Origin: Branchipolynoe longqiensis
Taxonomy: Eukaryota > Annelida > Polychaeta > Phyllodocida > Polynoidae
Reading direction: 5' to 3'
Assembly: GCA_030323885.1 (NCBI GenBank)
Contig: CM059189.1
Location: 46,569,015-46,633,014 of the forward strand
DNA length: 64,000 bases
A program made the translations under genes and the position numbers. Numbering within the stretch: position 1 is the stretch's first letter; every line of letters starts with the position of its first letter. Below, in pieces: positions 1 through 64,000 of the stretch. Below the pieces are notes generated by a model. It searched no databases and had not been told where the DNA came from. It saw only the letters and a program-made list of their open reading frames with translations.

Positions 1-235
1 TTTTTGAGCATGCACAAACAAATTTGGACGGACGGATTTATGAAAGCGTATGGCGGTGTATGCCTCATACGCTTCACATAAGCCGGCATTGGTGGCATCT
101 GGCAGCGTATGAGTAGCGTATGAAATAGCATATGCGCAGCGTATGAGTAGCATATACGGCGTATGCCGACGAATATGACGTAACGCGCCTACGCCGCCAT
201 ACGCTCCCGCAAAAAACCCTAATGTGACAGCCCCT
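1..235. mobile_element. WR-A word-repeat MITE, copy A1 (cut by window start)
   Basis: This is the right-hand part of a non-autonomous terminal-inverted-repeat element. It opens in the central motif (TTTTTGAGCATGCACAAA, from base 1), continues with degenerate copies of the word GCGTATG/CATACGC, and ends with CTAATGTGACAGCCCCT, the reverse complement of the left end seen in copies A3 and A4. There is no coding capacity; the open frames come from the repeated word. It abuts copy A2 with only a TA between them. Confidence 0.8.
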
Positions 236-237
236 TA

Positions 238-676
238 AAGGCCCTGTCACATTACGGCGTATGGCGGGAGCGTATTGAAAACCTACGTATGCCGTGCTTG
301 TGCCAGCCTATGATGACCTTCGGTGAACTTTTGGGTGGGTTTGAACGTATGGGGGACCTATGAGGAGCGTACAGAGCGATGTGGGAGCGTGCTGTGACAT
401 TTTTTGACAGTATGGGCCATACGCCCTCATAGGTCGAGTTTTTTTTAGCATGCACAAAAAAATTTGGACGGACGGATTTATGAAAGCGTATGGCGGCGTA
501 TGCCTCATACGCTTCACATAAGCCGGCATCTGGCGGCATCTGGTGGCGTATGAGTAGCGTATGAGTAGCGTATGAGTAGCGTATGAGTAGCGTATATGGC
601 GTATGCCGACGTATATGACGTAAAGCGGCTACGCCGCCATACGCTCCCGCCATACGCCGTAATGTGACAGGGCCTT
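238..676. mobile_element. WR-A word-repeat MITE, copy A2 (complete)
   Basis: This is a complete element of about 440 bp. The left end AAGGCCCTGTCACATTACGG and the right end are perfect inverted repeats for at least 34 bp. TA flanks both sides (236-237 and 677-678), which fits a TA target-site duplication. The interior is filled with degenerate GCGTATG words in inverted orientation in the two arms. The centre (about 433-466) carries the GCATGC core flanked by T and A runs that is shared with other families. It has no transposase, so it must depend on a protein encoded elsewhere. The 154-codon open frame across it on the minus strand is a by-product of the repeat. Confidence 0.85.
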
Positions 677-689
677 TAGCTGGTAGTTG

Positions 690-770
690 GTATTCGTAGG
701 ATAAGGCAAGGAGCAATGCAATGTGGAAGGCCAGTTGTCCGCGATTGAACTTTCCCTTGCTTAATCAATG
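690..770 (+). repeat. SINE/LINE tail fragment, tail type 2
   Basis: The stretch resembles the 3' segment of SINE1 copy S2 (about 14850-14935): a TAGGATA-GGCAAGGAGCA block, a GGAAGrCCA block and a TTGCTTAA end. No head is attached, so this is a 5'-truncated retroposed tail. Confidence 0.55.
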
Positions 771-1318
771 AATGCAACTCAAAAGTTGGACAAATTGATT
801 TGTAAAAGAATACCAACTACTTCCATGTGGTGAGCAAAAGCTTTCCAAGCAGCAAACTCTTTCTAGCCTAATAATGTGTTGTTTCTTTGTGATTCTTTGT
901 TTGTTTCATTCATTGATTAAGCAATCTTGGCATCCATGTCTTATTCACTTCCATTTTATACTACAACCCCCTCCCCCAACCACCAACCACATACCCAAGA
1001 CTGTCCCCATCACATTTCCAAGGACAGAATTTATTTACCTTTTTTTTAAAGTTGTTTTGTTGAAGGGAAATATTTGGGCCATTTCCAGCAAAGGGGGCGA
1101 GTCGTGGTTTTATAGTGTAAAGTGATATCTTCTATAAGATTGAAGAGCAGTAGGTGGACCCTCAGGATGCTTAATCGATGAATGAAAGACAAAAAACCCA
1201 CAAAGAAACAATAAATTAAGCAGGAGATATTTAAATCCTAGACAGACTAGTATTGCTCATTCCACAGCTCCTATTCCTTCCTATACAACAATTGGTGGGT
1301 GCCAGGCTAGGTAAAATC
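771..1318. other. No gene seen
   Basis: There is a C-rich patch near 963-990. No TIR, SINE or coding pattern was recognised. Confidence 0.5.
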
Positions 1319-1689
1319 TAGATAAAGGATTCACCTGGTACTCGCAGTACATGGGTGAAGACCAGCCTTATATAAAAACGGTCGAAAAAGCGGGTTAATG
1401 AAATGAGAGCCTAATTTCACAATCTAAGAAGAAACATTTATCTATTTCCCCGCTACCTTTGAGTTGAAAGATATCATAAAACATCTGGGTTAATAAGATT
1501 TAAAAGTGAAATCGATGCCGTTCTATGGCCGCCATCTTGTCTTTTTGCATTCTCTCCCATTTCACCAACCATTTGACACTGGAGCCAGGCATTCTAGTTC
1601 CTGTTCCATACTAAATCTATTTTCGCCCGTATTTACACTACGTTGTCGTTCACCCGTGTACTACAAGGACCGGGTGAATCTTTTATCTA
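1319..1689. mobile_element. TN MITE, copy N1
   Basis: The element is bounded by TAGATAAAGGATTCACC on the left and its inverse near 1672-1689. The interior matches copy N2 (17694-18112) in inverted orientation, including a block near 1570-1620 resembling the N2 block near 17775-17815. The two copies define a family about 370-420 bp long with TIRs of roughly 17-20 bp. There is no coding capacity. Confidence 0.75.
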
Positions 1690-2217
1690 GGTAAAATTGA
1701 GTAAACATTTTTATAAAGTCATTACTTTGACGGGGACATATTATGAGCCCACATGGGAATTAGGGACGCAACTCATTTGGCCCTCCCGCCTGGTTGGCTC
1801 GCGGATCTGCATACCCCCCTCCTAACCCAGCCCACTCCATTACCCCCCCGCCCTCTCGCCTCACCCCCACCCCCCTGACACCAGTCATCCGCCATTGCCC
1901 GACTCGACCCCGGTAATGTTGTCGCTGACAGTAAGTGGATTACTTTAATTGCATTTGTAGAGGAACCTAATTCCTGGTTTAATGGGTTACATACAAGCCA
2001 GACTTGTGCCTGGTGCTAGCCAGACTTTATTTAATTATTTAATCACCACTAGTGTTGTTCTCAATGTTCTCCTCCACAACAGTTAGGCCTGGATACAGAC
2101 GAATGCGCTTAAACAGTCCCTAAATTTAGTATGGAGGAAATCTTCTCCCCAAACCTGTTTCCATCATTTAAAAATAAGTTAGAAAATTCGACTTATTCAC
2201 ATCAATACCATTATCCT
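1690..2217. other. No gene seen; C-rich patch
   Basis: A C-rich tract lies at about 1785-1885. Nothing else was recognised. Confidence 0.5.
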
Positions 2218-2228
2218 ACCTGTTAATT

Positions 2229-2568
2229 TCGGGATGGCCGAATGAGTTAGAGCATCCGTCTCCGGTGTGGGTAGACCATGGTATCGTTGGTTCGAACCCT
2301 GGTCGAGTCAAACCAATGACTTAAAAGTTTATACTTGTCACTTCCTCGGCAGGTGCTCGGCATTATTAGGATAGGACAAGGACTGGTTGGCTCAATGTCA
2401 GGATAATGTGACTGAGTGGGATATCAGGTCATGGTGCTGGTGGCCTGCTCTCCCAGTGTGGCAGCATGATAAAGTTGTGATGAGTGCACACTGTCACAAG
2501 TCGGTACCCGTCCTGATATGACCTTACATGTTGCTAGGATGTAAAACAACAACAAACAAACAAACAAA
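2229..2568 (+). mobile_element. SINE1 copy S1, complete with target-site duplication
   Basis: This is a tRNA-derived SINE. The head starts with GGGATGGCCGAATGAGTTAG (A-box-like region) and contains GGTTCGAACCC (B box), as expected of an internal RNA polymerase III promoter. The body follows, then a tail ending in ATGTAAAACAACAACAAAC and (CAAA)n. An 11-bp direct repeat, ACCTGTTAATT, flanks it at 2218-2228 and 2569-2579, which indicates target-primed insertion. It is the best reference copy of SINE1 in this window. Confidence 0.9.
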
Positions 2569-2579
2569 ACCTGTTAATT

Positions 2580-3635
2580 CTAATTCTAAGTCTAATTGTG
2601 CATGTTATTCATAACATGGGTAATTTACGGGGAGGAGATCATACGAACATAAAGACATTGGTGGCACCACCTACCCCTAAACTACTGAACTAACCATGGC
2701 GGCTGCCGAGGAATGCACCACCTGGAGGATCACGGCCAAACTACCCCAACCAGCTGCCTCCAGGGATGCCCAGCCAAACTGAATTTGAATTTCCCGCCAA
2801 ACGGTCACTTGACCAACCTCCTCCAGGTTCAAACCATCACACCCGATCCAGCCACCATCAATGGAACACCTACCGAAACTTCCCCCACCCACACCTCTGA
2901 TAAAACAGGCAACGGGTAGCATTGAGGGTTCGAGTCCCACCCACCAATTGACCAAATGAACTTACCAACATTGTGAACTGAACTAACCATTGTAGATTTG
3001 AACATAATGATCCTTCTCTGCTCATGAATAAAGATTAACCACTATAATCTCTCTGCCTCCGTATTCCTAAATTATCACATTAACATAGTAATAATCCTTT
3101 GAGATCAGTTTGTCTTCAATTCCTTTCTGGCACAAAACATTACAGAATGTCCTGTTCTTACTTTAAAACCATTACTCTAAAGATACATTCTAATTCTACT
3201 TTTGATTATTAACAGAGTGTTCCTCCTTTAGGTAATTTTCTTACCAGGCCTATTTTTTACCAAACAACATTGTACGAAACACCTTCCTGAGACTAATACC
3301 ATTATTCTAAAGATTGCATTTATTTGTATAAAGATGACTAATCTTGCTTAGAAATATAATTTCCAGTTTGATGTCTTAAAGTGTTCATGAATGCATTTAG
3401 TTTGTGTTAGAAATACAGAATGCCAATTGTAAAAAAAAACACGGAAATGTGTGTTTTATAATATTATAACATAACATTTGTGGTCAACATTACTAGGATA
3501 GGAAAACGAGCAGTGGAATGAGGAAAACGAATTGTCTTTGATTGAAATGTCACGTACTTAATCAACTAATGTCCCAACACAATTCTTTTTTTTAATAAAT
3601 AAAAGGGCATAATTCTTTGAAGGGGTAAGGTGTCA
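2580..3635. other. No gene seen; isolated B-box-like site and tail fragment
   Basis: GGTTCGAGTCCCACCCACC at about 2926-2945 resembles a tRNA B box, but no SINE body was recognised around it. A tail type 2 fragment lies at about 3490-3575. The rest is AT-rich and carries nothing recognisable. Confidence 0.45.
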
Positions 3636-4145
3636 ATACAAGTGTTGTAGTCTGCACTGAATCCTCAGGCAAGGAGGTGCATAGCCAGGTAGGTGTGGGT
3701 AAGGTGGTGACATCAGGGAGGCTAGGTGATGTAATGGTTACCACCCTGGCCTGGAATGCAATACATGTCGGTTCGATTCCCACTCAATGTACAATATTTC
3801 GTATTTTCATCATCCGCCTGACACTGGTTCCCATGACCAGGATCCTGTACACCCTATGCACTCTATGGTTGTTGAACCTACCCTGTGTAAGTATATGTAC
3901 ATGCATTGCCTGTATGTTTATAATTGTAAGCATTTAAACAACTTACAATTCCCGAGGGACAAGTGTAGTAGTAGTCACTAACCCCAAAGGAAAGGAGACA
4001 CATAGCCAGGTAGGCGTGGGTAGGGTGGTAACATCAGGGAGCCTACGTGGTGTAATGGTTAGCACACTGGCCCAGAATCAAATAGATGTGGGTTCGATTC
4101 CCACTCTAGGCGAGGTATTTCCCATTTTCATCACCGCATGACACA
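3636..4145 (+). mobile_element. SINE2 dimer
   Basis: Two tandem units about 325 bp apart each contain a tRNA-like domain (about 3718-3790 and 4042-4115). Each domain has a gTGTAATGGTTAgCAC segment for the A box and GGTTCGATTCCCACTC for the B box. A body follows (CATTTTCATCA, GTTGTTGAACCTACCCTGTG) and then a leader-like segment (CAGGTAGGyGTGGGTA) before the next domain. The layout matches the arrays at 12640-13446 and 16246-16755. The tRNA-like folds are decayed and embedded in SINE sequence, so I do not call functional tRNA genes. Confidence 0.8.
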
Positions 4146-4346
4146 TTATTTTGGTTGCAATTGGCGCGCCATAGCTTAGATCCACCCTGACCCGCTGGAC
4201 AACAATTAATCCCCATAGCTAATTATGCCTTAAGCTGAAGCCACAGTCGTATTAACCCTGAAGAAAACTGCATTTGACAGTTTTCGACGGATGCCTCAAA
4301 GCTATAGAGACGGTTGCATCTCAGCTCAAGGGATGGGATGGTAATA

Positions 4347-4606
4347 TATGAGCCTGTCTCAAAAGGTGATAACTCTTTTTTTTTCGTCCATTGTAATGAT
4401 TGACACAAATCAGCACAGAAACGGTTACACTGAAAACACAAGGACATTTGCTTCAAATCAATATGTATTCTATTGGGATTATGAAACACCATGTAAAAAA
4501 CAAATCAGTTTAACCTGAGCAAATGTATAAGCAGATAGTATGTTGATCGTTACAATGGACAAAGTTTTGTCCCATATTGCTTAGCACCTTTTGAGACAGT
4601 CTCATA
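4347..4606 (+). mobile_element. TO MITE, copy O1
   Basis: A roughly 260-bp element bounded by ATGAGCCTGTCTCAAAAGGT and the inverse ACCTTTTGAGACAGTCTCAT. The interior is almost the same as copy O2 (13821-14082) and is related to inverted copy O3 (59002-59250). The flanks are TA-rich. It is non-coding; the 89-codon minus-strand frame is conserved only because the copies are alike. Confidence 0.85.
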
Positions 4607-4827
4607 TGTGAGTAGCATCTGGCTGCTACGCGGGTATCGTCTCGCGGTCTTCAGGCCTGGTTGATGACGTCATGTAACCAACGTGGTAATGCTTGGATGT
4701 AATAATAAACAAGTAGTGAATCTCCACTCACCATGTCCATACTTGTTATCCTTTACAGGGATTACTGCATTTAATGAGAAACTTGAATGACTTTTAGCAT
4801 AAATCATTTGGGGATATACTCGTCAGA

Positions 4828-5218
4828 TCAATCAATCAATCAATCAATAGTTCCGTCCTCTAGTCGAGGGTTGGATGCAATGGTTCTCCACTTGTCCTGA
4901 TGGTGTGCTGTTCTGATAGACTGTGAATAATTCAAGCCTGTCCACTGTGAAATATTTGTAAACCATGATGTTCTTGGTCTCCATCTCCCTCTGCTGCCAT
5001 TCACCTTCCCTTCCAACAATGTACGGTATATTGAACTCTGACGAATGATGTGGCCAAAATAAATAAGTTTCTTTGTCTGTATAGTGGCAAACAAGCTTTT
5101 CTTATTTTTAATTTTTCTGAGAACTTCTTTGTTGGTGATCTTCTTTGTCCATGATATTTTCATCATCCTTCGATAAGTCCACATCTCAAATGCTGCTAAA
5201 CGTTTGTACATTTTCTTA
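4828..5218 (-). mobile_element. Non-LTR retrotransposon 3' fragment (RT C-terminal region), copy R1
   Basis: On the minus strand an open frame of 123 codons (5211-4840) reads as the C-terminal part of a non-LTR reverse-transcriptase polyprotein. It has a YRRMMKISWTKKITNKEVL segment near its start, a YFGHIIRQ segment mid-way and RGRWRPRTSWFTNISQWTGL near residue 80. A (TTGA)n tail follows the stop at 4828-4850. The sequence is nearly the same as copy R2 (40684-41013). EN and catalytic RT domains are absent, so this is a 5'-truncated dead copy. The clade cannot be assigned from this region. Beyond 5218 the sequence passes into a tail type 2 fragment (about 5262-5335). Confidence 0.85.
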
Positions 5219-5245
5219 GAGATTGTCCATGTCTCGTCAGATAGC

Positions 5246-5579
5246 TAATACAATATGTTTCTTGTTATTCCATTCATTGAGTATGCAATTTCAATCACAG
5301 ATAATTGCTCTTCCTCATTCCATTGCTCCATCTCCCGACCTAGTAATGGCGGGTATTTTAGGAAAGCTGCAATAAGTACATAATTTGAAGTCGTTGAAAA
5401 GATTGGATGGCGGATTGAATTGAGCGTGTTTAGCTATATCATCATGGTAAGGGGGCTGCTCGAACACATTGGGTGGTTTGTTACTCTCATATTACTGTTT
5501 ATCAAAGTGAGGACAGTGTGAAGGGAGGGGGGGAATTGGAGGAGAGCAAACATTTTAAAATTCAAATATAAATATTATC
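5246..5579. other. No gene seen
   Basis: Apart from the tail type 2 fragment on the minus strand at 5262-5335, nothing was recognised. Confidence 0.45.
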
Positions 5580-5885
5580 GGCATAGTTATTTGTGTAACC
5601 CGGTTAAACAACTAGTCTTAGTGATTACAAATTAATAAAAGCTTTAAAAGGGTTATATATATATTACAAAAATATATATATATTAAGAAATTTATGCAAT
5701 TTTGAATTTTAAAAAAGATTGGCCACCAGGGCGAGCAACTTTGTTGACATTGCCTACTGCTCATCCTCAAAATGCATCTGTTCATCACTCAATCTTCATG
5801 ACAATTGACCAATAGATATAAAAAAAGGTATGCGAAAATGAATAGGATGGTTTCAAAAGTGAATATCTTCAAATTTTACTCCTTT
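5580..5885 (+). repeat. Dispersed repeat V, copy V1
   Basis: The same sequence occurs inverted at about 47885-48165, including ACTAGTCTTAGTGATTACAA, an AATATATATATA block, and a GACCAATAGATA segment. A third partial copy lies at about 48270-48365. It has no visible TIRs or coding frame, and its class is unknown. Confidence 0.65.
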
Positions 5886-5966
5886 AATGTCTGTCGTAAT
5901 TCATACACATCGGCACACAGCAGTGTCTTACTGCCATTTCCAATACCCGATGCATACTCAGCCTTG

Positions 5967-6234
5967 AGCCTTGTTCACACGGGCAAAATGTGAGGCGAAT
6001 CAGGCAAATCGAATCAGGTGAGGCGAATTAGCGCCCGTTCACACGGGCAAAATTAACCGCATCACAGGAATCGATTCTCGTAGACTACCTCGCTGAGGTG
6101 GTCTACACGATGCGCATCACGTGAGTCGAATCAGCCCTAATCCGCCTCAGACGTCCGTTCACACGACGAATGTGAGGCGAACTAGGCAAGTCGCTTTCTA
6201 CGAATCGATTTACATCGTCCGTGTGAACACGGCT
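5967..6234. mobile_element. WR-F word-repeat MITE, copy F1
   Basis: The ends are AGCCTTGTTCACACGGGC and the inverse of AGCCGTGTTCACACGGAC. The interior repeats GTGAGGCGAA, AATCGATT and GTTCACACG words in inverted arms. The centre (6080-6106) is a hairpin with 12-bp arms, GTAGACTACCTC, carrying one mismatch. It is non-coding and related to F2 at 10128-10681. Confidence 0.8.
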
Positions 6235-6329
6235 TTGTTCTGACGCCTAAATATATCACACTTGAATAGTATGAATATAAAGTTCAAACATGGAAATAAT
6301 CATATCAGCCTCTCTTAAGGTTGAGAAAT

Positions 6330-7980
6330 AACTATACTCGTTTTGGGTGCTCTTTAATGTTTTTATGGCAATGCTCGTGTTAGACCATCTTTAAGGTTCG
6401 GATATGCTTATGTTTGTGATAGCCCCTCTTTAAGGTTCAGATATGGCTATGTTTGTGTTAGCCCCTCTTTAAGGTTCAGATATGACTATGCTCGTGTTAG
6501 CCCCTCTTTAAGGTTCAGATATGGCTATGTTTGTGTTAGCCCCTCTTAAAGGTTCAGATATGACTAAGCTTGTGTTAGCCCCTCTTTAAGGTTCAGATAT
6601 GACTATGCTTGTGGTAGCCCCTCTTTAAGGTTTAGATATGACTATGTTTGTGTTGGCCCGTCTTTAAGGTTCACATATGGCTATGTTTGTGTTAGCCCCT
6701 CTTTAAGGTTCAGATATGACTATGCTTGTGGTAGCCCCTCTTTAAGGTTTAGATATGACTATGTTTGTGTTGGCCCGTCTTTAAGGTTCACATATGACTA
6801 TGTTTGTGTTGGCCCGTCTTTAAGGTTCAGATATGACTATGCTTGTGGTAGCCCCTCTTTAAGGTTTAGAGATGACTATGTTTGTGTTGGCCCGTCTTTA
6901 AGGTTCACATATGGCTATGTTTGTGTTAGCCCCTCTTTAAGGTTCAGATATGACTATGCTTGTGGTAGCCCCTCTTTAAGGTTTAGATATGACTATGTTT
7001 GTGGTGGCCCGTCTTTAAGGTTCACATATGGCTATGTTTGTGTTAGCCCATCTTTAAGGTTCAGATATGACTATGCTTGTGGTAGCCCCTCTTTAAGGTT
7101 TAGATATGACTATGTTTGTGTTGGCCCGTCTTTAAGGTTCACATATGGCTATGTTTGTGTTAGCCCCTCTTTAAGGTTCAGATATGACTATGCTTGTGGT
7201 AGCCCCTCTTTAAGGTTTAGATATGACTATGTTTGTGTTGGCCCGTCTTTAAGGTTCACATATGGCTATGTTTGTGTTAGCCCATCTTTAAGGTTCAGAT
7301 ATGACTATGCTTGTGGTAGCCCCTCTTTAAGGTTTAGATATGACTATGTTTGTGTTGGCCCGTCTTTAAGGTTCAGATATGACTATGCTTGTGGTAGCCC
7401 CTCTTTAAGGTTTAGATATGACTATGTTTGTGTTGGCCCGTCTTTAAGGTTCACATATGGCTATGTTTGTGTTAGCCCCGCTTTAAGGTTCAGATATGAC
7501 TATACTCGTGTTAGCCCCTCTTTAAGGTTCAGATATGACTATACTCGTGTTAGCCCCTCTTTAAGGTTCAGATATGACTATGCTTGTGTTAGCCCCTCTT
7601 TAAGGTTCAGATATGACCATGCTCGTGTTAGCCCATCTTTAAGGTTCAGATATGACTATGCTTGTCTTAACCCCGCTTTAAGGTTCAGATATGACTATGC
7701 TTGTGGTAGTCCCGTTGTTTTTAAAGTTCAAATATGGTTATGTTAGCCCCGCTTTAAAGTTCAGATATGACTATGTTTGTGTGACACAATATGTGTATGG
7801 TTCAGCTCTAGCTATGCTTGTGTTAGCCCCTCTTTAAGGGGTAAGCCCTAACTATGCCTGTGTTAGCCCCTCTATAAGGTTAAGCCCTAACTATGCCTAT
7901 GTTAGCCCCTCGTTAAGGTTAAGCCCTAACTATGCATGTGTTAGCCCCTCTTTAAGGTTCAGATATGACTACTCTTCTGT
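6330..7980 (+). repeat. 39-bp minisatellite with 117-bp higher-order repeat
   Basis: About 40 tandem copies of a 39-bp unit containing CCCCTCTTTAAGGTTCAGAT and GACTATGCTTGTG. From about 6611 to 7430 three unit variants alternate, giving an exact 117-bp spacing of the GTGGTAGCCCC variant at 6611, 6728, 6845, 6962, 7079, 7196 and 7313, followed by a 78-bp step to 7391. The edges (6330-6600 and 7480-7980) are monomeric and more diverged. No spacer-repeat pattern is present, so it is not a CRISPR array. Confidence 0.92.
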
Positions 7981-8701
7981 CAGCCTTTCTTTAAGAAACC
8001 GCATGTGGAAACCTTTAAATAGACCATATAGTCACGCACCTGCGTTTTAGGTGTTTCCGGAAGGGACAGTCCATTAACTATCAGTAGCAGGTCAATGGGG
8101 GGCAATGGGGGATGGGGGGGGTGAGGGGATGGCTGGGGGGGGGCAGTGTGGGGGGAGTGTAGAGGAGGGTGGGGGGTGGGGGGGGGGGGGGGGGCGCGCC
8201 CCCAGACACGTGTTCTACTGGGTACACCCCTCCTACAGTCACAGCCGCCCTTACCCTAAAATCGGACCCCTTTTACAAATCGTTAACCTTCCGATCTGGA
8301 ATGTCCAAAGGCAGCGTTTTATACCGATGCAAGCGTTGTACAAACGAATTCCTTACAGTTGAAGTGAAATGTTAATCCTCTTTTAATTGCAATTAATTCA
8401 ATGCGTTTGTTTAGAATGGGGAAGTATCGATAAAGTGTTGGTGAACGGAACCCAATCCCAGAAGGTTATAGCGTGCCGTGATGTCATGGGATAGGAGCTA
8501 TGTGGTATGCTATCTTGGTTCAAAAGACACCAGAATAAATAAGAATCAGAGAAATTCAATTATGTAAATAGGCTTGCATTGATTGATGGTGAAGAAATGC
8601 AACTTGCTTTGCATGTTGATGATCGTCAAGCTAAATATGATCATTTTTTTAGGTTTGTTTTGTGAGATTGTCATCGGTTAGTTTTGTTGTTGTTGAGTAT
8701 A
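7981..8701. other. No gene seen; long G tract
   Basis: A G-rich tract with runs of up to about 18 G lies at about 8095-8215. The rest is AT-rich sequence without a recognisable feature. Confidence 0.5.
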
Positions 8702-9050
8702 TTAAAGTTGCGTAGTCCGATGCATTTTAATTTCTGTATTTTTTTCTGAGATAAATATATTAGATCAAATACTAGTATCTACTTTACATTAGTTGAAAGT
8801 TACTTTTATTTTAAATGGTAAACTTGTTAGATATTTTAAGTGCAAACATGGAAAATTAGTTTTGGCAAGCTTGTCAAAACTCTGACACCATTGCCATAAG
8901 AAGTTCTGTTAAATTGACTCAGTATTGCCTTCTACGCAGAAACAAATGCTTAATAAGTGCATCAGTATCTAAGTTAGATATGTAAAATCCAATCTAGATA
9001 ATTGGGCTGGTTTTGAAAATTTGATATTTCATCGGACTATGCAGCTTTAA
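8702..9050 (+). mobile_element. TJ MITE, copy J1
   Basis: Starts TTAAAGTTGCGTAGTCCGAT and ends ATCGGACTATGCAGCTTTAA, which are near-perfect inverted repeats beginning with TTAA. The length of about 350 bp and the interior (TTTTGGCAAGCTTG near the middle, TTAGTTAGATATGT-like block later) match J3 and J4. The TTAA ends suggest a piggyBac- or Kolobok-type partner, but this is inference. Confidence 0.85.
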
Positions 9051-9073
9051 GCAGTGGGTGTGTTCTGTTTATA

Positions 9074-9592
9074 TACAGTCTAATCTGTCTATAACAGACA
9101 CCCATGGCACTGGAGCAAGATGCCGTTATAGAGAGAGATCCATTATAGGCAGAGACTGACTGACGAATGGGTTGAAACCACTGTTGTTCTTTTATGCTTG
9201 ACTCACTAGGACGGTCCTTACATGAGATTATTGCCAGAGAATATGGATCAAATAGGTGAAAAAAACAGCTTGTTGTCTGAATAAGACAGTTGTCCGTTAG
9301 ACACAGAGGCAATGCTATTAAATTAAACCATTGGGATTGCATTCAATGGTGAGGAAACAGCAACAAACACAAGGTACACATGCTAGAATAACTATATGGC
9401 ATGTCGTTATTGACAGAGAATATTGATCAAATAGGTGAAAAAACAGCTCATTGTCCACATAAGACAGTTGTCCATTAGACACAGAGGCAATGCTATTAAA
9501 TTAAAGGGGTACCATGACGGGACCAGCACTTTTTGCCATTATTGACAGAGATTCAATATTAACAGATGCCATTATTGACAGAGTAGACTGTA
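9074..9592. mobile_element. TL MITE, pogo-like ends
   Basis: Bounded by TACAGTCTAATCTGTCTATA and the inverse of TACAGTCTACTCTGTCAATA, that is TA plus CAGT-type TIRs as in pogo/Tigger elements. The interior contains a direct duplication of about 90 bp (about 9236-9326 and 9416-9505). It is non-coding. Confidence 0.7.
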
Positions 9593-10127
9593 GTTAGTAG
9601 GCATAGAAATAGAACTGGGTAAATTGTATCTGGGATAGTGTCATAGCTATGAGGATTGATGGTGGTTATGATGATGTAATAGAATGTTAACAACAATCAA
9701 GGCCGATTTAGTTTGCAGTAGTTGTTCAGCCATTACAAGTGTATTACTGAATCCGGGAGAGCGAAACAAAAATCTCAATACTGCAAATATGTATACAGAG
9801 GAGTAGGTACTTGAATCATCAAAGATTACAACCCGAGCATGGCAATGCCTGTTGAACTAACTACAGCATTCCCTTTACAAACTCCATTCAAGCATAAACA
9901 AGCCTCGACATTGCTTAAAGATAGTGTCAACTGATTTCTGCATGTATTTCTTGCATGAATATTCGGTCCATCTTAATTTATTCAGATTGTAGATATATAT
10001 CACCTGCATTTTGCTTCGAACTATTGAGCTACTAGATATCAACTCAGAAATCACATATTTCAGACGTGTAAACAAAATATCACTATGGTTTCCTCTGGTA
10101 CAATTAGGAACAAGACAATGGCATATA
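9593..10127. other. No gene seen
   Basis: No repeat or coding pattern was recognised in this AT-rich stretch. Confidence 0.5.
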
Positions 10128-10681
10128 AGCCGTGTTCACACAGGAAAAGTTTAAAGCGATTTATACAAGGCGGATCATATGAACCGAACTAGTGTCACGT
10201 TCACACGGGCAGTACTTGGGCCGGAAATCGATATCTGCGCATGAGCAAGTCCAGACTAACCAGTGCCAGTTTGGGTTTGTCGACGTCGGCACTAGAGAGT
10301 GTGGGTTCAACCTAGATATGCATGGACTGAATCGTATTGGTTTGGAATGGTCAAAACTTCTGCTGGGCAGGGAAACCCTAAAAATAAATGATGAAAAAGA
10401 TATCTGTGCACAGCTAGCGGTTTCATAGACCAAATGATATTATATAGTGTGACCTCCTTAATCCGCCTCAAGTAAGTCGGTTGCGTTCACACGGGCAAAA
10501 TAAATCGGTTCACAGAAATCGACTCACGTAAACTACCTCGAGAGGTGGTTTACAGTATCCAGATCACAGGAATCGATTCAGCCCTAATCCGACTCAGCCG
10601 CGCGTTCACACGCGAAATGTAACCCAAACTATACAAGTCGCTTTCTACGAATCGATTTACATCGCCCGTGTGAACACGGCT
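10128..10681. mobile_element. WR-F word-repeat MITE, copy F2 with an unrelated insert
   Basis: Ends AGCCGTGTTCACACAGG and its inverse CCGTGTGAACACGGCT. A hairpin at about 10529-10554 (TAAACTACCTC/GAGGTGGTTTA) matches the F1 centre. Between about 10230 and 10440 lies sequence absent from F1, open in one frame on each strand (78 and 90 codons). I do not recognise the predicted peptides. A CTGCGCATGAGCA segment at about 10235-10247 resembles the CATGC core of other WR families. Confidence 0.75.
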
Positions 10682-10682
10682 C

Positions 10683-11095
10683 AAGACCCTATTTAGATCC
10701 AGTGCTGTTCACTGTAGTATAACCAAATACTAAGACGGCTCACTCAGCCTGTACTGCGTAATCAAAATGATCAAACCCACCACTTGGTGCGCTGGCTGTT
10801 CTGTTGGTTAAACAGGTGCTATATTATATGTATAAATGTACATATGAATGTGAAAGATGTGTGATGATTGCAATGCTGATGATGATGCTGATGATGATGG
10901 CTATTTGTGCATAGCAATTTCATATTGATGTGTATTCATACTTACCTATCTCATGTATAATATAATTGTATGTGTTTACATGTGAAACACCAACCAACAG
11001 CCGGGATGATCAAACCCACCACAAGGTGGCACTGCAAAATTTACATTACCATGGGAGAGATAGGGAGTGAGCTGTCTTAGTATTATAGGGTCTTT
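10683..11095 (+). mobile_element. TM MITE, copy M1
   Basis: Shares its interior with M2 (36200-36579), including two inward-facing GATCAAACCCACCAC blocks, a (GAT)n microsatellite near 10870-10900 and ATTTCATATTGATGTGTATT. The right end TTAGTATTATAGGGTCTTT is intact. The left end is diverged. It lies directly against F2. Confidence 0.75.
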
Positions 11096-11491
11096 GGTAT
11101 AACACATAGACATGCTTTGTTTGAAGGAACAACAAGGGCTAATGTAACCCCAGCCCCTCTGGGAGGGTCTTTGTCAGGTGGCCTTTGCTTTGAAAGATCC
11201 TTCCAACGAGACTCCAACAGCGACGGGGGGGGGGGGATTCTCCGACCCATAACACCACTTTTGATGATTAATAACCTTTTGCTGCTCCTTCAATCCCCTA
11301 ACATCTCGTGGGAGGTTGGCTGGGAAATCCGCATGAGAGATTGCACTTGGAGAAGGTAGAAAGTGTCAGTTGACATTTAAGTCATGACCCTGCTCACAGT
11401 GAGTCAATATTTTAGAGCAAACTGCATTCTGGTCTGGTAGTTTCTTCTGCAATAACTCAACTCAAATTCATCAACAATGACTTTAAACTAA
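11096..11491. other. No gene seen
   Basis: A short G run lies at about 11225-11236. Nothing else was recognised. Confidence 0.5.
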
Positions 11492-11496
11492 TTTTA

Positions 11497-11645
11497 AAGT
11501 TGCATAGTCCTATGGTTTTAAGTTTCTGTCATTTCTTCTTTAGAGAAATATAGTACGTTGATCGGTATGTCGAGAGGCTGACACTGTAAGGTTCAGCAGT
11601 AATAGGTTCTGTTTAATTGAATGAGTATTCCTTTCTACTAGATTT
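11497..11645 (+). mobile_element. TJ MITE, copy J2 (internally deleted, no right end)
   Basis: Begins TTAAAGTTGCATAGTCC, and continues with TJ interior sequence such as AAGTTTCTGTCATTTCTTCT and AGCAGTAATAGGTTCTGTT, with a large internal deletion and without the right TIR. Confidence 0.7.
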
Positions 11646-11951
11646 TGAGAAAGCCATTTGTTGTCACAACTGATTTGAAGATTAAACTTAGCCTGTCACT
11701 ATCCAGAAAATTGCAAATAAACCCAAATCTAGGTCACTTATATATATATATATATATATCTAACCACTATTTAATGTGTTAATGCAACCCAAAAACAATG
11801 TGTGTGCATTGCCTGCTATAAGTTGGCTTTTCATATCATACCATGGAACCATCATTTCTGTCTCTATTTCTGTCTTCATGTATCTGGATATTCTGGTTTT
11901 AGTTTGCAGTAGGCCACATTTATTCCATTCAGCCTAAAACCAGCACCGTTA
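11646..11951. other. No gene seen; (TA)n
   Basis: A (TA)n microsatellite sits at about 11739-11758. Nothing else was recognised. Confidence 0.5.
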
Positions 11952-12535
11952 TGCTGCAGTCACACTACGATGCTTCTCGCTGGCGCGCCGCCAACGCGCA
12001 AAATAAGTTATATGCGTCGAGACACGTCCAACTTTTCAGCGGTGTTGGGAAAAAGTTTGGCGTCAACACAGCGTGTTAGTAGCGCCTGTCCAACATGTGT
12101 CGACGCATGCGGAAAAAAAAAAGTTTGGTGCAACGTCATCATATGACCTTAGATGTAGCTAGGGCATAAAACAACAAAGCAACCATTTGGTGCAACGTGT
12201 GGAGACGGCCCTCACACGCCTGTGGTATCTGCCTACCGTTCGCATAATGATCTTCCAGCGCATCCAACGTATCTCGACGTGCGCCTAACGTCCCCGTAGC
12301 ATTCGACCCAGACGTTGGCACACGTCGAAAAGTTTTGTGCAAGCACAAAACTTTTGACGCACCCCGACGCGCCCTGATGATCCTCACCGACCGTCGACGT
12401 CCATCAAGGTGTACCGACATGTACCGACGTGCGCCTAACGCGCGCGTAACGCTTCCCGACATCTCGCCAAAAAGTGACACACGTCGACGCGCGTTGGAGA
12501 GAAGCGTCGTAGTGTGACTCCAGCATTAATGCGGC
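11952..12535. mobile_element. WR-G word-repeat MITE
   Basis: The ends TGCTGCAGTCACACTACGAT and the inverse of TGCTGGAGTCACACTACGAC are strong inverted repeats, and TTA or TA flanks both. The arms carry CG-rich words (CGTCGACG, GCGCCTAACG, CCAACG). The centre is a perfect 13-bp-arm palindrome, AAAAGTTTTGTGC/GCACAAAACTTTT, at 12328-12355. It is interrupted at 12137-12185 by a retroposed tail. It is non-coding. Confidence 0.85.
12137..12185 (+). mobile_element. 49-bp SINE1 tail inserted in WR-G with 13-bp TSD
   Basis: The inserted sequence is only the SINE1 3' tail (ATGACCTTAGATG, then ATAAAACAACAAAGC). It is flanked by a 13-bp direct repeat, TTTGGTGCAACGT, at 12124-12136 and 12186-12198. This is the expected product of target-primed reverse transcription stopping after about 50 bases. 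Confidence 0.85.
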
Positions 12536-12639
12536 AACATTGTGAAAAGCCTGGCAGGTATCACAACGGTGTTGATATTATCATGTCACTCATGAAAATC
12601 TATGCCTACCTATATGAAAAAACACAATTACCTATACAT

Positions 12640-13446
12640 GTGGCTCCTTGCCTGAGAGGTTAGTGCAAAAGACTGCACTTGTCCCACTTGAATTGTAAGT
12701 CTTTTAAACGGTTTACACCAATAAGTGATTTAAATGCTAATAATTACAAACATGCACTTACATATATATATATACACAGGGTAGGTTCAACAACCGTACA
12801 GCGTTTAGCTTGTGTCGTTGGGGTGATGAAAATGGGAAATATTGCGCCTAGAGCGTGACTCGAGCCAACACCTCTCTGCATTCCGAGCCAGTGTGATAAC
12901 CATTACACCACCTAGGCTCCCTGATATCACCACACTACCCACGCCTATTTGTCTATGTGGTTACATGCCTGAGAGGTCAGTGCAGACTACTACACTCGTC
13001 CCCCTGGAATTGTAAGTCTTGTAATGCTGGTAATTACATACATACAGGCAATGCACTAACACATACATACACAGGGTAGGTTCAACAACCATACAGTGTG
13101 TAGCTTGTACAGGATCTTGGTCCAACACCAGTATCATGGGGGTGATGAAAATGGGAAATATTGCGCCTAGAGTGGGACTCAAACCCACATCTCTTTGCAT
13201 TCTGGGCCAGTGTGCTAACTATTACACCACCTAGGCTCCATGATATAACCACACTACCCATGCCTACCTGTCTATGTGGTTACTTGCCTGAGAGGTCAGT
13301 GCAGACTACTACACTTGTAAGGGTTCCAGGTCGCAGCAACCAGTGTCACGGTGGTGATGGGAATGGGAAATGTTGCGCCTAGGGCAGATTTAGGGCCCAA
13401 ACTTCTCGCCATTCTTGGGCTAGTGTGCTAACTATTACACTACTAA
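12640..13446 (-). mobile_element. SINE2 trimer, reverse orientation
   Basis: Three tRNA-like domains on the minus strand (about 12850-12928, 13170-13246 and 13378-13446) are linked by SINE2 body sequence (GGTAGGTTCAACAACC, GAGAGGTCAGTGCAGACTAC). The third domain is more decayed. Spacing is about 320 bp for the first pair and about 205 bp for the second, which implies an internal deletion. Confidence 0.78.
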
Positions 13447-13820
13447 ATACAAACAATGAATTCTTTAATATCGCATCAAGGTTGTCAATGTGACACTGTA
13501 GCTTTATTGTACGATAATGTTAGTATCAAACAGGATTTGCATGCAGTTACTATTACAACTGATCGTTTTATTTATGTATCAAGGAATTGTATGATGCGGC
13601 CGGAAGACCAGTGGTGCTGAAAAGAGATATTATTCAAAGAATAAAATACATTTCAGTAAACAACAAAAATGCCTTAGAATGACTGATGTCAGATCCTTAA
13701 CATTGTGCCCGGTCGGATATAAGTGAGCAAATCAGGGACGCCGTCGAATAATCTAATTCATATCAGTATATAGATCTCCCTTGTTATCCACACCAGTAGA
13801 CGCGCATTTAACAAACATGT
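13447..13820. other. No gene seen
   Basis: AT-rich sequence with no recognised feature. Confidence 0.5.
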
Positions 13821-14082
13821 ATATGAGCCTGTCTCAAAAGGTGATAATTCTTTTTTGTTTGTCCATTGTAACAATTGACACAAAACAGCACAGAAATGGT
13901 TACACTGAAAACACAAGGCCATTTACTTCAAATCAATATGTATTCTATTGGGATTATGAAACACCATGTAAAAAACAAACCAGTTTATCCTGAGCAAATT
14001 CAGAAGCAGATAGTATGTTGATCGTTACAATGGACAAAGTTTCGTCCCATATTGCTTAGCACCTTTTGAGACAGTCTCATAT
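13821..14082 (+). mobile_element. TO MITE, copy O2
   Basis: Nearly the same as O1 (4347-4606), with ATATGAGCCTGTCTCAAAAG at the left and ACCTTTTGAGACAGTCTCAT at the right. Confidence 0.85.
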
Positions 14083-14712
14083 GCATTCACAATTAATGGA
14101 ATTTCAAACATAATTCTTCACAATTCTACTTCATTATTATTTCATTTCCATTCATATTGTCATAATCAGAAAGCCATTGCCAGACACTGGTTTTGGGTAA
14201 TTATTGTGTTTTGTTTCCCCCCAGCTGGGATCTTTGTTAGTGTGGGTTTCTGCTGTTTTGTTGCTACTTTGTTTTGTCATTGTCCAAAGCAGAGAGATGC
14301 CAGCAGAGTCAGTAATTGACAGGTTATGTAATTCTGGAGCCCTCCCTGCGGACACCGATGCTGTAAATTGACTTTTGCATGTCACTGTGGGCCAGATCAA
14401 GGGTAAGCCTATGTTGCTTGATGCCATTGCTCTGTGGCCTGCATTGGGTGACTTTTCATGTGTATATTAGATTTAATTATTAAGCGGTGGGGAAATTTCA
14501 TTTATCAACTACATGTCTCACTAATTCCACGCTTCCTTGCCAAATCCTAATAAAGTGGAGCCTATGATGGCCATTTCCAAATTTCCCAAACGAAGAAGAC
14601 ATTCGCTATTTATAAATGTATATAAATATATATAAGATATATACATAATGAACGTTCCCTTTTACTCCATTATAACCCAAATAGACAAATTATCGATTAC
14701 AATGAAACCAGA
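14083..14712. other. No gene seen
   Basis: A TA-rich patch lies near 14615-14645. No coding or repeat pattern was recognised. Confidence 0.5.
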
Positions 14713-14949
14713 TGGGATGGCTGAATGAGTTAGAGTGTCCGTCTCCCGTGTTTGGTAGACCGTGGGGTCGTGGGTTCGAACCCTGGTCGAGTCAAACCAA
14801 TGACTTAAAAATTTATACTTGTCGCTTCCTAGCAAGGCGCTCAGCATTATTAGGATAGGGCAAGGAGCAGTGGAATGAGGAAGACCAATCGTCCACGATT
14901 GAAATTTCCCCTGCTTAAACAACTAATGGACCAACAACAACAACAAAAA
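14713..14949 (+). mobile_element. SINE1 head with tail type 2, copy S2
   Basis: The head GGGATGGCTGAATGAGTTAG and B box GGTTCGAACCC match SINE1. After TAGGATAGGGCAAGGA it switches to a different 3' end (GCAGTGGAATGAGGAAGACC, then TTTCCCCTGCTTAAACAAC) and a (CAA)n tail. It is the reference copy for tail type 2. Confidence 0.85.
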
Positions 14950-15063
14950 TGCTTAACAAATTAATTACTATGGTTTTAAGCTTGAAGATTTGACCTATAT
15001 CATACATGTTTTCTGATGAGTTGAAATCTAAAATGCCGTAGAAAAGCAGGACTGTTCTTCATA

Positions 15064-15330
15064 ATGCCTCCCTGTCACAATGCATAAGCGTATGCCAACA
15101 TATGTGACCCACGCTGTCATACAGCGGGAATTTTGAACATGCTCAAAAATACTACTTATGCTAAATGTACCCATAACTTGTCTCAACATGCACCGGTGGG
15201 CTGTTAATGAATACTACTTATGCCAAACGTACCCATACACCAGCGTACATCAGCGTACAACAACCTGTTGGTACAAAATCACATACGTTGACATACGCTG
15301 ATGCAATATGGCACAGTGTGACGGGACCTT
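15064..15330. mobile_element. WR-H word-repeat MITE
   Basis: The left end ATGCCTCCCTGTCACAATG and right end CAGTGTGACGGGACCTT are diverged inverted repeats, with TA at 15062-15063 and 15331-15332. Words resemble GCGTATGCC and CGTACCCATA. The centre at 15130-15150 reads ATTTTGAACATGCTCAAAA, matching the core of WR-A and WR-B. Confidence 0.75.
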
Positions 15331-15332
15331 TA

Positions 15333-15475
15333 AGTCACAAATTGCTTGTGGCATGCTTGCGGCGGCCACAAGTTATGCATCGGCAAAACCGCGCGGCGGC
15401 CGTATGGTTGGATACTGTGGCCGTACGGCAATCGCACGTTTTTTTTGCTCGCCGCAAGGGGTTGCGATTTGTTTA
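15333..15475. mobile_element. Short palindromic element next to WR-H
   Basis: AAGTCACAAATTGCTTGTGGC at the left is roughly inverted by GCAAGGGGTTGCGATTTGT at the right. The middle carries CG-rich GGCGGCCGTA words. It lies wedged between WR-H and J3. It probably belongs to the WR group, with the ends less certain. Confidence 0.5.
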
Positions 15476-15483
15476 ACTTGACA

Positions 15484-15838
15484 TTAAAGTTGCATAGTCC
15501 GATGGATTTTGAGTTTCTGTCATTTTCTGAGATAAACATATTATGGTGATCATTATAATCTACCCTACTTTCACTTGAAGTAACTTTTATTTTAAATAGC
15601 TAACTTTTGAGATATTTGAAGTGCAAACAAGCAAAATTAGTTTTGGCAAGCTTGCCAAAACTCTGATGCCATAGGTTTCTGCAGTAATAGGTTCTATTGA
15701 ATTGCCTCAGTTTTCCCTTCTATACGGTGACAAATGTTTACCAAGTGCACCAGTATTTAAGTTAGATATGTAGAATCAAATTGAGATACTTGTTTTGGTT
15801 TTGAAAATTTGATGCTTCATCGGACTATGCAGCTTTAA
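15484..15838 (+). mobile_element. TJ MITE, copy J3 (complete)
   Basis: Begins TTAAAGTTGCATAGTCCGAT and ends ATCGGACTATGCAGCTTTAA, with TTAA at both boundaries and a 355-bp length. It is the best reference copy, with the GCAAGCTTGCCAAAACTCTG interior and the CTGCAGTAATAGGTTCT block. Confidence 0.88.
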
Positions 15839-15974
15839 ACTTGTTTCACAAATCGCAAAGACTTAGGCCGTATAGTAGAGGAACATTGAATGGAAGGAAC
15901 GCAGGTGAAGCATATGGTAAATATAGCCAACAGTCAATGTTTCTGTCATTTCTTCTAAATCTATCACACAGTGG

Positions 15975-16034
15975 CCTTCCTGATAGGACCTTAGATGTTA
16001 CCAGGACGTAAAACTCCAACAACCAACCAACCTT
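15975..16034 (+). repeat. SINE1 tail fragment
   Basis: ATAGGACCTTAGATGTTACC followed by AGGACGTAAAACTCCAACAA and (CCAA)n is the SINE1 3' tail alone. Confidence 0.7.
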
Positions 16035-16245
16035 CGGGTTCCATTCGGTGACTTCAATCATGGGGCAGCCGCAATAAACCTTAAGATTTGTGAACATTTC
16101 TACCGCAGCCCGCAACACCGTACGATTTGTAAAAGAAATCGGATCAGTAGACCACAGACCACAGAACTGTCCAGTGGCAGCATGATATGGGATCTAAGGA
16201 TAAAGCAGGATATCTGGTGAACCTAGTGGATGGAGCCCCATGCTA

Positions 16246-16755
16246 AGGAGTGTAGTGGTCTGCACTGACCTCTCAGGCAAGGAGCCGCATAGACAGGTAG
16301 GCATGGGTAGTGTGTTGAGATCAGGGAGCATAGGTTGTGTAATGGTTAGCACACTGGCCCAGAATGCAAAGAGATGTGGGTTCGAGTCCCGCTCTAGGCG
16401 CAATATTTCCCATTTTCATCACCCCCATGACACTGGTTGCCATTATCATGATCCTGTACAAGCTATGCACTGTATGGTTGTTGAACCTACCCTGTGTATG
16501 TATGTGTACGTGCATTGCCTGTATGTATGTAATTGTAAGCATTACAAGACTTACAATTCCAGGGGAACGAGTGTAGTGGTCTGCACTGACCTCTCAGGCA
16601 AGGAGCCGCATAGATAGGTAGGCATGGGTAGTGTGTTGAGATCAGGGAGCCTAGGTGGTGTAATGGTTAGCACACTGGCCCGGAATGCAAAGAAATGTGG
16701 GTTCGAGTCCCGCTCTAGGTGCAATATTTCCCATTTTCATCACCCCCATGACAGT
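16246..16755 (+). mobile_element. SINE2 dimer
   Basis: Two SINE2 units have tRNA-like domains at about 16330-16402 and 16652-16726, about 323 bp apart. Each has GTGTAATGGTTAGCACACTG and GGGTTCGAGTCCCGCTCTAG. These are the least decayed tRNA-like domains in the window, but they continue directly into SINE body sequence, so they are SINE promoters rather than free tRNA genes. Confidence 0.85.
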
Positions 16756-17693
16756 AGCATAGCAACAAGTATGAATTTATCGGGCATTTGTTTGAAACAC
16801 TAGCGCTATCACTAATGTAGTGTCACATGAGAAACAGATACTTAGCCTACCTCCTTAAGGCATCCCACCATTAAACTGAGTACACATTGAACTAACAGTG
16901 TACGAGACATTTCATCAGAGTTTATCAAACGCATGTGTTTCTTTATCCATCCTATAGTTAAATCTTAAAGTTCAGCCAGTATAAATTAACAAGCTATACA
17001 TGATTTCCACGACGCATGCGCAGAGCATAATCCAGACTGGACTTGTGGGTCACAGAGTCTGTGGAGAGGTTATTGAGGCTCTGTTAAAACTGGTTTCATA
17101 TTGAGCAACTGACACAGTCTTTTTGGCACAAATGTGGATTCATAGAGAAAGCATACTTAACTTTTGTTAATCAGTTTTGATAATTATAGCTGTATCCTAT
17201 TGATTGATTGATTGATTGAAAAGATTGATCTTCAGTGTAAAACAACACAGTGACACACTGTCGACCCACAACACAAGACTAGGTGTCAAAGTAGTCGCGG
17301 AAATTGTGTATTCTCATTGTTTCCGAAATGAGGCATTTATATGTGGGCGATAATAGGAACATTATGAAGGCGTTTCCATCTAGGCATCCCGGCTTTAAAG
17401 GATGGTGGTGTGTTTGCATCAATGTAAATTCCTCGTGTCTGTTCCCTTTATAGCCATAATAGAAGTAATATTCCGCACGTGCGTCCCCATGGTAACTACA
17501 TTGTGTAAATAAAGTGCAGTTCACTAGTCAGAGGCAACCTAAGCGCTGCTGCATAATGATAGATAAATATGTATCACCCATCATATTATGTCAGAGCTTT
17601 GTTTATGTATGTGGACTGCCGCATGCCCTTCTTTATCTCAGGATGAATAATGGACATGACCTTCCTAGCTTCCTCCACCATCACACTACCCCC
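16756..17693. other. No gene seen
   Basis: A (ATTG)n patch sits at about 17199-17216. An isolated CGCATGCGCAGA lies at about 17013-17024. No element boundary or coding pattern was recognised. Confidence 0.5.
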
Positions 17694-18112
17694 TAGATAA
17701 AAGATTCACCCCATACTTGTAGGATAGCGGTGAACACACACCCTATGTAAAAGCTGGCGAAAACTGCTTTAGTATGGAACAGGAATTAGAACCTCTGGCT
17801 CTAGTATCAAATGGCTACCCATATTGGCACAGAATTGGTGAAATGGGAGAGAATGCAAAATGACAAGATGGCGGCGATAAAACGCCATCAGTTTTATTTT
17901 TTTAATTCCTTAAACTACATTTTTTATTATATATTTTGAATCAAAAGTAGTGAGTAAATATGAAGATTTATATGAAGAATATATTTTGCTTCTTAAATTA
18001 AGAATTTACCAGCTAAATTCATTTTCGCGCCATGTCGAAATTCTTTGCCCGTTTTATCTAACAGGTTGGTTTTCACCCCTGTACTGGATGTACGGGGTGA
18101 ATCCTTTATCTA
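17694..18112. mobile_element. TN MITE, copy N2
   Basis: Bounded by TAGATAAAAGATTCACCCC and GGGGTGAATCCTTTATCTA. It is inverted relative to N1 and shares a GGAACAGGAATTAGAA block. It contains an AT-rich insert around 17890-18010. Confidence 0.75.
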
Positions 18113-18239
18113 ACCACCCCCAGCCCCGAAAAAAAAACTAATTCCTATTTAGGCATGAAGGATGCCATGCTGTCATGATGCATCAAACTAACATTCTATA
18201 TTCGCAGCAGCCTTGGATGACACGCCTTGCTTTACTACT

Positions 18240-18812
18240 TGAGAATGAGCATGATCCATGAAGGATCAATCCATATGAAATGCCAAACCATGTAATGCAC
18301 CGGGACATGTAAAACACTAAACCAGATGAAGCACCAAACCATGTTAATCACCACCTCAGGCAAGTAACTAAACCATGTTAAGTGTCAAATCATATGAAGT
18401 GTCAAACCATATGAAGTATGAAGCCAAGCCACGTCAGACACGAAACCATATGAGACACCAAACCATGTGAAATACCAAGCCACACCATTCAGTCATGTAA
18501 ATCACCGAACTACAAGTGAGGTAAATAACTGAACCATGTGGACCACCAATCAACGTGAACCAATAATCCCTATGAAACATCAAGCCATGTGAAATTCCAA
18601 ACCATGAGGAGTGACAAATGGTGTGAAACACCAAACTATTTGAACCACTAAGTGTTGAAGGGGATGACAACATGCTCACTGACAAACCATGTGAGGCGCC
18701 AAACCACATGAATCGCAAATCCATGTGAAGCATCAAACCATGTCGAATACCAAGCCATGTGAACCAGCAAACCATGTGAAACAACAAACCATGTGAGTCA
18801 CCAAACATATGA
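18240..18812. repeat. Degenerate tandem array, left block
   Basis: Many loosely repeated copies of AACCATGTGAAgCACCA-like words of roughly 18-21 bp. The array resumes at 19228-19390 after a SINE1 insertion. The 124-codon minus-strand frame is a by-product of the repeat. Confidence 0.75.
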
Positions 18813-19227
18813 CTGGGCGCGGTCGCCGTTTGTTTGTTTGTGTGTTGTTTTTTTACGTCCTAGCAACATTTAAGGTCATATCAGGACGGGGCACGGTGGC
18901 CGAATCGGCAGAGCGCGGGCCTCGCGTGCGGGAGATCGGGAGTTTGGTTCCTGGTCGAATCAAATCAATGACTTATAAAATTGATACTTGTCGCTTCCTA
19001 ACCTGCTGCTTGGCATTAATTGGATAGGGAAAGGACCAGTTAGCTCAATGCCAGGATAATGTAACTGAGTGGGATATCAGGTCATGGTGCTGGCGGCCTG
19101 ATTTCCAAGTGAGGCAGCACTCACTATACAGTCATCATGAGTGCACACTGTCACAAGTCGGTACCCGTCCTGATATGACCTTAGATTATGCCAGGATGTA
19201 AAAATACCACAACCAACCAACCAACAA
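18813..19227 (+). mobile_element. SINE1 copy S3 with inverted tail piece at its front
   Basis: This insertion is flanked by a 12-bp direct repeat, CCAAACATATGA, at 18801-18812 and 19228-19239. Inside, the first part (about 18828-18888) is the SINE1 3' tail in reverse orientation (TTTTTTTACGTCCTAGCAAC, then GTCATATCAGGACGG). A forward full SINE1 follows, with head GGTGGCCGAATCGGCAGAGC, body and tail with (CCAA)n. The whole chimera therefore inserted as one event. Confidence 0.85.
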
Positions 19228-19390
19228 CCAAACATATGAAGCACCAAAACATCTGAAGGTGCAAACCATGTAAATTATCGGCGGACATGAGGAACTATAA
19301 TACAATATAAGTAAATAAACCATGTGAACCAGTAAATCATGTGAAGCATGTAAAACTATCCGAACTAAGCCAACAAGCTGGGAGAAAAAT
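19228..19390. repeat. Degenerate tandem array, right block
   Basis: Continuation of the 18240-18812 array, with CCATGTGAA and AAGCACCAAA words after the SINE insertion. Confidence 0.7.
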
Positions 19391-19659
19391 CAACTCAAAG
19401 TGACGTATACTTGGTGTGTGTGATATTTTAATGTCGTAGGACCACAGTGGAAATAATACACCATGATATAAATAGCGCATCTATTTAAATCGAGGACATT
19501 AGAAGAAATTGGATGGTGGGTAGGTTAAAAATTAAAAGGATGTAGAGAAGTAGGTGTGCAAAGTGAGGTGAGAGGAGAGGTGGAGCACTGCGTATATAAT
19601 GGGTTTGAGATGGACCCTGATTGGCTAGCATGCAAGGGGTGGATGAGGATTAACGAGAA
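19391..19659. other. No gene seen
   Basis: No repeat or coding pattern was recognised. Confidence 0.45.
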
Positions 19660-19915
19660 GCCGTCATGTGGTGTTCTCTGTGGTGGAGTGCTTAGAGTGT
19701 CTGACTTTATTTTAGGTAGGACTCCTAATCTGACAGTTGGTGGTTTGATTCCCCGTGCTCCCACCCCAATTTGGATTTCCACCGCTGTGTATAACTTACA
19801 GCATCATCAAAGGCCAGTTGCTCTCATCTGCTCATACCATGTCTATGTGGTGTGGGAGGTTAAAAATCCCTTGGGTCGGTAAAAGTGTAGGCTCGGGCTT
19901 TCTATCGACAAACTG
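19660..19915 (+). mobile_element. SINE3, forward copy
   Basis: The head has a GTGGTGGAGTGCTTAGAGTG segment (A-box-like) and GGTTTGATTCCCCGTGCTCC (B-box-like), separated by a long variable-arm-like region as in class II tRNAs. The body includes TCAAAGGCCAGTTGCTCTCA and TGTGGTGTGGGAGGTTAAAA. The inverse copy is at 22915-23225. Confidence 0.75.
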
Positions 19916-20030
19916 TTTAATGGTGAAAACAAGTCTATTCAGGCTTATCCATGATATCCAGTATAAATCTTCAAGGAAAAACAAAATGTAGACACACAAG
20001 CCCTCCTCCCACCTCCATAAAATTATAATA

Positions 20031-20290
20031 GAATACGATACTGTCACTGAGAGGGTATACGAGGTCATGGTGCTGGTGGCCTTGTGTCCCAGTGGGCCCA
20101 AACTATAAAATTGTCATGAGTGTGCACTATCACAAGTCGGTACCCATCCTGATATGACCTTAGATGTTACCAGGACGTAAAACTCCAACAACCAATCAAC
20201 CTAGCCTGGCGTTCAGCATTACTAGGACAGGGTAAGGAGCAATGGAATGAGGAAGACCACTTGCCATGATTGAAATTGATCCATCTGAAG
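20031..20290 (+). mobile_element. SINE1 copy S4 (no head) followed by tail type 2 fragment
   Basis: GTCATGGTGCTGGTGGCC, CACAAGTCGGTACCCATCC and GACCTTAGATGTTACCAGGA are SINE1 body and tail, ending near 20196. From about 20203 a tail type 2 fragment follows (GGAATGAGGAAGACCACTTG). No TSD was identified. Confidence 0.7.
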
Positions 20291-20998
20291 CGAGAAGAAA
20301 AACAAATACAAAATAAAAATTACAAAGAAGAAAGTACTTGAGAACATTAAATATTGCCATGCTCATCAAAATGCCAATACCATAGCCTTCACCAGTAAAG
20401 CGGATGCCACACCTCGCCGAATTGAGGAAATCGAAAGAAACCGAACAAAGTCTGTTGATATCCGGCAAAGTCTGTTTTGTGTCCGTTGCATATCTGTTGC
20501 ATATCCATTGATATCTGTTGATATCCAGCCCGATCCGTTAGAAGTTTTGAACATGCACAAAACTTGGAACCGATGCCGCCAGATTGATGTCTACGTTTCT
20601 TGTCCGGTTTGAGTCTGTTTAGTCCGCTTATCATCTGTTGGCTATCCATTCATGTCTATTTCATGTCCGTTTCATATCCATTCATCCGGCGTCCTTTGAC
20701 CCGATATCGCAACATTTTGACACATTTTAATACATTTTGATACTATCACACCCCAACAGCACTGGACTAGACAATTCTGTTCATTGCTCAATCCGGCATA
20801 GTCTGACACGCACTTAACAGGTTCTGATCAGATTCTGAACAAGTATATTCAACAGTGATACATTTACTTCTGATATCCTTCTGTGTTGGGACAACTTCCT
20901 AACAAGTGCATGGATATCTACTTTGGAAATTAGAATCAAATCTAATAAGTGTTTTGATTTAGAAAACTTGATGCTTTTATTGGACACTGCTGCTTTAA
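20291..20998 (+). mobile_element. TJ MITE, copy J8, split by WR-B copy B3
   Basis: Right-hand TJ sequence runs from 20815 (TAACAGGTTCTGATCAGATT) to the TTAA at 20995-20998. The piece just left of B3 (GCCAATACCATAGCCTTC at about 20373-20390) corresponds to the TJ interior immediately upstream of that point. The copy is diverged and its left TIR is not visible. Confidence 0.7.
20398..20814. mobile_element. WR-B word-repeat MITE, copy B3
   Basis: The left end AAGCGGATGCCACACCTCGC and the right end with CCGGCATAGTCTGACACG are diverged WR-B termini, with TA at 20396-20397 and 20815-20816. Arms are filled with ATATCCGTTG and TGTCCGTTT words. The centre at about 20541-20566 reads GAAGTTTTGAACATGCACAA followed by AACTT, matching B1 and B2. 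Confidence 0.8.
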
Positions 20999-21249
20999 GA
21001 GTGTACACTCTATTAAATTGGAAGTCAACCACTATGAATAATAAGCACAGTATTCTCATCCTTGCTTACTCTTAGCCTGATTTAGGGACGAGGTCCATAT
21101 TGCTAAAAACCTGAGGTAGTGATAAAGGCTATAATTAAAGAGTATACTGCAGTAAATAAGAATTGACGGTCCGCGCTGTTGGATTAAATTAAGATTTAGA
21201 TTAGATATCCAGTATATGCCATGAGAGGAAATTGAAAACATCATCGTCA

Positions 21250-22565
21250 CATTTTTCTATGTTATCATTATTTTATTCTCTATTCTTCCAACAGCCTGTT
21301 TTAGTAGCAGTTCGTTGTTAACCATCCCCAGTATTTTGGTTGGTATTTCATCTATTCCACTTGGCTTATTCGTGTCTATTTCATTTATTAATTGTTTTAC
21401 TTCTATCATATTTGTCTTGAAGGTGGAGATTTCGTTCTGCACAGTTCCTGATCTGATCTCACATCTTTTAAAAAAAAATTCTGACAGCTTTTGTCCTATT
21501 GTGGCAAAGTGTGTGTCAGTTTGTTTGCTGCATCTTTGTCTGTGAGCATTGCCCCTTCGTTATCTTGGAAGTTTGTATGCTCTTCTTTGTTATTTTTTGG
21601 GAAGAATAGGTTTACATTTTTCCAGAATTTGTTTGTGTCGCTTCCCCAGTCTTTGTCCTGCTTTATTATGTATTTCGTTTTTGCTGTTCTCACAGCTTAG
21701 AGAGAGTTGTTTCTGGCGACATGGTAGGCCAGTTTGTCTTCTATTCTTTCTGTGCGCTTTGCTTTATCAGCCAGTTTACTTTTGGTTGTGATGAGTGCTG
21801 GCAGGTCTTTGTCTACCTAAGGGTCTTGGTTTTTTTGTATTTTTATTTTCTTTATGGGGCACATCTCATCAGTTGATTTTCTTATTTCTGTGAGATGTTG
21901 TCCCAATTGATATCAACATCATCTCTGTTTTGTGTGATGTTGTTTATGTTTTGGTGCAGATGATTTTTTAATGTATCTTCTGAGTAGTTTTTTAGGGACC
22001 TGCCCATTTTGTATTCATAGTGATTTGTGCTTTTGAGCTTTTTCCTGGTTACATATACTAGTTTGTGGTCGCTTATACCCCAGCTTCTAGTGCCCCATTT
22101 TGTGGCATGGTTTGAGTTGGTTAGTATTAGGTCTATTTTTGAGCTATTGTTGCTTAGCCTTACGCTTTCAATGATGAGCTGCTGCAGGCCTAAAATGTTG
22201 ATGGTGGTTTGCAGCATTAGTTAATTTGTTTCATTGCTGCTGTAATTCACATTGAAGTCCCCTAGCACAAAGTTTTCTGCATTTGTTGATTTTTTTACAG
22301 TATTTATCCTCTTTTCTAGTTCTTCAAGGAATACTTCAATTTCTCCTTACGGTGGCCAATAGATGCTCACTATGGCTACATTTGCTTGTTTTTCGGTCTT
22401 TATTAGGCACCTTAGTAGTTCTATGTGCTCATTTGAGAGATTTGTTGGTTTTAGCCTTTCACTGTCTAGGTTTTTGGTGGCTTTGCAGCAAAGGGCAACA
22501 CCTCCACCCTTCTTTGTTTGGTTCATTGCATTAATGTGTTGTCTGTCATTGTCAAAATATATCAA
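21250..22565 (-). mobile_element. Decayed non-LTR retrotransposon: endonuclease domain, linker and start of RT
   Basis: On the minus strand, in several frames broken by shifts and stops, I read an AP-type endonuclease domain. It shows KGGGVALCCK near 22500, VLGDFNVNYSSNETN near 22225-22265, IDLILTN near 22145 and WGISDHKLVYVTRKK near 22030-22080. These correspond to the catalytic GDFN and SDH motifs. A linker follows (KFWKNVNLFFPKN near 21600), then the pre-RT motif KPSGIDEIPTKIL near 21340-21380. Palm motifs and the 3' end are missing. Motifs fit the CR1/L2/Jockey group. It is a dead copy joined at its 5' side to TJ copy J7. Confidence 0.85.
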
Positions 22566-22688
22566 CAGTTTACCATTTAAAATAAAAGTAACTTTGAACT
22601 AATGTAAAGTAGATACTAGTGATCGATTTAATATATTTAACTCAGAAAAAGTACAGAAATTCTAAACCATCGGACTATGCAACTTTAA
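22560..22688 (-). mobile_element. TJ MITE, copy J7 (left part only)
   Basis: Reading the minus strand from 22688, TTAAAGTTGCATAGTCCGAT and about 120 bp of TJ left-half sequence are present. The sequence then passes straight into the LINE relic. No matching right TIR was found in this orientation on the far side of the relic. Confidence 0.75.
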
Positions 22689-22914
22689 CTGAATTCATAG
22701 TTATCTGGGAATCTCGCTATCTAACCAAACTATCCAGGGAACAAACTTCAGCTAATTCACTATCATTCATTTAATGTCATGAAATTTGTTATTCAAGATA
22801 ATCAAGAAAATCCAACATTGTGCAGTGGGAGCAACTAGTGCGCATTATAGTGATATAGCGATATAGCGAATGGTAGACAGGAAGTGTGAACACTTATTTG
22901 TCTCTCTCCTTTTT

Positions 22915-23225
22915 TTTTATACATTAGTTGTCCCAAGCAGGGGAAATTCCAGTCACAGACGACTGGTCTTCCTTATTCCACCGCTGGTCGATGGAAAGCC
23001 CGAGCCTACACTTTTACCGACCCAAGGGATTTTTAACCTCCCACACCACATAGACATGGTATGAGAGCAACTGGCCTTTGATGACGCTGTAAGTTATACA
23101 CAGCGGTGGAAATCCAAATTGGCAGAGCTGGGGGCATGGGGAATCGAACCGCCGACCCTCAGTTTAGGAGTCTGACCTAGAAAAAAGTCAGACACTCTAA
23201 CCACTCCAGCACAGAGGATTGTCTG
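22915..23225 (-). mobile_element. SINE3, reverse copy with tail type 2
   Basis: Matches the SINE3 copy at 19660-19915 in inverse orientation. Its 3' end (about 22920-22985, AGCAGGGGAAATTCC and CTTCCTTATTCCACCGCTG) is tail type 2, so SINE3 and SINE1 share that tail. Confidence 0.78.
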
Positions 23226-23231
23226 TGTTAG

Positions 23232-23460
23232 CTGTTTGTTTGTTGGAGTTTTACGTCCTGGCAACATCTAAGTTCATATCAGGATAGGTACTAACTTGTG
23301 ACAGTGCGCACTAATGCTGACTTTATAGTGCTGCCCCACTAGGAAATCAGGCCACCAGACCACTGGCACTATGGCATGATATCCCAATCAGTCACATTAT
23401 CCTCACACTTAACCATCCACTCCTTGCCATATCCTAATAATGCCGAGTGTCAGGCTAGGA
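23232..23460 (-). mobile_element. SINE1 copy S5, 5'-truncated
   Basis: GTTGGAGTTTTACGTCCTGG marks the tail, followed by the reversed SINE1 body to CCGAGTGTCAGGCTAGGAAG. The tRNA head is absent. Confidence 0.8.
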
Positions 23461-23849
23461 AGCCACAACTATCAATTTTAAAGTAGGCAGAATGCTGGAC
23501 ATCTAGACTGTATACATGTGCACTTGGCCTGTTATGGAGGCTGTGTACAAATTGAGAACTATGGTTCGGGCAGAGGTGTGTGGAAGCCACACTGTAGGGA
23601 CGTGTTGAGGCATGGGAGAGGGCGGGGCTGGGGGTTGGTGGGGGGAGGCTGAGGGAGGTGCAGTGGGTGGGGGGGAGCGGTGAGCAGGAAGCCGGAGAGG
23701 TCCCGGGTATGTCGGGAGGTCTGAAGGTATCCAAGGCCAGGCCAGTGTCAGGGAAGGTTTGCGTGGAGACTGCAGGAGGCTGGGATAGGTCGAGGTAGGG
23801 CGGGTGGAGGCCGGGAAGATGAGGGGGACTGGAACAGGTTGGGCAGACC

Positions 23850-24695
23850 GACAGAGATGCCGCATACACTGGGGAGATACTGGAGAGATACTGGGGAGAT
23901 ACTGGGGAGATACTGGGGACAGATACTAAGAGACACTGGGAAGAGACTGGGGACAGACTGGGGACAGACTGGGGACAGACTGGGGACAGACACTGAGGGG
24001 AGACTCTGGTGGAGAATAACTTGGGGATAGGCACTGGGGATACACTGGGTGTATAGTGGGTACAGTCACTGCGGATAGACACCCGGGGGAGGTACTGGGT
24101 AGATACTGGGTAGCTACTGGGTACAAACACTGGAAACTGACACTGGGGACAGTCACTGGGGGCAGACACTTGGGAGAGGCAGTGGGGGCAGTCATTGGGG
24201 ACAGACACTGGGACCAGACACTGGGGGCATACACAGTAGATATACCCAGGAGAGAGACACTGGGACCAGATACTTGGGACATGCACAGTAGACAGACACT
24301 GCGGACATACACTGGGACCAGACACTGGGGACATACACAGTAGATATACACAGGAGACAGACACTGGGACCAGATACTTGGGACATGCACAGTAGACAGA
24401 CACTGCGAACATACATTGGGGAGAGACACTGGGGACAGATACTGGAGACAGACACTGGAGACAGACACTGGAGACAGACACTATGGAGACACTCTGGATA
24501 GACACAAGAGACAGATACTGGGGACAGGCACTGGGGACAGACATTGGGGGACAGCCACTGGGGGAAGCCACTGGGGGCAGCCACTGGGGACAGACATTGG
24601 GGATACATTGGCTAGACACTGGGACAGACACAGGAGACAGACACTGGGGACAGACACTGGGGACAGACACTGGGGACAGACACTGAAACCGGAAG
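23850..24695. repeat. 13-bp minisatellite
   Basis: Tandem copies of a 13-bp unit, CACTGGGGACAGA, with degenerate variants toward the left. Because 13 is not a multiple of three, all three frames repeat a 13-residue peptide and happen to lack stops. This gives a 429-codon minus-strand frame and several shorter ones. The predicted product (SVPSVCPQCLSP-like) has no domain and is rejected as a gene. Confidence 0.9.
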
Positions 24696-25402
24696 TGTGA
24701 GATCCTGGAAGTACAGAATAAGTGGACACCGGTCAACATAGCGTGTGAAGAGAGAAAGGAGCCTCAGGAATGATCATGCAGCGTTTTGAAGAAGTAACAG
24801 AAGGCTGGGGCGGAGTGGGATGGGGGGGGGGGGGGGGATGGGTTAGGTGGGCAGGGGGTAGGAGATGGGAGGGGGAGGGGAGGGGAGAGGGTGGGGAAGC
24901 TGAGAGTGGAATGGGAATGAAGACGGAGAGACGGGTCCCGGGTAACTAATTACTCCAGTGGCTGGTCGACCTGTGAGGCAGGTCGTGAGACAGGAATACT
25001 TGATGCAGCCGTTTTAACCAATAAGGAACACCGAATGGCGCACACAGTCCATCCCTACCAGCAGCTCATTCATCCTTATCAACCACACCCACACACTCAA
25101 CCCCCTCCCCAATACCAGCTCATTCATCCTTATCAACCACACCCACCCACTCAAACCCCCTCCCCACCACCCACTCAAAGCCCTACCCATCCACTCAACC
25201 CCCCTACCCACCAGCCACTCAAACCCCTACCCACCCAATCATCCCCCTTCCACCAAATGAGCCCCCTACCACCCACTCAATCCACCCAGGCCATCCCCAC
25301 CAACTCACCCACTCACCCCCACCTACCCATTCATGCCCCCCACCTATCATCTCAGCCCCCCACCCGACCCACACCCACCCACTAAATCCACACCCCACAC
25401 CA
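24696..25402. other. G tract and C-rich low-complexity sequence
   Basis: A pure G run of about 14 lies at 24825-24838. From 25040 to 25402 the sequence is C-rich with CCCACCCACTCAA words, and C-rich sequence resumes after the nested cluster at 26944. Confidence 0.7.
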
Positions 25403-25577
25403 TGGGCCGTATGCATGACGCGGTGTTAGCGAGCCAAAACGCGTTTTGGGCAGGATTTCCAGTTTAGCGGCGAAAATTTGGTATGTATGGAGCAGTGTTA
25501 GGAAAACACCGCGAGTTTAAGGTTGGACATTCTAACACCAGCCCATAGCAGGTTTACAGGTGGTGTTAGGTACCGAT

Positions 25578-26695
25578 TAGGGCCAAATCTATTCAATGCT
25601 ATCATATTTAACAGAATTACAAACGCAATAAGTGAAATTTCCCTCAAATCGAAGCGATATTAACGTCGCCGCTAAATCAGCGGCAATATTAAACTTGTTG
25701 AATCGATGAATGTAAACTAAACAAATCGCCACTGCCGCCGCTGCCCGCCGCCGCCGACGCATCGGCGGCGATATATTAGGGCCAAATCTATTCAATGCTA
25801 TCATATTTAACAGACTTACATATGCAATAAGTGAAATTTCATGAAATTAACCCTAAAATTGAAGCAATATTAACACCGCAGCTAAATTGGCAGAGATATC
25901 CATACTGTCGAATATAAACAAAACAAATCGTCGCCATCGCCGTCACCACCGCCGCCGAATCGGCAGCGATATTGGTAAATAGCAGTGCTCGCCGGCAACA
26001 GGCTCAGCAATAACAAGACTTGCTGGTGCCAGGCGGTGTTAGGTACCAATTCGGCCCAAATCTATTCAATGTTATCATATTTAACAGAATAACATCCTCA
26101 AAAAGTGAAATTTGGTCAAATTAAACTAAAAATCGAAGCGATATTAATGCCGCCGCCGTCGCTGCCACCGCCGAATCGGCGGCAATATTGTCAAATAGCA
26201 GTGATCACCGGCAACAGGTTCAGAGGGATTTCCCAAATCTATAAATAAATTCACGTTTAGCTGACACAAACCGTTTAGGCGCCCATGCATATGGCGTGAC
26301 ATACTTCGCGACCCCCTGGGCCCGTATGCAGGAGTCGGTGGTAGCGGGTTTTGGTGGTACAGCCTATTACCGGGTAGCTATCGCCGACGTCGGGAACTGT
26401 GTCAAGTGCTATGCGGGAGCGCGTACCACTTTCATTATAGGTACCACAGGCCTACCCCATGTGTCTGGCATGTACACTGCATCAGTTTTCTTGATCGATG
26501 CAGTATGCTCAGCTGGCGGCGGCGGCGGTTTGTTTACTGTACGTTCGTCGATTCGAAAATATAACTATTAATATCGCCGCCAATGCTGCGGTAGCCTTAA
26601 GGAGGGTTCAAATTTAGGGTTAAATTGATAAAATGTCACTTATTGCGTATGTAATTCTGTTAAATATGACACCATTGAATAGATTTGGGCCTAAT
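25578..26695. mobile_element. Inner element of WR-P with three direct units
   Basis: TTAGGGCCAAATCTATTCAA or a close variant starts at about 25578, 25777 and 26051, each time followed by a CATATTTAACAG block and CCGCCGCC-rich sequence. The inverse, TTGAATAGATTTGGGCCTAA, ends at 26695. This looks like repeated insertion or tandem duplication of one palindromic MITE. Confidence 0.65.
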
Positions 26696-26870
26696 AAACT
26701 CACTATACCTCCTATCTATCAGAGGTAAGGTACCACCGGTTAAGCCTTTGGTGTTAGGCCTATCACCGACTCGCGCATCCAACTTTTCGCCGCTACCCGG
26801 GAAATTCCCGGCTACCACCGTTTCGGCTCACTATCACCGAATACCACCGACTCCTGCATATAGGCCCTGA
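26320..26870. mobile_element. Innermost palindromic element of WR-P
   Basis: GCCCGTATGCAGGAGTCGGT near 26320 is inverted by ACCGACTCCTGCATATAGGC near 26850-26868. The arms carry CGGTGGTAGC/GCTACCACCG words. Its boundary overlaps the right boundary of the previous inner element, so the exact nesting order is uncertain. Confidence 0.6.
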
Positions 26871-26943
26871 TAACCAGTGATAGATACCTGGTGTTAGATG
26901 GTTAACACCACATGCCGCTAACACCGCTCCACGCATATGGCCC

Positions 26944-27289
26944 CAGTCCCCCAACTCCCCCTCCACTCATCTCCCATCACCCACCCACCTACTCAACCCC
27001 CTCACCCACTCATCCCCCTAACTCCTCACCCACACACTCAACACCCCTACCCCTTATCCCCCGCCTCCCCTCACCACCATTCCCTCCTCTCGCACACTCT
27101 AACCCTACCCTACCCATACAAGTGAAATTAAAACCGGAAGTTGGTATTTAAATCAAGAATGACTGGAAGATCCTTTGTAAGCCGATTATTATGAGAAGTT
27201 TAGCTCAGTATTAATCCACCATGAGGCAGTATCAGGTACGGTCCATAACCATCTGTAAAAATACACAGATTTTCAGTTCGGAATTATAT
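26944..27289. other. C-rich tract, no gene seen
   Basis: CCCCAACTCCCC and CCCACCC words continue to about 27110. Nothing was recognised afterwards. Confidence 0.6.
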
Positions 27290-28110
27290 ATTGGCAGAGA
27301 GCATTATTATCCTCGGGCGAGGGAGTGGGGACCAAGGTTATGTAATAGAAAACCAATGGGTGCCCCACTGGCTGTGTGACATATTAGGCTATGTGAAATA
27401 TATGTTAGTACATAGTGCCCAAGATTATGATGAGATGTTCCTATATAAGAGACAGTTAATGTTTGGTGAAATGTCCCCTATGCACCAGTAAGGGTGCAAG
27501 TGGAGGAGAAGGACATTTTTAATATATATATTTATTGTAACTGTCTGCAACTACCTGTTACGACAGGGCCGATGGGCAAGCACACCAGCCATTCTGCATA
27601 CATTATGGACACCACCTACAGCTGGGGTTGAGTGACAGCTGCCCATATTGGGGGGTCGACCCCCAGGCTGTAGAGGGTGCCTGATTGGCTGGATGTGGGA
27701 GGCCCAGTCACCTGTGCCCCTTTGCCCCACCTGACCACTCAAGCCTCATTCTGATATTGATTATCCTATATATACTGCTCGAGACACTCTGGGCAGGACA
27801 CTTCTGGCTGAACTCTTGAAGTGAATACTACGATATTCATGACTCTTGAGTGAGACACACTCTGCTATTGGGCAGGAACCCAGACACTCTGTCTGATGCT
27901 CCACTTTTCATATACCAACTGAGATGTGTGCAACAACCAGGGGACTCCAGTTCAATGAGCTGTAGGCACTGATTCCTATACATACTAACTAGAGTAATGA
28001 GGCTCTGTGTGGACAGAAGGTAAAGCGTCAGGGTGATAGGTCACTAGTAGGTGAACAGGAGTTGATGCCAATAAAGCAACACTTCTTCACTGTCAATCTT
28101 GCATGACTTG
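27290..28110 (+). repeat. Dispersed repeat X, copy X1
   Basis: Shares blocks in the same order with 45000-45690: GGTTATGTAATAG, ATTGTAACTGTCTG, CAGCCATTCTGCATAC, GGGGTTGAGTGACAG, TGTAGGCACTGATT, AGGTCACTAGTAGGTGAACA and CACTGTCAATCTTGCATGAC. A CTATATATACTGC TATA-like site lies near 27768-27780 and AATAAAG near 28069. An LTR-type identity is possible, but no primer-binding site, second LTR or gag/pol was seen. Confidence 0.6.
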
Positions 28111-28371
28111 TCTTCCCTTTCTGCCTTATGAGAGATACAGTAGATATATTACAGATGAGTATGTTGGAGAGGGGCATCAGGTGTGAACTGACAGACAGTT
28201 GTGAGAACGTACCTGGGAAGAGTAAGTGGTATATCTGGGGCTCTGACGGCCGGGCATTCAGAAATATTACACATCGATGGTCCAAACAGTCTGAACAATG
28301 TTCAAAACGAGTACGATAGGAGATAACAATCATGTTTGGCTTGCTTTTTAGTGCTATGCAATTTTTGTTTC

Positions 28372-28591
28372 TTAGTACATTAGTTGCTTAAGCAGGGGAA
28401 ATTTCCATTGAAGATTGATCTTCTTCATTCCACTGCTCCTTGCCCTATCCTAATAATGTGAAGCACCTGGCTAGGAAGTGACAAGCATCAATTTTTACGT
28501 CATTGGTTTGACTCGACCAGGATTAGAACCCACGATCCCATGATCTACCAACACGGGAGACGGACGCTCTAACTCATTCGGCCATCCTGAC
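28372..28591 (-). mobile_element. SINE1 head with tail type 2, copy S6
   Basis: Reverse orientation: the tail (TTGCTTAAGCAGGGGAAATT) lies at the left, the B box (GGATTAGAACCC) and head (TCTAACTCATTCGGCCATCC) at the right. Confidence 0.82.
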
Positions 28592-28637
28592 ATTGATTAC
28601 ATTTTATCCATGATTTAATGTTGCGACAGAGACGAAT

Positions 28638-28940
28638 GACCGAAATACTAATGGCACTGGATGGGTTCCTGTGTGGGAAGTTGTGGGTTTGAATCAATGA
28701 TGTACAATGGATACTTGTCATTACCCAGCTTGGCACTCGGTATCAATAGGATAGGATTAAGACTGGTTTGCTCAGTATCAGGATAATGTGATTGATTGGG
28801 ATATTGGCTCATGGTGCCAGCAAACTAGTCTGCCAGTGGGGCATCACTATAAAAGTCACCATGAGTGTGCAGGGTCACAAGTTGCTACACATCTCGAAAT
28901 GATCTTAAGTGTTATCAGGAAGTAAAACCCCAACAAATAA
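28638..28940 (+). mobile_element. SINE1 copy S7, diverged
   Basis: The head is decayed (GTGGGTTTGAATCAATGATG), then body GGATAATGTGATTGATTGGG and tail ATGATCTTAAGTGTTATCAG. It has more substitutions than S1 and is probably an older copy. Confidence 0.7.
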
Positions 28941-29278
28941 ACGTCAGTTTTAGGATTAGGGGAAGCGTGAATATGAGTTAATCCTACCAATATCAGGATT
29001 GTGAAAACCATTGACGATTATAGACTGATATTGAATTGAGTTGAGATTTATTGAACCACAAACATGTATTAAGGTATGGCTTTCAAAAAGGGGTGATGTT
29101 CCAGTCGGCCCGTCCTGATATGACCTTAGATGTTGCTAGGACGTAAAACAACAACAAACAAATAAATCTTCCAAATCTTCTAACGTTAATTCATCAACCG
29201 TTGGTTCAGTACCAGAGACCAAACTCACTTCCGCAATGCTACGTCACATAATTAGTATATTTCCTATGACTAATAGTA
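28941..29278. other. SINE1 tail fragment; otherwise no gene seen
   Basis: At about 29105-29165 there is an isolated SINE1 tail (CGTCCTGATATGACCTTAGA, ending in (CAAA)n). The rest carries nothing recognisable. Confidence 0.6.
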
Positions 29279-29719
29279 ATAGCTCAGTCACATTACTTCT
29301 TTCGACGACATTGCAACCACAAAAATGGGGTTGCTACAACTGGTCGCAAAATGGTCCTCAGTGGTTGCAAGGAGGGTGCAAGGACGTTGCAGATACTACA
29401 CTAAAACCCTCCTTGTGACCAAAATGCAGAGGTCGACAACAATTGCTTTGGTCGCAAAAAGGGTGCAAGGAGGTGGGCTATTTGGTCCAAAGTTGTCGCA
29501 AAGTGGTCGCAAAGTGGTCCCAAAGTGGTCGCAAAGTGGTCGTAAAGTTGTCGCAAAGTGGTCGCAAAGTGGTCGCAAAGTGGTCGCAAACTGGTCGCAA
29601 ACTGGTCGCAAACTGGTCGCAAACTGGTCGCAAACTGGTCGCAAACTGGTCGCAAACTGGTCGCAAACTGGTCGCAAACTGGTCGCATGCGGTCTCAAGC
29701 CAGAGTGTGACTGGGGCTC
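29279..29719. mobile_element. WR-C word-repeat MITE
   Basis: The left end AGCTCAGTCACATTAC and the right end GTGTGACTGGGGCTC are inverted, with TA at 29277-29278 and 29720-29721. About 29501-29690 is a tandem array of the 11-bp word GGTCGCAAACT or GGTCGCAAAGT. The left arm carries diverged copies of TTGCAACC and GGTTGCAAGG. Open frames on both strands follow the 11-bp word and are not genes. Confidence 0.82.
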
Positions 29720-29863
29720 TAGAATGTGCAATTATTAACGCTGGGGCAACCCATTGGACATTGTTCAAAGGTAAATAAATCCCTTCCTTCAACAGGCGCT
29801 TATACACCATGCTGGGAGTATGGCACTTGTCGCTCGGCTTTGTGACACATGCGGCGTTCCATA

Positions 29864-30454
29864 AGGCCCAGTCAGACCTTACTGTACTGAGTACCGGACA
29901 CCACCAGACAAAGACTTGTCTAGTCCGGTGGTGTCCAGTGTCGAACTGTTGCAATGGCCGCCAGGCCGGACAAGAAACGTACATTAACTAATAGCCAATG
30001 GATGAGAACCAGATGAGAACCGGATGGCAAACGAGTCTCAAACGGATGGACCGGACACCAAACGTACACCAACCGGACACCAACCGGACACCTACCGGAC
30101 ACCTACCGGACACCTACCGGACTGTTCACAGATGCGCCAAATACCGATGGACCGAATTCCCGCAGCACCGTCAACAGACTCTTCAGGATACAAACCGGAC
30201 ACTTAACGGATGAGTAACAGAGATGAAATGGACAAAACAGACTAAACGGACTTAAAATGGACACCAACCATACACCGGTGTCCGGTACAAGTTGTGTGCA
30301 TGTTCAAAACTTGTACCGGACACTACCGGACACCACCGGACAGATGAACGGACATGCCGGATACCAGCCGTATATAAACCATACATTGCCATATTTCACC
30401 AGACAGTGTCCGTTTTCTATCCAGTTCCTCAATCCGGTGAGGTCTGACTGGGGC
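29864..30454. mobile_element. WR-B word-repeat MITE, copy B1
   Basis: The left end AGGCCCAGTCAGACCTTAC and the right end GTGAGGTCTGACTGGGGC are inverted, with TA at 29862-29863 and 30455-30456. CCGGACACC words fill the arms. The core palindrome at 30284-30318 (GGTACAAGTTGTG, loop, CAAAACTTGTACC) lies near the right end, the mirror of its place in B2, so B1 is inverted relative to B2. Confidence 0.85.
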
Positions 30455-30456
30455 TA

Positions 30457-30710
30457 TAACGGCGCGTATGTAAAACAGGAGATTGTCGTCCATGTATTTC
30501 CCCGGCCTGTTGTGTACTGTGGGTGACTTCAGTGTTTGGGAAGTGCCGCTGATTTTCTATTTGGTGCCGGTGATATTTTAATTCAGACCACACCCCAAGC
30601 TAAAGCAGAAGGGGTGTTAACCCTAACCACCCGCCATCCCTTGCAGGAGCGTCGCACGTGCACTGCACGTTGTTAGCAACAGACATCTAATGCTCAGCAT
30701 ACACTACCCG
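30457..30710. other. No gene seen
   Basis: No recognisable feature. Confidence 0.45.
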
Positions 30711-31911
30711 ACACGCTGGGCGTAGGAAAACGTAGCGATGACATCGTTACTGGAAGATTCGCATTTGTTTGATGCTGTTGTACACGATAGCAACATCTAC
30801 AGGTCATACAACGAAGGGTACCGACTTGTGAAAGTGCACACTCATAGCAACTATGTAGTGTTGCCCCACTGGGAGACCAGGCCACCGGCACCATGACCCG
30901 ATATCCAACATAGTCATATAATGTTGACACCTTGTTAACCAGTCGTTGTCATCTAGAATTCTACCTTATATGAATGTGAACTAATTTGTTATAACCACTC
31001 TCTATAATTAGTGACCAATGCGTGTACACCTGTATCAGTTATATTCACTGGAGAATCTGACTGTGTAATTATTGTCTTTGCGACGGGACATTAATAAGTG
31101 AGGAGGGTCATTTTGGCTGCATTGTGGCTATGGCACACCGGACGAGGAGGCATGAGTGCGATAACATGTCTTTATTCCGGGCAGCTCTCGGGGGGCATTA
31201 CATGAATGGTTTTATGGTGTTGTGGCCATCCGAGAGCTGCAATGAATCAGCGTCATGTGGTGATCAGAGTGAGGGATGAGAATGGCATGAATGAGGTGCG
31301 GCAGATGAGCAAGGCGAGGCGAGGTGAGGAGATGTCAACCAGTGGGTAGCAGTAGTTGAGTAAAGTAATATATTGTATAATAACAGTTGATGGTTAATTA
31401 ATTAATATATGGTTAATAGAGGCGTGAGTAGTGGTTATGAGCAGGGGAGGCTGTGATTGGCCAGAGGAGCCATGAGTGAGTTGGGGGGCAAAGGAGTGGT
31501 GGTGGAGGGCCGGTAGGAGTGGGTGGCAGTGTGTGTGTGTTATGCCCCTCCCCCCTGCCCCACCAGCCGGCGATGGGGGGAGGGAGGGGTGTGTTTTGCC
31601 TCGCAGCCCGCGTGCCCCGCAATGACCCCGAATGAGCACTCGCTCATTCCCCACAATGAGACCAACAACTGCAGACTGACTACATATAACCTCATCCATT
31701 ATTGAGCTCTAAATAACTCCCAGGGAATAGATAGTTCCATCGATTGATTGGTGAGTCAGCACTACAAAGTTGCTATGAGTGTGCACTGTCACAAGTCAGT
31801 ACCCATCGTTGTATAACCTGTAGATGTTGCTACCATGTAAAACAACATCAAAGAAATGTGAATCTTCCAGTGATGATGTCATCGCTACGTTGCCTACGTA
31901 CAGGGTGTCAG
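30711..31911. mobile_element. Inverted-repeat structure with SINE1-derived arms
   Basis: About 160 bp at the left (30711-30880) is inverted at the right (31750-31911). The arms read GCGTAGG, ACGTAGCGATGACATC and GGAAGATTC, then pass into SINE1 tail and body (GTAGCAACATCTACAGG, ACTTGTGACAGTGCACACTC). The SINE body continues only on the left, to about 30930. The interior holds AT-rich sequence, a GC-rich patch (31490-31625) and no recognisable gene. Confidence 0.7.
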
Positions 31912-33167
31912 CAACAAAGGCCATATTCATGACGAAAAACTAGTTGTGTCTATTCTGTCAATCTTGTCAATTACATTCACATATCTACCTGAAAATTTGC
32001 ATAAAATTCCGATATTGTTAGATACATGTTAAATGATAGCAGCAACGATATCTGATTGAATATTGAAGTGGTTTGACTTGTGTCAACTCATGTTTTTTTC
32101 AAGATGTATAATCGTGACATGCCCTACTCGATCACAGTATTTGTGAATAAGTTATCTTGTCTTGACTATGTTAGTGGCCCTTTAAATTATATAGCCGATC
32201 GTGCAAGTGTTTTTCAAGATGTACAATAATGACATGTCATATTCGAGCATGGTCATTGTGATAGATTGATTGGTGGTTTCTTTATGCCATGTCGGCAGCA
32301 TAGGCCATATTCACGGCGAGAATTGTTTGTTTTTTATTCAACCATCGCTTTTACAGGATGCAAAAGCACAGAATCAATTTTGTGTCAGTACACCATATAA
32401 AAAGCTCACAGTTGCATAATTTGTGGCTAAAGGAAATAGGATTAAGATAAAAGTTAAAGGTTGTTAATTGATCTAATTTGTTTAAGGACTATATGTATAA
32501 GGGTCATTACGCATGTTGGCACTGTCAACATGGATAATTTACTGGCGGGAACACATGCACTACTTTTTCTCGGCACTACTTTCTTGCCCTATTTCGCAGT
32601 CACTCACTGCTGACCCGCACTTCACTTTCACGCTGGCCTGCCTCCTGGCAAGTCGCTTCATCCACCCACCCACCCGATATTAAGGAGGTAAGGGGTAGGG
32701 GTTGAGGGCTGCTGGTTCTGGGCTAGGTCCTCTCTGTCATCTCTTTCTTGCCCGCTACATTTCCCAAACCTAACAACATTTAACTAGTCATTTCTCTAAT
32801 CACTTAAACTTGTTCGATACGCCTGACACTGATCATGACATCCTTTAACCTTGCTGGTACCCTATGCGATACCTCAAAACTTCATTGTCAATTAATTCTT
32901 GACACCATACATGATACACGATATCGATATGTTCTCCAGACAAGCCCGACCTGCCTGCAGGTTATGTTCTCCAATAAATTTTGTTATTTCCATATCTGTC
33001 TTGTCTCCAGTTTGTTCCCGGATGTAAATTGTGAATAAGTAAAGTTGTGTTAACCATGCTAGTTGCATTTTAAAGTGAAAAGCCTATTGTGAAGGATATG
33101 ACGAAGAGTGATCTCACCCTACTTCTGGTGGTGGAAGCCAACCAGGTCGCAGATTCAATCCTTCCTA
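31912..33167. other. No gene seen; short repeated tail motif
   Basis: GATTGATTGGTGGTT followed by AGGCCATATTCACGGCGAGA (about 32266-32322) matches the inverse of a sequence at about 47565-47632 that ends in (AATC)n. It is probably a retroposon tail. The remainder carries nothing recognisable. Confidence 0.5.
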
Positions 33168-33835
33168 AAGCCCAAGTCATACATACCCGGATCAGGGGCC
33201 GGACGAGCCCCGGACCCCCATCCGGGGGGGTCCGGGGCGATCCGGGGTGATCCGTGGCTCGTCCGTGGCTCTTCCGTGCCGACACCCCTGATCCGGCCTG
33301 ATCCGGGGCTCGTCCGGCGCCGTCCGGGCTCACCCCCGGATGTTTTTAAATGTTTATAACATCCGGGGCGGTCCGGGGGATTTTGTGATCCGGGCTCAAT
33401 CCGGCCTGATCCAGCCTGATCCGGGGGTGGTCCGGGCGTGGTCCGAAAATTTCAGGGGTGGTCCGGACCATCCCCGGACTATCCAGGACTACTCCCGGCC
33501 TAGCCACGGACCACTCCCGGACGGCCCCCCGCAAGACCGGGGATGATCTGGGATAGTCCTGGGGTGATCCGGGATAGTCTGGGGGTGGTCTGGGGCAGTC
33601 CGGGGGTGGTCCGGCCTCGTCCGGGGCCGGTCTGGCCCAGTCCGCGGGCATTCCGGGGGTGATACGGGGCGGTCCGGGGCTCGTCCGGGGCTCGTCCGGG
33701 AAAGTGTGACTGCGAGGCAAAAATCAATGAAAACAGTGATTTTATCCGTGACGGTCCGGGACAGTCCTGGCCATTGATCCATGGGTGGTCCGGCTCAAAA
33801 TCCGGGGCTGGTCCGGCTATGTGTGACTGGGGCTT
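33168..33835. mobile_element. WR-D word-repeat MITE
   Basis: The ends AAGCCCAAGTCATACATACC and the inverse of AAGCCCCAGTCACACATAGC are matched, with TA at 33166-33167 and 33836-33837. The arms are dense with GGTCCGGGG and GATCCGGG words. The centre at 33334-33368 is a hairpin with perfect 11-bp arms, CCCCGGATGTT/AACATCCGGGG. Proline/arginine-rich frames on the minus strand are a by-product of the word. Confidence 0.87.
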
Positions 33836-34195
33836 TACGCGACTCAAGGAACACTAATTCAGTAGACGCAGATTAGGTATCATACCTTTGCAGTATTGTG
33901 CAAGCTACAAAGTGTCGTTAATATAGTGCTGCCTTAAGTCCTTCAGGCATACACTCACAGATTTAGACTAGGATGTCAGGTGGCTCCTACTCCATCACGC
34001 TGAGGATGCTGTCTGGCTTACTAACATCCGATTGCCTTGTGGTTAGAGTGGCCGGCATTCAAAGGGGATATGCTGGGTTCAATCACCGGCTGGGTTAAAG
34101 CAAAGACTTGCACAATTGGTAATAATCAGCTTGTCTACTATCATTCTATGGAGCATACTTCACAATAATTACGAACATTAATTCCAGTACCCTGA
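33836..34195. other. No gene seen
   Basis: No recognisable feature. Confidence 0.45.
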
Positions 34196-34600
34196 TACAG
34201 TATAACCCCGTTAAACCAAACTTGAAGGCACCCTAGAAATTTGTTTGGATTAACCGATAAATTGGTTTAACTGAGCTTTGACTTTGACTTGGCTTTGGCA
34301 AAAACGGGGGTGCATTATGAATGTACAATGTATGTGGATACTATGATTATTGTTTTTTTTATGTAAATACAGTTTAAGCCCATTAAACCAACCTCGGTTA
34401 AATCAAACGATCGGTTAATCCAAACTTGTTTCGGCGACCTGGCAAAATACTACCATTTATCATATAAAAAAGTATCAGATGACCTTAAAACCACATGAAA
34501 GTTTGGTTTAACTGTACCGGAAGTGGCCTGGGGCCGACAATTTTGTTTGGATTAACCAATACTTTAGATTAACCGACTTTGGTTTAACCAACTTTTTTAC
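34196..34600 (+). mobile_element. TK MITE, copy K1 (right end missing)
   Basis: Begins TACAGTATAACCCCGTTAAA and carries the TK interior (GGTTAATCCAAACTTGTTTC, ATCATATAAAAAAGTATCAG). It breaks off near 34597 without the right TIR. TA-CAGT termini resemble pogo/Tigger elements. Confidence 0.8.
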
Positions 34601-35069
34601 GTTCGCAGTACGTTCTGTACACGCTAAGGACATACAAGCGCACCCTACAACAAACAGTTCTGGGGCAACGCATGGTTCAGGGCAAGAGAAATGAGAGGCA
34701 TGTTTATATAATATATAGAATACATACATATACAACGCTGTAATATATATAGTATATATATGCTAAGTGATGTACTGAACTCCTTCTCACATGAGAACTC
34801 GGTGAACGTGTTGAAACCCACACACCTGCTGCACAAATATCGAGGTTAAATCGAGTGAATCCGATGGTTAAGGCACACACAGCGTCCTTTCCGCGTCCCA
34901 CCATGTAACACGTGACTTCATTCAACACCAGAGCGCCTCTAATGGAAACCGCATGATCGCCAGTCGGTGTCAAGGTCACTGGTGAAGGTCAGGGCCGGCG
35001 GTCCTCTAATGGATGCTCCATTACTTACATGCGCAAGAGATATACCGTTTGAAAAGCGAGTAGCGAGAG
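34601..35069. other. No gene seen; TA-rich patch
   Basis: A TATATA-rich stretch lies at about 34706-34762. Nothing else was recognised. Confidence 0.5.
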
Positions 35070-36020
35070 GATAATGGGAGAATTAGGAGAGGTGGCAGAG
35101 GTAGAGGGGGAGGTGTGGAGGGAGAGAGAGAAAGGCAGAGAGAGGAGAAGGAAAGGGAGGGAGAGGGAAAGGTACAGGAAGAGGATAGGGACAGTCATAG
35201 GGAGAGGGAAATGGAGAGGGAGAATGAGATGGGAAAGCGAGGGGAAGAGGGAAAGAGAGGGGGAGAGGAAGAATGGCAGAGAGGGAGAAGGAAAGGGAGA
35301 GAGGGACAGAGGGACAGAGGGACAGAAGGAGAGAGGGAGAGAGGGAAAATGAGAGGGAGAAGGAGGGGTGCAGAGGGACAGAGAGGGAGAGGGAGAAGGA
35401 GAGATGCAGAGGGGAAGAGAGGGAGAGGGAGAAGGACGGGGTGCTAGGGACAGAGAGGGAGAGGGAGAAGGAGGGGTGCAGAAGGACAGACAGGAAGAGG
35501 GAGAAGGAGAGATGCAGCGCAGAAGAGAGGAAGAGGGAGAAGGAGGGGTGCAGAGGGGAAGAGAGGGAGTGGGAGAAGGAGGGGTGCAGAGGGATAGAGA
35601 GGAAGAGGGAGAAGGAGAGATGCAGCGCAGAAGAGAGGGAGAGGGAGAAGGAGGGGTGCAGAGGGGAAGAGAGGGAGTGGGAGAAGGAGAGATGCAGACC
35701 GGAAGAGAGGGAGAGGGAGAAGGAGAGATTCAGAGGGGAAGATAGGGAGAGGGAGAAGGAGGGGTGCAGAGTGATAGACAGGAAGAGGGAGAAGGAGAGA
35801 TGCAGAGGGGAAGAGAGGGAGAGGGAGAAGGAGGGGTGCAGAGGGATAGAGAGGAAGAGGGAGAAGGAGAGATGCAGAGCGGAAGAGAGGACGAGGGAGA
35901 AGGAGGGGTGCAGAGGGACAGAGGGGAAGACGGAGAGGGAGGGATGCAGAGCAGAAGAGAGGGAGAGGGAGAAGGAGGGGTGCAGAGGGGAAGAGAGGGA
36001 GAGGGAGAAGGAGGGGTCAT
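35070..36020 (+). repeat. 36-bp purine minisatellite
   Basis: From about 35350 to 36018 a 36-bp unit (GAGAGGGAGAGGGAGAAGGA, then GgGgTGCAGAgGG) repeats with variants. The left part is a looser GGGAGA-rich stretch. Since 36 is divisible by three, frames stay open through the array, giving a 259-codon frame coding a 12-residue E/R/K-rich repeat. No codon bias, start context or domain supports a gene, and the strand is almost all purine. Confidence 0.9.
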
Positions 36021-36199
36021 TGAATTGGTTATCTTTTCATTTCTTCTCCTAGCTAAATACGCAGTTTGCGATTAGTATTCTAAGAAGTTTGCAGCAGTGT
36101 AGTGATACTAACATATAGCTATTCAAAATGTATGATCTATTGGACTGAACCGTATGAATCACATATCAAATTTCTGAGGAATGTTACGGCACTCAGCTA

Positions 36200-36579
36200 A
36201 AGACCCTATAATACTAAGATGGCTCACTCAGCCTGTACTGTGTAATCAAAATGATCAAACCCACCACTTGGTACGCTGGCTGTTCTCTTGGTTAAACAGA
36301 TGCTATATTATACGTATAAATGTATATATGAATCTGAAAGATGTGTGATGATGGAGATGATGATGATGATGCTGATGATGATGTGTGTTTGTTCATAGCA
36401 ATTTCATATTGATGTGTATTCATACTTACCTGTCTCATGTATAATATAATTGTATGTGTTTACATGTGAAACACCGACCAGCAGCTGGGTTGATCAAACC
36501 CACCACAAGGTGGCACTGCGAAATTTATTTTACCATGGGAGAGATAGCGAGTGAGCCATCTTAGTATTATAGGGTCTTT
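36200..36579 (+). mobile_element. TM MITE, copy M2
   Basis: The ends AAGACCCTATAATACTAAGA and TCTTAGTATTATAGGGTCTT are perfect inverted repeats. The interior matches M1, including the (GAT)n microsatellite. Confidence 0.87.
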
Positions 36580-37094
36580 GACTCGGCTTTCCTTGAAATG
36601 GATATAGCACGATCCGGAATGTTCTATATACACCATCGACCTCTCCCTCTCTTCCCCTCATCGACCTCATATCCATTAATGTACAGGATATATGGATCGG
36701 CATAAGCCCCTTATCGCCTGTAATAAGCTCTGTAGTGCCTCCTCTCCTATCCCCCCCCCCCGGATTGGGGGGTGGGTGGGGCGGGGGGGGGGGGGTCTAG
36801 CATGCACCGCTCCACCTCCTGCGCGGGGCTTGAGACTCCACTCGCTCGGAAGTATACATATATATATATATATATATATATAACATGTATACCGCATATC
36901 CGGCTGTAGGGTGGGGCGAGTGCAGGTTCTATTTCTCCCTGGGTATTCGGTGTGCTATGATATTGTATGAGCAAGCCACTAGGGGACGAGCAGCATTGTG
37001 GGCAAACTATATAACCGCTAGGCCAATGTCAAGCCAATTAGAAAAGCTAATCTCTGACAGAGCAGATATGATAATAAATATATAAATATATAAA
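36580..37094. other. C/G hairpin and (TA)n, no gene seen
   Basis: A run of C is followed within 20 bp by runs of G (about 36750-36796), a strong potential hairpin. (TA)n sits at about 36855-36882. Confidence 0.6.
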
Positions 37095-37265
37095 ATTTCA
37101 GCGGTACAGTGAGTGAAAGCAACGGCCGCTGAGGCATGGGCGAGCAGGTGGCGCCACATGCTCAGGTCATGAGGCACTAGTAGATGACCTAATGAGTAGG
37201 TGACCAGCCGATGACTTAGTGGCTGGGGAGTAGATGAATCTTCCGGCTTATTATACTCGTCACCT
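37095..37265 (+). repeat. Dispersed repeat W, copy W1
   Basis: Shares CAGCGGTACAGTGAGTG at its start and CTTCCGGCTTATTATACTCGT at its end with 61885-62055, with weaker similarity between. The class is unknown. Confidence 0.5.
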
Positions 37266-37689
37266 GAAAGTTCAGCTATTTATGTGTTATATAAGGAACT
37301 TATATGAATATAAACAAAGGACACTATTCACATACAGTTCAGCTATACATTGTGTTATAAAGAAGTTCATCATCATCATGCTGTCAGTCACTATGCGACA
37401 AAGACTGCTTTCATTATTTGACTGCCGCGCTCCATTTAGCTCTCTATTCAACAGAAGGTGTGTTTTTCATCGAAAGATGTGTTTTTCATCGAATAAAGAA
37501 GTTATAGGCATATACACACGGGCAGTATTTATCTGCAGCTCCTCTAAAGTCATCTGTGAGGGGACATTATGCCCACTCTAGTGACTGTCTTCATCGTCCC
37601 CTTGTGATCGGCGAATCCGCCTGCCCATGTGAGGACAATCTTACCAATGTACAAGATATCTTTGTTTCATGTCATTGCCTCTCTGTTTG
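37266..37689. other. No gene seen
   Basis: A 115-codon frame crosses this stretch, but no domain or repeat was recognised. Confidence 0.4.
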
Positions 37690-37691
37690 CT

Positions 37692-38027
37692 GTTTGTTTG
37701 TTTATTGTTGTTTTACGTCCTAGCAACATCTAAGGTCATATCAGGACGGGACGGACTTGTGACAGTGCGCACTAATGACGACTTTATAGTGCTGCCCCAC
37801 TGGAAGACCAGGCCATCAGCACCATTACCTGATATCCCACTTAGTCACATTATCCTGATACAGAGCCAACCAGTGCTTGCCCTGTCCTAATAATGCCGGG
37901 CACCAGGCTAGGAAGCGACAAGTATCAATTTGTAAGTCATTGGTTTCACTCGACCAGGGTTCGAACCCACGACCCCACGGTCTACCAACACGGGAGATGG
38001 ACACTCTAACTCATTCGGCCACCCCGT
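37692..38027 (-). mobile_element. SINE1 copy S11, full length
   Basis: Reverse orientation, with tail TTGTTGTTTTACGTCCTAGC at the left, body, B box complement GGGTTCGAACCC and head TCTAACTCATTCGGCCACCC at the right. Low divergence from S1. Confidence 0.9.
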
Positions 38028-38289
38028 CTCTGATAGCAGAACATGTGCTATGAAATGACATTGCTTTAGAAGTAGAGCTATCTCTTGAAGATAGATACTA
38101 CAATATGCATTATATATGATCTAAAGTGAAAATCTATAAGAATGGGAGTATAATGAAAAGATGTTCCCTCCAATTTATTTGCCATCCTGTCCAGATACCA
38201 TTACCGCCATTGTACACACTATACAAGAGCTAGTTCCTTATTTCCTCACATGGCGCCACCTGCGTCAACTGCCACTGAATTCTACCACT

Positions 38290-38420
38290 AGTCATTTATT
38301 TATTTTTTTGTAAATATTTTTATTCATCTGAATACATATTTTGTCAGTGCCGAGGCACTGGTCTTCTAGCCGTTGCGGCGATTACATTTTATTTGTACAT
38401 AGTGGAAGTGGAATGTGTTG
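38290..38420 (-). mobile_element. Retroposon 3' end with poly(A) signal
   Basis: On the minus strand: CTAGAAGACCAGTGCC, ATTCAGATGAATAAAAATA, then an A-rich tail. The related 3' end at 63828-63910 shares this order. AATAAA plus an A-rich tail suggests a retroposed transcript end. The upstream extent is unclear. Confidence 0.6.
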
Positions 38421-38958
38421 CATTGTGTGCAGCACAACCCATTCTGAACATAAAAAGAAAGTGAGGGAGCAAACTATGCTGTATAGTGTACAGCATAGGT
38501 ACTCAACATAGTGCAAGATAGAGTGTGCAGTAATGTACACTAGTGGTTAAATCATATGCTGTGTTTGTATATCAGTTAGATTTGGTTTTATTAATGGTTA
38601 GTCTTTTAATAGTGCCATGTTGTGCATGTATATTCGTTTATATTGTGTGCAATGCTGGTTGAAGATGTAGTTATTCAGTACAGGTAGTGCGTCTTGAATG
38701 TTATTATGTCATTGAGTTATAATAGTTGTTTGTCAAAATGTGGAAGGGGGGGAGGGGTCTAGGGGCAAAGTCATACATCCCTATCTATATAGGGTTATAT
38801 TTCAAGAGTTTGTAGATGCGCTTCCTACTCTGTTAAGTAATGCATTATAGTATTCTTTCCCTCTGTTCCATAATGAATGCCTGGGAGCCTTTCATTTCAA
38901 CTAATCCCATAATGCTTTGAGCGGTACTTCGGGTAAGGCACTTTCAGAGTCTCAGATA
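38421..38958. other. No gene seen
   Basis: It may continue the retroposon ending at 38290 on the minus strand, but no coding motif was found. Confidence 0.4.
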
Positions 38959-39668
38959 AAGGGGCTGTCACATTAGGTTTTTTTTGCAGGAGCATACGGC
39001 GGCGTAGGCACGTTATGTCATATATGGCGGCATACGCCGCCATACGCCACCATATGCTATGCATACGCTATGCATAAGCTATGTATACGCTATGCATAGG
39101 CTACGCATACTCTATGCATATGCTACGCATACACTATGCATATGCTATGCATACACTACGCATACGCTATGCATACACTATGCATATGCTATGGATATGC
39201 TATGCATAGGTCATCATGTGCCGGCATATGCCGGCCTATGCCGTTATACGCCGCCATACACTTTCTCCCGTCCGTCTGTCCAAATTTTGTTGTGCATGCT
39301 CAAAAGATATCGACCTATGGGAGCGTATGGTTCATATGCTACTCATACGCTACTCATACGCTGGTGTACGCTCCTCGTACGCCGGTGTACACTCCTCGTA
39401 TGGTAGGGGTGCGCCGCCGTAGGTTACGCATATGCTTAACTTGCGTCACTGGCATATCTCTAGCGTATGTAGCGTATGCATAACCTACGAGTTACATATG
39501 GGAGCATATTCCTAGCATATGCACAGCATATGCACAGCGTATGCACAGCGTATTCCAAGCATATGCCACAGGTCTCGACATTGATCTTGACTCATACGCT
39601 ACTCATACGCTCATACGACGTAGGTATTCAATACGCTCCCGCCATACGCCGTAATGTGACAGGGCCTT
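38959..39668. mobile_element. WR-A word-repeat MITE, copy A3
   Basis: The left end AAGGGGCTGTCACATTAGG and the right end TAATGTGACAGGGCCTT are inverted, with TA at 38957-38958 and 39669-39670. Long runs of TACGCTATGCA and TACTCATACGC words fill the arms. The core lies at about 39281-39310 (CAAATTTTGTTGTGCATGCT). It is larger than A2 because of word expansion in both arms. Confidence 0.87.
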
Positions 39669-39770
39669 TACAAATGCTTAATCCGATGCTTTCAAGTTAC
39701 TCCCATGCATAATATGTATAACATGACTTTGATCGCTAAGGCATACCCTACTTTCCTTAGTACAGTACAA

Positions 39771-40269
39771 TCCCGTTAATCCAAGCTCGGTTAAACCAAA
39801 CGATCGGTTAATCCAAACTTTTTTCGGCGGCCCAGCAAAATACTACCATTTATCATATAAAAAAGTTGGTTAAACCAAAGTTGGTTAATCCAAATTATCG
39901 GTTAATCCAAACAAAATTGTCAGACCCCAGGCCACTCTGGTATGGTTAAACCAAACTTTCATGTGGTTATAAGGTCATCCAAGACTTTTTTGTATGATAA
40001 ATGGCAGTATTTTGGCGGGCTGCCGAAAAAGGTTTGGATTAACCGATCGTTTGGTTTAACCGAGCTTGGTTTAATGGGGGTATACTGTATATACATAATA
40101 AAACAATAATCAAAGTGTCCAAATACATTATATATTACATTCATAATGCCCCACGATTTTGCCAAAGCCAGGTCAAAGTCAAAGTCAAAGCTCGGTTAAA
40201 CCAATGATCGGTTAATCCAAACACATTTCTAGGGTCCCTTAAGGTTTGGTTTAATGGGGTTATACTGTA
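39771..40269. mobile_element. TK MITE, copy K2 (complete)
   Basis: Bounded by TACAGTACAATCCCGTTAAT and the inverse of TACAGTATAACCCCATTAAA. The interior is an extended imperfect palindrome with GGTTAATCCAAAC and GGTTTAACC words on each side. Confidence 0.85.
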
Positions 40270-40673
40270 GTAGCCTAAAGGCTTAATATAGAAGATATGT
40301 TCAAGCCTCCAATAATAATTTCTGTGTGCACACGGAAATGGTGAACATAAGCTTTGTTTATCTCTTTTTTTGTATTAATGGTTTATTTACCCCATAACAG
40401 ATAAGTGCAAGATATATAGTGGAATCGGACAGAGCGCCCATTTCTCGTGCGCCTCCTCCTTTATCACCCCTCCCTTATCCCCCAACAATTCCCTGTCTCC
40501 CTATCCGCTCCACTCTCCCTGACTACCTACCCATTGTCCCTCCTTAATTCCCACACCATCGATATCCCCTCTTTCCTTTTCCCTCACTTCCTTCCCTCTC
40601 TCCCCCTCTCCTTCCCCTCCCTTATCCCCCCACCTATTCACTCTCTCTCTATCCGCTCCACTCGCACTGACTA
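40270..40673. other. C/T-rich low complexity, no gene seen
   Basis: From about 40445 the sequence is CTCCC-rich. It resumes after the LINE insertion at 41014 and runs to about 41300. Confidence 0.6.
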
Positions 40674-40683
40674 CCTACACACT

Positions 40684-41013
40684 CAATCAATCAATAGTTC
40701 CGTCCTCTAGTCGAGGGTTGGATGCAATGGTTCTCCACTTGTCCCGATGGGGTGCTGTTCTGATAGACTGTGAATAATTCAAGCCTGTCCACTGTGAAAT
40801 ATTTGTAAACCATGATGTTCTTGGTCTCCCTCTCCCTCTGCTGCCATTCAACTTCCTTTCCAACAATGTACGGTATATTGAACTCTGACAAATGATGTGG
40901 CCAAAATAAATATGTTTCTTTGTATGTATAGTGGCAAACAAGCATTTCTTATTTTTAATTTTTCTGAGGACTTCTTTGTTGGTGATCTTCTTTGTCCATG
41001 ATATTTTCATCAT
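40684..41013 (-). mobile_element. Non-LTR retrotransposon 3' fragment, copy R2, with 10-bp TSD
   Basis: Nearly the same as R1 at 4828-5218, with about a dozen differences by eye over 330 bp. Minus-strand coding for RT C-terminal residues (ITNKEVLRKIKNK, RGRGRPRTSWFTNI) ends at a (TTGA)n tail. A perfect 10-bp direct repeat, CCTACACACT, flanks the insertion at 40674-40683 and 41014-41023. Low divergence and an intact TSD suggest recent activity of the family. The element is 5'-truncated and dead. Confidence 0.9.
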
Positions 41014-41705
41014 CCTACACACTGTCCTTTCTTCATTCCCCCACCTCGCATCTCCCTCCTTTCATTCCCCCTCTCTTCCTTCCATATATCTCCCCTTCCC
41101 TTCCACTCCCTTACCCACACCCCTTCCCTCTACCTCCCCTATTCACAATAACCAGCTGCCCTTCCCTCCCTCCCCTATTCTCCTCACTCACCGTAACCTC
41201 CTTCCCGTCATCCTCCTTTTCCCCCCCACCCCCCACCCCACCTCCCAGGAGCCCCACCACCCCACCTCCCATCACCCAAGTGGCTATTAAACACATCCCA
41301 GCGTTCACAATAACCAGCTGTTCCAATTATGCACCCCCCATCTTTCTTTCTTCATAAAATGTTACGAGTCCAACTTGTATGCCATCGAAAAAAAAAAACA
41401 CCTCACGAGGGATCTGTGAATTGGGAAAAGCAGAAATGCTTTATTGGGTTCACTGGGTGCAAAACAAATAAAGAAAAAAAGTGAGAAAAGTGGGTGCATC
41501 CCCAATGTTAACGGCCACCAAACTGTCGATAATCGACACACTCCTACTCTGTCTCCCTGGAGCTGATGTGGTATTTTATTGGGACCAATTAAAAAAAAAC
41601 AAAAAAAAAACAGAGTTCCACAGAGTGTCTCACCTGTCAATATTTGAGCGGCTCAACATACTAAGCAATCCCAGCACATTGACAGTAAAACACATATTTA
41701 TTTAA
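41014..41705. other. C/T-rich tract, then A-rich patches; no gene seen
   Basis: A-runs at about 41388-41399 and 41590-41611 suggest old retroposed ends, but no family was recognised. Confidence 0.45.
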
Positions 41706-42052
41706 CATTGGTTGGTTGTTGGAGTTTTACGTCCTGGCAACATGTCAGGTCATCTCAGGACAGGTACCGACTTGTAGTTGGACTTTTACGTCCTGGCAAC
41801 ATGTCAGGTCATCTCAGGAGAGGTACCCACTTGTGACAGTTCACACCCATGTTTACTTTATAGTTTGGCCCCCACTTGGAAATCAGGCCACTGGCACCAT
41901 GATGCGATATCCCACTCAGTCACATTATCCTGACATTGAGCTAACCAGTCCTTGCTCTATCCTATTAATGTCGAGCGCCAGGCTAGGAAGCGACAAATAT
42001 CAATTTTATAAGTCATTGGTTTGACTCAACCGGGAAGGAAACTCCCGACCTT
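41706..42052 (-). mobile_element. SINE1 copy S12 with duplicated tail
   Basis: The tail segment from GTTGGAGTTTTACGTCCTGG to ACCGACTTGTAG is repeated in tandem (about 41713-41774, then 41777-41836), before the normal body. The head is degraded. Confidence 0.8.
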
Positions 42053-42053
42053 C

Positions 42054-42547
42054 CGCTATTTATGTAAATAACAAAGCAAGGATAGAAATCAATGGATATT
42101 GTTTCTCGGATAATGCTTTGAGAGCTCTTTTCCTAGGATGTTTCCCCCCCCCCCCTCACGAGCACCACAGTGGATGATGAAGGGGCAGTGGTCTCTACCA
42201 TTCGCTAAACAAAACCATTGGGAACTTCCTTACATCCCAACTTTCAAAGCTCACAACCTCACAACCTCACAACCTCCCCACCTCACAACCTCTCAACCCC
42301 TCCACCCCCCCAAGGCGGCATTACCATAGAGAGGCATCATAGTACAAGTGTGACGTCAGACATGGCACGTGACACATAGGCAAAGCTGTACAAAGTACAA
42401 CATCAATAACATGACTTCAGCAATCCTCTGTGATCAGAGAATATTTCTCTCATATGTGAGCAAGTTTTCAGTGTGTTCTTTCATTTGTAAGTCCTTCTGA
42501 TGACAGACCACTTGCCATTTCATGACAACATTGGTCTGAATGCTTTG
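42054..42547. other. No gene seen
   Basis: A CCTCACAACCT tandem patch lies at about 42253-42300. Nothing else was recognised. Confidence 0.5.
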
Positions 42548-42853
42548 TTTGTTTGTTTGTTGTTGTTTTACATCCTAGTGACTTGTGACAGTGTGCACTC
42601 ATGGCGACTTTATAGTGCTGCCCCACTGGAACACTAGGCCGCCAGCACCTTGACCTGATATTCCACTCAGTCACATTATCCTGACACTGAGCCAACCAGT
42701 CCTTGCCCTATCCTAATAATGCCGAGCGGCTGGCTAAGAAGCAACAAGTATCAATTTTTAAGTCATTGGTTTGACTCGATCGGGTTCGAACCCACGACCC
42801 CACGATCTACCAACACGGGAGATGGACTCTCTAACTTATACGGCCATCCCGTC
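42548..42853 (-). mobile_element. SINE1 copy S13 with deletion in the tail region
   Basis: TTTACATCCTAG is joined directly to TGACTTGTGACAGTG, missing about 35-40 bp present in S11. The B box GGGTTCGAACCC and head end CGGCCATCCCGTC are intact. Confidence 0.85.
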
Positions 42854-42913
42854 TGAATGCGGAATTATTCTTTGGAAACATGGTAGAGACAGTTATTTGT
42901 ATATATATATATA

Positions 42914-42960
42914 TGAAAGGTTCAGGCGTAAAAAAACTAACAAACGCCATCTGGGTAAAA
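42914..42960. mobile_element. TU terminal repeat, solitary
   Basis: ATGAAAGGTTCAGGCGTAAA and AACAAACGCC next to a (TA)n match the end of the TU element at 61157-61401. No partner end was found. Confidence 0.55.
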
Positions 42961-43456
42961 ATTGTAACCATGACTACTACGTTTGAGCTGAGGTTGCCAT
43001 CATTCCGCTAATTGAATCCATTTGTTCATGGAAGCTGCAACATCCCCTCTTTAATGCCATTCTTAATATGGAATTAATATACTTTGACTGGAATGCACAA
43101 CAATATAACAATACATTGGATTTTTCAGATCATAAATCAATGACGTCATTCCAAATGTTAGGGTTACGGCGCATCTCTATTGTGGATTGATATCAAACTA
43201 GATCTGTCCTCCTAGCGGCGAATTCTAATTTCATACCAACCTATGATAAGTAAGTACCGTAACCTTAATAGTGCAAATATGACATTACTTATCTATTAGA
43301 CCACCCAAGTATTATCTTTGTTATTAGTTAAAAAAATAGGAGATTTATAATATTTGATTTTGAATTATGTAAACTCAAAGACGACAGAGACTACTTTCTT
43401 CTCAACTTGTGTTACTGTTTATAACCTCAACTGACCTAAATTGAAAGTAGTACCAG
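42961..43456. other. No gene seen
   Basis: No recognisable feature. Confidence 0.45.
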
Positions 43457-43811
43457 TTAAAGTTGCATAGTCCGATGGTTTTGAGTTTCTCTCATTTTCG
43501 GAGATAAACATATTAGGTTGTTTGTTATAATCTACCTTACTTTAGTTTGAAGTAACTTTTATTTTAAATCGCAAACTTTTGAGATATTTGAAATGGAAAC
43601 AAGCTAAATTAATGTTGGCAAGCATGCCACAACTCTATCACCATAGGCTTCTGCAGTAACAGGTTCTATTAATTGACTCAATAGTCCCTTCTATGTGCTG
43701 GTAAATGTTTAATAAGTGCATTAGTATCTAAGGTACATATGTAGAATCAAATCTAGATAATTGTCTTGTTTTTGACAAATTTGATGTTTTCATCGGACTA
43801 TGCAGCTTTAA
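43457..43811 (+). mobile_element. TJ MITE, copy J4 (complete)
   Basis: Begins TTAAAGTTGCATAGTCCGAT and ends ATCGGACTATGCAGCTTTAA, with TTAA at both boundaries. Its interior CTGCAGTAACAGGTTCT provides the empty-site sequence for B3. Confidence 0.88.
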
Positions 43812-44220
43812 ATGGCAAGGGGAATGTTAGGAGAAAATGGCTGAGAAGATTGTATTTCACCAAAAACGGCGCCTTTCAGCATTGGTGGGTGAATAGTAGC
43901 ACAGTGACACTAGAGGCAATTAGATCAAAATAGAATTACAGGTAGTAAACTGAAACTGTAGCTTTGGGCCCCCATGCTTAGCGCTGCCTCATTGTGTATT
44001 TTAATGTCAGCCATTTTTCCCAATCATTTATAATGTAGCAGCAACACGACACTGACGCATATTTATATTTTGCATTTAATGGGCTTGATGGGTAGTTACA
44101 GTAGTTTCTATGCAAAATTAGAATGATTAACAGTGAGATCAATTTACCAGATGCTTAACCCTGTCGTTCTAGTGTTAGGATACTTGGGCTGAGTAGGATG
44201 GCTCAACAATATCATAGGGC
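43812..44220. other. No gene seen
   Basis: No recognisable feature. Confidence 0.45.
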
Positions 44221-44662
44221 GTAATTGATTAATCAACTCGGGTCACCCAAGCCACTTTTTGGCGCATGCGCACATCCTACAGACTCGGGTCGAATAATCG
44301 AATATGCTTCTCCGCGCTCGGGGTGGACAAAATTATTTTTTAATAACCGTTAAAAAACTACAGCAAAATAGGATTTAAAGTAATTTATGATGGCCTCGAT
44401 TAGCTATATTTCCATTTCATTAATCTAAGTTATTCTTTTAAAAAAACATGTATGACTGGTACTGGTAGTTGTTATCCTGCAGGACGGTACCAGCGCAAAT
44501 GTGACGTCATCGCTCGTAGCCAATCCCAGCTATGAGGTGGGTTACTTGGGTCGGATCGTTTTGCATACGGCACGTGTATTTGTCGACTCTACTCGCAGTG
44601 TTCGATTTGAAATTCTGACGACTCGGGTGACCCGAGTCACCCGGGTCATGTTAATCGATTAC
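44221..44662. mobile_element. WR-Y word-repeat MITE
   Basis: GTAATTGATTAATC at the left is inverted by TTAATCGATTAC at the right. ACTCGGGTCACCC words occur in both arms. TTTTTGGCGCATGCGCACA at about 44255-44273 resembles the CATGC core of WR-A and WR-B. It has no TA-AAGSCCC type terminus, so it is only loosely part of the group. Confidence 0.6.
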
Positions 44663-44999
44663 ACTCATAGTGTTTCTAGTAGGTGTTGTCTGTCTCAAAG
44701 GCTATTATTGGCCAACGATTTGACACGTCGCATCTGCGGCCTGTGCTGATGTCAGCTTGGATATTACGGTAGGTGGCGCCTGCATCGCAACAGTGCTGTG
44801 GGAGATAGAAAGTTCAGGTAGGGAGCACCAAGCGGCCATGGCTAAATACAAGATCAGTAATGCCTATAGGATGCACAAGGTGGTGACATATGTCATTTTG
44901 CAGTGTCCAGCTTACGTTGATAGATGGAACCGTAAGGTGTCGATGTGTAAAAATATAGGGTCTTTCGGTCATGATAGACGAGCCTGGAATCATATTAAT
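44663..44999. other. No gene seen
   Basis: A 105-codon frame starts here (44757) and enters repeat X. It has no recognisable domain. Confidence 0.4.
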
Positions 45000-45690
45000 A
45001 TCTCAGATGACAGTTGGGGACCATTGTTATGTAATAGTGATGCAATGTGTGCCCAATCACTGTGTGACATATAAATAACTATGTGGAAATGATATGGCAC
45101 GCAGTGACTGGGATTACAGTATGATGTCCAGATATGAGTGGTTATTAATTACAGAAATGTTCTCTCCATGCACCAGGAAGAGTGCAAGTGGAATGGGAAC
45201 ATCTATTAATGTTTATTGTAACTGTGTGACAACTACTTGTTACCATGGGACCACTGGGTAAGGACACCCAGCCATTCTGCATATATTATGCACCCCATCT
45301 GCACTGGGATTGAGTGACAGGTGCCCCTCTTGGGCACCGCCCCTCCCAGGCTGCAGCGGTGTCTGATTCGTTGGCTGTGTGAGCCCAAGTCACCTTGTAC
45401 TCCTTGCACTTGCTATGCAGACACACACTCACTGTAGAGATACCAAAAGAAGCAGTTCACCACTGAGCTGTGTGTAACACCCATGGGACTTAGGTTCAAT
45501 GGGCTGTAGGCACTGATTAGACTGAACAAGCAGGAACCATGTGGGTCTGTGTGGCAGGTTGTAAGTGACTCAGGGTGGCAGGTCACTAGTAGGTTAACAA
45601 GAGTTATAGCAATGAAGCTCAACCTTATCACTGTCAATCTTGCATGACTTGTCTTCCTTTCTTTCTTATGAGTTGTTTCTGGTATTGTAT
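45000..45690 (+). repeat. Dispersed repeat X, copy X2
   Basis: Collinear with X1 (27290-28110), by blocks such as CAGCCATTCTGCATATATTA, GGATTGAGTGACAGGTGCCC and CACTGTCAATCTTGCATGAC. It is more diverged and lacks some X1 segments. Confidence 0.6.
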
Positions 45691-46111
45691 AGGTGGAGAC
45701 TGGCAAACCGCTGCCAGGATCCGCCTGGTAGTAGTGAGTAAGATGAGTAACCTAGACGGCTAAACCAGTTATTCTTCACATGGTTATGGGTTAGACACCG
45801 ATCCTGTGTGATCAATTACCCATGTTGCGAACAACATGAACAATTTGAGCTTGTAGTTATGGCAACCGTGGTTTCTCTCCACCCACTTGTCTGTTTGTCA
45901 AGACTAACTGGAAGAGTTCAGGCCAATCCCTAAGCTATTAGTGTCATTCTCTGAACCTGGTCACCACATATTTGGTTACCACGTTATGATGCTGATATTT
46001 TCTTTTTTTCCTTTTGGTAGCAAGTCAAATTAATTAATGTTGGTTATGTGTGTTAAGTAAGTAGACAATGCTACATGTATTTAATCTATCCCACAAAATG
46101 TATCAAAGGTA
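45691..46111. other. No gene seen
   Basis: No recognisable feature. Confidence 0.45.
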
Positions 46112-46277
46112 TGCTTGTGTAGTGGTCTGCACTGACCTCTCATGGAAGGAGCGGGTAGTGTGGTGACATCAGGGAGCCTAGGTGGTGTAATGGTTAGCAC
46201 ACTGGCCCGGAATGCAAAGAGACGTGGGTTCGAGTCCCGCTCTAGGCGCAATATTTCCCATGTTCATCACCCCCACT
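46112..46277 (+). mobile_element. SINE2 monomer
   Basis: GTAGTGGTCTGCACTGACCT, then the tRNA-like domain with GTGTAATGGTTAGCACACTG and GGTTCGAGTCCCGCTCTAGG, ending soon after TTCATCACCCCC. It is 3'-short compared with the arrays. Confidence 0.82.
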
Positions 46278-46661
46278 ACACTTGTATGATTGTGTGCTAA
46301 AATTAAAATGTTAAAAATAACACATCGATACCATGCAGTTCCCAAATAAAGAATTATACTTTTTTCGATGTTTTTCTTGTAAGACATAAACTGTATAATA
46401 GTGTTTGAATTTGTTGTATAACGTATCAAAATTATGTTTTCCTACAACTCGGTAGCAGTCCTGATATGACCCTACATGTTGGTAAGGCGTAAAGCCTGAT
46501 GAACGGACAGCTATTTAATAAATGCTAATCCGGTGAGAGCGGATTGGACAGTGTTAGAAGTTCCCAGGGTTCCTTATTAGTTTTCAAAATAATTCCTATT
46601 TTCACTACCTGGTATTGATTTTAATCAGTAGCAAAATAAGAAATGTTGTAATTAATGGGCC
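46278..46661. other. No gene seen; SINE1 tail scrap
   Basis: GTCCTGATATGACCCTACAT at about 46459-46478 is a SINE1 tail scrap. The rest is unrecognised. Confidence 0.45.
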
Positions 46662-46663
46662 TA

Positions 46664-47323
46664 AAGCCCCAGTCAGACCTCACCGGATTGAGGAACCAGA
46701 CAGAAACCAGACACTGTCCGGTGAAATACGGCAATGTACGGTTTATATATGGTTGGCATCCAGTGGGTCGGTTATCTGTCCGGTGGTGTCCGGCGGTGTC
46801 CGGTACAAGTTTTGAACATGCGCAAAACTTGTACCGGACACCGCCGGACCGAGGTGTATGGTTGGTGTCCGTTTTAAGTCTGTTTAGTCCGTTTTGTCCG
46901 GTTCATGTCCGTTACCCATCCATTATGTCACCGGTTTGCTTCCTGCAGAGTCTGTTTACGGTGCTGCGGGAATTCGGTCCGTCAGTTTTTTTATCTGTTT
47001 TCGGCGCGTCCATGATCAGTCCGGTAGGTGTCTGGTAGGTGTCCGGTTGGTGTCCGGTTGGTGTCCGGTCCATCCGTTTGACATTCGGTTTTCACCCGTC
47101 GGTTGACCGTTGCTTGTCCGTTGTTATCCAGTGTTGTCCATTTATCGTTCGTTTATCGTCTGTTTATTGTCCGGTGGCTATTTGTTAATGTACGTTCCAT
47201 GTCTGTTGAAAGCATAACATTTCGACACATTTCGATACATTTTGACACCGGACACCAACGGACTAGACAATTGTTTGTCCAGTGGTGTCCGGTACTCAGT
47301 CTGGGAAGGTCTGACTGGGCTTT
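46664..47323. mobile_element. WR-B word-repeat MITE, copy B2
   Basis: The left end AAGCCCCAGTCAGACCTCAC and the right end GGTCTGACTGGGCTT are inverted, with TA at 46662-46663 and 47324-47325. The core palindrome at 46803-46834 has perfect 12-bp arms, GTACAAGTTTTG/CAAAACTTGTAC, around AACATGCG. The right arm is long and filled with GGTGTCCGGT and GTCCGTT words. It is non-coding. Confidence 0.88.
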
Positions 47324-47325
47324 TA

Positions 47326-47884
47326 GACGTGGCCCTGCTAGTTAAAGTCAAATAAATGACAGAGTTATAGTTGAATAATCCGGTTGTGTTTCTACCATAA
47401 TGTCTTAGGATAATTATTTTAGATTGCCATCTGCCATATTTCTTTAAAGAAATATCTCAGATTGATCATTATTATCTACCTTATTTCAAATTGAAGGGAA
47501 CTATATTTTGATGAGTTAACTTCGGTGAAACTAATGGTCTGATTTTCTTTTTAAAACAGGGTTCTTGCCGTGAATATGGCCTATGATGCCAACACGGTGT
47601 AAAGCAACCACCAATCAATCAATCAATCGGTGAAAGTTGAAGTGAGGAAATATCAAATTAATTGTGGTGTGAGCACTGTATGCTTGAGATCACAGCCTTC
47701 AGCCGTCAGAGATGCTATCACCTTGAGATAGTGTTTGTTCCATGCAAAAATACATGTCTATTCACACTATTCACGCGTGACCTAATAAGGCATCAGTACG
47801 AGGTTGAGTACGCTTCGGGTATTGGAAATGGCCATAAGACACTGCTGTGTGCCAATGTGTATGAACTACTACAGAAATTAAACG
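47326..47884. other. No gene seen; retroposon tail motif
   Basis: At about 47565-47632 CCGTGAATATGGCCTATGAT is followed by (AATC)n, matching the inverse motif at 32266-32322. Confidence 0.5.
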
Positions 47885-48165
47885 AGTAAAATTTGAAGAT
47901 ATTCACTTTTGAAACTATCATAATCATTTTGCATACCTTTTTTCTATCTATTGGTCAATTTTCATGAAGATTGAGTGATGATCAGATGCATTTCAGTAGG
48001 CTCACCCTGGTTGCCAATCTTTTCTTAAGTTCAAAATTGCATAACTTTCTTAATATATATATATTTTTAATATATGTTAACCCTTTTAAAGCTTTTATTA
48101 ATTTGTAATTACTAAGACTAGTTGGTTAACTGTGTTACACAGATAACTACGCTGACAGTGCTGCA
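47885..48165 (-). repeat. Dispersed repeat V, copy V2
   Basis: Inverse of V1 (5580-5885). A third partial forward copy lies close by at about 48270-48365 (CCACTAGATAAAAAACAGGT), so V2 and V3 form a local inverted pair. Confidence 0.65.
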
Positions 48166-48667
48166 TGGTACATGATAGCACCATCATTATGCAGACTTGA
48201 AGTTGACAGTCGCATTGTAGTTAAAGAATGGGAAAATCACAATGCAACTATGACCCAATCTTCGCGAAAATTGGCCACTAGATAAAAAACAGGTATGCAA
48301 AGATGAATATGGTAGTTTCAAAAAGGAATACCCTCAAATTTGAGTCTTTTCGGGAGGTATTGGTCGATGAAAAAGTATTCACATCACTTTTCAAACAGCG
48401 GTGCCTCGCAGATGCATACGTGGCCTCGGTCTGGTTTCAACATGGCCGCGACATGAATAGCGTCAATTAAGCACACCAGTAGCTAAGTTTAGTATGTAGG
48501 CTTGAATGCAGAAGAGTGCGTTGGTTTTGAAATGTTTATGTATGTATCAGAGAATGCAGCTTCAAGTTAAGAGCGTTGAGATTGATACTAAGGGAGGGAG
48601 AAATGAAGGGTTCGGGCGCAAAAACCAAGCGCCAGTTTCTATTTTTATAAGAGATTCATATTGATTG
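48166..48667. other. V3 fragment and solitary TU end; no gene seen
   Basis: Repeat V3 at about 48270-48365. A TU-like end, ATGAAGGGTTCGGGCGCAAA, at 48603-48622. Nothing else was recognised. Confidence 0.5.
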
Positions 48668-48800
48668 ATTGGTTGGTTGGTTGTTGGAGTTTTATGTGCT
48701 GGTAATATATAAATATATGGTCATATGAGGACGGATACAGACTTGTGACAGTCCGCACTCATGGTAACGTTTCAATGCTGTCCCACTGGGAAATCAGGCC
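48668..48800 (-). mobile_element. SINE1 copy S14, cut by WR-A copy A4
   Basis: Tail GTTGGAGTTTTATGTGCTGG, then body to GGGAAATCAGGCC, where copy A4 begins. The rest of the SINE is not found on the far side. Confidence 0.8.
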
Positions 48801-48803
48801 ATA

Positions 48804-49135
48804 AAGGGGCTGTCACATTAGGGTTTTTTTGCGGGAGCGTATGGCGGCGTAGGCGCGTTACGTCATATACGTCGGCATACGCTGTATACGCTACTCATAC
48901 GCTACGCATACACTACTCATACGCTACTCATACGCCGCCAGATGCCGCCAGATGCTGGCTTATGAGGCATACGCCGCCATACGCTTTCATAAATCCGTCC
49001 GTCCACATTTTTTTGTGCATGCTCAAAAAATCTCGACCTATGAGAGCGTATGGCCCATACGCTACTCATACGCCGACATACGCTCCTCATACGCCGGCAT
49101 ACGCTCCTCGTACGCTAGGGGTACGCCGGCATATC
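48804..49135. mobile_element. WR-A word-repeat MITE, copy A4 (right end missing)
   Basis: Starts TA then AAGGGGCTGTCACATTAGGG, followed by TACTCATACGC words and the core at about 49004-49028 (TTTTTTTGTGCATGCTCAAA). It breaks into a G-rich tract near 49135 without a right TIR. Confidence 0.82.
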
Positions 49136-49300
49136 GGGGAGGGGATTGGCAGGGAAGGGGGTTGGTGGGGGAGGGGGTACTTTGCGATTCTTTGAACCAA
49201 CAAATGACCACGATGAGCGTCCCAACTCATCCCAACCTATCATTGTGCACGCAAGTCAGTACTCATCTAATATGACCTTAGACGTTGCTAAGACATAAAA
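49136..49300 (+). repeat. G-rich tract and SINE1 tail
   Basis: GGGGGAGGGGG-type sequence at 49136-49180, then a SINE1 tail (about 49245-49300: CACGCAAGTCAGTACTCATC, TATGACCTTAGACGTTGC). Confidence 0.6.
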
Positions 49301-50059
49301 CGACTTGATGACCAAAAGTTTGTTAGTCTAACTAATCTGAGTCACAGACGGGCTGAGGTATCAACCCCGACGTGGAATGATAGTCAGTATATATACTTAT
49401 ATATGTAGATGTGGGTGTGTATATTTATATATGTATACATGCGCATGTCCAGGAAGGTCCGTACTATTCCGACCTTCTGCAGTGTGCGACTGCGCATTGT
49501 CTACGGTCCGACTCAAAGACCACGTGGTGTCTCAATCAATCTCCAGAATCGGTTTAGTCACGGGACTCGTCCCAGACCGTGCTTGGAGAGGTGGGAATTG
49601 CCCAGGTGTCTGTCGCGAAGGAAACCGAGTGTGTGTGTATATATACTACTTCCTGTGATGGATCAGCTTAAAAAACCACGTCTACCATGCAGCCTTAAAC
49701 AAAAGTCGTCTGCGCAGATATTCTACACATAATGCGCCTAAATAGCACTCGTGGAAAAAATCTTGTTTTTTCCAAACAATTCAATCCCTATTAAAGCAAA
49801 ATGTAGAAATGTTTCCTTTATTGCAAACTAACCCTTTAATTCTAGACAAAAACAAAATGTAACAATAGTACATAAATATTGATGCTAGCATGGTAATTGC
49901 GCAGAATAGTCAAGTTATTTCATACGACGCCACCCGTGTTGGTTCTTAATTTGATCTGCAAAGAGGTGGGGTTTTTTTTTTCTATTTTTACTGGAACAAT
50001 TTCGTCCTTGGTGTAATAGTCAGTGGCCTTTTCTAGACTGTAACACAGTCTGAGCCCAG
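49301..50059. other. No gene seen
   Basis: TATATA patches near 49390-49440 and 49635-49645. A 107-codon frame has no recognisable domain. Confidence 0.45.
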
Positions 50060-50128
50060 TTTATCCATCATCATCATCATCATCATCATAAATCCTTTAA
50101 CTGTGACGGTCGTTGGGGCACCACAGAT
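50060..50128 (-). mobile_element. 3' end of an older non-LTR element, split from 52746-53062
   Basis: On the minus strand this reads the last residues of an RT polyprotein (VVPQRPSQLKDL), a stop, and an (ATG)n tail (50066-50090). It continues the coding at 52746-53062 on the other side of the CR1/L2-like insertion. This means the first ten or so codons of the long plus-strand frame starting at 50103 are antisense host-element sequence. Confidence 0.75.
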
Positions 50129-52745
50129 GACCTTACCAGGAAATATTTACTGCGATATCACTGACCATCTACCCAACTTTATAACAATTCAATCTCACAA
50201 CCCCATTAAAAAACAGGACAGACCCATTATTAGAATATTTGGGGAGAAAAACATGGCTAAATTCAAAGACCTTATTGAAACCTCAGACTGGAAAGAATAC
50301 TACAAAGCAACTGAAGTAAACAAAGCCCTAACCATCTTCTACCAGATTTATAACACAGCATTTAATGCAGCTTTCCCACTAACAAAACTATCAAGACAAA
50401 GAGCAAAAGATAAAAGATGGATCACATCAAGCCTTAAAACTTGTATAGCAGTAAAAGATAGATACTTCAAAACATACAAACTCAACCCAACAGCTGAAAA
50501 CCGAATAAAACACACAAAATATAAGAATATACTAATCACTTGTCTACGATCAGCAGAGGAAGGCTACTATAAAGAACTAGTCAGTAACGAGAAGCAAAAT
50601 CTTTATACGCTCTGGAAAATCTTTGGAGACATCATCAACCCACATAAAGCAAAAATGAAAAATCAAATTGACAAGCTAATCTATAACAATAAAACAATGA
50701 CAAACAATGAAGATATCGCCAGCACATTAAATGAACACTTCTGTTCAATTGGTGAAAAACTTGCAGCAAAACACACCAGTAATAGCATAGCACACAAGCA
50801 ATATCTTAAACACCCAAATTCACATAGTTTTTTTCTTAGTCCCACCAATGAACAAGAAACCCTAGAAGAAATAAAGAAACTAAATCCTAATAAGTCAAGC
50901 GGACATGACAATATCTCGCCAAAAATAATCAAAGAGTGTGACACTCTACTCGCACCATCTATCTCCCACATAATAAACCTATCATTTGCAAATGCTACTG
51001 TTCCTGAAAATCTCAAAGTTGCAAAAGTAATACCCATCCATAAGAAAAATGAGAAATACCTAGTTGATAACTACAGGCCAATCAGCCTACTCAGTACCCT
51101 AAACAAATTAATGGAAAAACTAATGTACAAAAGAGTTTACCAATTTCTTAACAAATACAAAATATTATACAAATACCAATTTGGATTTAGAGAGAATCAC
51201 TCAGCAATAATGGCTCTGACTGAAATCTTAGACAACATACTACAAGACCTTGAAAATGGGAAACATGTTGCAGGAGTCTACTTAGACCTGAGCAAAGCAT
51301 TTGATACCGTAGACCATGACATCCTACTCTCAAAACTTAGGCACAACGGAATTCGAGGCCAGGGACTTAAATGGTTTGAGAGTTACCTAAGCAATAGAAA
51401 GCAATTTACATACATAAACGGTAAACGATCCAAGCTAAACTCAATCAGCAATGGTGTCCCCCAAGGTTCTGTCCTGGGACCTCTCCTATTTTTGATCTAC
51501 ACAAATGATATAGTCAACTGTACAAAACAAGATGTCAAAACAAGGTTATTTGCAGATGATACCAACGGCTTCATAACCTCAAATTCACCCAAACAACTAA
51601 AACATTCAATTAAAACATTCCTTTCAGACATATTTACATGGTGCAATGATAACAAATTAACAGTAAACCTCAACAAAACATGCTACACAATATTTAAAAG
51701 CAGAAGTACAACCATTCCTGATTACCTAAACAACATAAAGATAAACAATAACACAATAAAGAGAGTCCCTTCTGTGAAATACCTAGGTATAATTCTAGAT
51801 GAGAACCTCAACTGGGATGAACATATTGATGACTTAAATAATTCAATAATTAAAACGGCTAACTCATTTAAAATAATCAGACGACGGGTACATGAGGAAA
51901 ATAAAAAATTACTATACTATGCATACGTTTACTCCAAAATCCAGTATGGTATAGAGGTGTATGGGAGAGCCAAATCATCAACCCTAAAAAAGATACAAAC
52001 ACAACAAAACAGAGCCCTGAAAATACTGTATAGCAAAGACTATCTCACCCCAACTAAATCACTTCATAAAGACCTGGACTTACTTATGGTAACTGACATT
52101 TATAAAATATACATTGCAAAATTTGTTTACAAGCAAAAGAATGGCCTCCTCCCTGAAATATTTGATAATCTCTTCAAAGAAAACAATCAGGTCCATTCCC
52201 ATAACACACGACAGATAAATAACATACATCACAAACGCACTAGAAACAAATATGGCAAAATAACAACTGAAAACCAAGGAACCAATATCTGGAACTCAAT
52301 ACCAGTAGAGATTAGAAACCTTCAAACTTTGAAAAACTTCTGTAAAAAACTAAAGATAAGCTATCTCAATGCATACTAAATCGATTACCAGTAAAGAATA
52401 TATATAATACCCCTATTAACATACATGCAAAATAACTACTGATACTGCATGTAAGTACATGAATCCATGACACAATATCCATATAATATTCCTATCATTA
52501 CTTTGTTTTTTACTAACTGTGAAGAGACGCATCAGTATCTCATCATAATCATTAGTTAAAAATGTAGCTTAAGTTTAATAATTTGTTATTGTCATCACTT
52601 GTTCATTCACATCATGGAGACCAGCTAGATAAGCATCGCTTTTCTGGGATCCTTTCTGTCTGTAAGGAATTTGTATGCATTTATTGTATCACCTCAATTT
52701 ATTGTAAACATACCTTGCAGAGAGTTAAAATAAAAGAATTGAATT
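50129..52745 (+). mobile_element. CR1/L2-like non-LTR retrotransposon, 5'-truncated
   Basis: This is the best-preserved autonomous-type element in the window. It contains the RT frame, about 365 bp of 3' sequence and a short (TTGAA)-type tail (TAAAAGAATTGAATTGAA at 52730-52747). It lacks its 5' UTR and most of the endonuclease domain. It is inserted into an older, oppositely oriented LINE. A second copy of its 3' end lies at 55748-56392 and has about 70 bp (about 55978-56050) that this copy lacks. Confidence 0.9.
50130..52379 (+). CDS. Reverse transcriptase of non-LTR retrotransposon (ORF2-type, N-terminally truncated)
   Basis: The product would copy element RNA at a nicked chromosomal target. 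The frame is open from 50103 to 52379 (758 codons from the first ATG), but the first ten or so codons are flanking sequence. Numbering from that ATG: ITDHLPNF at 19-26 is the last catalytic motif of the AP-type endonuclease, the rest of which is missing. NYRPISLL starts at 323. YLDLSKAFDTVDH has its catalytic Asp at 395. NGVPQGSVLGP starts near 450. LFADDTNG holds the catalytic FADD at 483-486. VKYLGIILDENLNW lies near 560 and HNTRQ near 700. Full CR1/L2-type proteins also carry a complete endonuclease, so this copy cannot be autonomous. RT motifs are intact with no stop or frameshift, which suggests a fairly recent insertion. Clade (CR1, L2 or Jockey-related) needs a tree. Confidence 0.9.
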   Translation, partial: TLPGNIYCDITDHLPNFITIQSHNPIKKQDRPIIRIFGEKNMAKFKDLIETSDWKEYYKATEVNKALTIFYQIYNTAFNAAFPLTKLSRQRAKDKRWITSSLKTCIAVKDRYFKTYKLNPTAENRIKHTKYKNILITCLRSAEEGYYKELVSNEKQNLYTLWKIFGDIINPHKAKMKNQIDKLIYNNKTMTNNEDIASTLNEHFCSIGEKLAAKHTSNSIAHKQYLKHPNSHSFFLSPTNEQETLEEIKKLNPNKSSGHDNISPKIIKECDTLLAPSISHIINLSFANATVPENLKVAKVIPIHKKNEKYLVDNYRPISLLSTLNKLMEKLMYKRVYQFLNKYKILYKYQFGFRENHSAIMALTEILDNILQDLENGKHVAGVYLDLSKAFDTVDHDILLSKLRHNGIRGQGLKWFESYLSNRKQFTYINGKRSKLNSISNGVPQGSVLGPLLFLIYTNDIVNCTKQDVKTRLFADDTNGFITSNSPKQLKHSIKTFLSDIFTWCNDNKLTVNLNKTCYTIFKSRSTTIPDYLNNIKINNNTIKRVPSVKYLGIILDENLNWDEHIDDLNNSIIKTANSFKIIRRRVHEENKKLLYYAYVYSKIQYGIEVYGRAKSSTLKKIQTQQNRALKILYSKDYLTPTKSLHKDLDLLMVTDIYKIYIAKFVYKQKNGLLPEIFDNLFKENNQVHSHNTRQINNIHHKRTRNKYGKITTENQGTNIWNSIPVEIRNLQTLKNFCKKLKISYLNAY

Positions 52746-53062
52746 GAATCTCCGCTGCCCTCTCGGACATGCAAATTCCAGTTCTGTTCATTCCCTGATG
52801 TTTTCTTCCCACCGCTTCCTTTGTCCGCCTTCTCTTCTTTGCGCTTTTATTGTCCCTTACAAGATGGTTTTGGCCAGACCTGATGGGGAAATATGGCCAT
52901 ACCACTGCAATTTACATCTCATCACGATTGATGGGAAATTGTCATGTGGTCCAACTGCCTGTTGGATCTTGGAAAGAACTTCCTTATTGGTAACGTGGTC
53001 TTTATATGTGCTGTGTAGTATAAGAGGAAACGTGTCCTTATTGGCAGTTGACCCTCGCAATA
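52746..53062 (-). mobile_element. Older non-LTR element, RT C-terminal relic
   Basis: On the minus strand: YKDHVTNKEVLSKIQQAVGP, then RCKLQWYGHISPSGLAKTIL, then after a frameshift near 52870-52890 an RKRW-like and WTG segment, and ERAAEIQ at the edge. This is the C-terminal region typical of many invertebrate endonuclease-reverse transcriptase elements. It is interrupted by the CR1/L2-like element, and its last residues are at 50060-50128. Confidence 0.82.
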
Positions 53063-53831
53063 GGCTCGCAATACGACACTAGTAGAAGCAGGTTGCAAAT
53101 TGATTACACCACTAACGCCAGACGGGCTGTTGTTTGGTGTTGCATACCATATTTAAACTGCCCCTGCTTACAGTGATGCGCGAAAAGGAAGAGAGGAGGC
53201 GGGGGTGGAAATAAAAGGTTTTTATTTTCGCCTCAGAAAGCATACAGGGGATACAGGGTAAACGAGGAATAGAAGTAAATAATGAACAATGGATAAAATA
53301 AATGAAGAGCGGAGTAAATATAGAAACAGAGTTCAAATGTCAGTGGAGTGAGGGGGTGCCGAGGAGCCCTCCACCGGAGGAAGAGAAAGTAGGAGGAGTG
53401 TAGGGTGGGTGGGTGGTGAAGAAAGGAGAGAGCTGGGAGACGGCAGGAGGGCGAGTGCCTGAGGGAGGCCAGGGGGCGGCCTTATAAGGGGAGAGGGAGG
53501 GGCGACAGCAGGTGAGTGTGAAAGCTGCCGGCCCGGGGGAGGGCGACAGGTGGCGAGCAGCGGCGTCGGGTGAGGCGTGAGCGCCGCGCGACACGGAGGG
53601 CGGGGGAGGGGGCGGCGCGCCGCGCCGTCTGCCGAGGTGAGAAAGCAGCGCGACAGCGCGGGGTGGGGGGAGGGTCTCTTCCTCTCCTCGCATCAAACGT
53701 AATGCTTCGCATTACGACCAATGGGGCTCCCCAGTTGAACACAGAGATTCTAGTCATTAGAAGTAGTAGCTTGTTCATTCTGGAGGCTAGTTGCTTCATG
53801 AGTGTGCTCATCAGATGTCCAAGTTGGCGAC
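53063..53831. other. GC-rich stretch, no gene supported
   Basis: 53395-53690 is G-rich on the plus strand (GGCGGCGCGCCGCGCCG near 53610). Frames of 92-118 codons on both strands are Pro/Ala/Arg-rich without a domain. A short palindrome around TTTTTATTTTCGCC near 53218 may mark an element end. Confidence 0.45.
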
Positions 53832-54105
53832 TCAGAGTAAGTAGGTAGGCTGATCACTGAACGTCATCATAGCTTTTGTTTTATTTGAGGAAATTTTGAG
53901 TTCCAAATCACGACAGGTGTCACTAATAAGGAGCAAGACATCCACTGTGAGGAGGGGCGTGTCCCTGAGGCTTGAGCAGACGACAGTGATGTCATCTGCG
54001 TAGCATAGGATCATGGCGTGTTCAAGTTTGCGCTTGGTAATGCCTACTTTGAGTTGGCTTATGAGGGCGGAAACTACAGCATTAAAAAGGAATGGGCTGA
54101 GGACA
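53832..54105 (-). mobile_element. RT palm-domain relic of another non-LTR element
   Basis: The minus-strand frame reads VLSPFLFNAVVSALISQLKV, then HAMILCYADDITVVCSS with the YADD catalytic motif, then LELKISSNKTKAMMTF. These are RT motifs B, C and D. The YADD motif and sequence differ from the FADD element at 50-52 kb, so this is a separate family. It is truncated upstream where WR-B copy B4 begins and stops at 53832. Confidence 0.82.
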
Positions 54106-54603
54106 GTTTCTAATCCGGTGTGATTCTGTAACGGACGGTAACGGACGGGCAACAGATGGTAACGGACAGGTAACAGATGGGTAACAGACGGTAACGGACG
54201 GGTAACAGATGGTAACAGATGGGTAACAGACGGCAACGGACGGTAACGGTTGATAACGTATCTAGTGATCAACGGACAATTCAGTATACAAAAAGAACTA
54301 TAACGAACGGCAATGGACGTGTAATGGATATATAACAAACGGTAATGGATGGTAACAGCTTGGAACGGATGGTAACGGACGGGAACAGATGTGGAACCGA
54401 CAGGTAATGGATGGTAACAGACGGTAACCGATAACAACCGCACACGTCAGTCTGGCACAATTCGTTACAAGTTTTGTGCATTCTCAAAACTTGTAACGGA
54501 TTGGGCCGGATATCAATGGATATCAACGGATATCAATGGATATACAATGGATATAAACTGGACTTTGACGGATATCAACAGACTTTGTTCGGTTTCTTTC
54601 CGT
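54106..54603. mobile_element. WR-B word-repeat MITE, diverged copy B4
   Basis: The arms are filled with GGTAACGGACG and GGTAACAGATG words at the left and GGATATCAACGG words at the right. The core palindrome at 54465-54496 has perfect 12-bp arms, TTACAAGTTTTG/CAAAACTTGTAA. The right arm closely matches the left arm of B3 in reverse. Neither end shows a complete terminus. The right one is lost where SINE1 copy S16 begins. Confidence 0.75.
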
Positions 54604-54612
54604 TTGCCAGGA

Positions 54613-54752
54613 AATTGTGTTGTTGTTTTAAGTCCTAGCAACATCTAAGGTAATATCATGACGGGTACCGACTTGTGACAGTGCACACTCATGGCGACTT
54701 TATAGTGCTGTCCCACTGTGAAACCGGGCCGCCAGCACCTTGACCTGATAGC
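54613..54752 (-). mobile_element. SINE1 copy S16, 5'-truncated
   Basis: GTTGTTTTAAGTCCTAGCAA marks the tail, then the reversed body to CAGCACCTTGACCTGATA. No head. Confidence 0.82.
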
Positions 54753-54869
54753 CTCAAACTGGGTGGGGCCCAAACCTTTTTGTTGGTTGTGTGAATAAAT
54801 AATCGCACTATTACACCCCACTGTCAGCCAACGTTTGTCAAGTATAATAACCAACCTAGTGTATTAATC

Positions 54870-55360
54870 TACAGAATAACCCTGTTAAACCAAACTTGAA
54901 GGGACCCTAGAAATTTGTGTGGATTAACCGATCATTGGTTTAACCGAGCTTTGGCTTTGGCAAAAAAGTGCGTGCATTATGAATGAAATATACAATGTAT
55001 GTGGACACTTTGATTATTGTTTTTATGTATGTACAGGATAACCCGTTAAACCAAGCTTGGTTAAACCAAACAATCAGTTAATCCAAACTTTTTTCGGCAG
55101 CCCGGCAAAATACTACCATTTATCATATAAAAAAGTCTCAGATGACCTTATAACCACATGAAAGATTGGTTTAACCATACCGGAAGTGGCCTGGTGCCTG
55201 ACAATTTTGTTTGGAATAACCAATACATTGGATTAACCGACTTTGGTTTAACCAACTTTTTGATATGATAAATGATAGTATTTTGGCTAGCTGCCGAAAA
55301 AAGTTTGGATTAACCAATCGTTCGGTTTAACCGAGCTTGGTTTAATGGGGTTGTGCTGTA
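54870..55360. mobile_element. TK MITE, copy K3 (complete)
   Basis: Left end TACAGAATAACCCTGTTAAA, right end TTTAATGGGGTTGTGCTGTA. The interior matches K1 and K2. Confidence 0.85.
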
Positions 55361-55747
55361 TTACAGAAAAGAAGCACACCCTCCTAAGAGAAACAGGATT
55401 ATCCTGATTTAAATAATGCAAGGGTGCAAATTGCAACCATATGGGATAATATCTGATCCACACAATTCGCAGCGCAGGAAGAATGGGTCAACAGGCGCCC
55501 AGTCATGTTTTGAAGAAAGGGATAGCATGTGGTGTTTGTTCTAACTCTTTTTGTGCGCGTCTTGTCAGCGGATGGGGAGACGGGCTGACAATTAAAGGAT
55601 GCTGACAGGCACTTTTAAGTGACGGCTACTTCTTAAAGGGCGGGTAAGATCGATAACTGTGTTTTTCTTTGTACACTGGGAAATAAAGAAACTTCAGCCC
55701 CGATGAGACCCTCGATTTGCAGAATAAGAATGATTATCATCATCATC
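55361..55747. other. No gene seen; short (ATC)n
   Basis: (ATC)4 at about 55735-55747 is the 5' junction of the LINE fragment that follows. Confidence 0.5.
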
Positions 55748-56392
55748 AGAAAACAATCAGGTCCATTCCCATAACACACAACAGATAAATAGTATACATT
55801 ACAAACACACTAGAAACAAATATGGCAAAATAACAACTGAAAACCAAGGAACCAATACATTGAACTCAATACCAGTAGAGACTAAAAACCCTAAAACTAT
55901 GAAAAATGTCTGTAAGAATTAAAGATAAGCTATCTCAATGCATACTAAATCGATTACCAGTAAAGAATATAAATAATAGGACATAGTGATCATTAACTAG
56001 TCGCATAATTTAAAATATCAAGTGGCTATGGCAAAGAACATCAAATATACCTCTATTAAGATACATGCAAAATAACTACTGATACTGCATGTAAGTACAT
56101 GAATACATGACACAATATACATATAATATTCCTATCATTACATCTTTTTACTAACTGGAAAGAGATGCATCAGTATCTCATCACAATCATTAATTAAAAA
56201 TGTAGCTTAAGTTTAATTACTTGTTATTGTCATCACTTGTCCATTCACATCATGGAGACCAGCTAGATAAGCATCGCATTTCTGGGATCATTTCTGTCTG
56301 TAAGGAATTTGTATTCATTTATTGTGTCACCTCTGTTTATTGTAAATATACCCTGCAGAGAGTTAAAATAAAAGATTTGAATTTGAATCGTA
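55748..56392 (+). mobile_element. CR1/L2-like LINE, 3' fragment (second copy)
   Basis: Matches 52180-52745: GAAAACAATCAGGTCCATTC at the start, the last RT codons with several disabling changes, then the 3' UTR and a TTTGAATTTGAA tail. It includes about 70 bp absent from the first copy. It is dead and 5'-truncated. Confidence 0.88.
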
Positions 56393-57358
56393 TTATTTTG
56401 TTTGGTTATAATGCGGTATTATATCTGTCACCATCTTTGGTGAAGATTAAAATGAATATTATTTGTAACTCCGCAAGACACAACCAAATACAAGTATTGG
56501 TTGAGAAAAGGAGCATCATTCCTCTGGCTGGTCAACAAAATAGCTTCGGAGCGTTTTATTTATATTGGTCAAAATGTATAATGGGAGTGACATCGATATC
56601 CGTGCTCACACTAGTTTAGCAATGACAAGCAGGGGGTTTGTGTACTTGTGCGCAAACCCAAGTGTCCCAGGCCACTATAGAGCCAGTGGGACTGGGTGGG
56701 TGTAGCGTTAGTAGCGCGTAAATGGTACCAACCCTCTGTTAAATAATATTTACATAGTGTATTTATCTAGCAGATAAATAAATAAACAAAATTTATGTGA
56801 CAGCTATCAAATACCATTTCCTGTTCAATCCTTAGATTAGCGTCAACATGTTTCCTGCATCGTAGAAGGTATAATTTGAAAAGATCAGCTACAGTATTTA
56901 AAAAAACTGGGATCTGCATTGATGTAAGGTTCTTTTTCTTAGGCGTTTTTGTTGTTGGTGTTCTTGTTGTTAAGTTGTTTCTTTTTGCTCTTGTGCAGAT
57001 GTTGCAGCCCAAATTGTTCAGTTTCTTACGTAGTATCAACAGCAATATGCTGCACAAGTCTGGGCCTGATGGGGTTTGATCAATAATTTGTCGACACTGG
57101 CATTGCTTCATTGTGGTAATAAATTGTCTAACACTGGATGTAGCTCAGGACCAGTACGCATGTAAGTTTTTACAAATAGTTTTGGGGAGTTATTCCCTTT
57201 TCCATATTGTTGCGTATTCTTTTTTCGCTAGTTATTTAATAGACCTTTTCCATGAAGCATGCACAATAAGCTGTTACAGAGGGAGTTTGGTGATGGAAAT
57301 CATCTGTGAGACCTTTTCCTTATTGCATTCTGCATAGTGACCGGTTAGACACACCATA
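56393..57358. other. No gene seen
   Basis: A 114-codon frame (minus, 56767-57111) has no recognisable domain. No repeat was recognised. Confidence 0.45.
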
Positions 57359-57758
57359 AAGGCCCGGTCACATACACATTACTGGACATAGTTGAACGTA
57401 GTGGATGCTAATCTAGTTGAACGTAGTTGAACGTAGTTGAACGTAGTTGAACGTAGTTGAACGTAGTTGAACGTAGTTTAACGTAGTTTAACATAGTTTA
57501 ACATAGTTTCACATAATTGAACGTAGTTGAATGTAGTTGAACGTAGCAGATGCTAACATAGTTGAACGTAGTTGAACATAGTTGAATGTAGTTGAATGTA
57601 GTTGAACGTAGTTGAATGTACTGGAGAAGTATGGATGCCAGCACGTTCAACTACGTTCAACTATGTTCAACTACGTTCAACTATGTTCAACTACGTTCAA
57701 CTATGTTAGCCTCCACTACATCAAACTACGTCCACTAATGTGTATGTGACCGAGCCTT
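57359..57758. mobile_element. WR-E word-repeat MITE
   Basis: The ends AAGGCCCGGTCACATACACA and the inverse of AAGGCTCGGTCACATACACA agree over about 30 bp, with TA at 57357-57358 and 57759-57760. The left arm is a tandem array of the 10-bp word GTTGAACGTA, and the right arm carries the inverse TACGTTCAAC. The turn-around lies at about 57610-57650. There is no CATGC core. Confidence 0.9.
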
Positions 57759-57760
57759 TA

Positions 57761-58603
57761 GTCCTCTAGCCGCTGTTAGAGTCAGTGTGTAAAATTTCCC
57801 GATAATTACACATTGGCAGATGTGTCATCTAGTCTATAGTAATTACAATTGTTATATGAAAAGGTAAATGATATATATAGAGCCAGAGGCATTAAGGTAT
57901 TATGTGGTGCTGGTGATCGTTTACTGAGTTTTATATAAACATTATGTAGTTATAGATAGTCTGAGAGGGGCACCACTCATAGTGTGATAGAGCCTTAGCA
58001 GCTCTGCTCACATACCCCCTCCCCCCAAATGTTATTTATGTATCACTGCACACCCAGACACAACAGGGCACTGTAGCCATAAACAACCAAGGCTTGGATA
58101 CAAGCATATTGAATGTCCATTGGTTGATTGGAGAATGCCTACTGCTGATTGGAGGAGCTGATCAGGTGTGACAGCCATCTTGGATTCATGAAACTATATA
58201 GTAATAAACCTTAAGGTGCACGCTCTCTGTCTTTCTGTGCACGTTCTACTCTATCTTTCTCTTGCCTGTAGTGATTTCATATTTAGCCTACCTACACAAC
58301 CACACTGCCAGCCGTCGACTCTAAAGGCGGGTTGGTGGTGGACATCAAGTATTATCTACAGTGTTTTGTTTGGGGTCGCCATATGAGTATCACAGTCCAC
58401 ACCGCTCTCATACTGTATTCATCATGTTTAATGTCTGTTGTGTATTTATAGTTGGAGGTAGTATTTATAGTTGCAATCAGTCGCCAACACATTCAAACAT
58501 TATAACGCCTACGATCAAACATCAATAACATAGACATTAACGCTGACATTTCACTAGCAATGCTCGCAACAAATACATTGTCCTATTTATTAAATAAATG
58601 CAA
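57761..58603. other. No gene seen; possible LTR-like segment
   Basis: At about 58050-58330 a segment contains a TATA-like ACTATATAGTAATAAACC, a C/T-rich stretch and TTGGTGGTGGACATC, loosely like an LTR followed by a primer-binding site. No second LTR or gag/pol was found, so this is a weak suggestion. Confidence 0.25.
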
Positions 58604-58915
58604 TTAAAGTTTGCGTGTTCCGATGGTTTTGAGTTTTGGTATTTTTTCTGAAATAAATATATTAAATTGATTGTTATAATCTACCTTACTTGAGTTTGAA
58701 GGAATTTTTATTTTAAATGGCTACCTTTTGAGATATTTGCATTTATTTTGACATTCATGCCAAAGCTCTGACACAATAGGCTTCAGCAGTAACAGGTTCT
58801 ATTAAATTGATTCAGTCCCCCTTTCTATGTGACAACACATGCTTAATAGCTGCCTCAGTATTTAAGTTAGATAGGTAGAATCAAATCTAGGTGAGTGTTT
58901 TGGTTTTGGCAATCC
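58604..58915 (+). mobile_element. TJ MITE, copy J5 (right end lost)
   Basis: Starts TTAAAGTTTGCGTGTTCCGA and follows the TJ interior to a TTTTGGTTTTGG block near 58910. The right TIR is absent. Confidence 0.78.
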
Positions 58916-59001
58916 TATTATATATACAAATTGTGAAAAAAGCAATGTCGATACATATTTGCTTCTATCCTGTTAGTATCACTGACTGATTTTATCTATA
59001 T

Positions 59002-59250
59002 TTGACTGTCTCAAAAGGTGCTAAGTAATTTGGGACAAAACTTTGTCCCTTATAACGATCAACATACTATCTGCTTATGCATTTGCTCAGGATAAACTGA
59101 TTTATGGTGTTTCGTAATCCCAATAGAATACATATTGCTTTGAAGCAAATGTCCTTCTGTTTTCAATGTTACCATTTCTGTGCTATTTTGTGTCAATGGT
59201 TATGTGGACAAAAAAAGAAAGAGTTATCACCTTTTGAGACAGGCTCATAT
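59002..59250 (-). mobile_element. TO MITE, copy O3
   Basis: Inverse of O1 and O2: GACTGTCTCAAAAGGTGCTA at the left and CACCTTTTGAGACAGGCTCA at the right. Confidence 0.82.
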
Positions 59251-59864
59251 AGGTGTTGCAATCTTGTAACACCGGGAAATCGTGACTAACGTTTTGTGTG
59301 TACTTATATATCATGAAGGTGTTGTAATTCTGGATACCACTATTGATATTGGACTACAGTCAAAATAGTATCAATAAGTTATATGATGTGTAATCACGCA
59401 ACATAGACTATTCAGTAGTAAGCCATGTAGTTCCATATTTAATGTTCTAACCTAAAATTTCTCAATTGAAGTATCTCCAAAATTAGTCATTTATAATCAA
59501 AGTTACTTCAAACTACAATAAAATCGATTGTAGACAGGATAATTATTATTATTATATAAAAAGGCGGAGCATCTTCTCCTTTATTATTGTTCTGATTATT
59601 ACTGTGTAGTAATGGGTCTGTTATTTAATGACGATTAATATGTATATTGGCCTATCACGACCCGACTTGATCGATCCCTCTGTGCGCCACCCTGTGTTGG
59701 TGCCCTGCGAACGGCTAATCGGCCATTTCGCACCAGGCTTTCAAACTTATAACCGGCTAGGCATTATGCTAGCCAAGATCTCGCATTAAAAGTGATCAAC
59801 CCATACTTACGTTTGTCTTGTCTTTTTTGGAGTGTAGCCTAACTTTATAATTGCATATGTTAGA
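59251..59864. other. No gene seen
   Basis: A short ATT repeat lies near 59544-59556. Nothing else was recognised. Confidence 0.45.
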
Positions 59865-60207
59865 TTAAAGTTGCATAGTCCGAGGGGTTTGAATGTCTGT
59901 CATCATTTTCTGAGATAACTGTATTAAGTTGATGGTTACAATCTACCTGACTTTAATTTGAAGCAGCTCTTGTTTTAAATGGCTAACTTTGGAGATATAT
60001 TACCTCTTACTGCGGAAGCCTATGGTGTCCGAGTTTTGATTTGATTGCCAAAGTAAATTTGTCATGTTTGCACTTCAAATATCTCAAAGGCTAGCCATTT
60101 AAAATAATTTACTTCAAACTAAAGTAAGATAGATTATAGTAATCAATAGTAATATATTTATCTCAGAAAATGACTAAAACTCAAAACCATCGGACCATGT
60201 AACTTAA
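59865..60207. mobile_element. TJ MITE, copy J6, palindromic form
   Basis: The first half (59865 to about 60000) is TJ left-half sequence. The second half (about 60060-60207) is the same left half inverted, ending CATCGGACCATGTAACTTAA. The TJ right-half sequence is absent. Confidence 0.8.
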
Positions 60208-61156
60208 AAAATATATGCATGACTATATCTAGCCTCGCCATCAGCATTACTAGGATAAAGCATTGAAGCAGTGGATTGACGAAAATCAATTGAAATTTCC
60301 CCAGGTTTATCAGCGAATGATCCCTCCCCGCAAGAACATCTTTTAAATTAATTGTTCGTGTCGGTTCGTCAACGGGGGTAATTTGCATGTGAATGAGGGG
60401 CTGCTGCTGCATTGGCACCACCTGGATTCGATCCCGACTGACTAACACGCCCCCTACCGGACCTCCACAGAACCAGATCTCACCATGCTAGAGCTCTGAC
60501 ATCACTTCCGGTCAATGACGGGCCAGCAGGTCCTGGTTTTCAACACAACGCCTCCAGACGACGGACCGACAACAACTACCACCTTACTCGGCCACCCACC
60601 CATCCCTACAATAAGACAAGAGAGCTCGATAGGGTTAAGAGCCTGATTTATTGACCTATACCACCTGTTGACCTTATTCGATTTGACCTATTATACATAT
60701 GACCTTCTCTTGAATAAAGTCCATGTCATGTAGTTCCTTGTTCTTGTTGTAAATTATTAAATAAATATAATGTTTAACTTAAAAATTATAAAGAAATAGT
60801 AACCGAGATCTGATGACATATCAACTAAGAGCAACCAGTCAGCGCCATCATTTCTGCACCAATCGTCACACCATATGGAGAAGCCATACACAGCCAGACT
60901 CCCCCAGTAGTATTATCTCCCAAGCAGCTAGCAATAAAAATGGCGCGCAGCATAGTGTAGCCAAACTAATAAATGTAAATTATTGATATAGTGGCAGTTT
61001 CCGGCCATGCACCACCTGGCAACCCATGGGCACATAACTCACGCGGCCAGGCTTAGGGATATTGAAGATGAGAAATGTATCAAATATATATACATATATA
61101 TATATATATATATGAGCGTGAACATGGTTGTAAATATATATAAACCATCATTAAAT
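60208..61156. other. No gene seen; tail fragment and A-rich tail
   Basis: A tail type 2 fragment lies at about 60240-60320. A TTGAATAAAG signal near 60711 followed by A-rich sequence hints at an old retroposon end. Frames are short and unrecognised. Confidence 0.45.
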
Positions 61157-61401
61157 ATATGAAGAGTTCAGCCGCAAAACCCTGTAAAAGCCGATCCAAA
61201 AAATGAAATAAAATAAAGTTTTTTTACCTGAAGGTTATTCTAAATCTCACAAATTCCACTTTTCTTGTGATGAGATGGTTATGGAGAGATGATAACAAAA
61301 ATAGGTATGGACAGAAATGAACCTTCTGAAGGTTTTATTCTCATGTTTATGTCAATTTTCTGATTGGCGTTTACGGGTTTTTTCGCCTGAACCCTTCATA
61401 T
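61157..61401. mobile_element. TU MITE with (TA)n on both flanks
   Basis: ATGAAGAGTTCAGCCGCAAA at the left is inverted by TTTCGCCTGAACCCTTCATA at the right. (TA)n lies outside both ends. Single ends of the same family occur at 42914 and 48603. Confidence 0.75.
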
Positions 61402-61421
61402 GTATATATAACCATGCCTAA

Positions 61422-61476
<55 letters not shown>

Positions 61477-61486
61477 TAAGCACGCT

Positions 61487-61517
<31 letters not shown>

Positions 61518-61884
61518 GACTAGGCTATATGTATATTTAACCATTATTAAATATGTATATGAGAGTAAGCATGGTTTGACAAATATATATGTAACCATTG
61601 TTATTAGACATATATTTATTAATTAAGATGGCAGAAACTGGTAGTAACCCAGCATTAAGAGAGTAACCCTCGTTAAATAGATATATACATGAATAATGCA
61701 CCGTGTCTAAAGTGATCTATTGAACCATAGTTAAATTTGTATATATATATTTATTTAACCACGGTTTAATATATCTATACATTTATATAGTTGTCCTAGA
61801 TAAATTAGAAAGACACAAGACATTATAGTGGGTAAGAGTTGTAATCTCTGGCAAGAGGAACTACGCCCCTTACCAAAAAGAAAA
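61402..61884. repeat. TA microsatellite block
   Basis: Long (TA)n runs at about 61418-61470 and 61493-61517, with TATATATTTAAACCA-type words between and after. Confidence 0.75.
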
Positions 61885-62055
61885 ATCCAGCGGTACAGTG
61901 AGTGTATGTAAGGGGGCAGACGTGGCGCCCCCCAACGGACATGAGTGAGAGCAGAATGGTAGTTGGTAGGTTAAGAAGGCCCAACCAGCAGATGACTGGG
62001 GGTGGGGTAGTAGATAGGCTAGGGAGAGGATGGAAGCTTCCGGCCTTATTATACT
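61885..62055 (+). repeat. Dispersed repeat W, copy W2
   Basis: Shares its two ends with W1 (37095-37265). Confidence 0.5.
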
Positions 62056-62525
62056 CGTATAATGGCTTATACAGCATATATATATACAACCGTGGTTAAT
62101 TGTTTTAAATATATTAACAACAGTTATTTATATGTCTATTTATATTCATCCATGGGTAAATATATCTACTTAGCCCTGGATAATTATATACTGTATATTT
62201 AACCATGCTCTCTCACTCTCATAATGTCTCTAAATACAATCAATATAACTAGTGGCAGTTCCCATTGTGAGGGCAACTTAAGACCCGCACGTCTTACTCA
62301 ATCCCAGTTTATGTCATCTTTATTGTGTCGACTAACACAATATTGAGTCAATAGCTGCCTTCAGAGAGCCAGTCAGCTAAGAAGGAAATGATCAACCGCG
62401 ACAATGATAAAACCAAGTACTTCCCCATCGTTCAGTTTCCAATGAGAACCAGCAATGCCGATGGTTTATGGGCGGGGTTAGATTGACTTAACCATCGGGT
62501 ACCCCTCCCCCCTTTTATAGTAAAA
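62056..62525. other. No gene seen
   Basis: TATATA words to about 62210. Nothing else was recognised. Confidence 0.45.
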
Positions 62526-62899
62526 GCTTAATTGTTGGAGTTTTGCATCCTGGCAACATCTAAGGTAATGCCAGGACAGGTACCGAATTGTGATGGTGTG
62601 CACTCATGTTGAGTTTATAGTGCTGCCCCACTGGGAGACCAGGCCACCAGCACCATGACTCGATATCCCACTCAGTCACATTATCCCGACTCTGAGCTAA
62701 CCAGTCCTTGTCCTATCCTATTAATGCCGAGCGCCGGGCTAAGAAGCAACAAGTGTCAATTGTGTAAGTCATTGGTTTGACTCGACTGGGAATCAAACCC
62801 CGGACCATAGACCTTATATGTTGCTAGGAGGTAAAACAACCAACAACAACACCAACTCTACACGGGAACCCTGCGCTCAACCGATTCGGTCACCACGTC
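62526..62899 (-). mobile_element. SINE1 copy S17 with a second SINE tail inserted in its head
   Basis: Tail TTGTTGGAGTTTTGCATCCT, body, then the head is broken at about 62806-62855 by a forward SINE1 tail (TAGACCTTATATGTTGCTAG, then (CAA)n). The head resumes with CTACACGGGAACCC and ends CAACCGATTCGGTCACC. Confidence 0.75.
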
Positions 62900-63355
62900 T
62901 ATATGGTGTATGGTGTATGGTGTATGGGGTATGGTGTATGGGGTATGGTGTATGGTGTATGGTGTGTGGTGCGTCGTGTGTGGTGTGTGGTGTGTGGTGC
63001 GTGGTGTGTGGTGTGTCGTCTGTGGTGGGTGGTGTGTGGTGTGTGGTTCGTGTTGTGTGGTGTGTGGTATGTGGTGGGTGGTGTGTGGTGTATGGGGTAT
63101 GGTGTATGGTGTATGGGGTATGGGGTATGGCGTATGGTGTATGGTGTATGGGTATGGTGCATGATACATGATGCCTTGTGCATGGTGCATGGTTCATGAT
63201 GCATGGTGCATGGTACATGGTACATGGTGCATGGTACCTGGTACATGGTACATGGTACATTGTATATGGTGCATGGTACATGGTACATGGTATAGGGTAC
63301 ATGGTATATGGTATATGATATATAGTATATGGCATATGGTATATACTATATAGTA
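62900..63355 (+). repeat. Heptamer satellite
   Basis: A 7-bp unit (GGTGTAT) drifts along the array: GGTGTAT, then GGTGTGT, then GGTGTAT again, then GGTACAT/GGTGCAT, then GGTATAT. Seven is not divisible by three, so all frames repeat a 7-residue peptide, and several long frames on both strands result. None is a gene. Confidence 0.9.
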
Positions 63356-63827
63356 AAGGGTGACATGCAGTTGGCAGGAGAGGAACTATAAGCGCTAAAG
63401 CAATTGCAGACCAATGACCATGTCAGCGTCCCCACCCCCACCCCACGCTCCCCAGTTAATAAACTGGCGGTAGTGTCAGTCCTATAAATATCCGGCTGCG
63501 AGCAGGCGAGCCTATCTCATATATAACGCATGCATGTGCGTTCTAATTAAACTGTGCGAGATATATGCAACAGGGGCCTGGATTGGGATTCCCAAGTGCT
63601 TCACATACTTTTTTGGCGATGAAATAAAATGGTTATAGTATAAAATGTGACGGAACAAAACACTGTACAAACGCCTTTATTATATTTTAATATAAATAAA
63701 TATAGTTGTGATCGTAGGAAGCTTGCATCTGCGTCCCTGCGTATGTTGAAGGTAGGGCAATGTATAAGGACAGTACTGACACTCAGCTATATCTATAACA
63801 TTTGCATAAGCAATTATATCAATTTTC
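63356..63827. other. No gene seen
   Basis: No recognisable feature. Confidence 0.45.
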
Positions 63828-64000
63828 TTTTTTTTTTTTTCAAGTGTTTTTATTCTTCTGAATAACATGTTGTCAGCGCTAATGAACTGGTCTTCCAGCC
63901 CTAATCACAATTGCCTCTACACAGTCAACAAATCTACAACAATATACAGATAGACAATTACAGGAAAATAAGCAAAACATCGGTACATGAATGATAGGTA
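63828..64000 (-). mobile_element. Retroposon 3' end with poly(A) signal, runs off the window
   Basis: On the minus strand, GGAAGACCAGTTCATTAGCG, then ATTCAGAAGAATAAAAACAC and a run of about 12 A. The order matches 38290-38420. The body lies beyond the window edge. Confidence 0.6.

Follow-up and report, generated by a model that had tools for sequence, protein, structure and literature searches.

Otherwise different small elements of the Branchipolynoe longqiensis genome carry one 18-letter, two-fold-symmetric motif

MITE families are normally sorted by their interior, and families with differing interiors are treated as unrelated. The described systems closest to the elements reported here are the PIF/Harbinger superfamily with Tourist-like MITEs (mPing/Ping, Harbinger3_DR) and the CMITEs of corals. 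According to the portions of these papers available to us, TTA/TAA duplications together with short TIRs are typical of PIF/Harbinger (PMC2213677, PMC2836001), the TIRs being 14-25 bp long (PMC2213677); the Myb-like protein of zebrafish Harbinger3_DR recognizes a 9-bp subterminal motif (PMC9710019); and efficient mPing transposition depends on internal sequence (PMC10288884, citing other work). From similarly partial text, MtPH-A6-4 of Medicago has 60-bp units in one subfamily (PMC2213677), and Acropora CMITE families, which are ~100 bp long, piggyBac-like and associated with a TTAA duplication, have a 75-bp conserved interior that differs less between families than the TIRs and for which the authors suggest a role in transposition (PMC2872659).

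Here, we find that otherwise different small elements of the B. longqiensis genome carry one 18-letter, two-fold-symmetric motif, the core (TTTTGAACATGCACAAAA). As in PIF/Harbinger elements and Tourist-like MITEs, several of their empty sites are consistent with duplication of 3 bp, mostly TWA, and their TIR, AGGCCCNGTCACA, resembles that of mPing, GGCCAGTCACAATGG. They differ from known PIF/Harbinger elements in having an internal dyad common to families and word-repeat arms, and in the non-matching TAA/TTA flanks of many copies. In the available part of the description of MtPH-A6-4, we did not find a core common to families (PMC2213677), and the CMITEs, as far as the available text describes them, have neither word arms nor an 18-bp dyad (PMC2872659). 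CMITE membership, i.e., a TTAA duplication and piggyBac-like CC[C/T]T ends, was rejected for the elements here, which have triplet flanks and AGGCCC ends. A preliminary description of this DNA knew of no described MITE group with such a plan. The plan is not entirely new, because a conserved interior between differing TIRs is known already from coral CMITEs in the available part of that report (PMC2872659); for PIF/Harbinger, no description of it appeared among the papers listed by our literature search. The search also returned nothing related for CTGTCACA as a transposon terminal inverted repeat.

The window, i.e., the whole 64-kb stretch analyzed, contains the following elements.

A1, 1-238, plus strand: right-hand portion of a family A element that the edge of the window truncates; core 2-19; AAGGGGCTGTCACA-type right end.
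A2, 236-678, plus strand: family A, both ends; core 442-459 (TTTTTAGCATGCACAAAA); arms of 206 and 219 bp.
F1, 5964-6237, unstranded: MITE of the AGCCNTGTTCACACGGGC branch; TTG at both flanks (included); without core.
F2, 10128-10681, plus strand: MITE of the AGCCNTGTTCACACGGGC branch; ATCTGCGCATG at 10233-10243, previously called a looser form of the core.
G, 11949-12528, plus strand: TTA at both flanks (included); core 12333-12350 (TTTTGTGCAAGCACAAAA).
H, 15062-15332, plus strand: core 15131-15148 (TTTTGAACATGCTCAAAA), 69 bp from the near end.
B1, 20396-20817, plus strand: family B, eroded ends; core 20545-20562, 149 bp from the near end.
C, 29277-29721, unstranded: ends of the same kind; without core.
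B2, 29861-30458, minus strand: family B; core 30292-30309, 149 bp from the near end; stem-loop.
D, 33166-33837, unstranded: ends of the same kind; stem-loop 33334-33368; without good core.
A3, 38957-39670, minus strand: family A, both ends; core 39288-39305; arms of 365 and 331 bp.
B3, 46662-47325, plus strand: family B; core 46810-46827 within a 27-bp perfect stem with an 8-nt loop.
A4, 48802-49145, minus strand: family A, one end not found and its coordinate approximate; core 49011-49028.
B4, 54110-54612, minus strand: family B, ends not found and boundaries approximate (by eye); core 54472-54489.
E, 57357-57760, unstranded: ends of the same kind; without core in the window.

All ten cores previously placed in word-repeat families A, B, G and H are present. 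Searching the window for TTTTGARCATGCRCAAAA with up to three mismatches gave 19 strand matches at 10 sites, compared to a mean of 0.44 strand matches in 100 dinucleotide shuffles. With at most one mismatch allowed, the 12-position signature of the dyad, TTTTGNNCNNGNNCAAAA, returned the same 10 sites and nothing more in the 64 kb, and besides the 10 known cores the window has no site that differs from TTTTGnnCnnGnnCAAAA, the dyad signature, by one mismatch or less. When trimmed elements were compared, the best 18-mer match was the core in 24 of 27 cross-family pairs (9 of the 10 core-bearing copies; A1 omitted), the exceptions being A3-H, B3-G and G-H. Single pairs with G were only borderline against 60 shuffles, and no pair with C, D or E was clearly above shuffles (lowest: B4-E 8/60, H-C 15/60, B1-D 19/60). 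C, D and E share this kind of end, and no good core is present in their window copies (the closest matches to the 12-position signature have 5, 3 and 5 mismatches, respectively); a genomic relative of D by its words (L086) has a 4-mismatch form of the core, and two such relatives of E (L094, L095) have the core.

Several details of the preliminary description need correction. A position at or near the middle applies to complete A copies only; the core is nearer one end in B (24-37% of element length), H (29%) and G (68%). Arms built of entirely different words is too strong a wording: H and A have GCGTATG-type words in common, and B is a group of related subfamilies. F2 and family Y, which deviate from the dyad signature at 4 and 3 of its 12 positions, do not qualify as looser forms of the core. 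Family X has a central palindrome of its own, AGTTTTGGCAAGCTTGCCAAAACT, 4 mismatches of 12 from the dyad.

Genome-wide, the exact core occurs in 15,387 copies and its reversed control in 0, while the end form TAAAGSCCCNGTCACA occurs 21,908 times compared to 26 for the reversed controls. A GTCACA-type end lies within 750 bp of 40 of 41 exact cores but of only 4 of 198 control positions, and both ends lie within this distance of 29 of 41 exact cores and of 0 of 198 controls. In a sample chosen by one end form, 22 of 28 elements, from several word families, have a form of the core. The near end is found on either side of the oriented core. The shorter arm, from core to end, has a median of 145 bp (53 cores with both ends); the core-to-end distance is mostly 171-239 bp in A (A3, 328 bp) and 74-149 bp in B, and a genomic locus (L050) has the H core at similar spacing. 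Viral contigs scanned for the core and the TIR gave 9 and 11 matches, none of which combines the two at element spacing, and we take these matches as chance.

Most full copies have AGSCCCNGTCACA ends on both sides, and these ends, together with the excess of TAAAGSCCCNGTCACA, agree with the short TIRs of PIF/Harbinger. Among 16 empty-site comparisons, in which flanks were joined assuming a 3-bp duplication, five GTCACA elements (L041, L060, L065, L067 and L069) are consistent with such a duplication, mostly TWA, as is F1; L052 does not fit 3 bp, L092 is ambiguous and the other 8 of the 16 are undecided. Flanking triplets are identical in 20 of 39 end pairs from core-centered loci and the window and in 3 of 16 end pairs from end-centered loci, where TAA/TTA dominates; the rare triplets ATA, TCA and TGA match once each. 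The alternative of a TA duplication with AAGG as the TIR was rejected on the five empty sites that fit 3 bp and on these rare triplets. It does fit the flanks of A2, A3, D and E and much of the end-centered sample, and a TA duplication may apply to some copies. With five empty sites that agree with a duplication of 3 bp and with coding Harbingers of similar ends in the genome, the GTCACA elements are probably non-autonomous PIF/Harbinger (Tourist-like) MITEs.

The genome encodes DDE_Tnp_4 (PF13359) and Myb_DNA-bind_4 proteins in elements with related ends. Of 5,155 first-look candidate PF13359 loci, 150 were scored; nine transposase loci were looked at. In these nine, the TIRs seen beside coding Harbinger genes are AGCNGNGTTYACACGG rather than AGGCCCNGTCACA; none has GTCACA ends beside the gene, none is a coding element with GTCACA ends and core, and they contain 0 core sites. 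THAP-type DDE_Tnp_4 loci (L100-L102) were rejected as partners, as AGGCCC ends flanking the gene were not found. Three loci (L105, L106 and L107) have the order TIR, arm, GGCGGAAGTG..ATCTGCGCATG and then ATGGCGGA, with 148, 156 and 146 bp, respectively, between leader motif and TIR. The leader motif ATCTGCGCATG precedes the presumed transposase start in these loci and in L099; in L103, a TIR-like stretch and a presumed start of the transposase are present but the motif is not. The 10233-10243 stretch of F2 is identical to the leader motif of these four loci, F2 matches L106 and L107 in TIR and leader motif, and F1 has only the TIR in common. By sequence, the F1/F2 branch shares TIR and leader with a coding Harbinger (F1, the TIR only), and the F2 motif matches a transposase leader from another branch of Harbingers, not the core. 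The leader motif is kept in three non-coding places, i.e., F2, L055 and L044/L093 (counted once as one place), in all of them at 105-125 bp from a TIR of that branch. Because it has no TTTTG/CAAAA half-sites and is 4 mismatches of 12 from the dyad, any link between core and leader is one of position, not of sequence.

Within the core, the inverted half-sites of the dyad are TTTTGnnC. The outer half-sites are symmetric, the inner positions show no significant covariation, and the centers CAAG, CAGG and CATG are all present. Among few and related window copies, invariant columns make up 14 of 18 in the core and 95 of 253 in the flanks of B1-B4 (p=0.001), and 16 of 18 and 147 of 274, respectively, in A2-A4 (p=0.002). 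Because ends and core are what the word families share and the core is more invariant, these data support the earlier proposal that the elements have a common origin and had their arms replaced, or that a function was selected. The inner ten core letters also resemble a p53-type half-site, RRRCWWGYYY.

Altogether, what is observed is a common core, its association with these ends, empty sites that fit 3 bp and the organization of coding Harbingers whose end is different but similar. We infer from these that a protein binds the dyad, that the transposase leader and the dyad are linked, and that such a Harbinger moved the GTCACA elements. Our preferred reading, to which we give a probability of about 0.42, is that the core is an inherited dyad protein-binding site of parental Harbinger origin, located at transposase-leader distance. 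Non-autonomous Harbingers with common AGGCCCNGTCACA-type ends and, most likely, a 3-bp target duplication would in most families carry one internal 18-bp dyad, usually 70-240 bp from one end, that was inherited from parental Harbingers and at which a putative dimeric protein would be bound. The dyad-to-end distance approximates that of the transposase leader in related coding Harbingers (146-156 bp, just before the presumed start codon), and the dyad would most likely have begun as a regulatory site of the transposase gene. The arms between end and core would consist of short words with fast turnover, leaving ends and core as the features that different families have retained in common. The variable core-to-end position, with the near end on either side, L103 with its missing motif, the leader motif's lack of the half-sites and the absence of the core from the nine transposase loci argue against a leader origin. 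The frequent mismatches between flanking triplets, the empty site of L052 and the inner dyad positions without significant covariation also count against the preferred reading.

The core may instead be a third cis-site for transposition, recognized by the Myb-like ORF1 protein or the transposase; the bound protein would position the complex on the element, and MITEs losing the core would not amplify. We regard this as possible but rather unlikely. It would explain why the core is kept, in most families seen, in elements without a gene to regulate and why, in A and B, its conservation exceeds that of the flanks; symmetric outer half-sites would suit a dimer, and the available accounts of the Harbinger3_DR subterminal motif (PMC9710019) and of the internal mPing sequence (PMC10288884) provide precedents. 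By contrast, each element has a single core, nearer one end, C and E lack it in the window, and the nine transposase loci have none; GTCACA ends, however, are not seen beside the gene in any of these loci. That the core is a passive relic of a common ancestor, lying outside expanding and contracting word arrays without selection, is improbable. Descent shared by the ends is consistent with it, and word arrays are generally expected to change by slippage or unequal exchange; however, in A and B columns are more often invariant in the core than in the flanks that can be aligned, and the half-sites of the dyad are retained in families whose arms match no better than shuffles.

A core acting as the tip of a cruciform, required for or produced by element formation, is very unlikely. 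Compared to shuffles, folding is far better in B2, B3 (with its perfect stem), B4 and G and somewhat better in H (z -2.8), but A2, A3 and A4 (z -0.3, +1.2 and -1.4) and B1 (z -1.1) do not fold better than most shuffles and still carry the core (A1 was left out of folding). The suggested hairpin thus fails as a feature common to core bearers. Arms of short repeated units also characterize foldback elements such as TU in sea urchin and FB in Drosophila. The elements here resemble them in this respect and in A3, where the words to the left and right of the core form partly inverted stretches of 64-75 nt (81% over 64 nt). B2, B3 and G differ from them, with inverted matching ends of 28-38 nt and arms that do not form a single long inverted repeat. 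Least credible of all is that AT-flanked palindromes converged by chance or that the core is a host NRF1 site. The NRF1 consensus has a GCGCATGCGC-like centre, and an NRF1-like TGCGCATG occurs in F2, as part of the transposase leader, and in Harbinger leaders. However, CATGCGCA, the form behind the suggested NRF1-type half site, is present in only 3 of 100 exact cores counted by hand among those listed of the 15,387, and the most variable core positions include 10, 12 and 13 inside the NRF1-like part; an NRF1 site was therefore rejected for the main core. A chance origin is refuted by the shuffles (0.44 on average against 19 strand matches), the reversed control (0 against 15,387) and the window scan, which gave no other dyad match.

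The internal dyad and the ends tie together apparently unrelated and very abundant families, which probably form one Harbinger lineage. We consider it doubtful, and still worth stating, that this lineage has mobile DNA defined by three sites, i.e., two TIRs and an internal dyad, with an element protein putatively recognizing the dyad. If so, the rest of the element would be free for rewriting by short-word expansion, and MITE families of unrelated interior could share one mobilizing machinery. The dyad provides a simple handle for classification and allows a test of whether MITE amplification needs an internal protein-binding site besides the TIRs.

The 18-bp core, a dyad of inverted half-sites TTTTGnnC, is real and very abundant. 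The assembly that holds the window (positions 46569015-46633014) comprises 1.85 Gb in 1914 contigs, and the window contains many short elements with ends similar to TAAAG[GC][GC]C..GTCA[CG]A and with arms made up of repeated short words. Ten of these, i.e., copies A1-A4 and B1-B4 and elements G and H, contain the core; C, D and E share this type of end but lack a good core in the window. The preliminary description had placed a shared palindrome in families A, B, G and H, and it is indeed there: at ≤3 mismatches, the core gave 19 strand hits at ten sites compared to a shuffle mean of 0.44. The dyad signature TTTTGNNCNNGNNCAAAA, in which 12 letters are fixed and ≤1 mismatch was allowed, recovered the same ten sites and matched no other in the 64-kb window. 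The core was also the best 18-mer match in 24/27 cross-family pairs (exceptions A3-H, B3-G and G-H), with individual G pairs borderline against their own 60 shuffles. Genome-wide, the exact core occurs 15,387 times and its reversed control 0 times; one exact form of the end occurs 21,908 times compared to 26 controls.

The core is linked to a single type of transposon end. We scored ends (≤2 substitutions, ≤750 bp from the core) around 41 core places, the first among the matches listed, in 40 loci. At least one end lay near 40/41 cores and ends lay on both sides of 29/41, compared to 4/198 and 0/198 control positions in the same loci. Among window positions away from cores, 243/2,751 had an end and 78/2,751 had both, which we attribute to core-less elements located there. 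Two weaker tests, a listing with ≤4 substitutions and a 1-substitution scan without control, agree on this association.

A second sample was selected by the end instead of the core. The first 30 listed places of TAAAGSCCCNGTCACA, representing one end form only, yielded 30 loci and 28 elements (L077/L078 and L087/L088 pair up), or 27 if L084 and L085, separated by 2.2 kb, mark opposite ends of a single element; two of the loci, L071 and L075, overlap the core-centred L029 and L034, respectively. The core was present at ≤3 mismatches in 18/28 elements (21/34 end entries). A wider consensus added L094, L096 and L098 at 2 mismatches (best shuffle, 3) but missed L073, L080, L081 and L085, which the end finder had cut short; a separate arm-position scan added L085, giving 22/28. 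L072, L082, L084, L086, L087 and L093 were not counted as core-bearing; in L082, the core appears truncated at about its midpoint, and L086 and L087 have 4- and 3-mismatch forms. Several kinds of words, including those of family H, therefore accompany the core (letters K, P and Q were coined here).

Words accompanying the core, by family
A: GCGTATG
B: ACCGGAC/AACGGAC
G: ACGTCG/ACGCGC
K: AACGTA/ACGTCA
P: CCTATGC
Q: ACGTATG
E: AACGTAG

Among 15 hand-picked representatives, including two poor forms, T2-T4, A9 and A15-A17 were invariant, T1, G5, C8 and C14 occurred in 14/15, A6 and G11 in 13/15, and A7 in 12/15; positions 10, 12, 13 and 18 varied most, and the two inner variable pairs showed no covariation beyond shuffles (0.20 and 0.18). 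A hairpin site, one of the functions suggested in the preliminary description, is not common to all copies: B2-B4 and G form a strong hairpin and H a moderate one, and in the core-bearing B1 and A2-A4 it is absent or weak. Thus, the shared feature is a dyad-symmetric sequence rather than a stem. A position at or near the middle holds for complete A copies and for none of the others: for the 53 cores with two identified ends, the median length of the shorter arm is 145 bp, the distance to the nearest end has quartiles of 124, 165 and 214 (79 cores), and the near end lies upstream of the oriented core in B and downstream in P. In MAFFT alignments of window copies, invariant columns were enriched in the core over the flanks in B1-B4 (14/18 vs. 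95/253, p=0.001), A2-A4 (16/18 vs. 147/274, p=0.002) and the 3' side of A1-A4 (15/18 vs. 90/164, p=0.016), p-values that serve only as guides because the copies are few and related.

Other features of the window
8702-9055, 15484-15843 and 43457-43816: MITE family X (also L100, ~1210-1400)
~6330-7990: extended array of CCCCTCTTTAAGGTTCAGATATGACTATG-type units in tandem
44180-44690: element Y, with inverted ends of GTAATYGATTAA type identified by eye
50259-52379: LINE reverse transcriptase frame

Family X has ends TTAAAG(T/C)TGCATAGTCCGATG, flanked by TTAA on either side wherever the flanks were read, and a loosely dyad-like central palindrome, AGTTTTGGCAAGCTTGCCAAAACT, diverged in 43457-43816. 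Close to one of its ends, element Y carries TTTTTGGCGCATGCGCACA, which departs from the dyad at 3 of 12 positions. The protein listed nearest to the LINE frame matches at 68% over full length; another matches at 94% over 59% of it.

The core-bearing elements are probably PIF/Harbinger MITEs. We joined flanks assuming a 3-bp duplication and matched them against fetched DNA, giving spanning matches for 16 candidates. A 3-bp duplication fits the empty sites at L041, L060, L065 (one copy mutated), L067 and L069 and, with triplet TTG, that of F1, from a separate MITE branch; L052 conflicts with 3 bp, L092 is ambiguous, and the other 8/16 are not decisive. The elements in L052 (1620-2564) and L092 (1503-2086) are flanked by TAA at one end and by TTA at the opposite end, and their empty sites lack a plain 3-bp duplication. 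Across core-centred loci and the window, flanking triplets were identical in 20/39 end pairs (TTA 10, TAA 7, ATA 1, TCA 1, TGA 1) and TAA/TTA or TTA/TAA in 11/39; in end-centred pairs, where one end was preselected as TAA, they were identical in 3/16 and TAA/TTA in 7/16. The duplication is likely 3 bp, although this is not settled for every family. Together with the G-rich ends, it points to PIF/Harbinger. The end of these GTCACA-type elements resembles that of mPing. For PIF/Harbinger elements, TTA/TAA duplications and a TIR length of 14-25 bp are described in PMC2213677.

A PF13359 profile search gave 150 scored matches out of 5,155 candidates. L099 contains a DDE_Tnp_4 exon, and L103 and L104 encode Myb_DNA-bind_4 proteins upstream of DDE matches. 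L100, L101 and L102 have THAP-domain stretches upstream of DDE_Tnp_4 matches, a make-up typical of ISL2EU-type transposons. In L105, L106 and L107, coding Harbingers of the F branch, the order is TIR AGCNGNGTTYACACGG, word arm, GGCGGAAGTG, ATCTGCGCATG and ATGGCGGA, the last being the presumed transposase start. The distance between the TIR and the leader motif preceding this start is 148, 156 and 146 bp, respectively. L099 has the same leader motif and start, with the TIR beyond the sequence read; L103 has the presumed start and a TIR-like stretch but lacks the leader motif; no start was found in the L104 stretch. Arm identity is 0.63 for L105-L106, 0.60 for L106-L107 and 0.78 for L105-L107 (shuffled, ~0.50); TIR and leader motif are more similar than this in the first two pairs and less clearly so in the third. 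The motif also lies 105-125 bp from a TIR at three non-coding places, i.e., F2, L055 and L044/L093 (one place). Thus, coding and non-coding copies of the F branch have an end and a leader motif in common, with arms that change between them. F1 and F2 also have a common internal palindrome, GTARACTACCTCG..GAGGTGGTYTAC (window 6080-6106 and 10528-10553). The leader before the presumed start in L099, L105, L106 and L107 contains stretches of GCGGAAGTG, TGCGCATG(C) and AANATGGCGG-like sequence; these resemble the ETS, NRF1 and YY1 sites found in promoters of animals.

We infer that the core is a dyad protein-binding site. The Myb-like protein of Harbinger3_DR binds a 9-bp subterminal motif (PMC9710019), the PIF/Harbinger element MtPH-A6-4 of Medicago has subterminal arms built from repeats (PMC2213677), and in coral CMITEs the TIRs differ around a conserved interior (PMC2872659), a precedent for the general plan of these elements but in another superfamily. 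The core is possibly a third site for transposition, besides the two ends; alternatively, it may derive from a transposase leader. The leader motif differs from the dyad at 4 of 12 positions, and in nine transposase loci (20.9 kb) we saw neither a core nor a coding element with GTCACA ends. We take the F branch, in which end and leader motif are kept while the arms change, as the model for the GTCACA branch, and of the two readings, derivation of the core from a transposase leader is the more likely.
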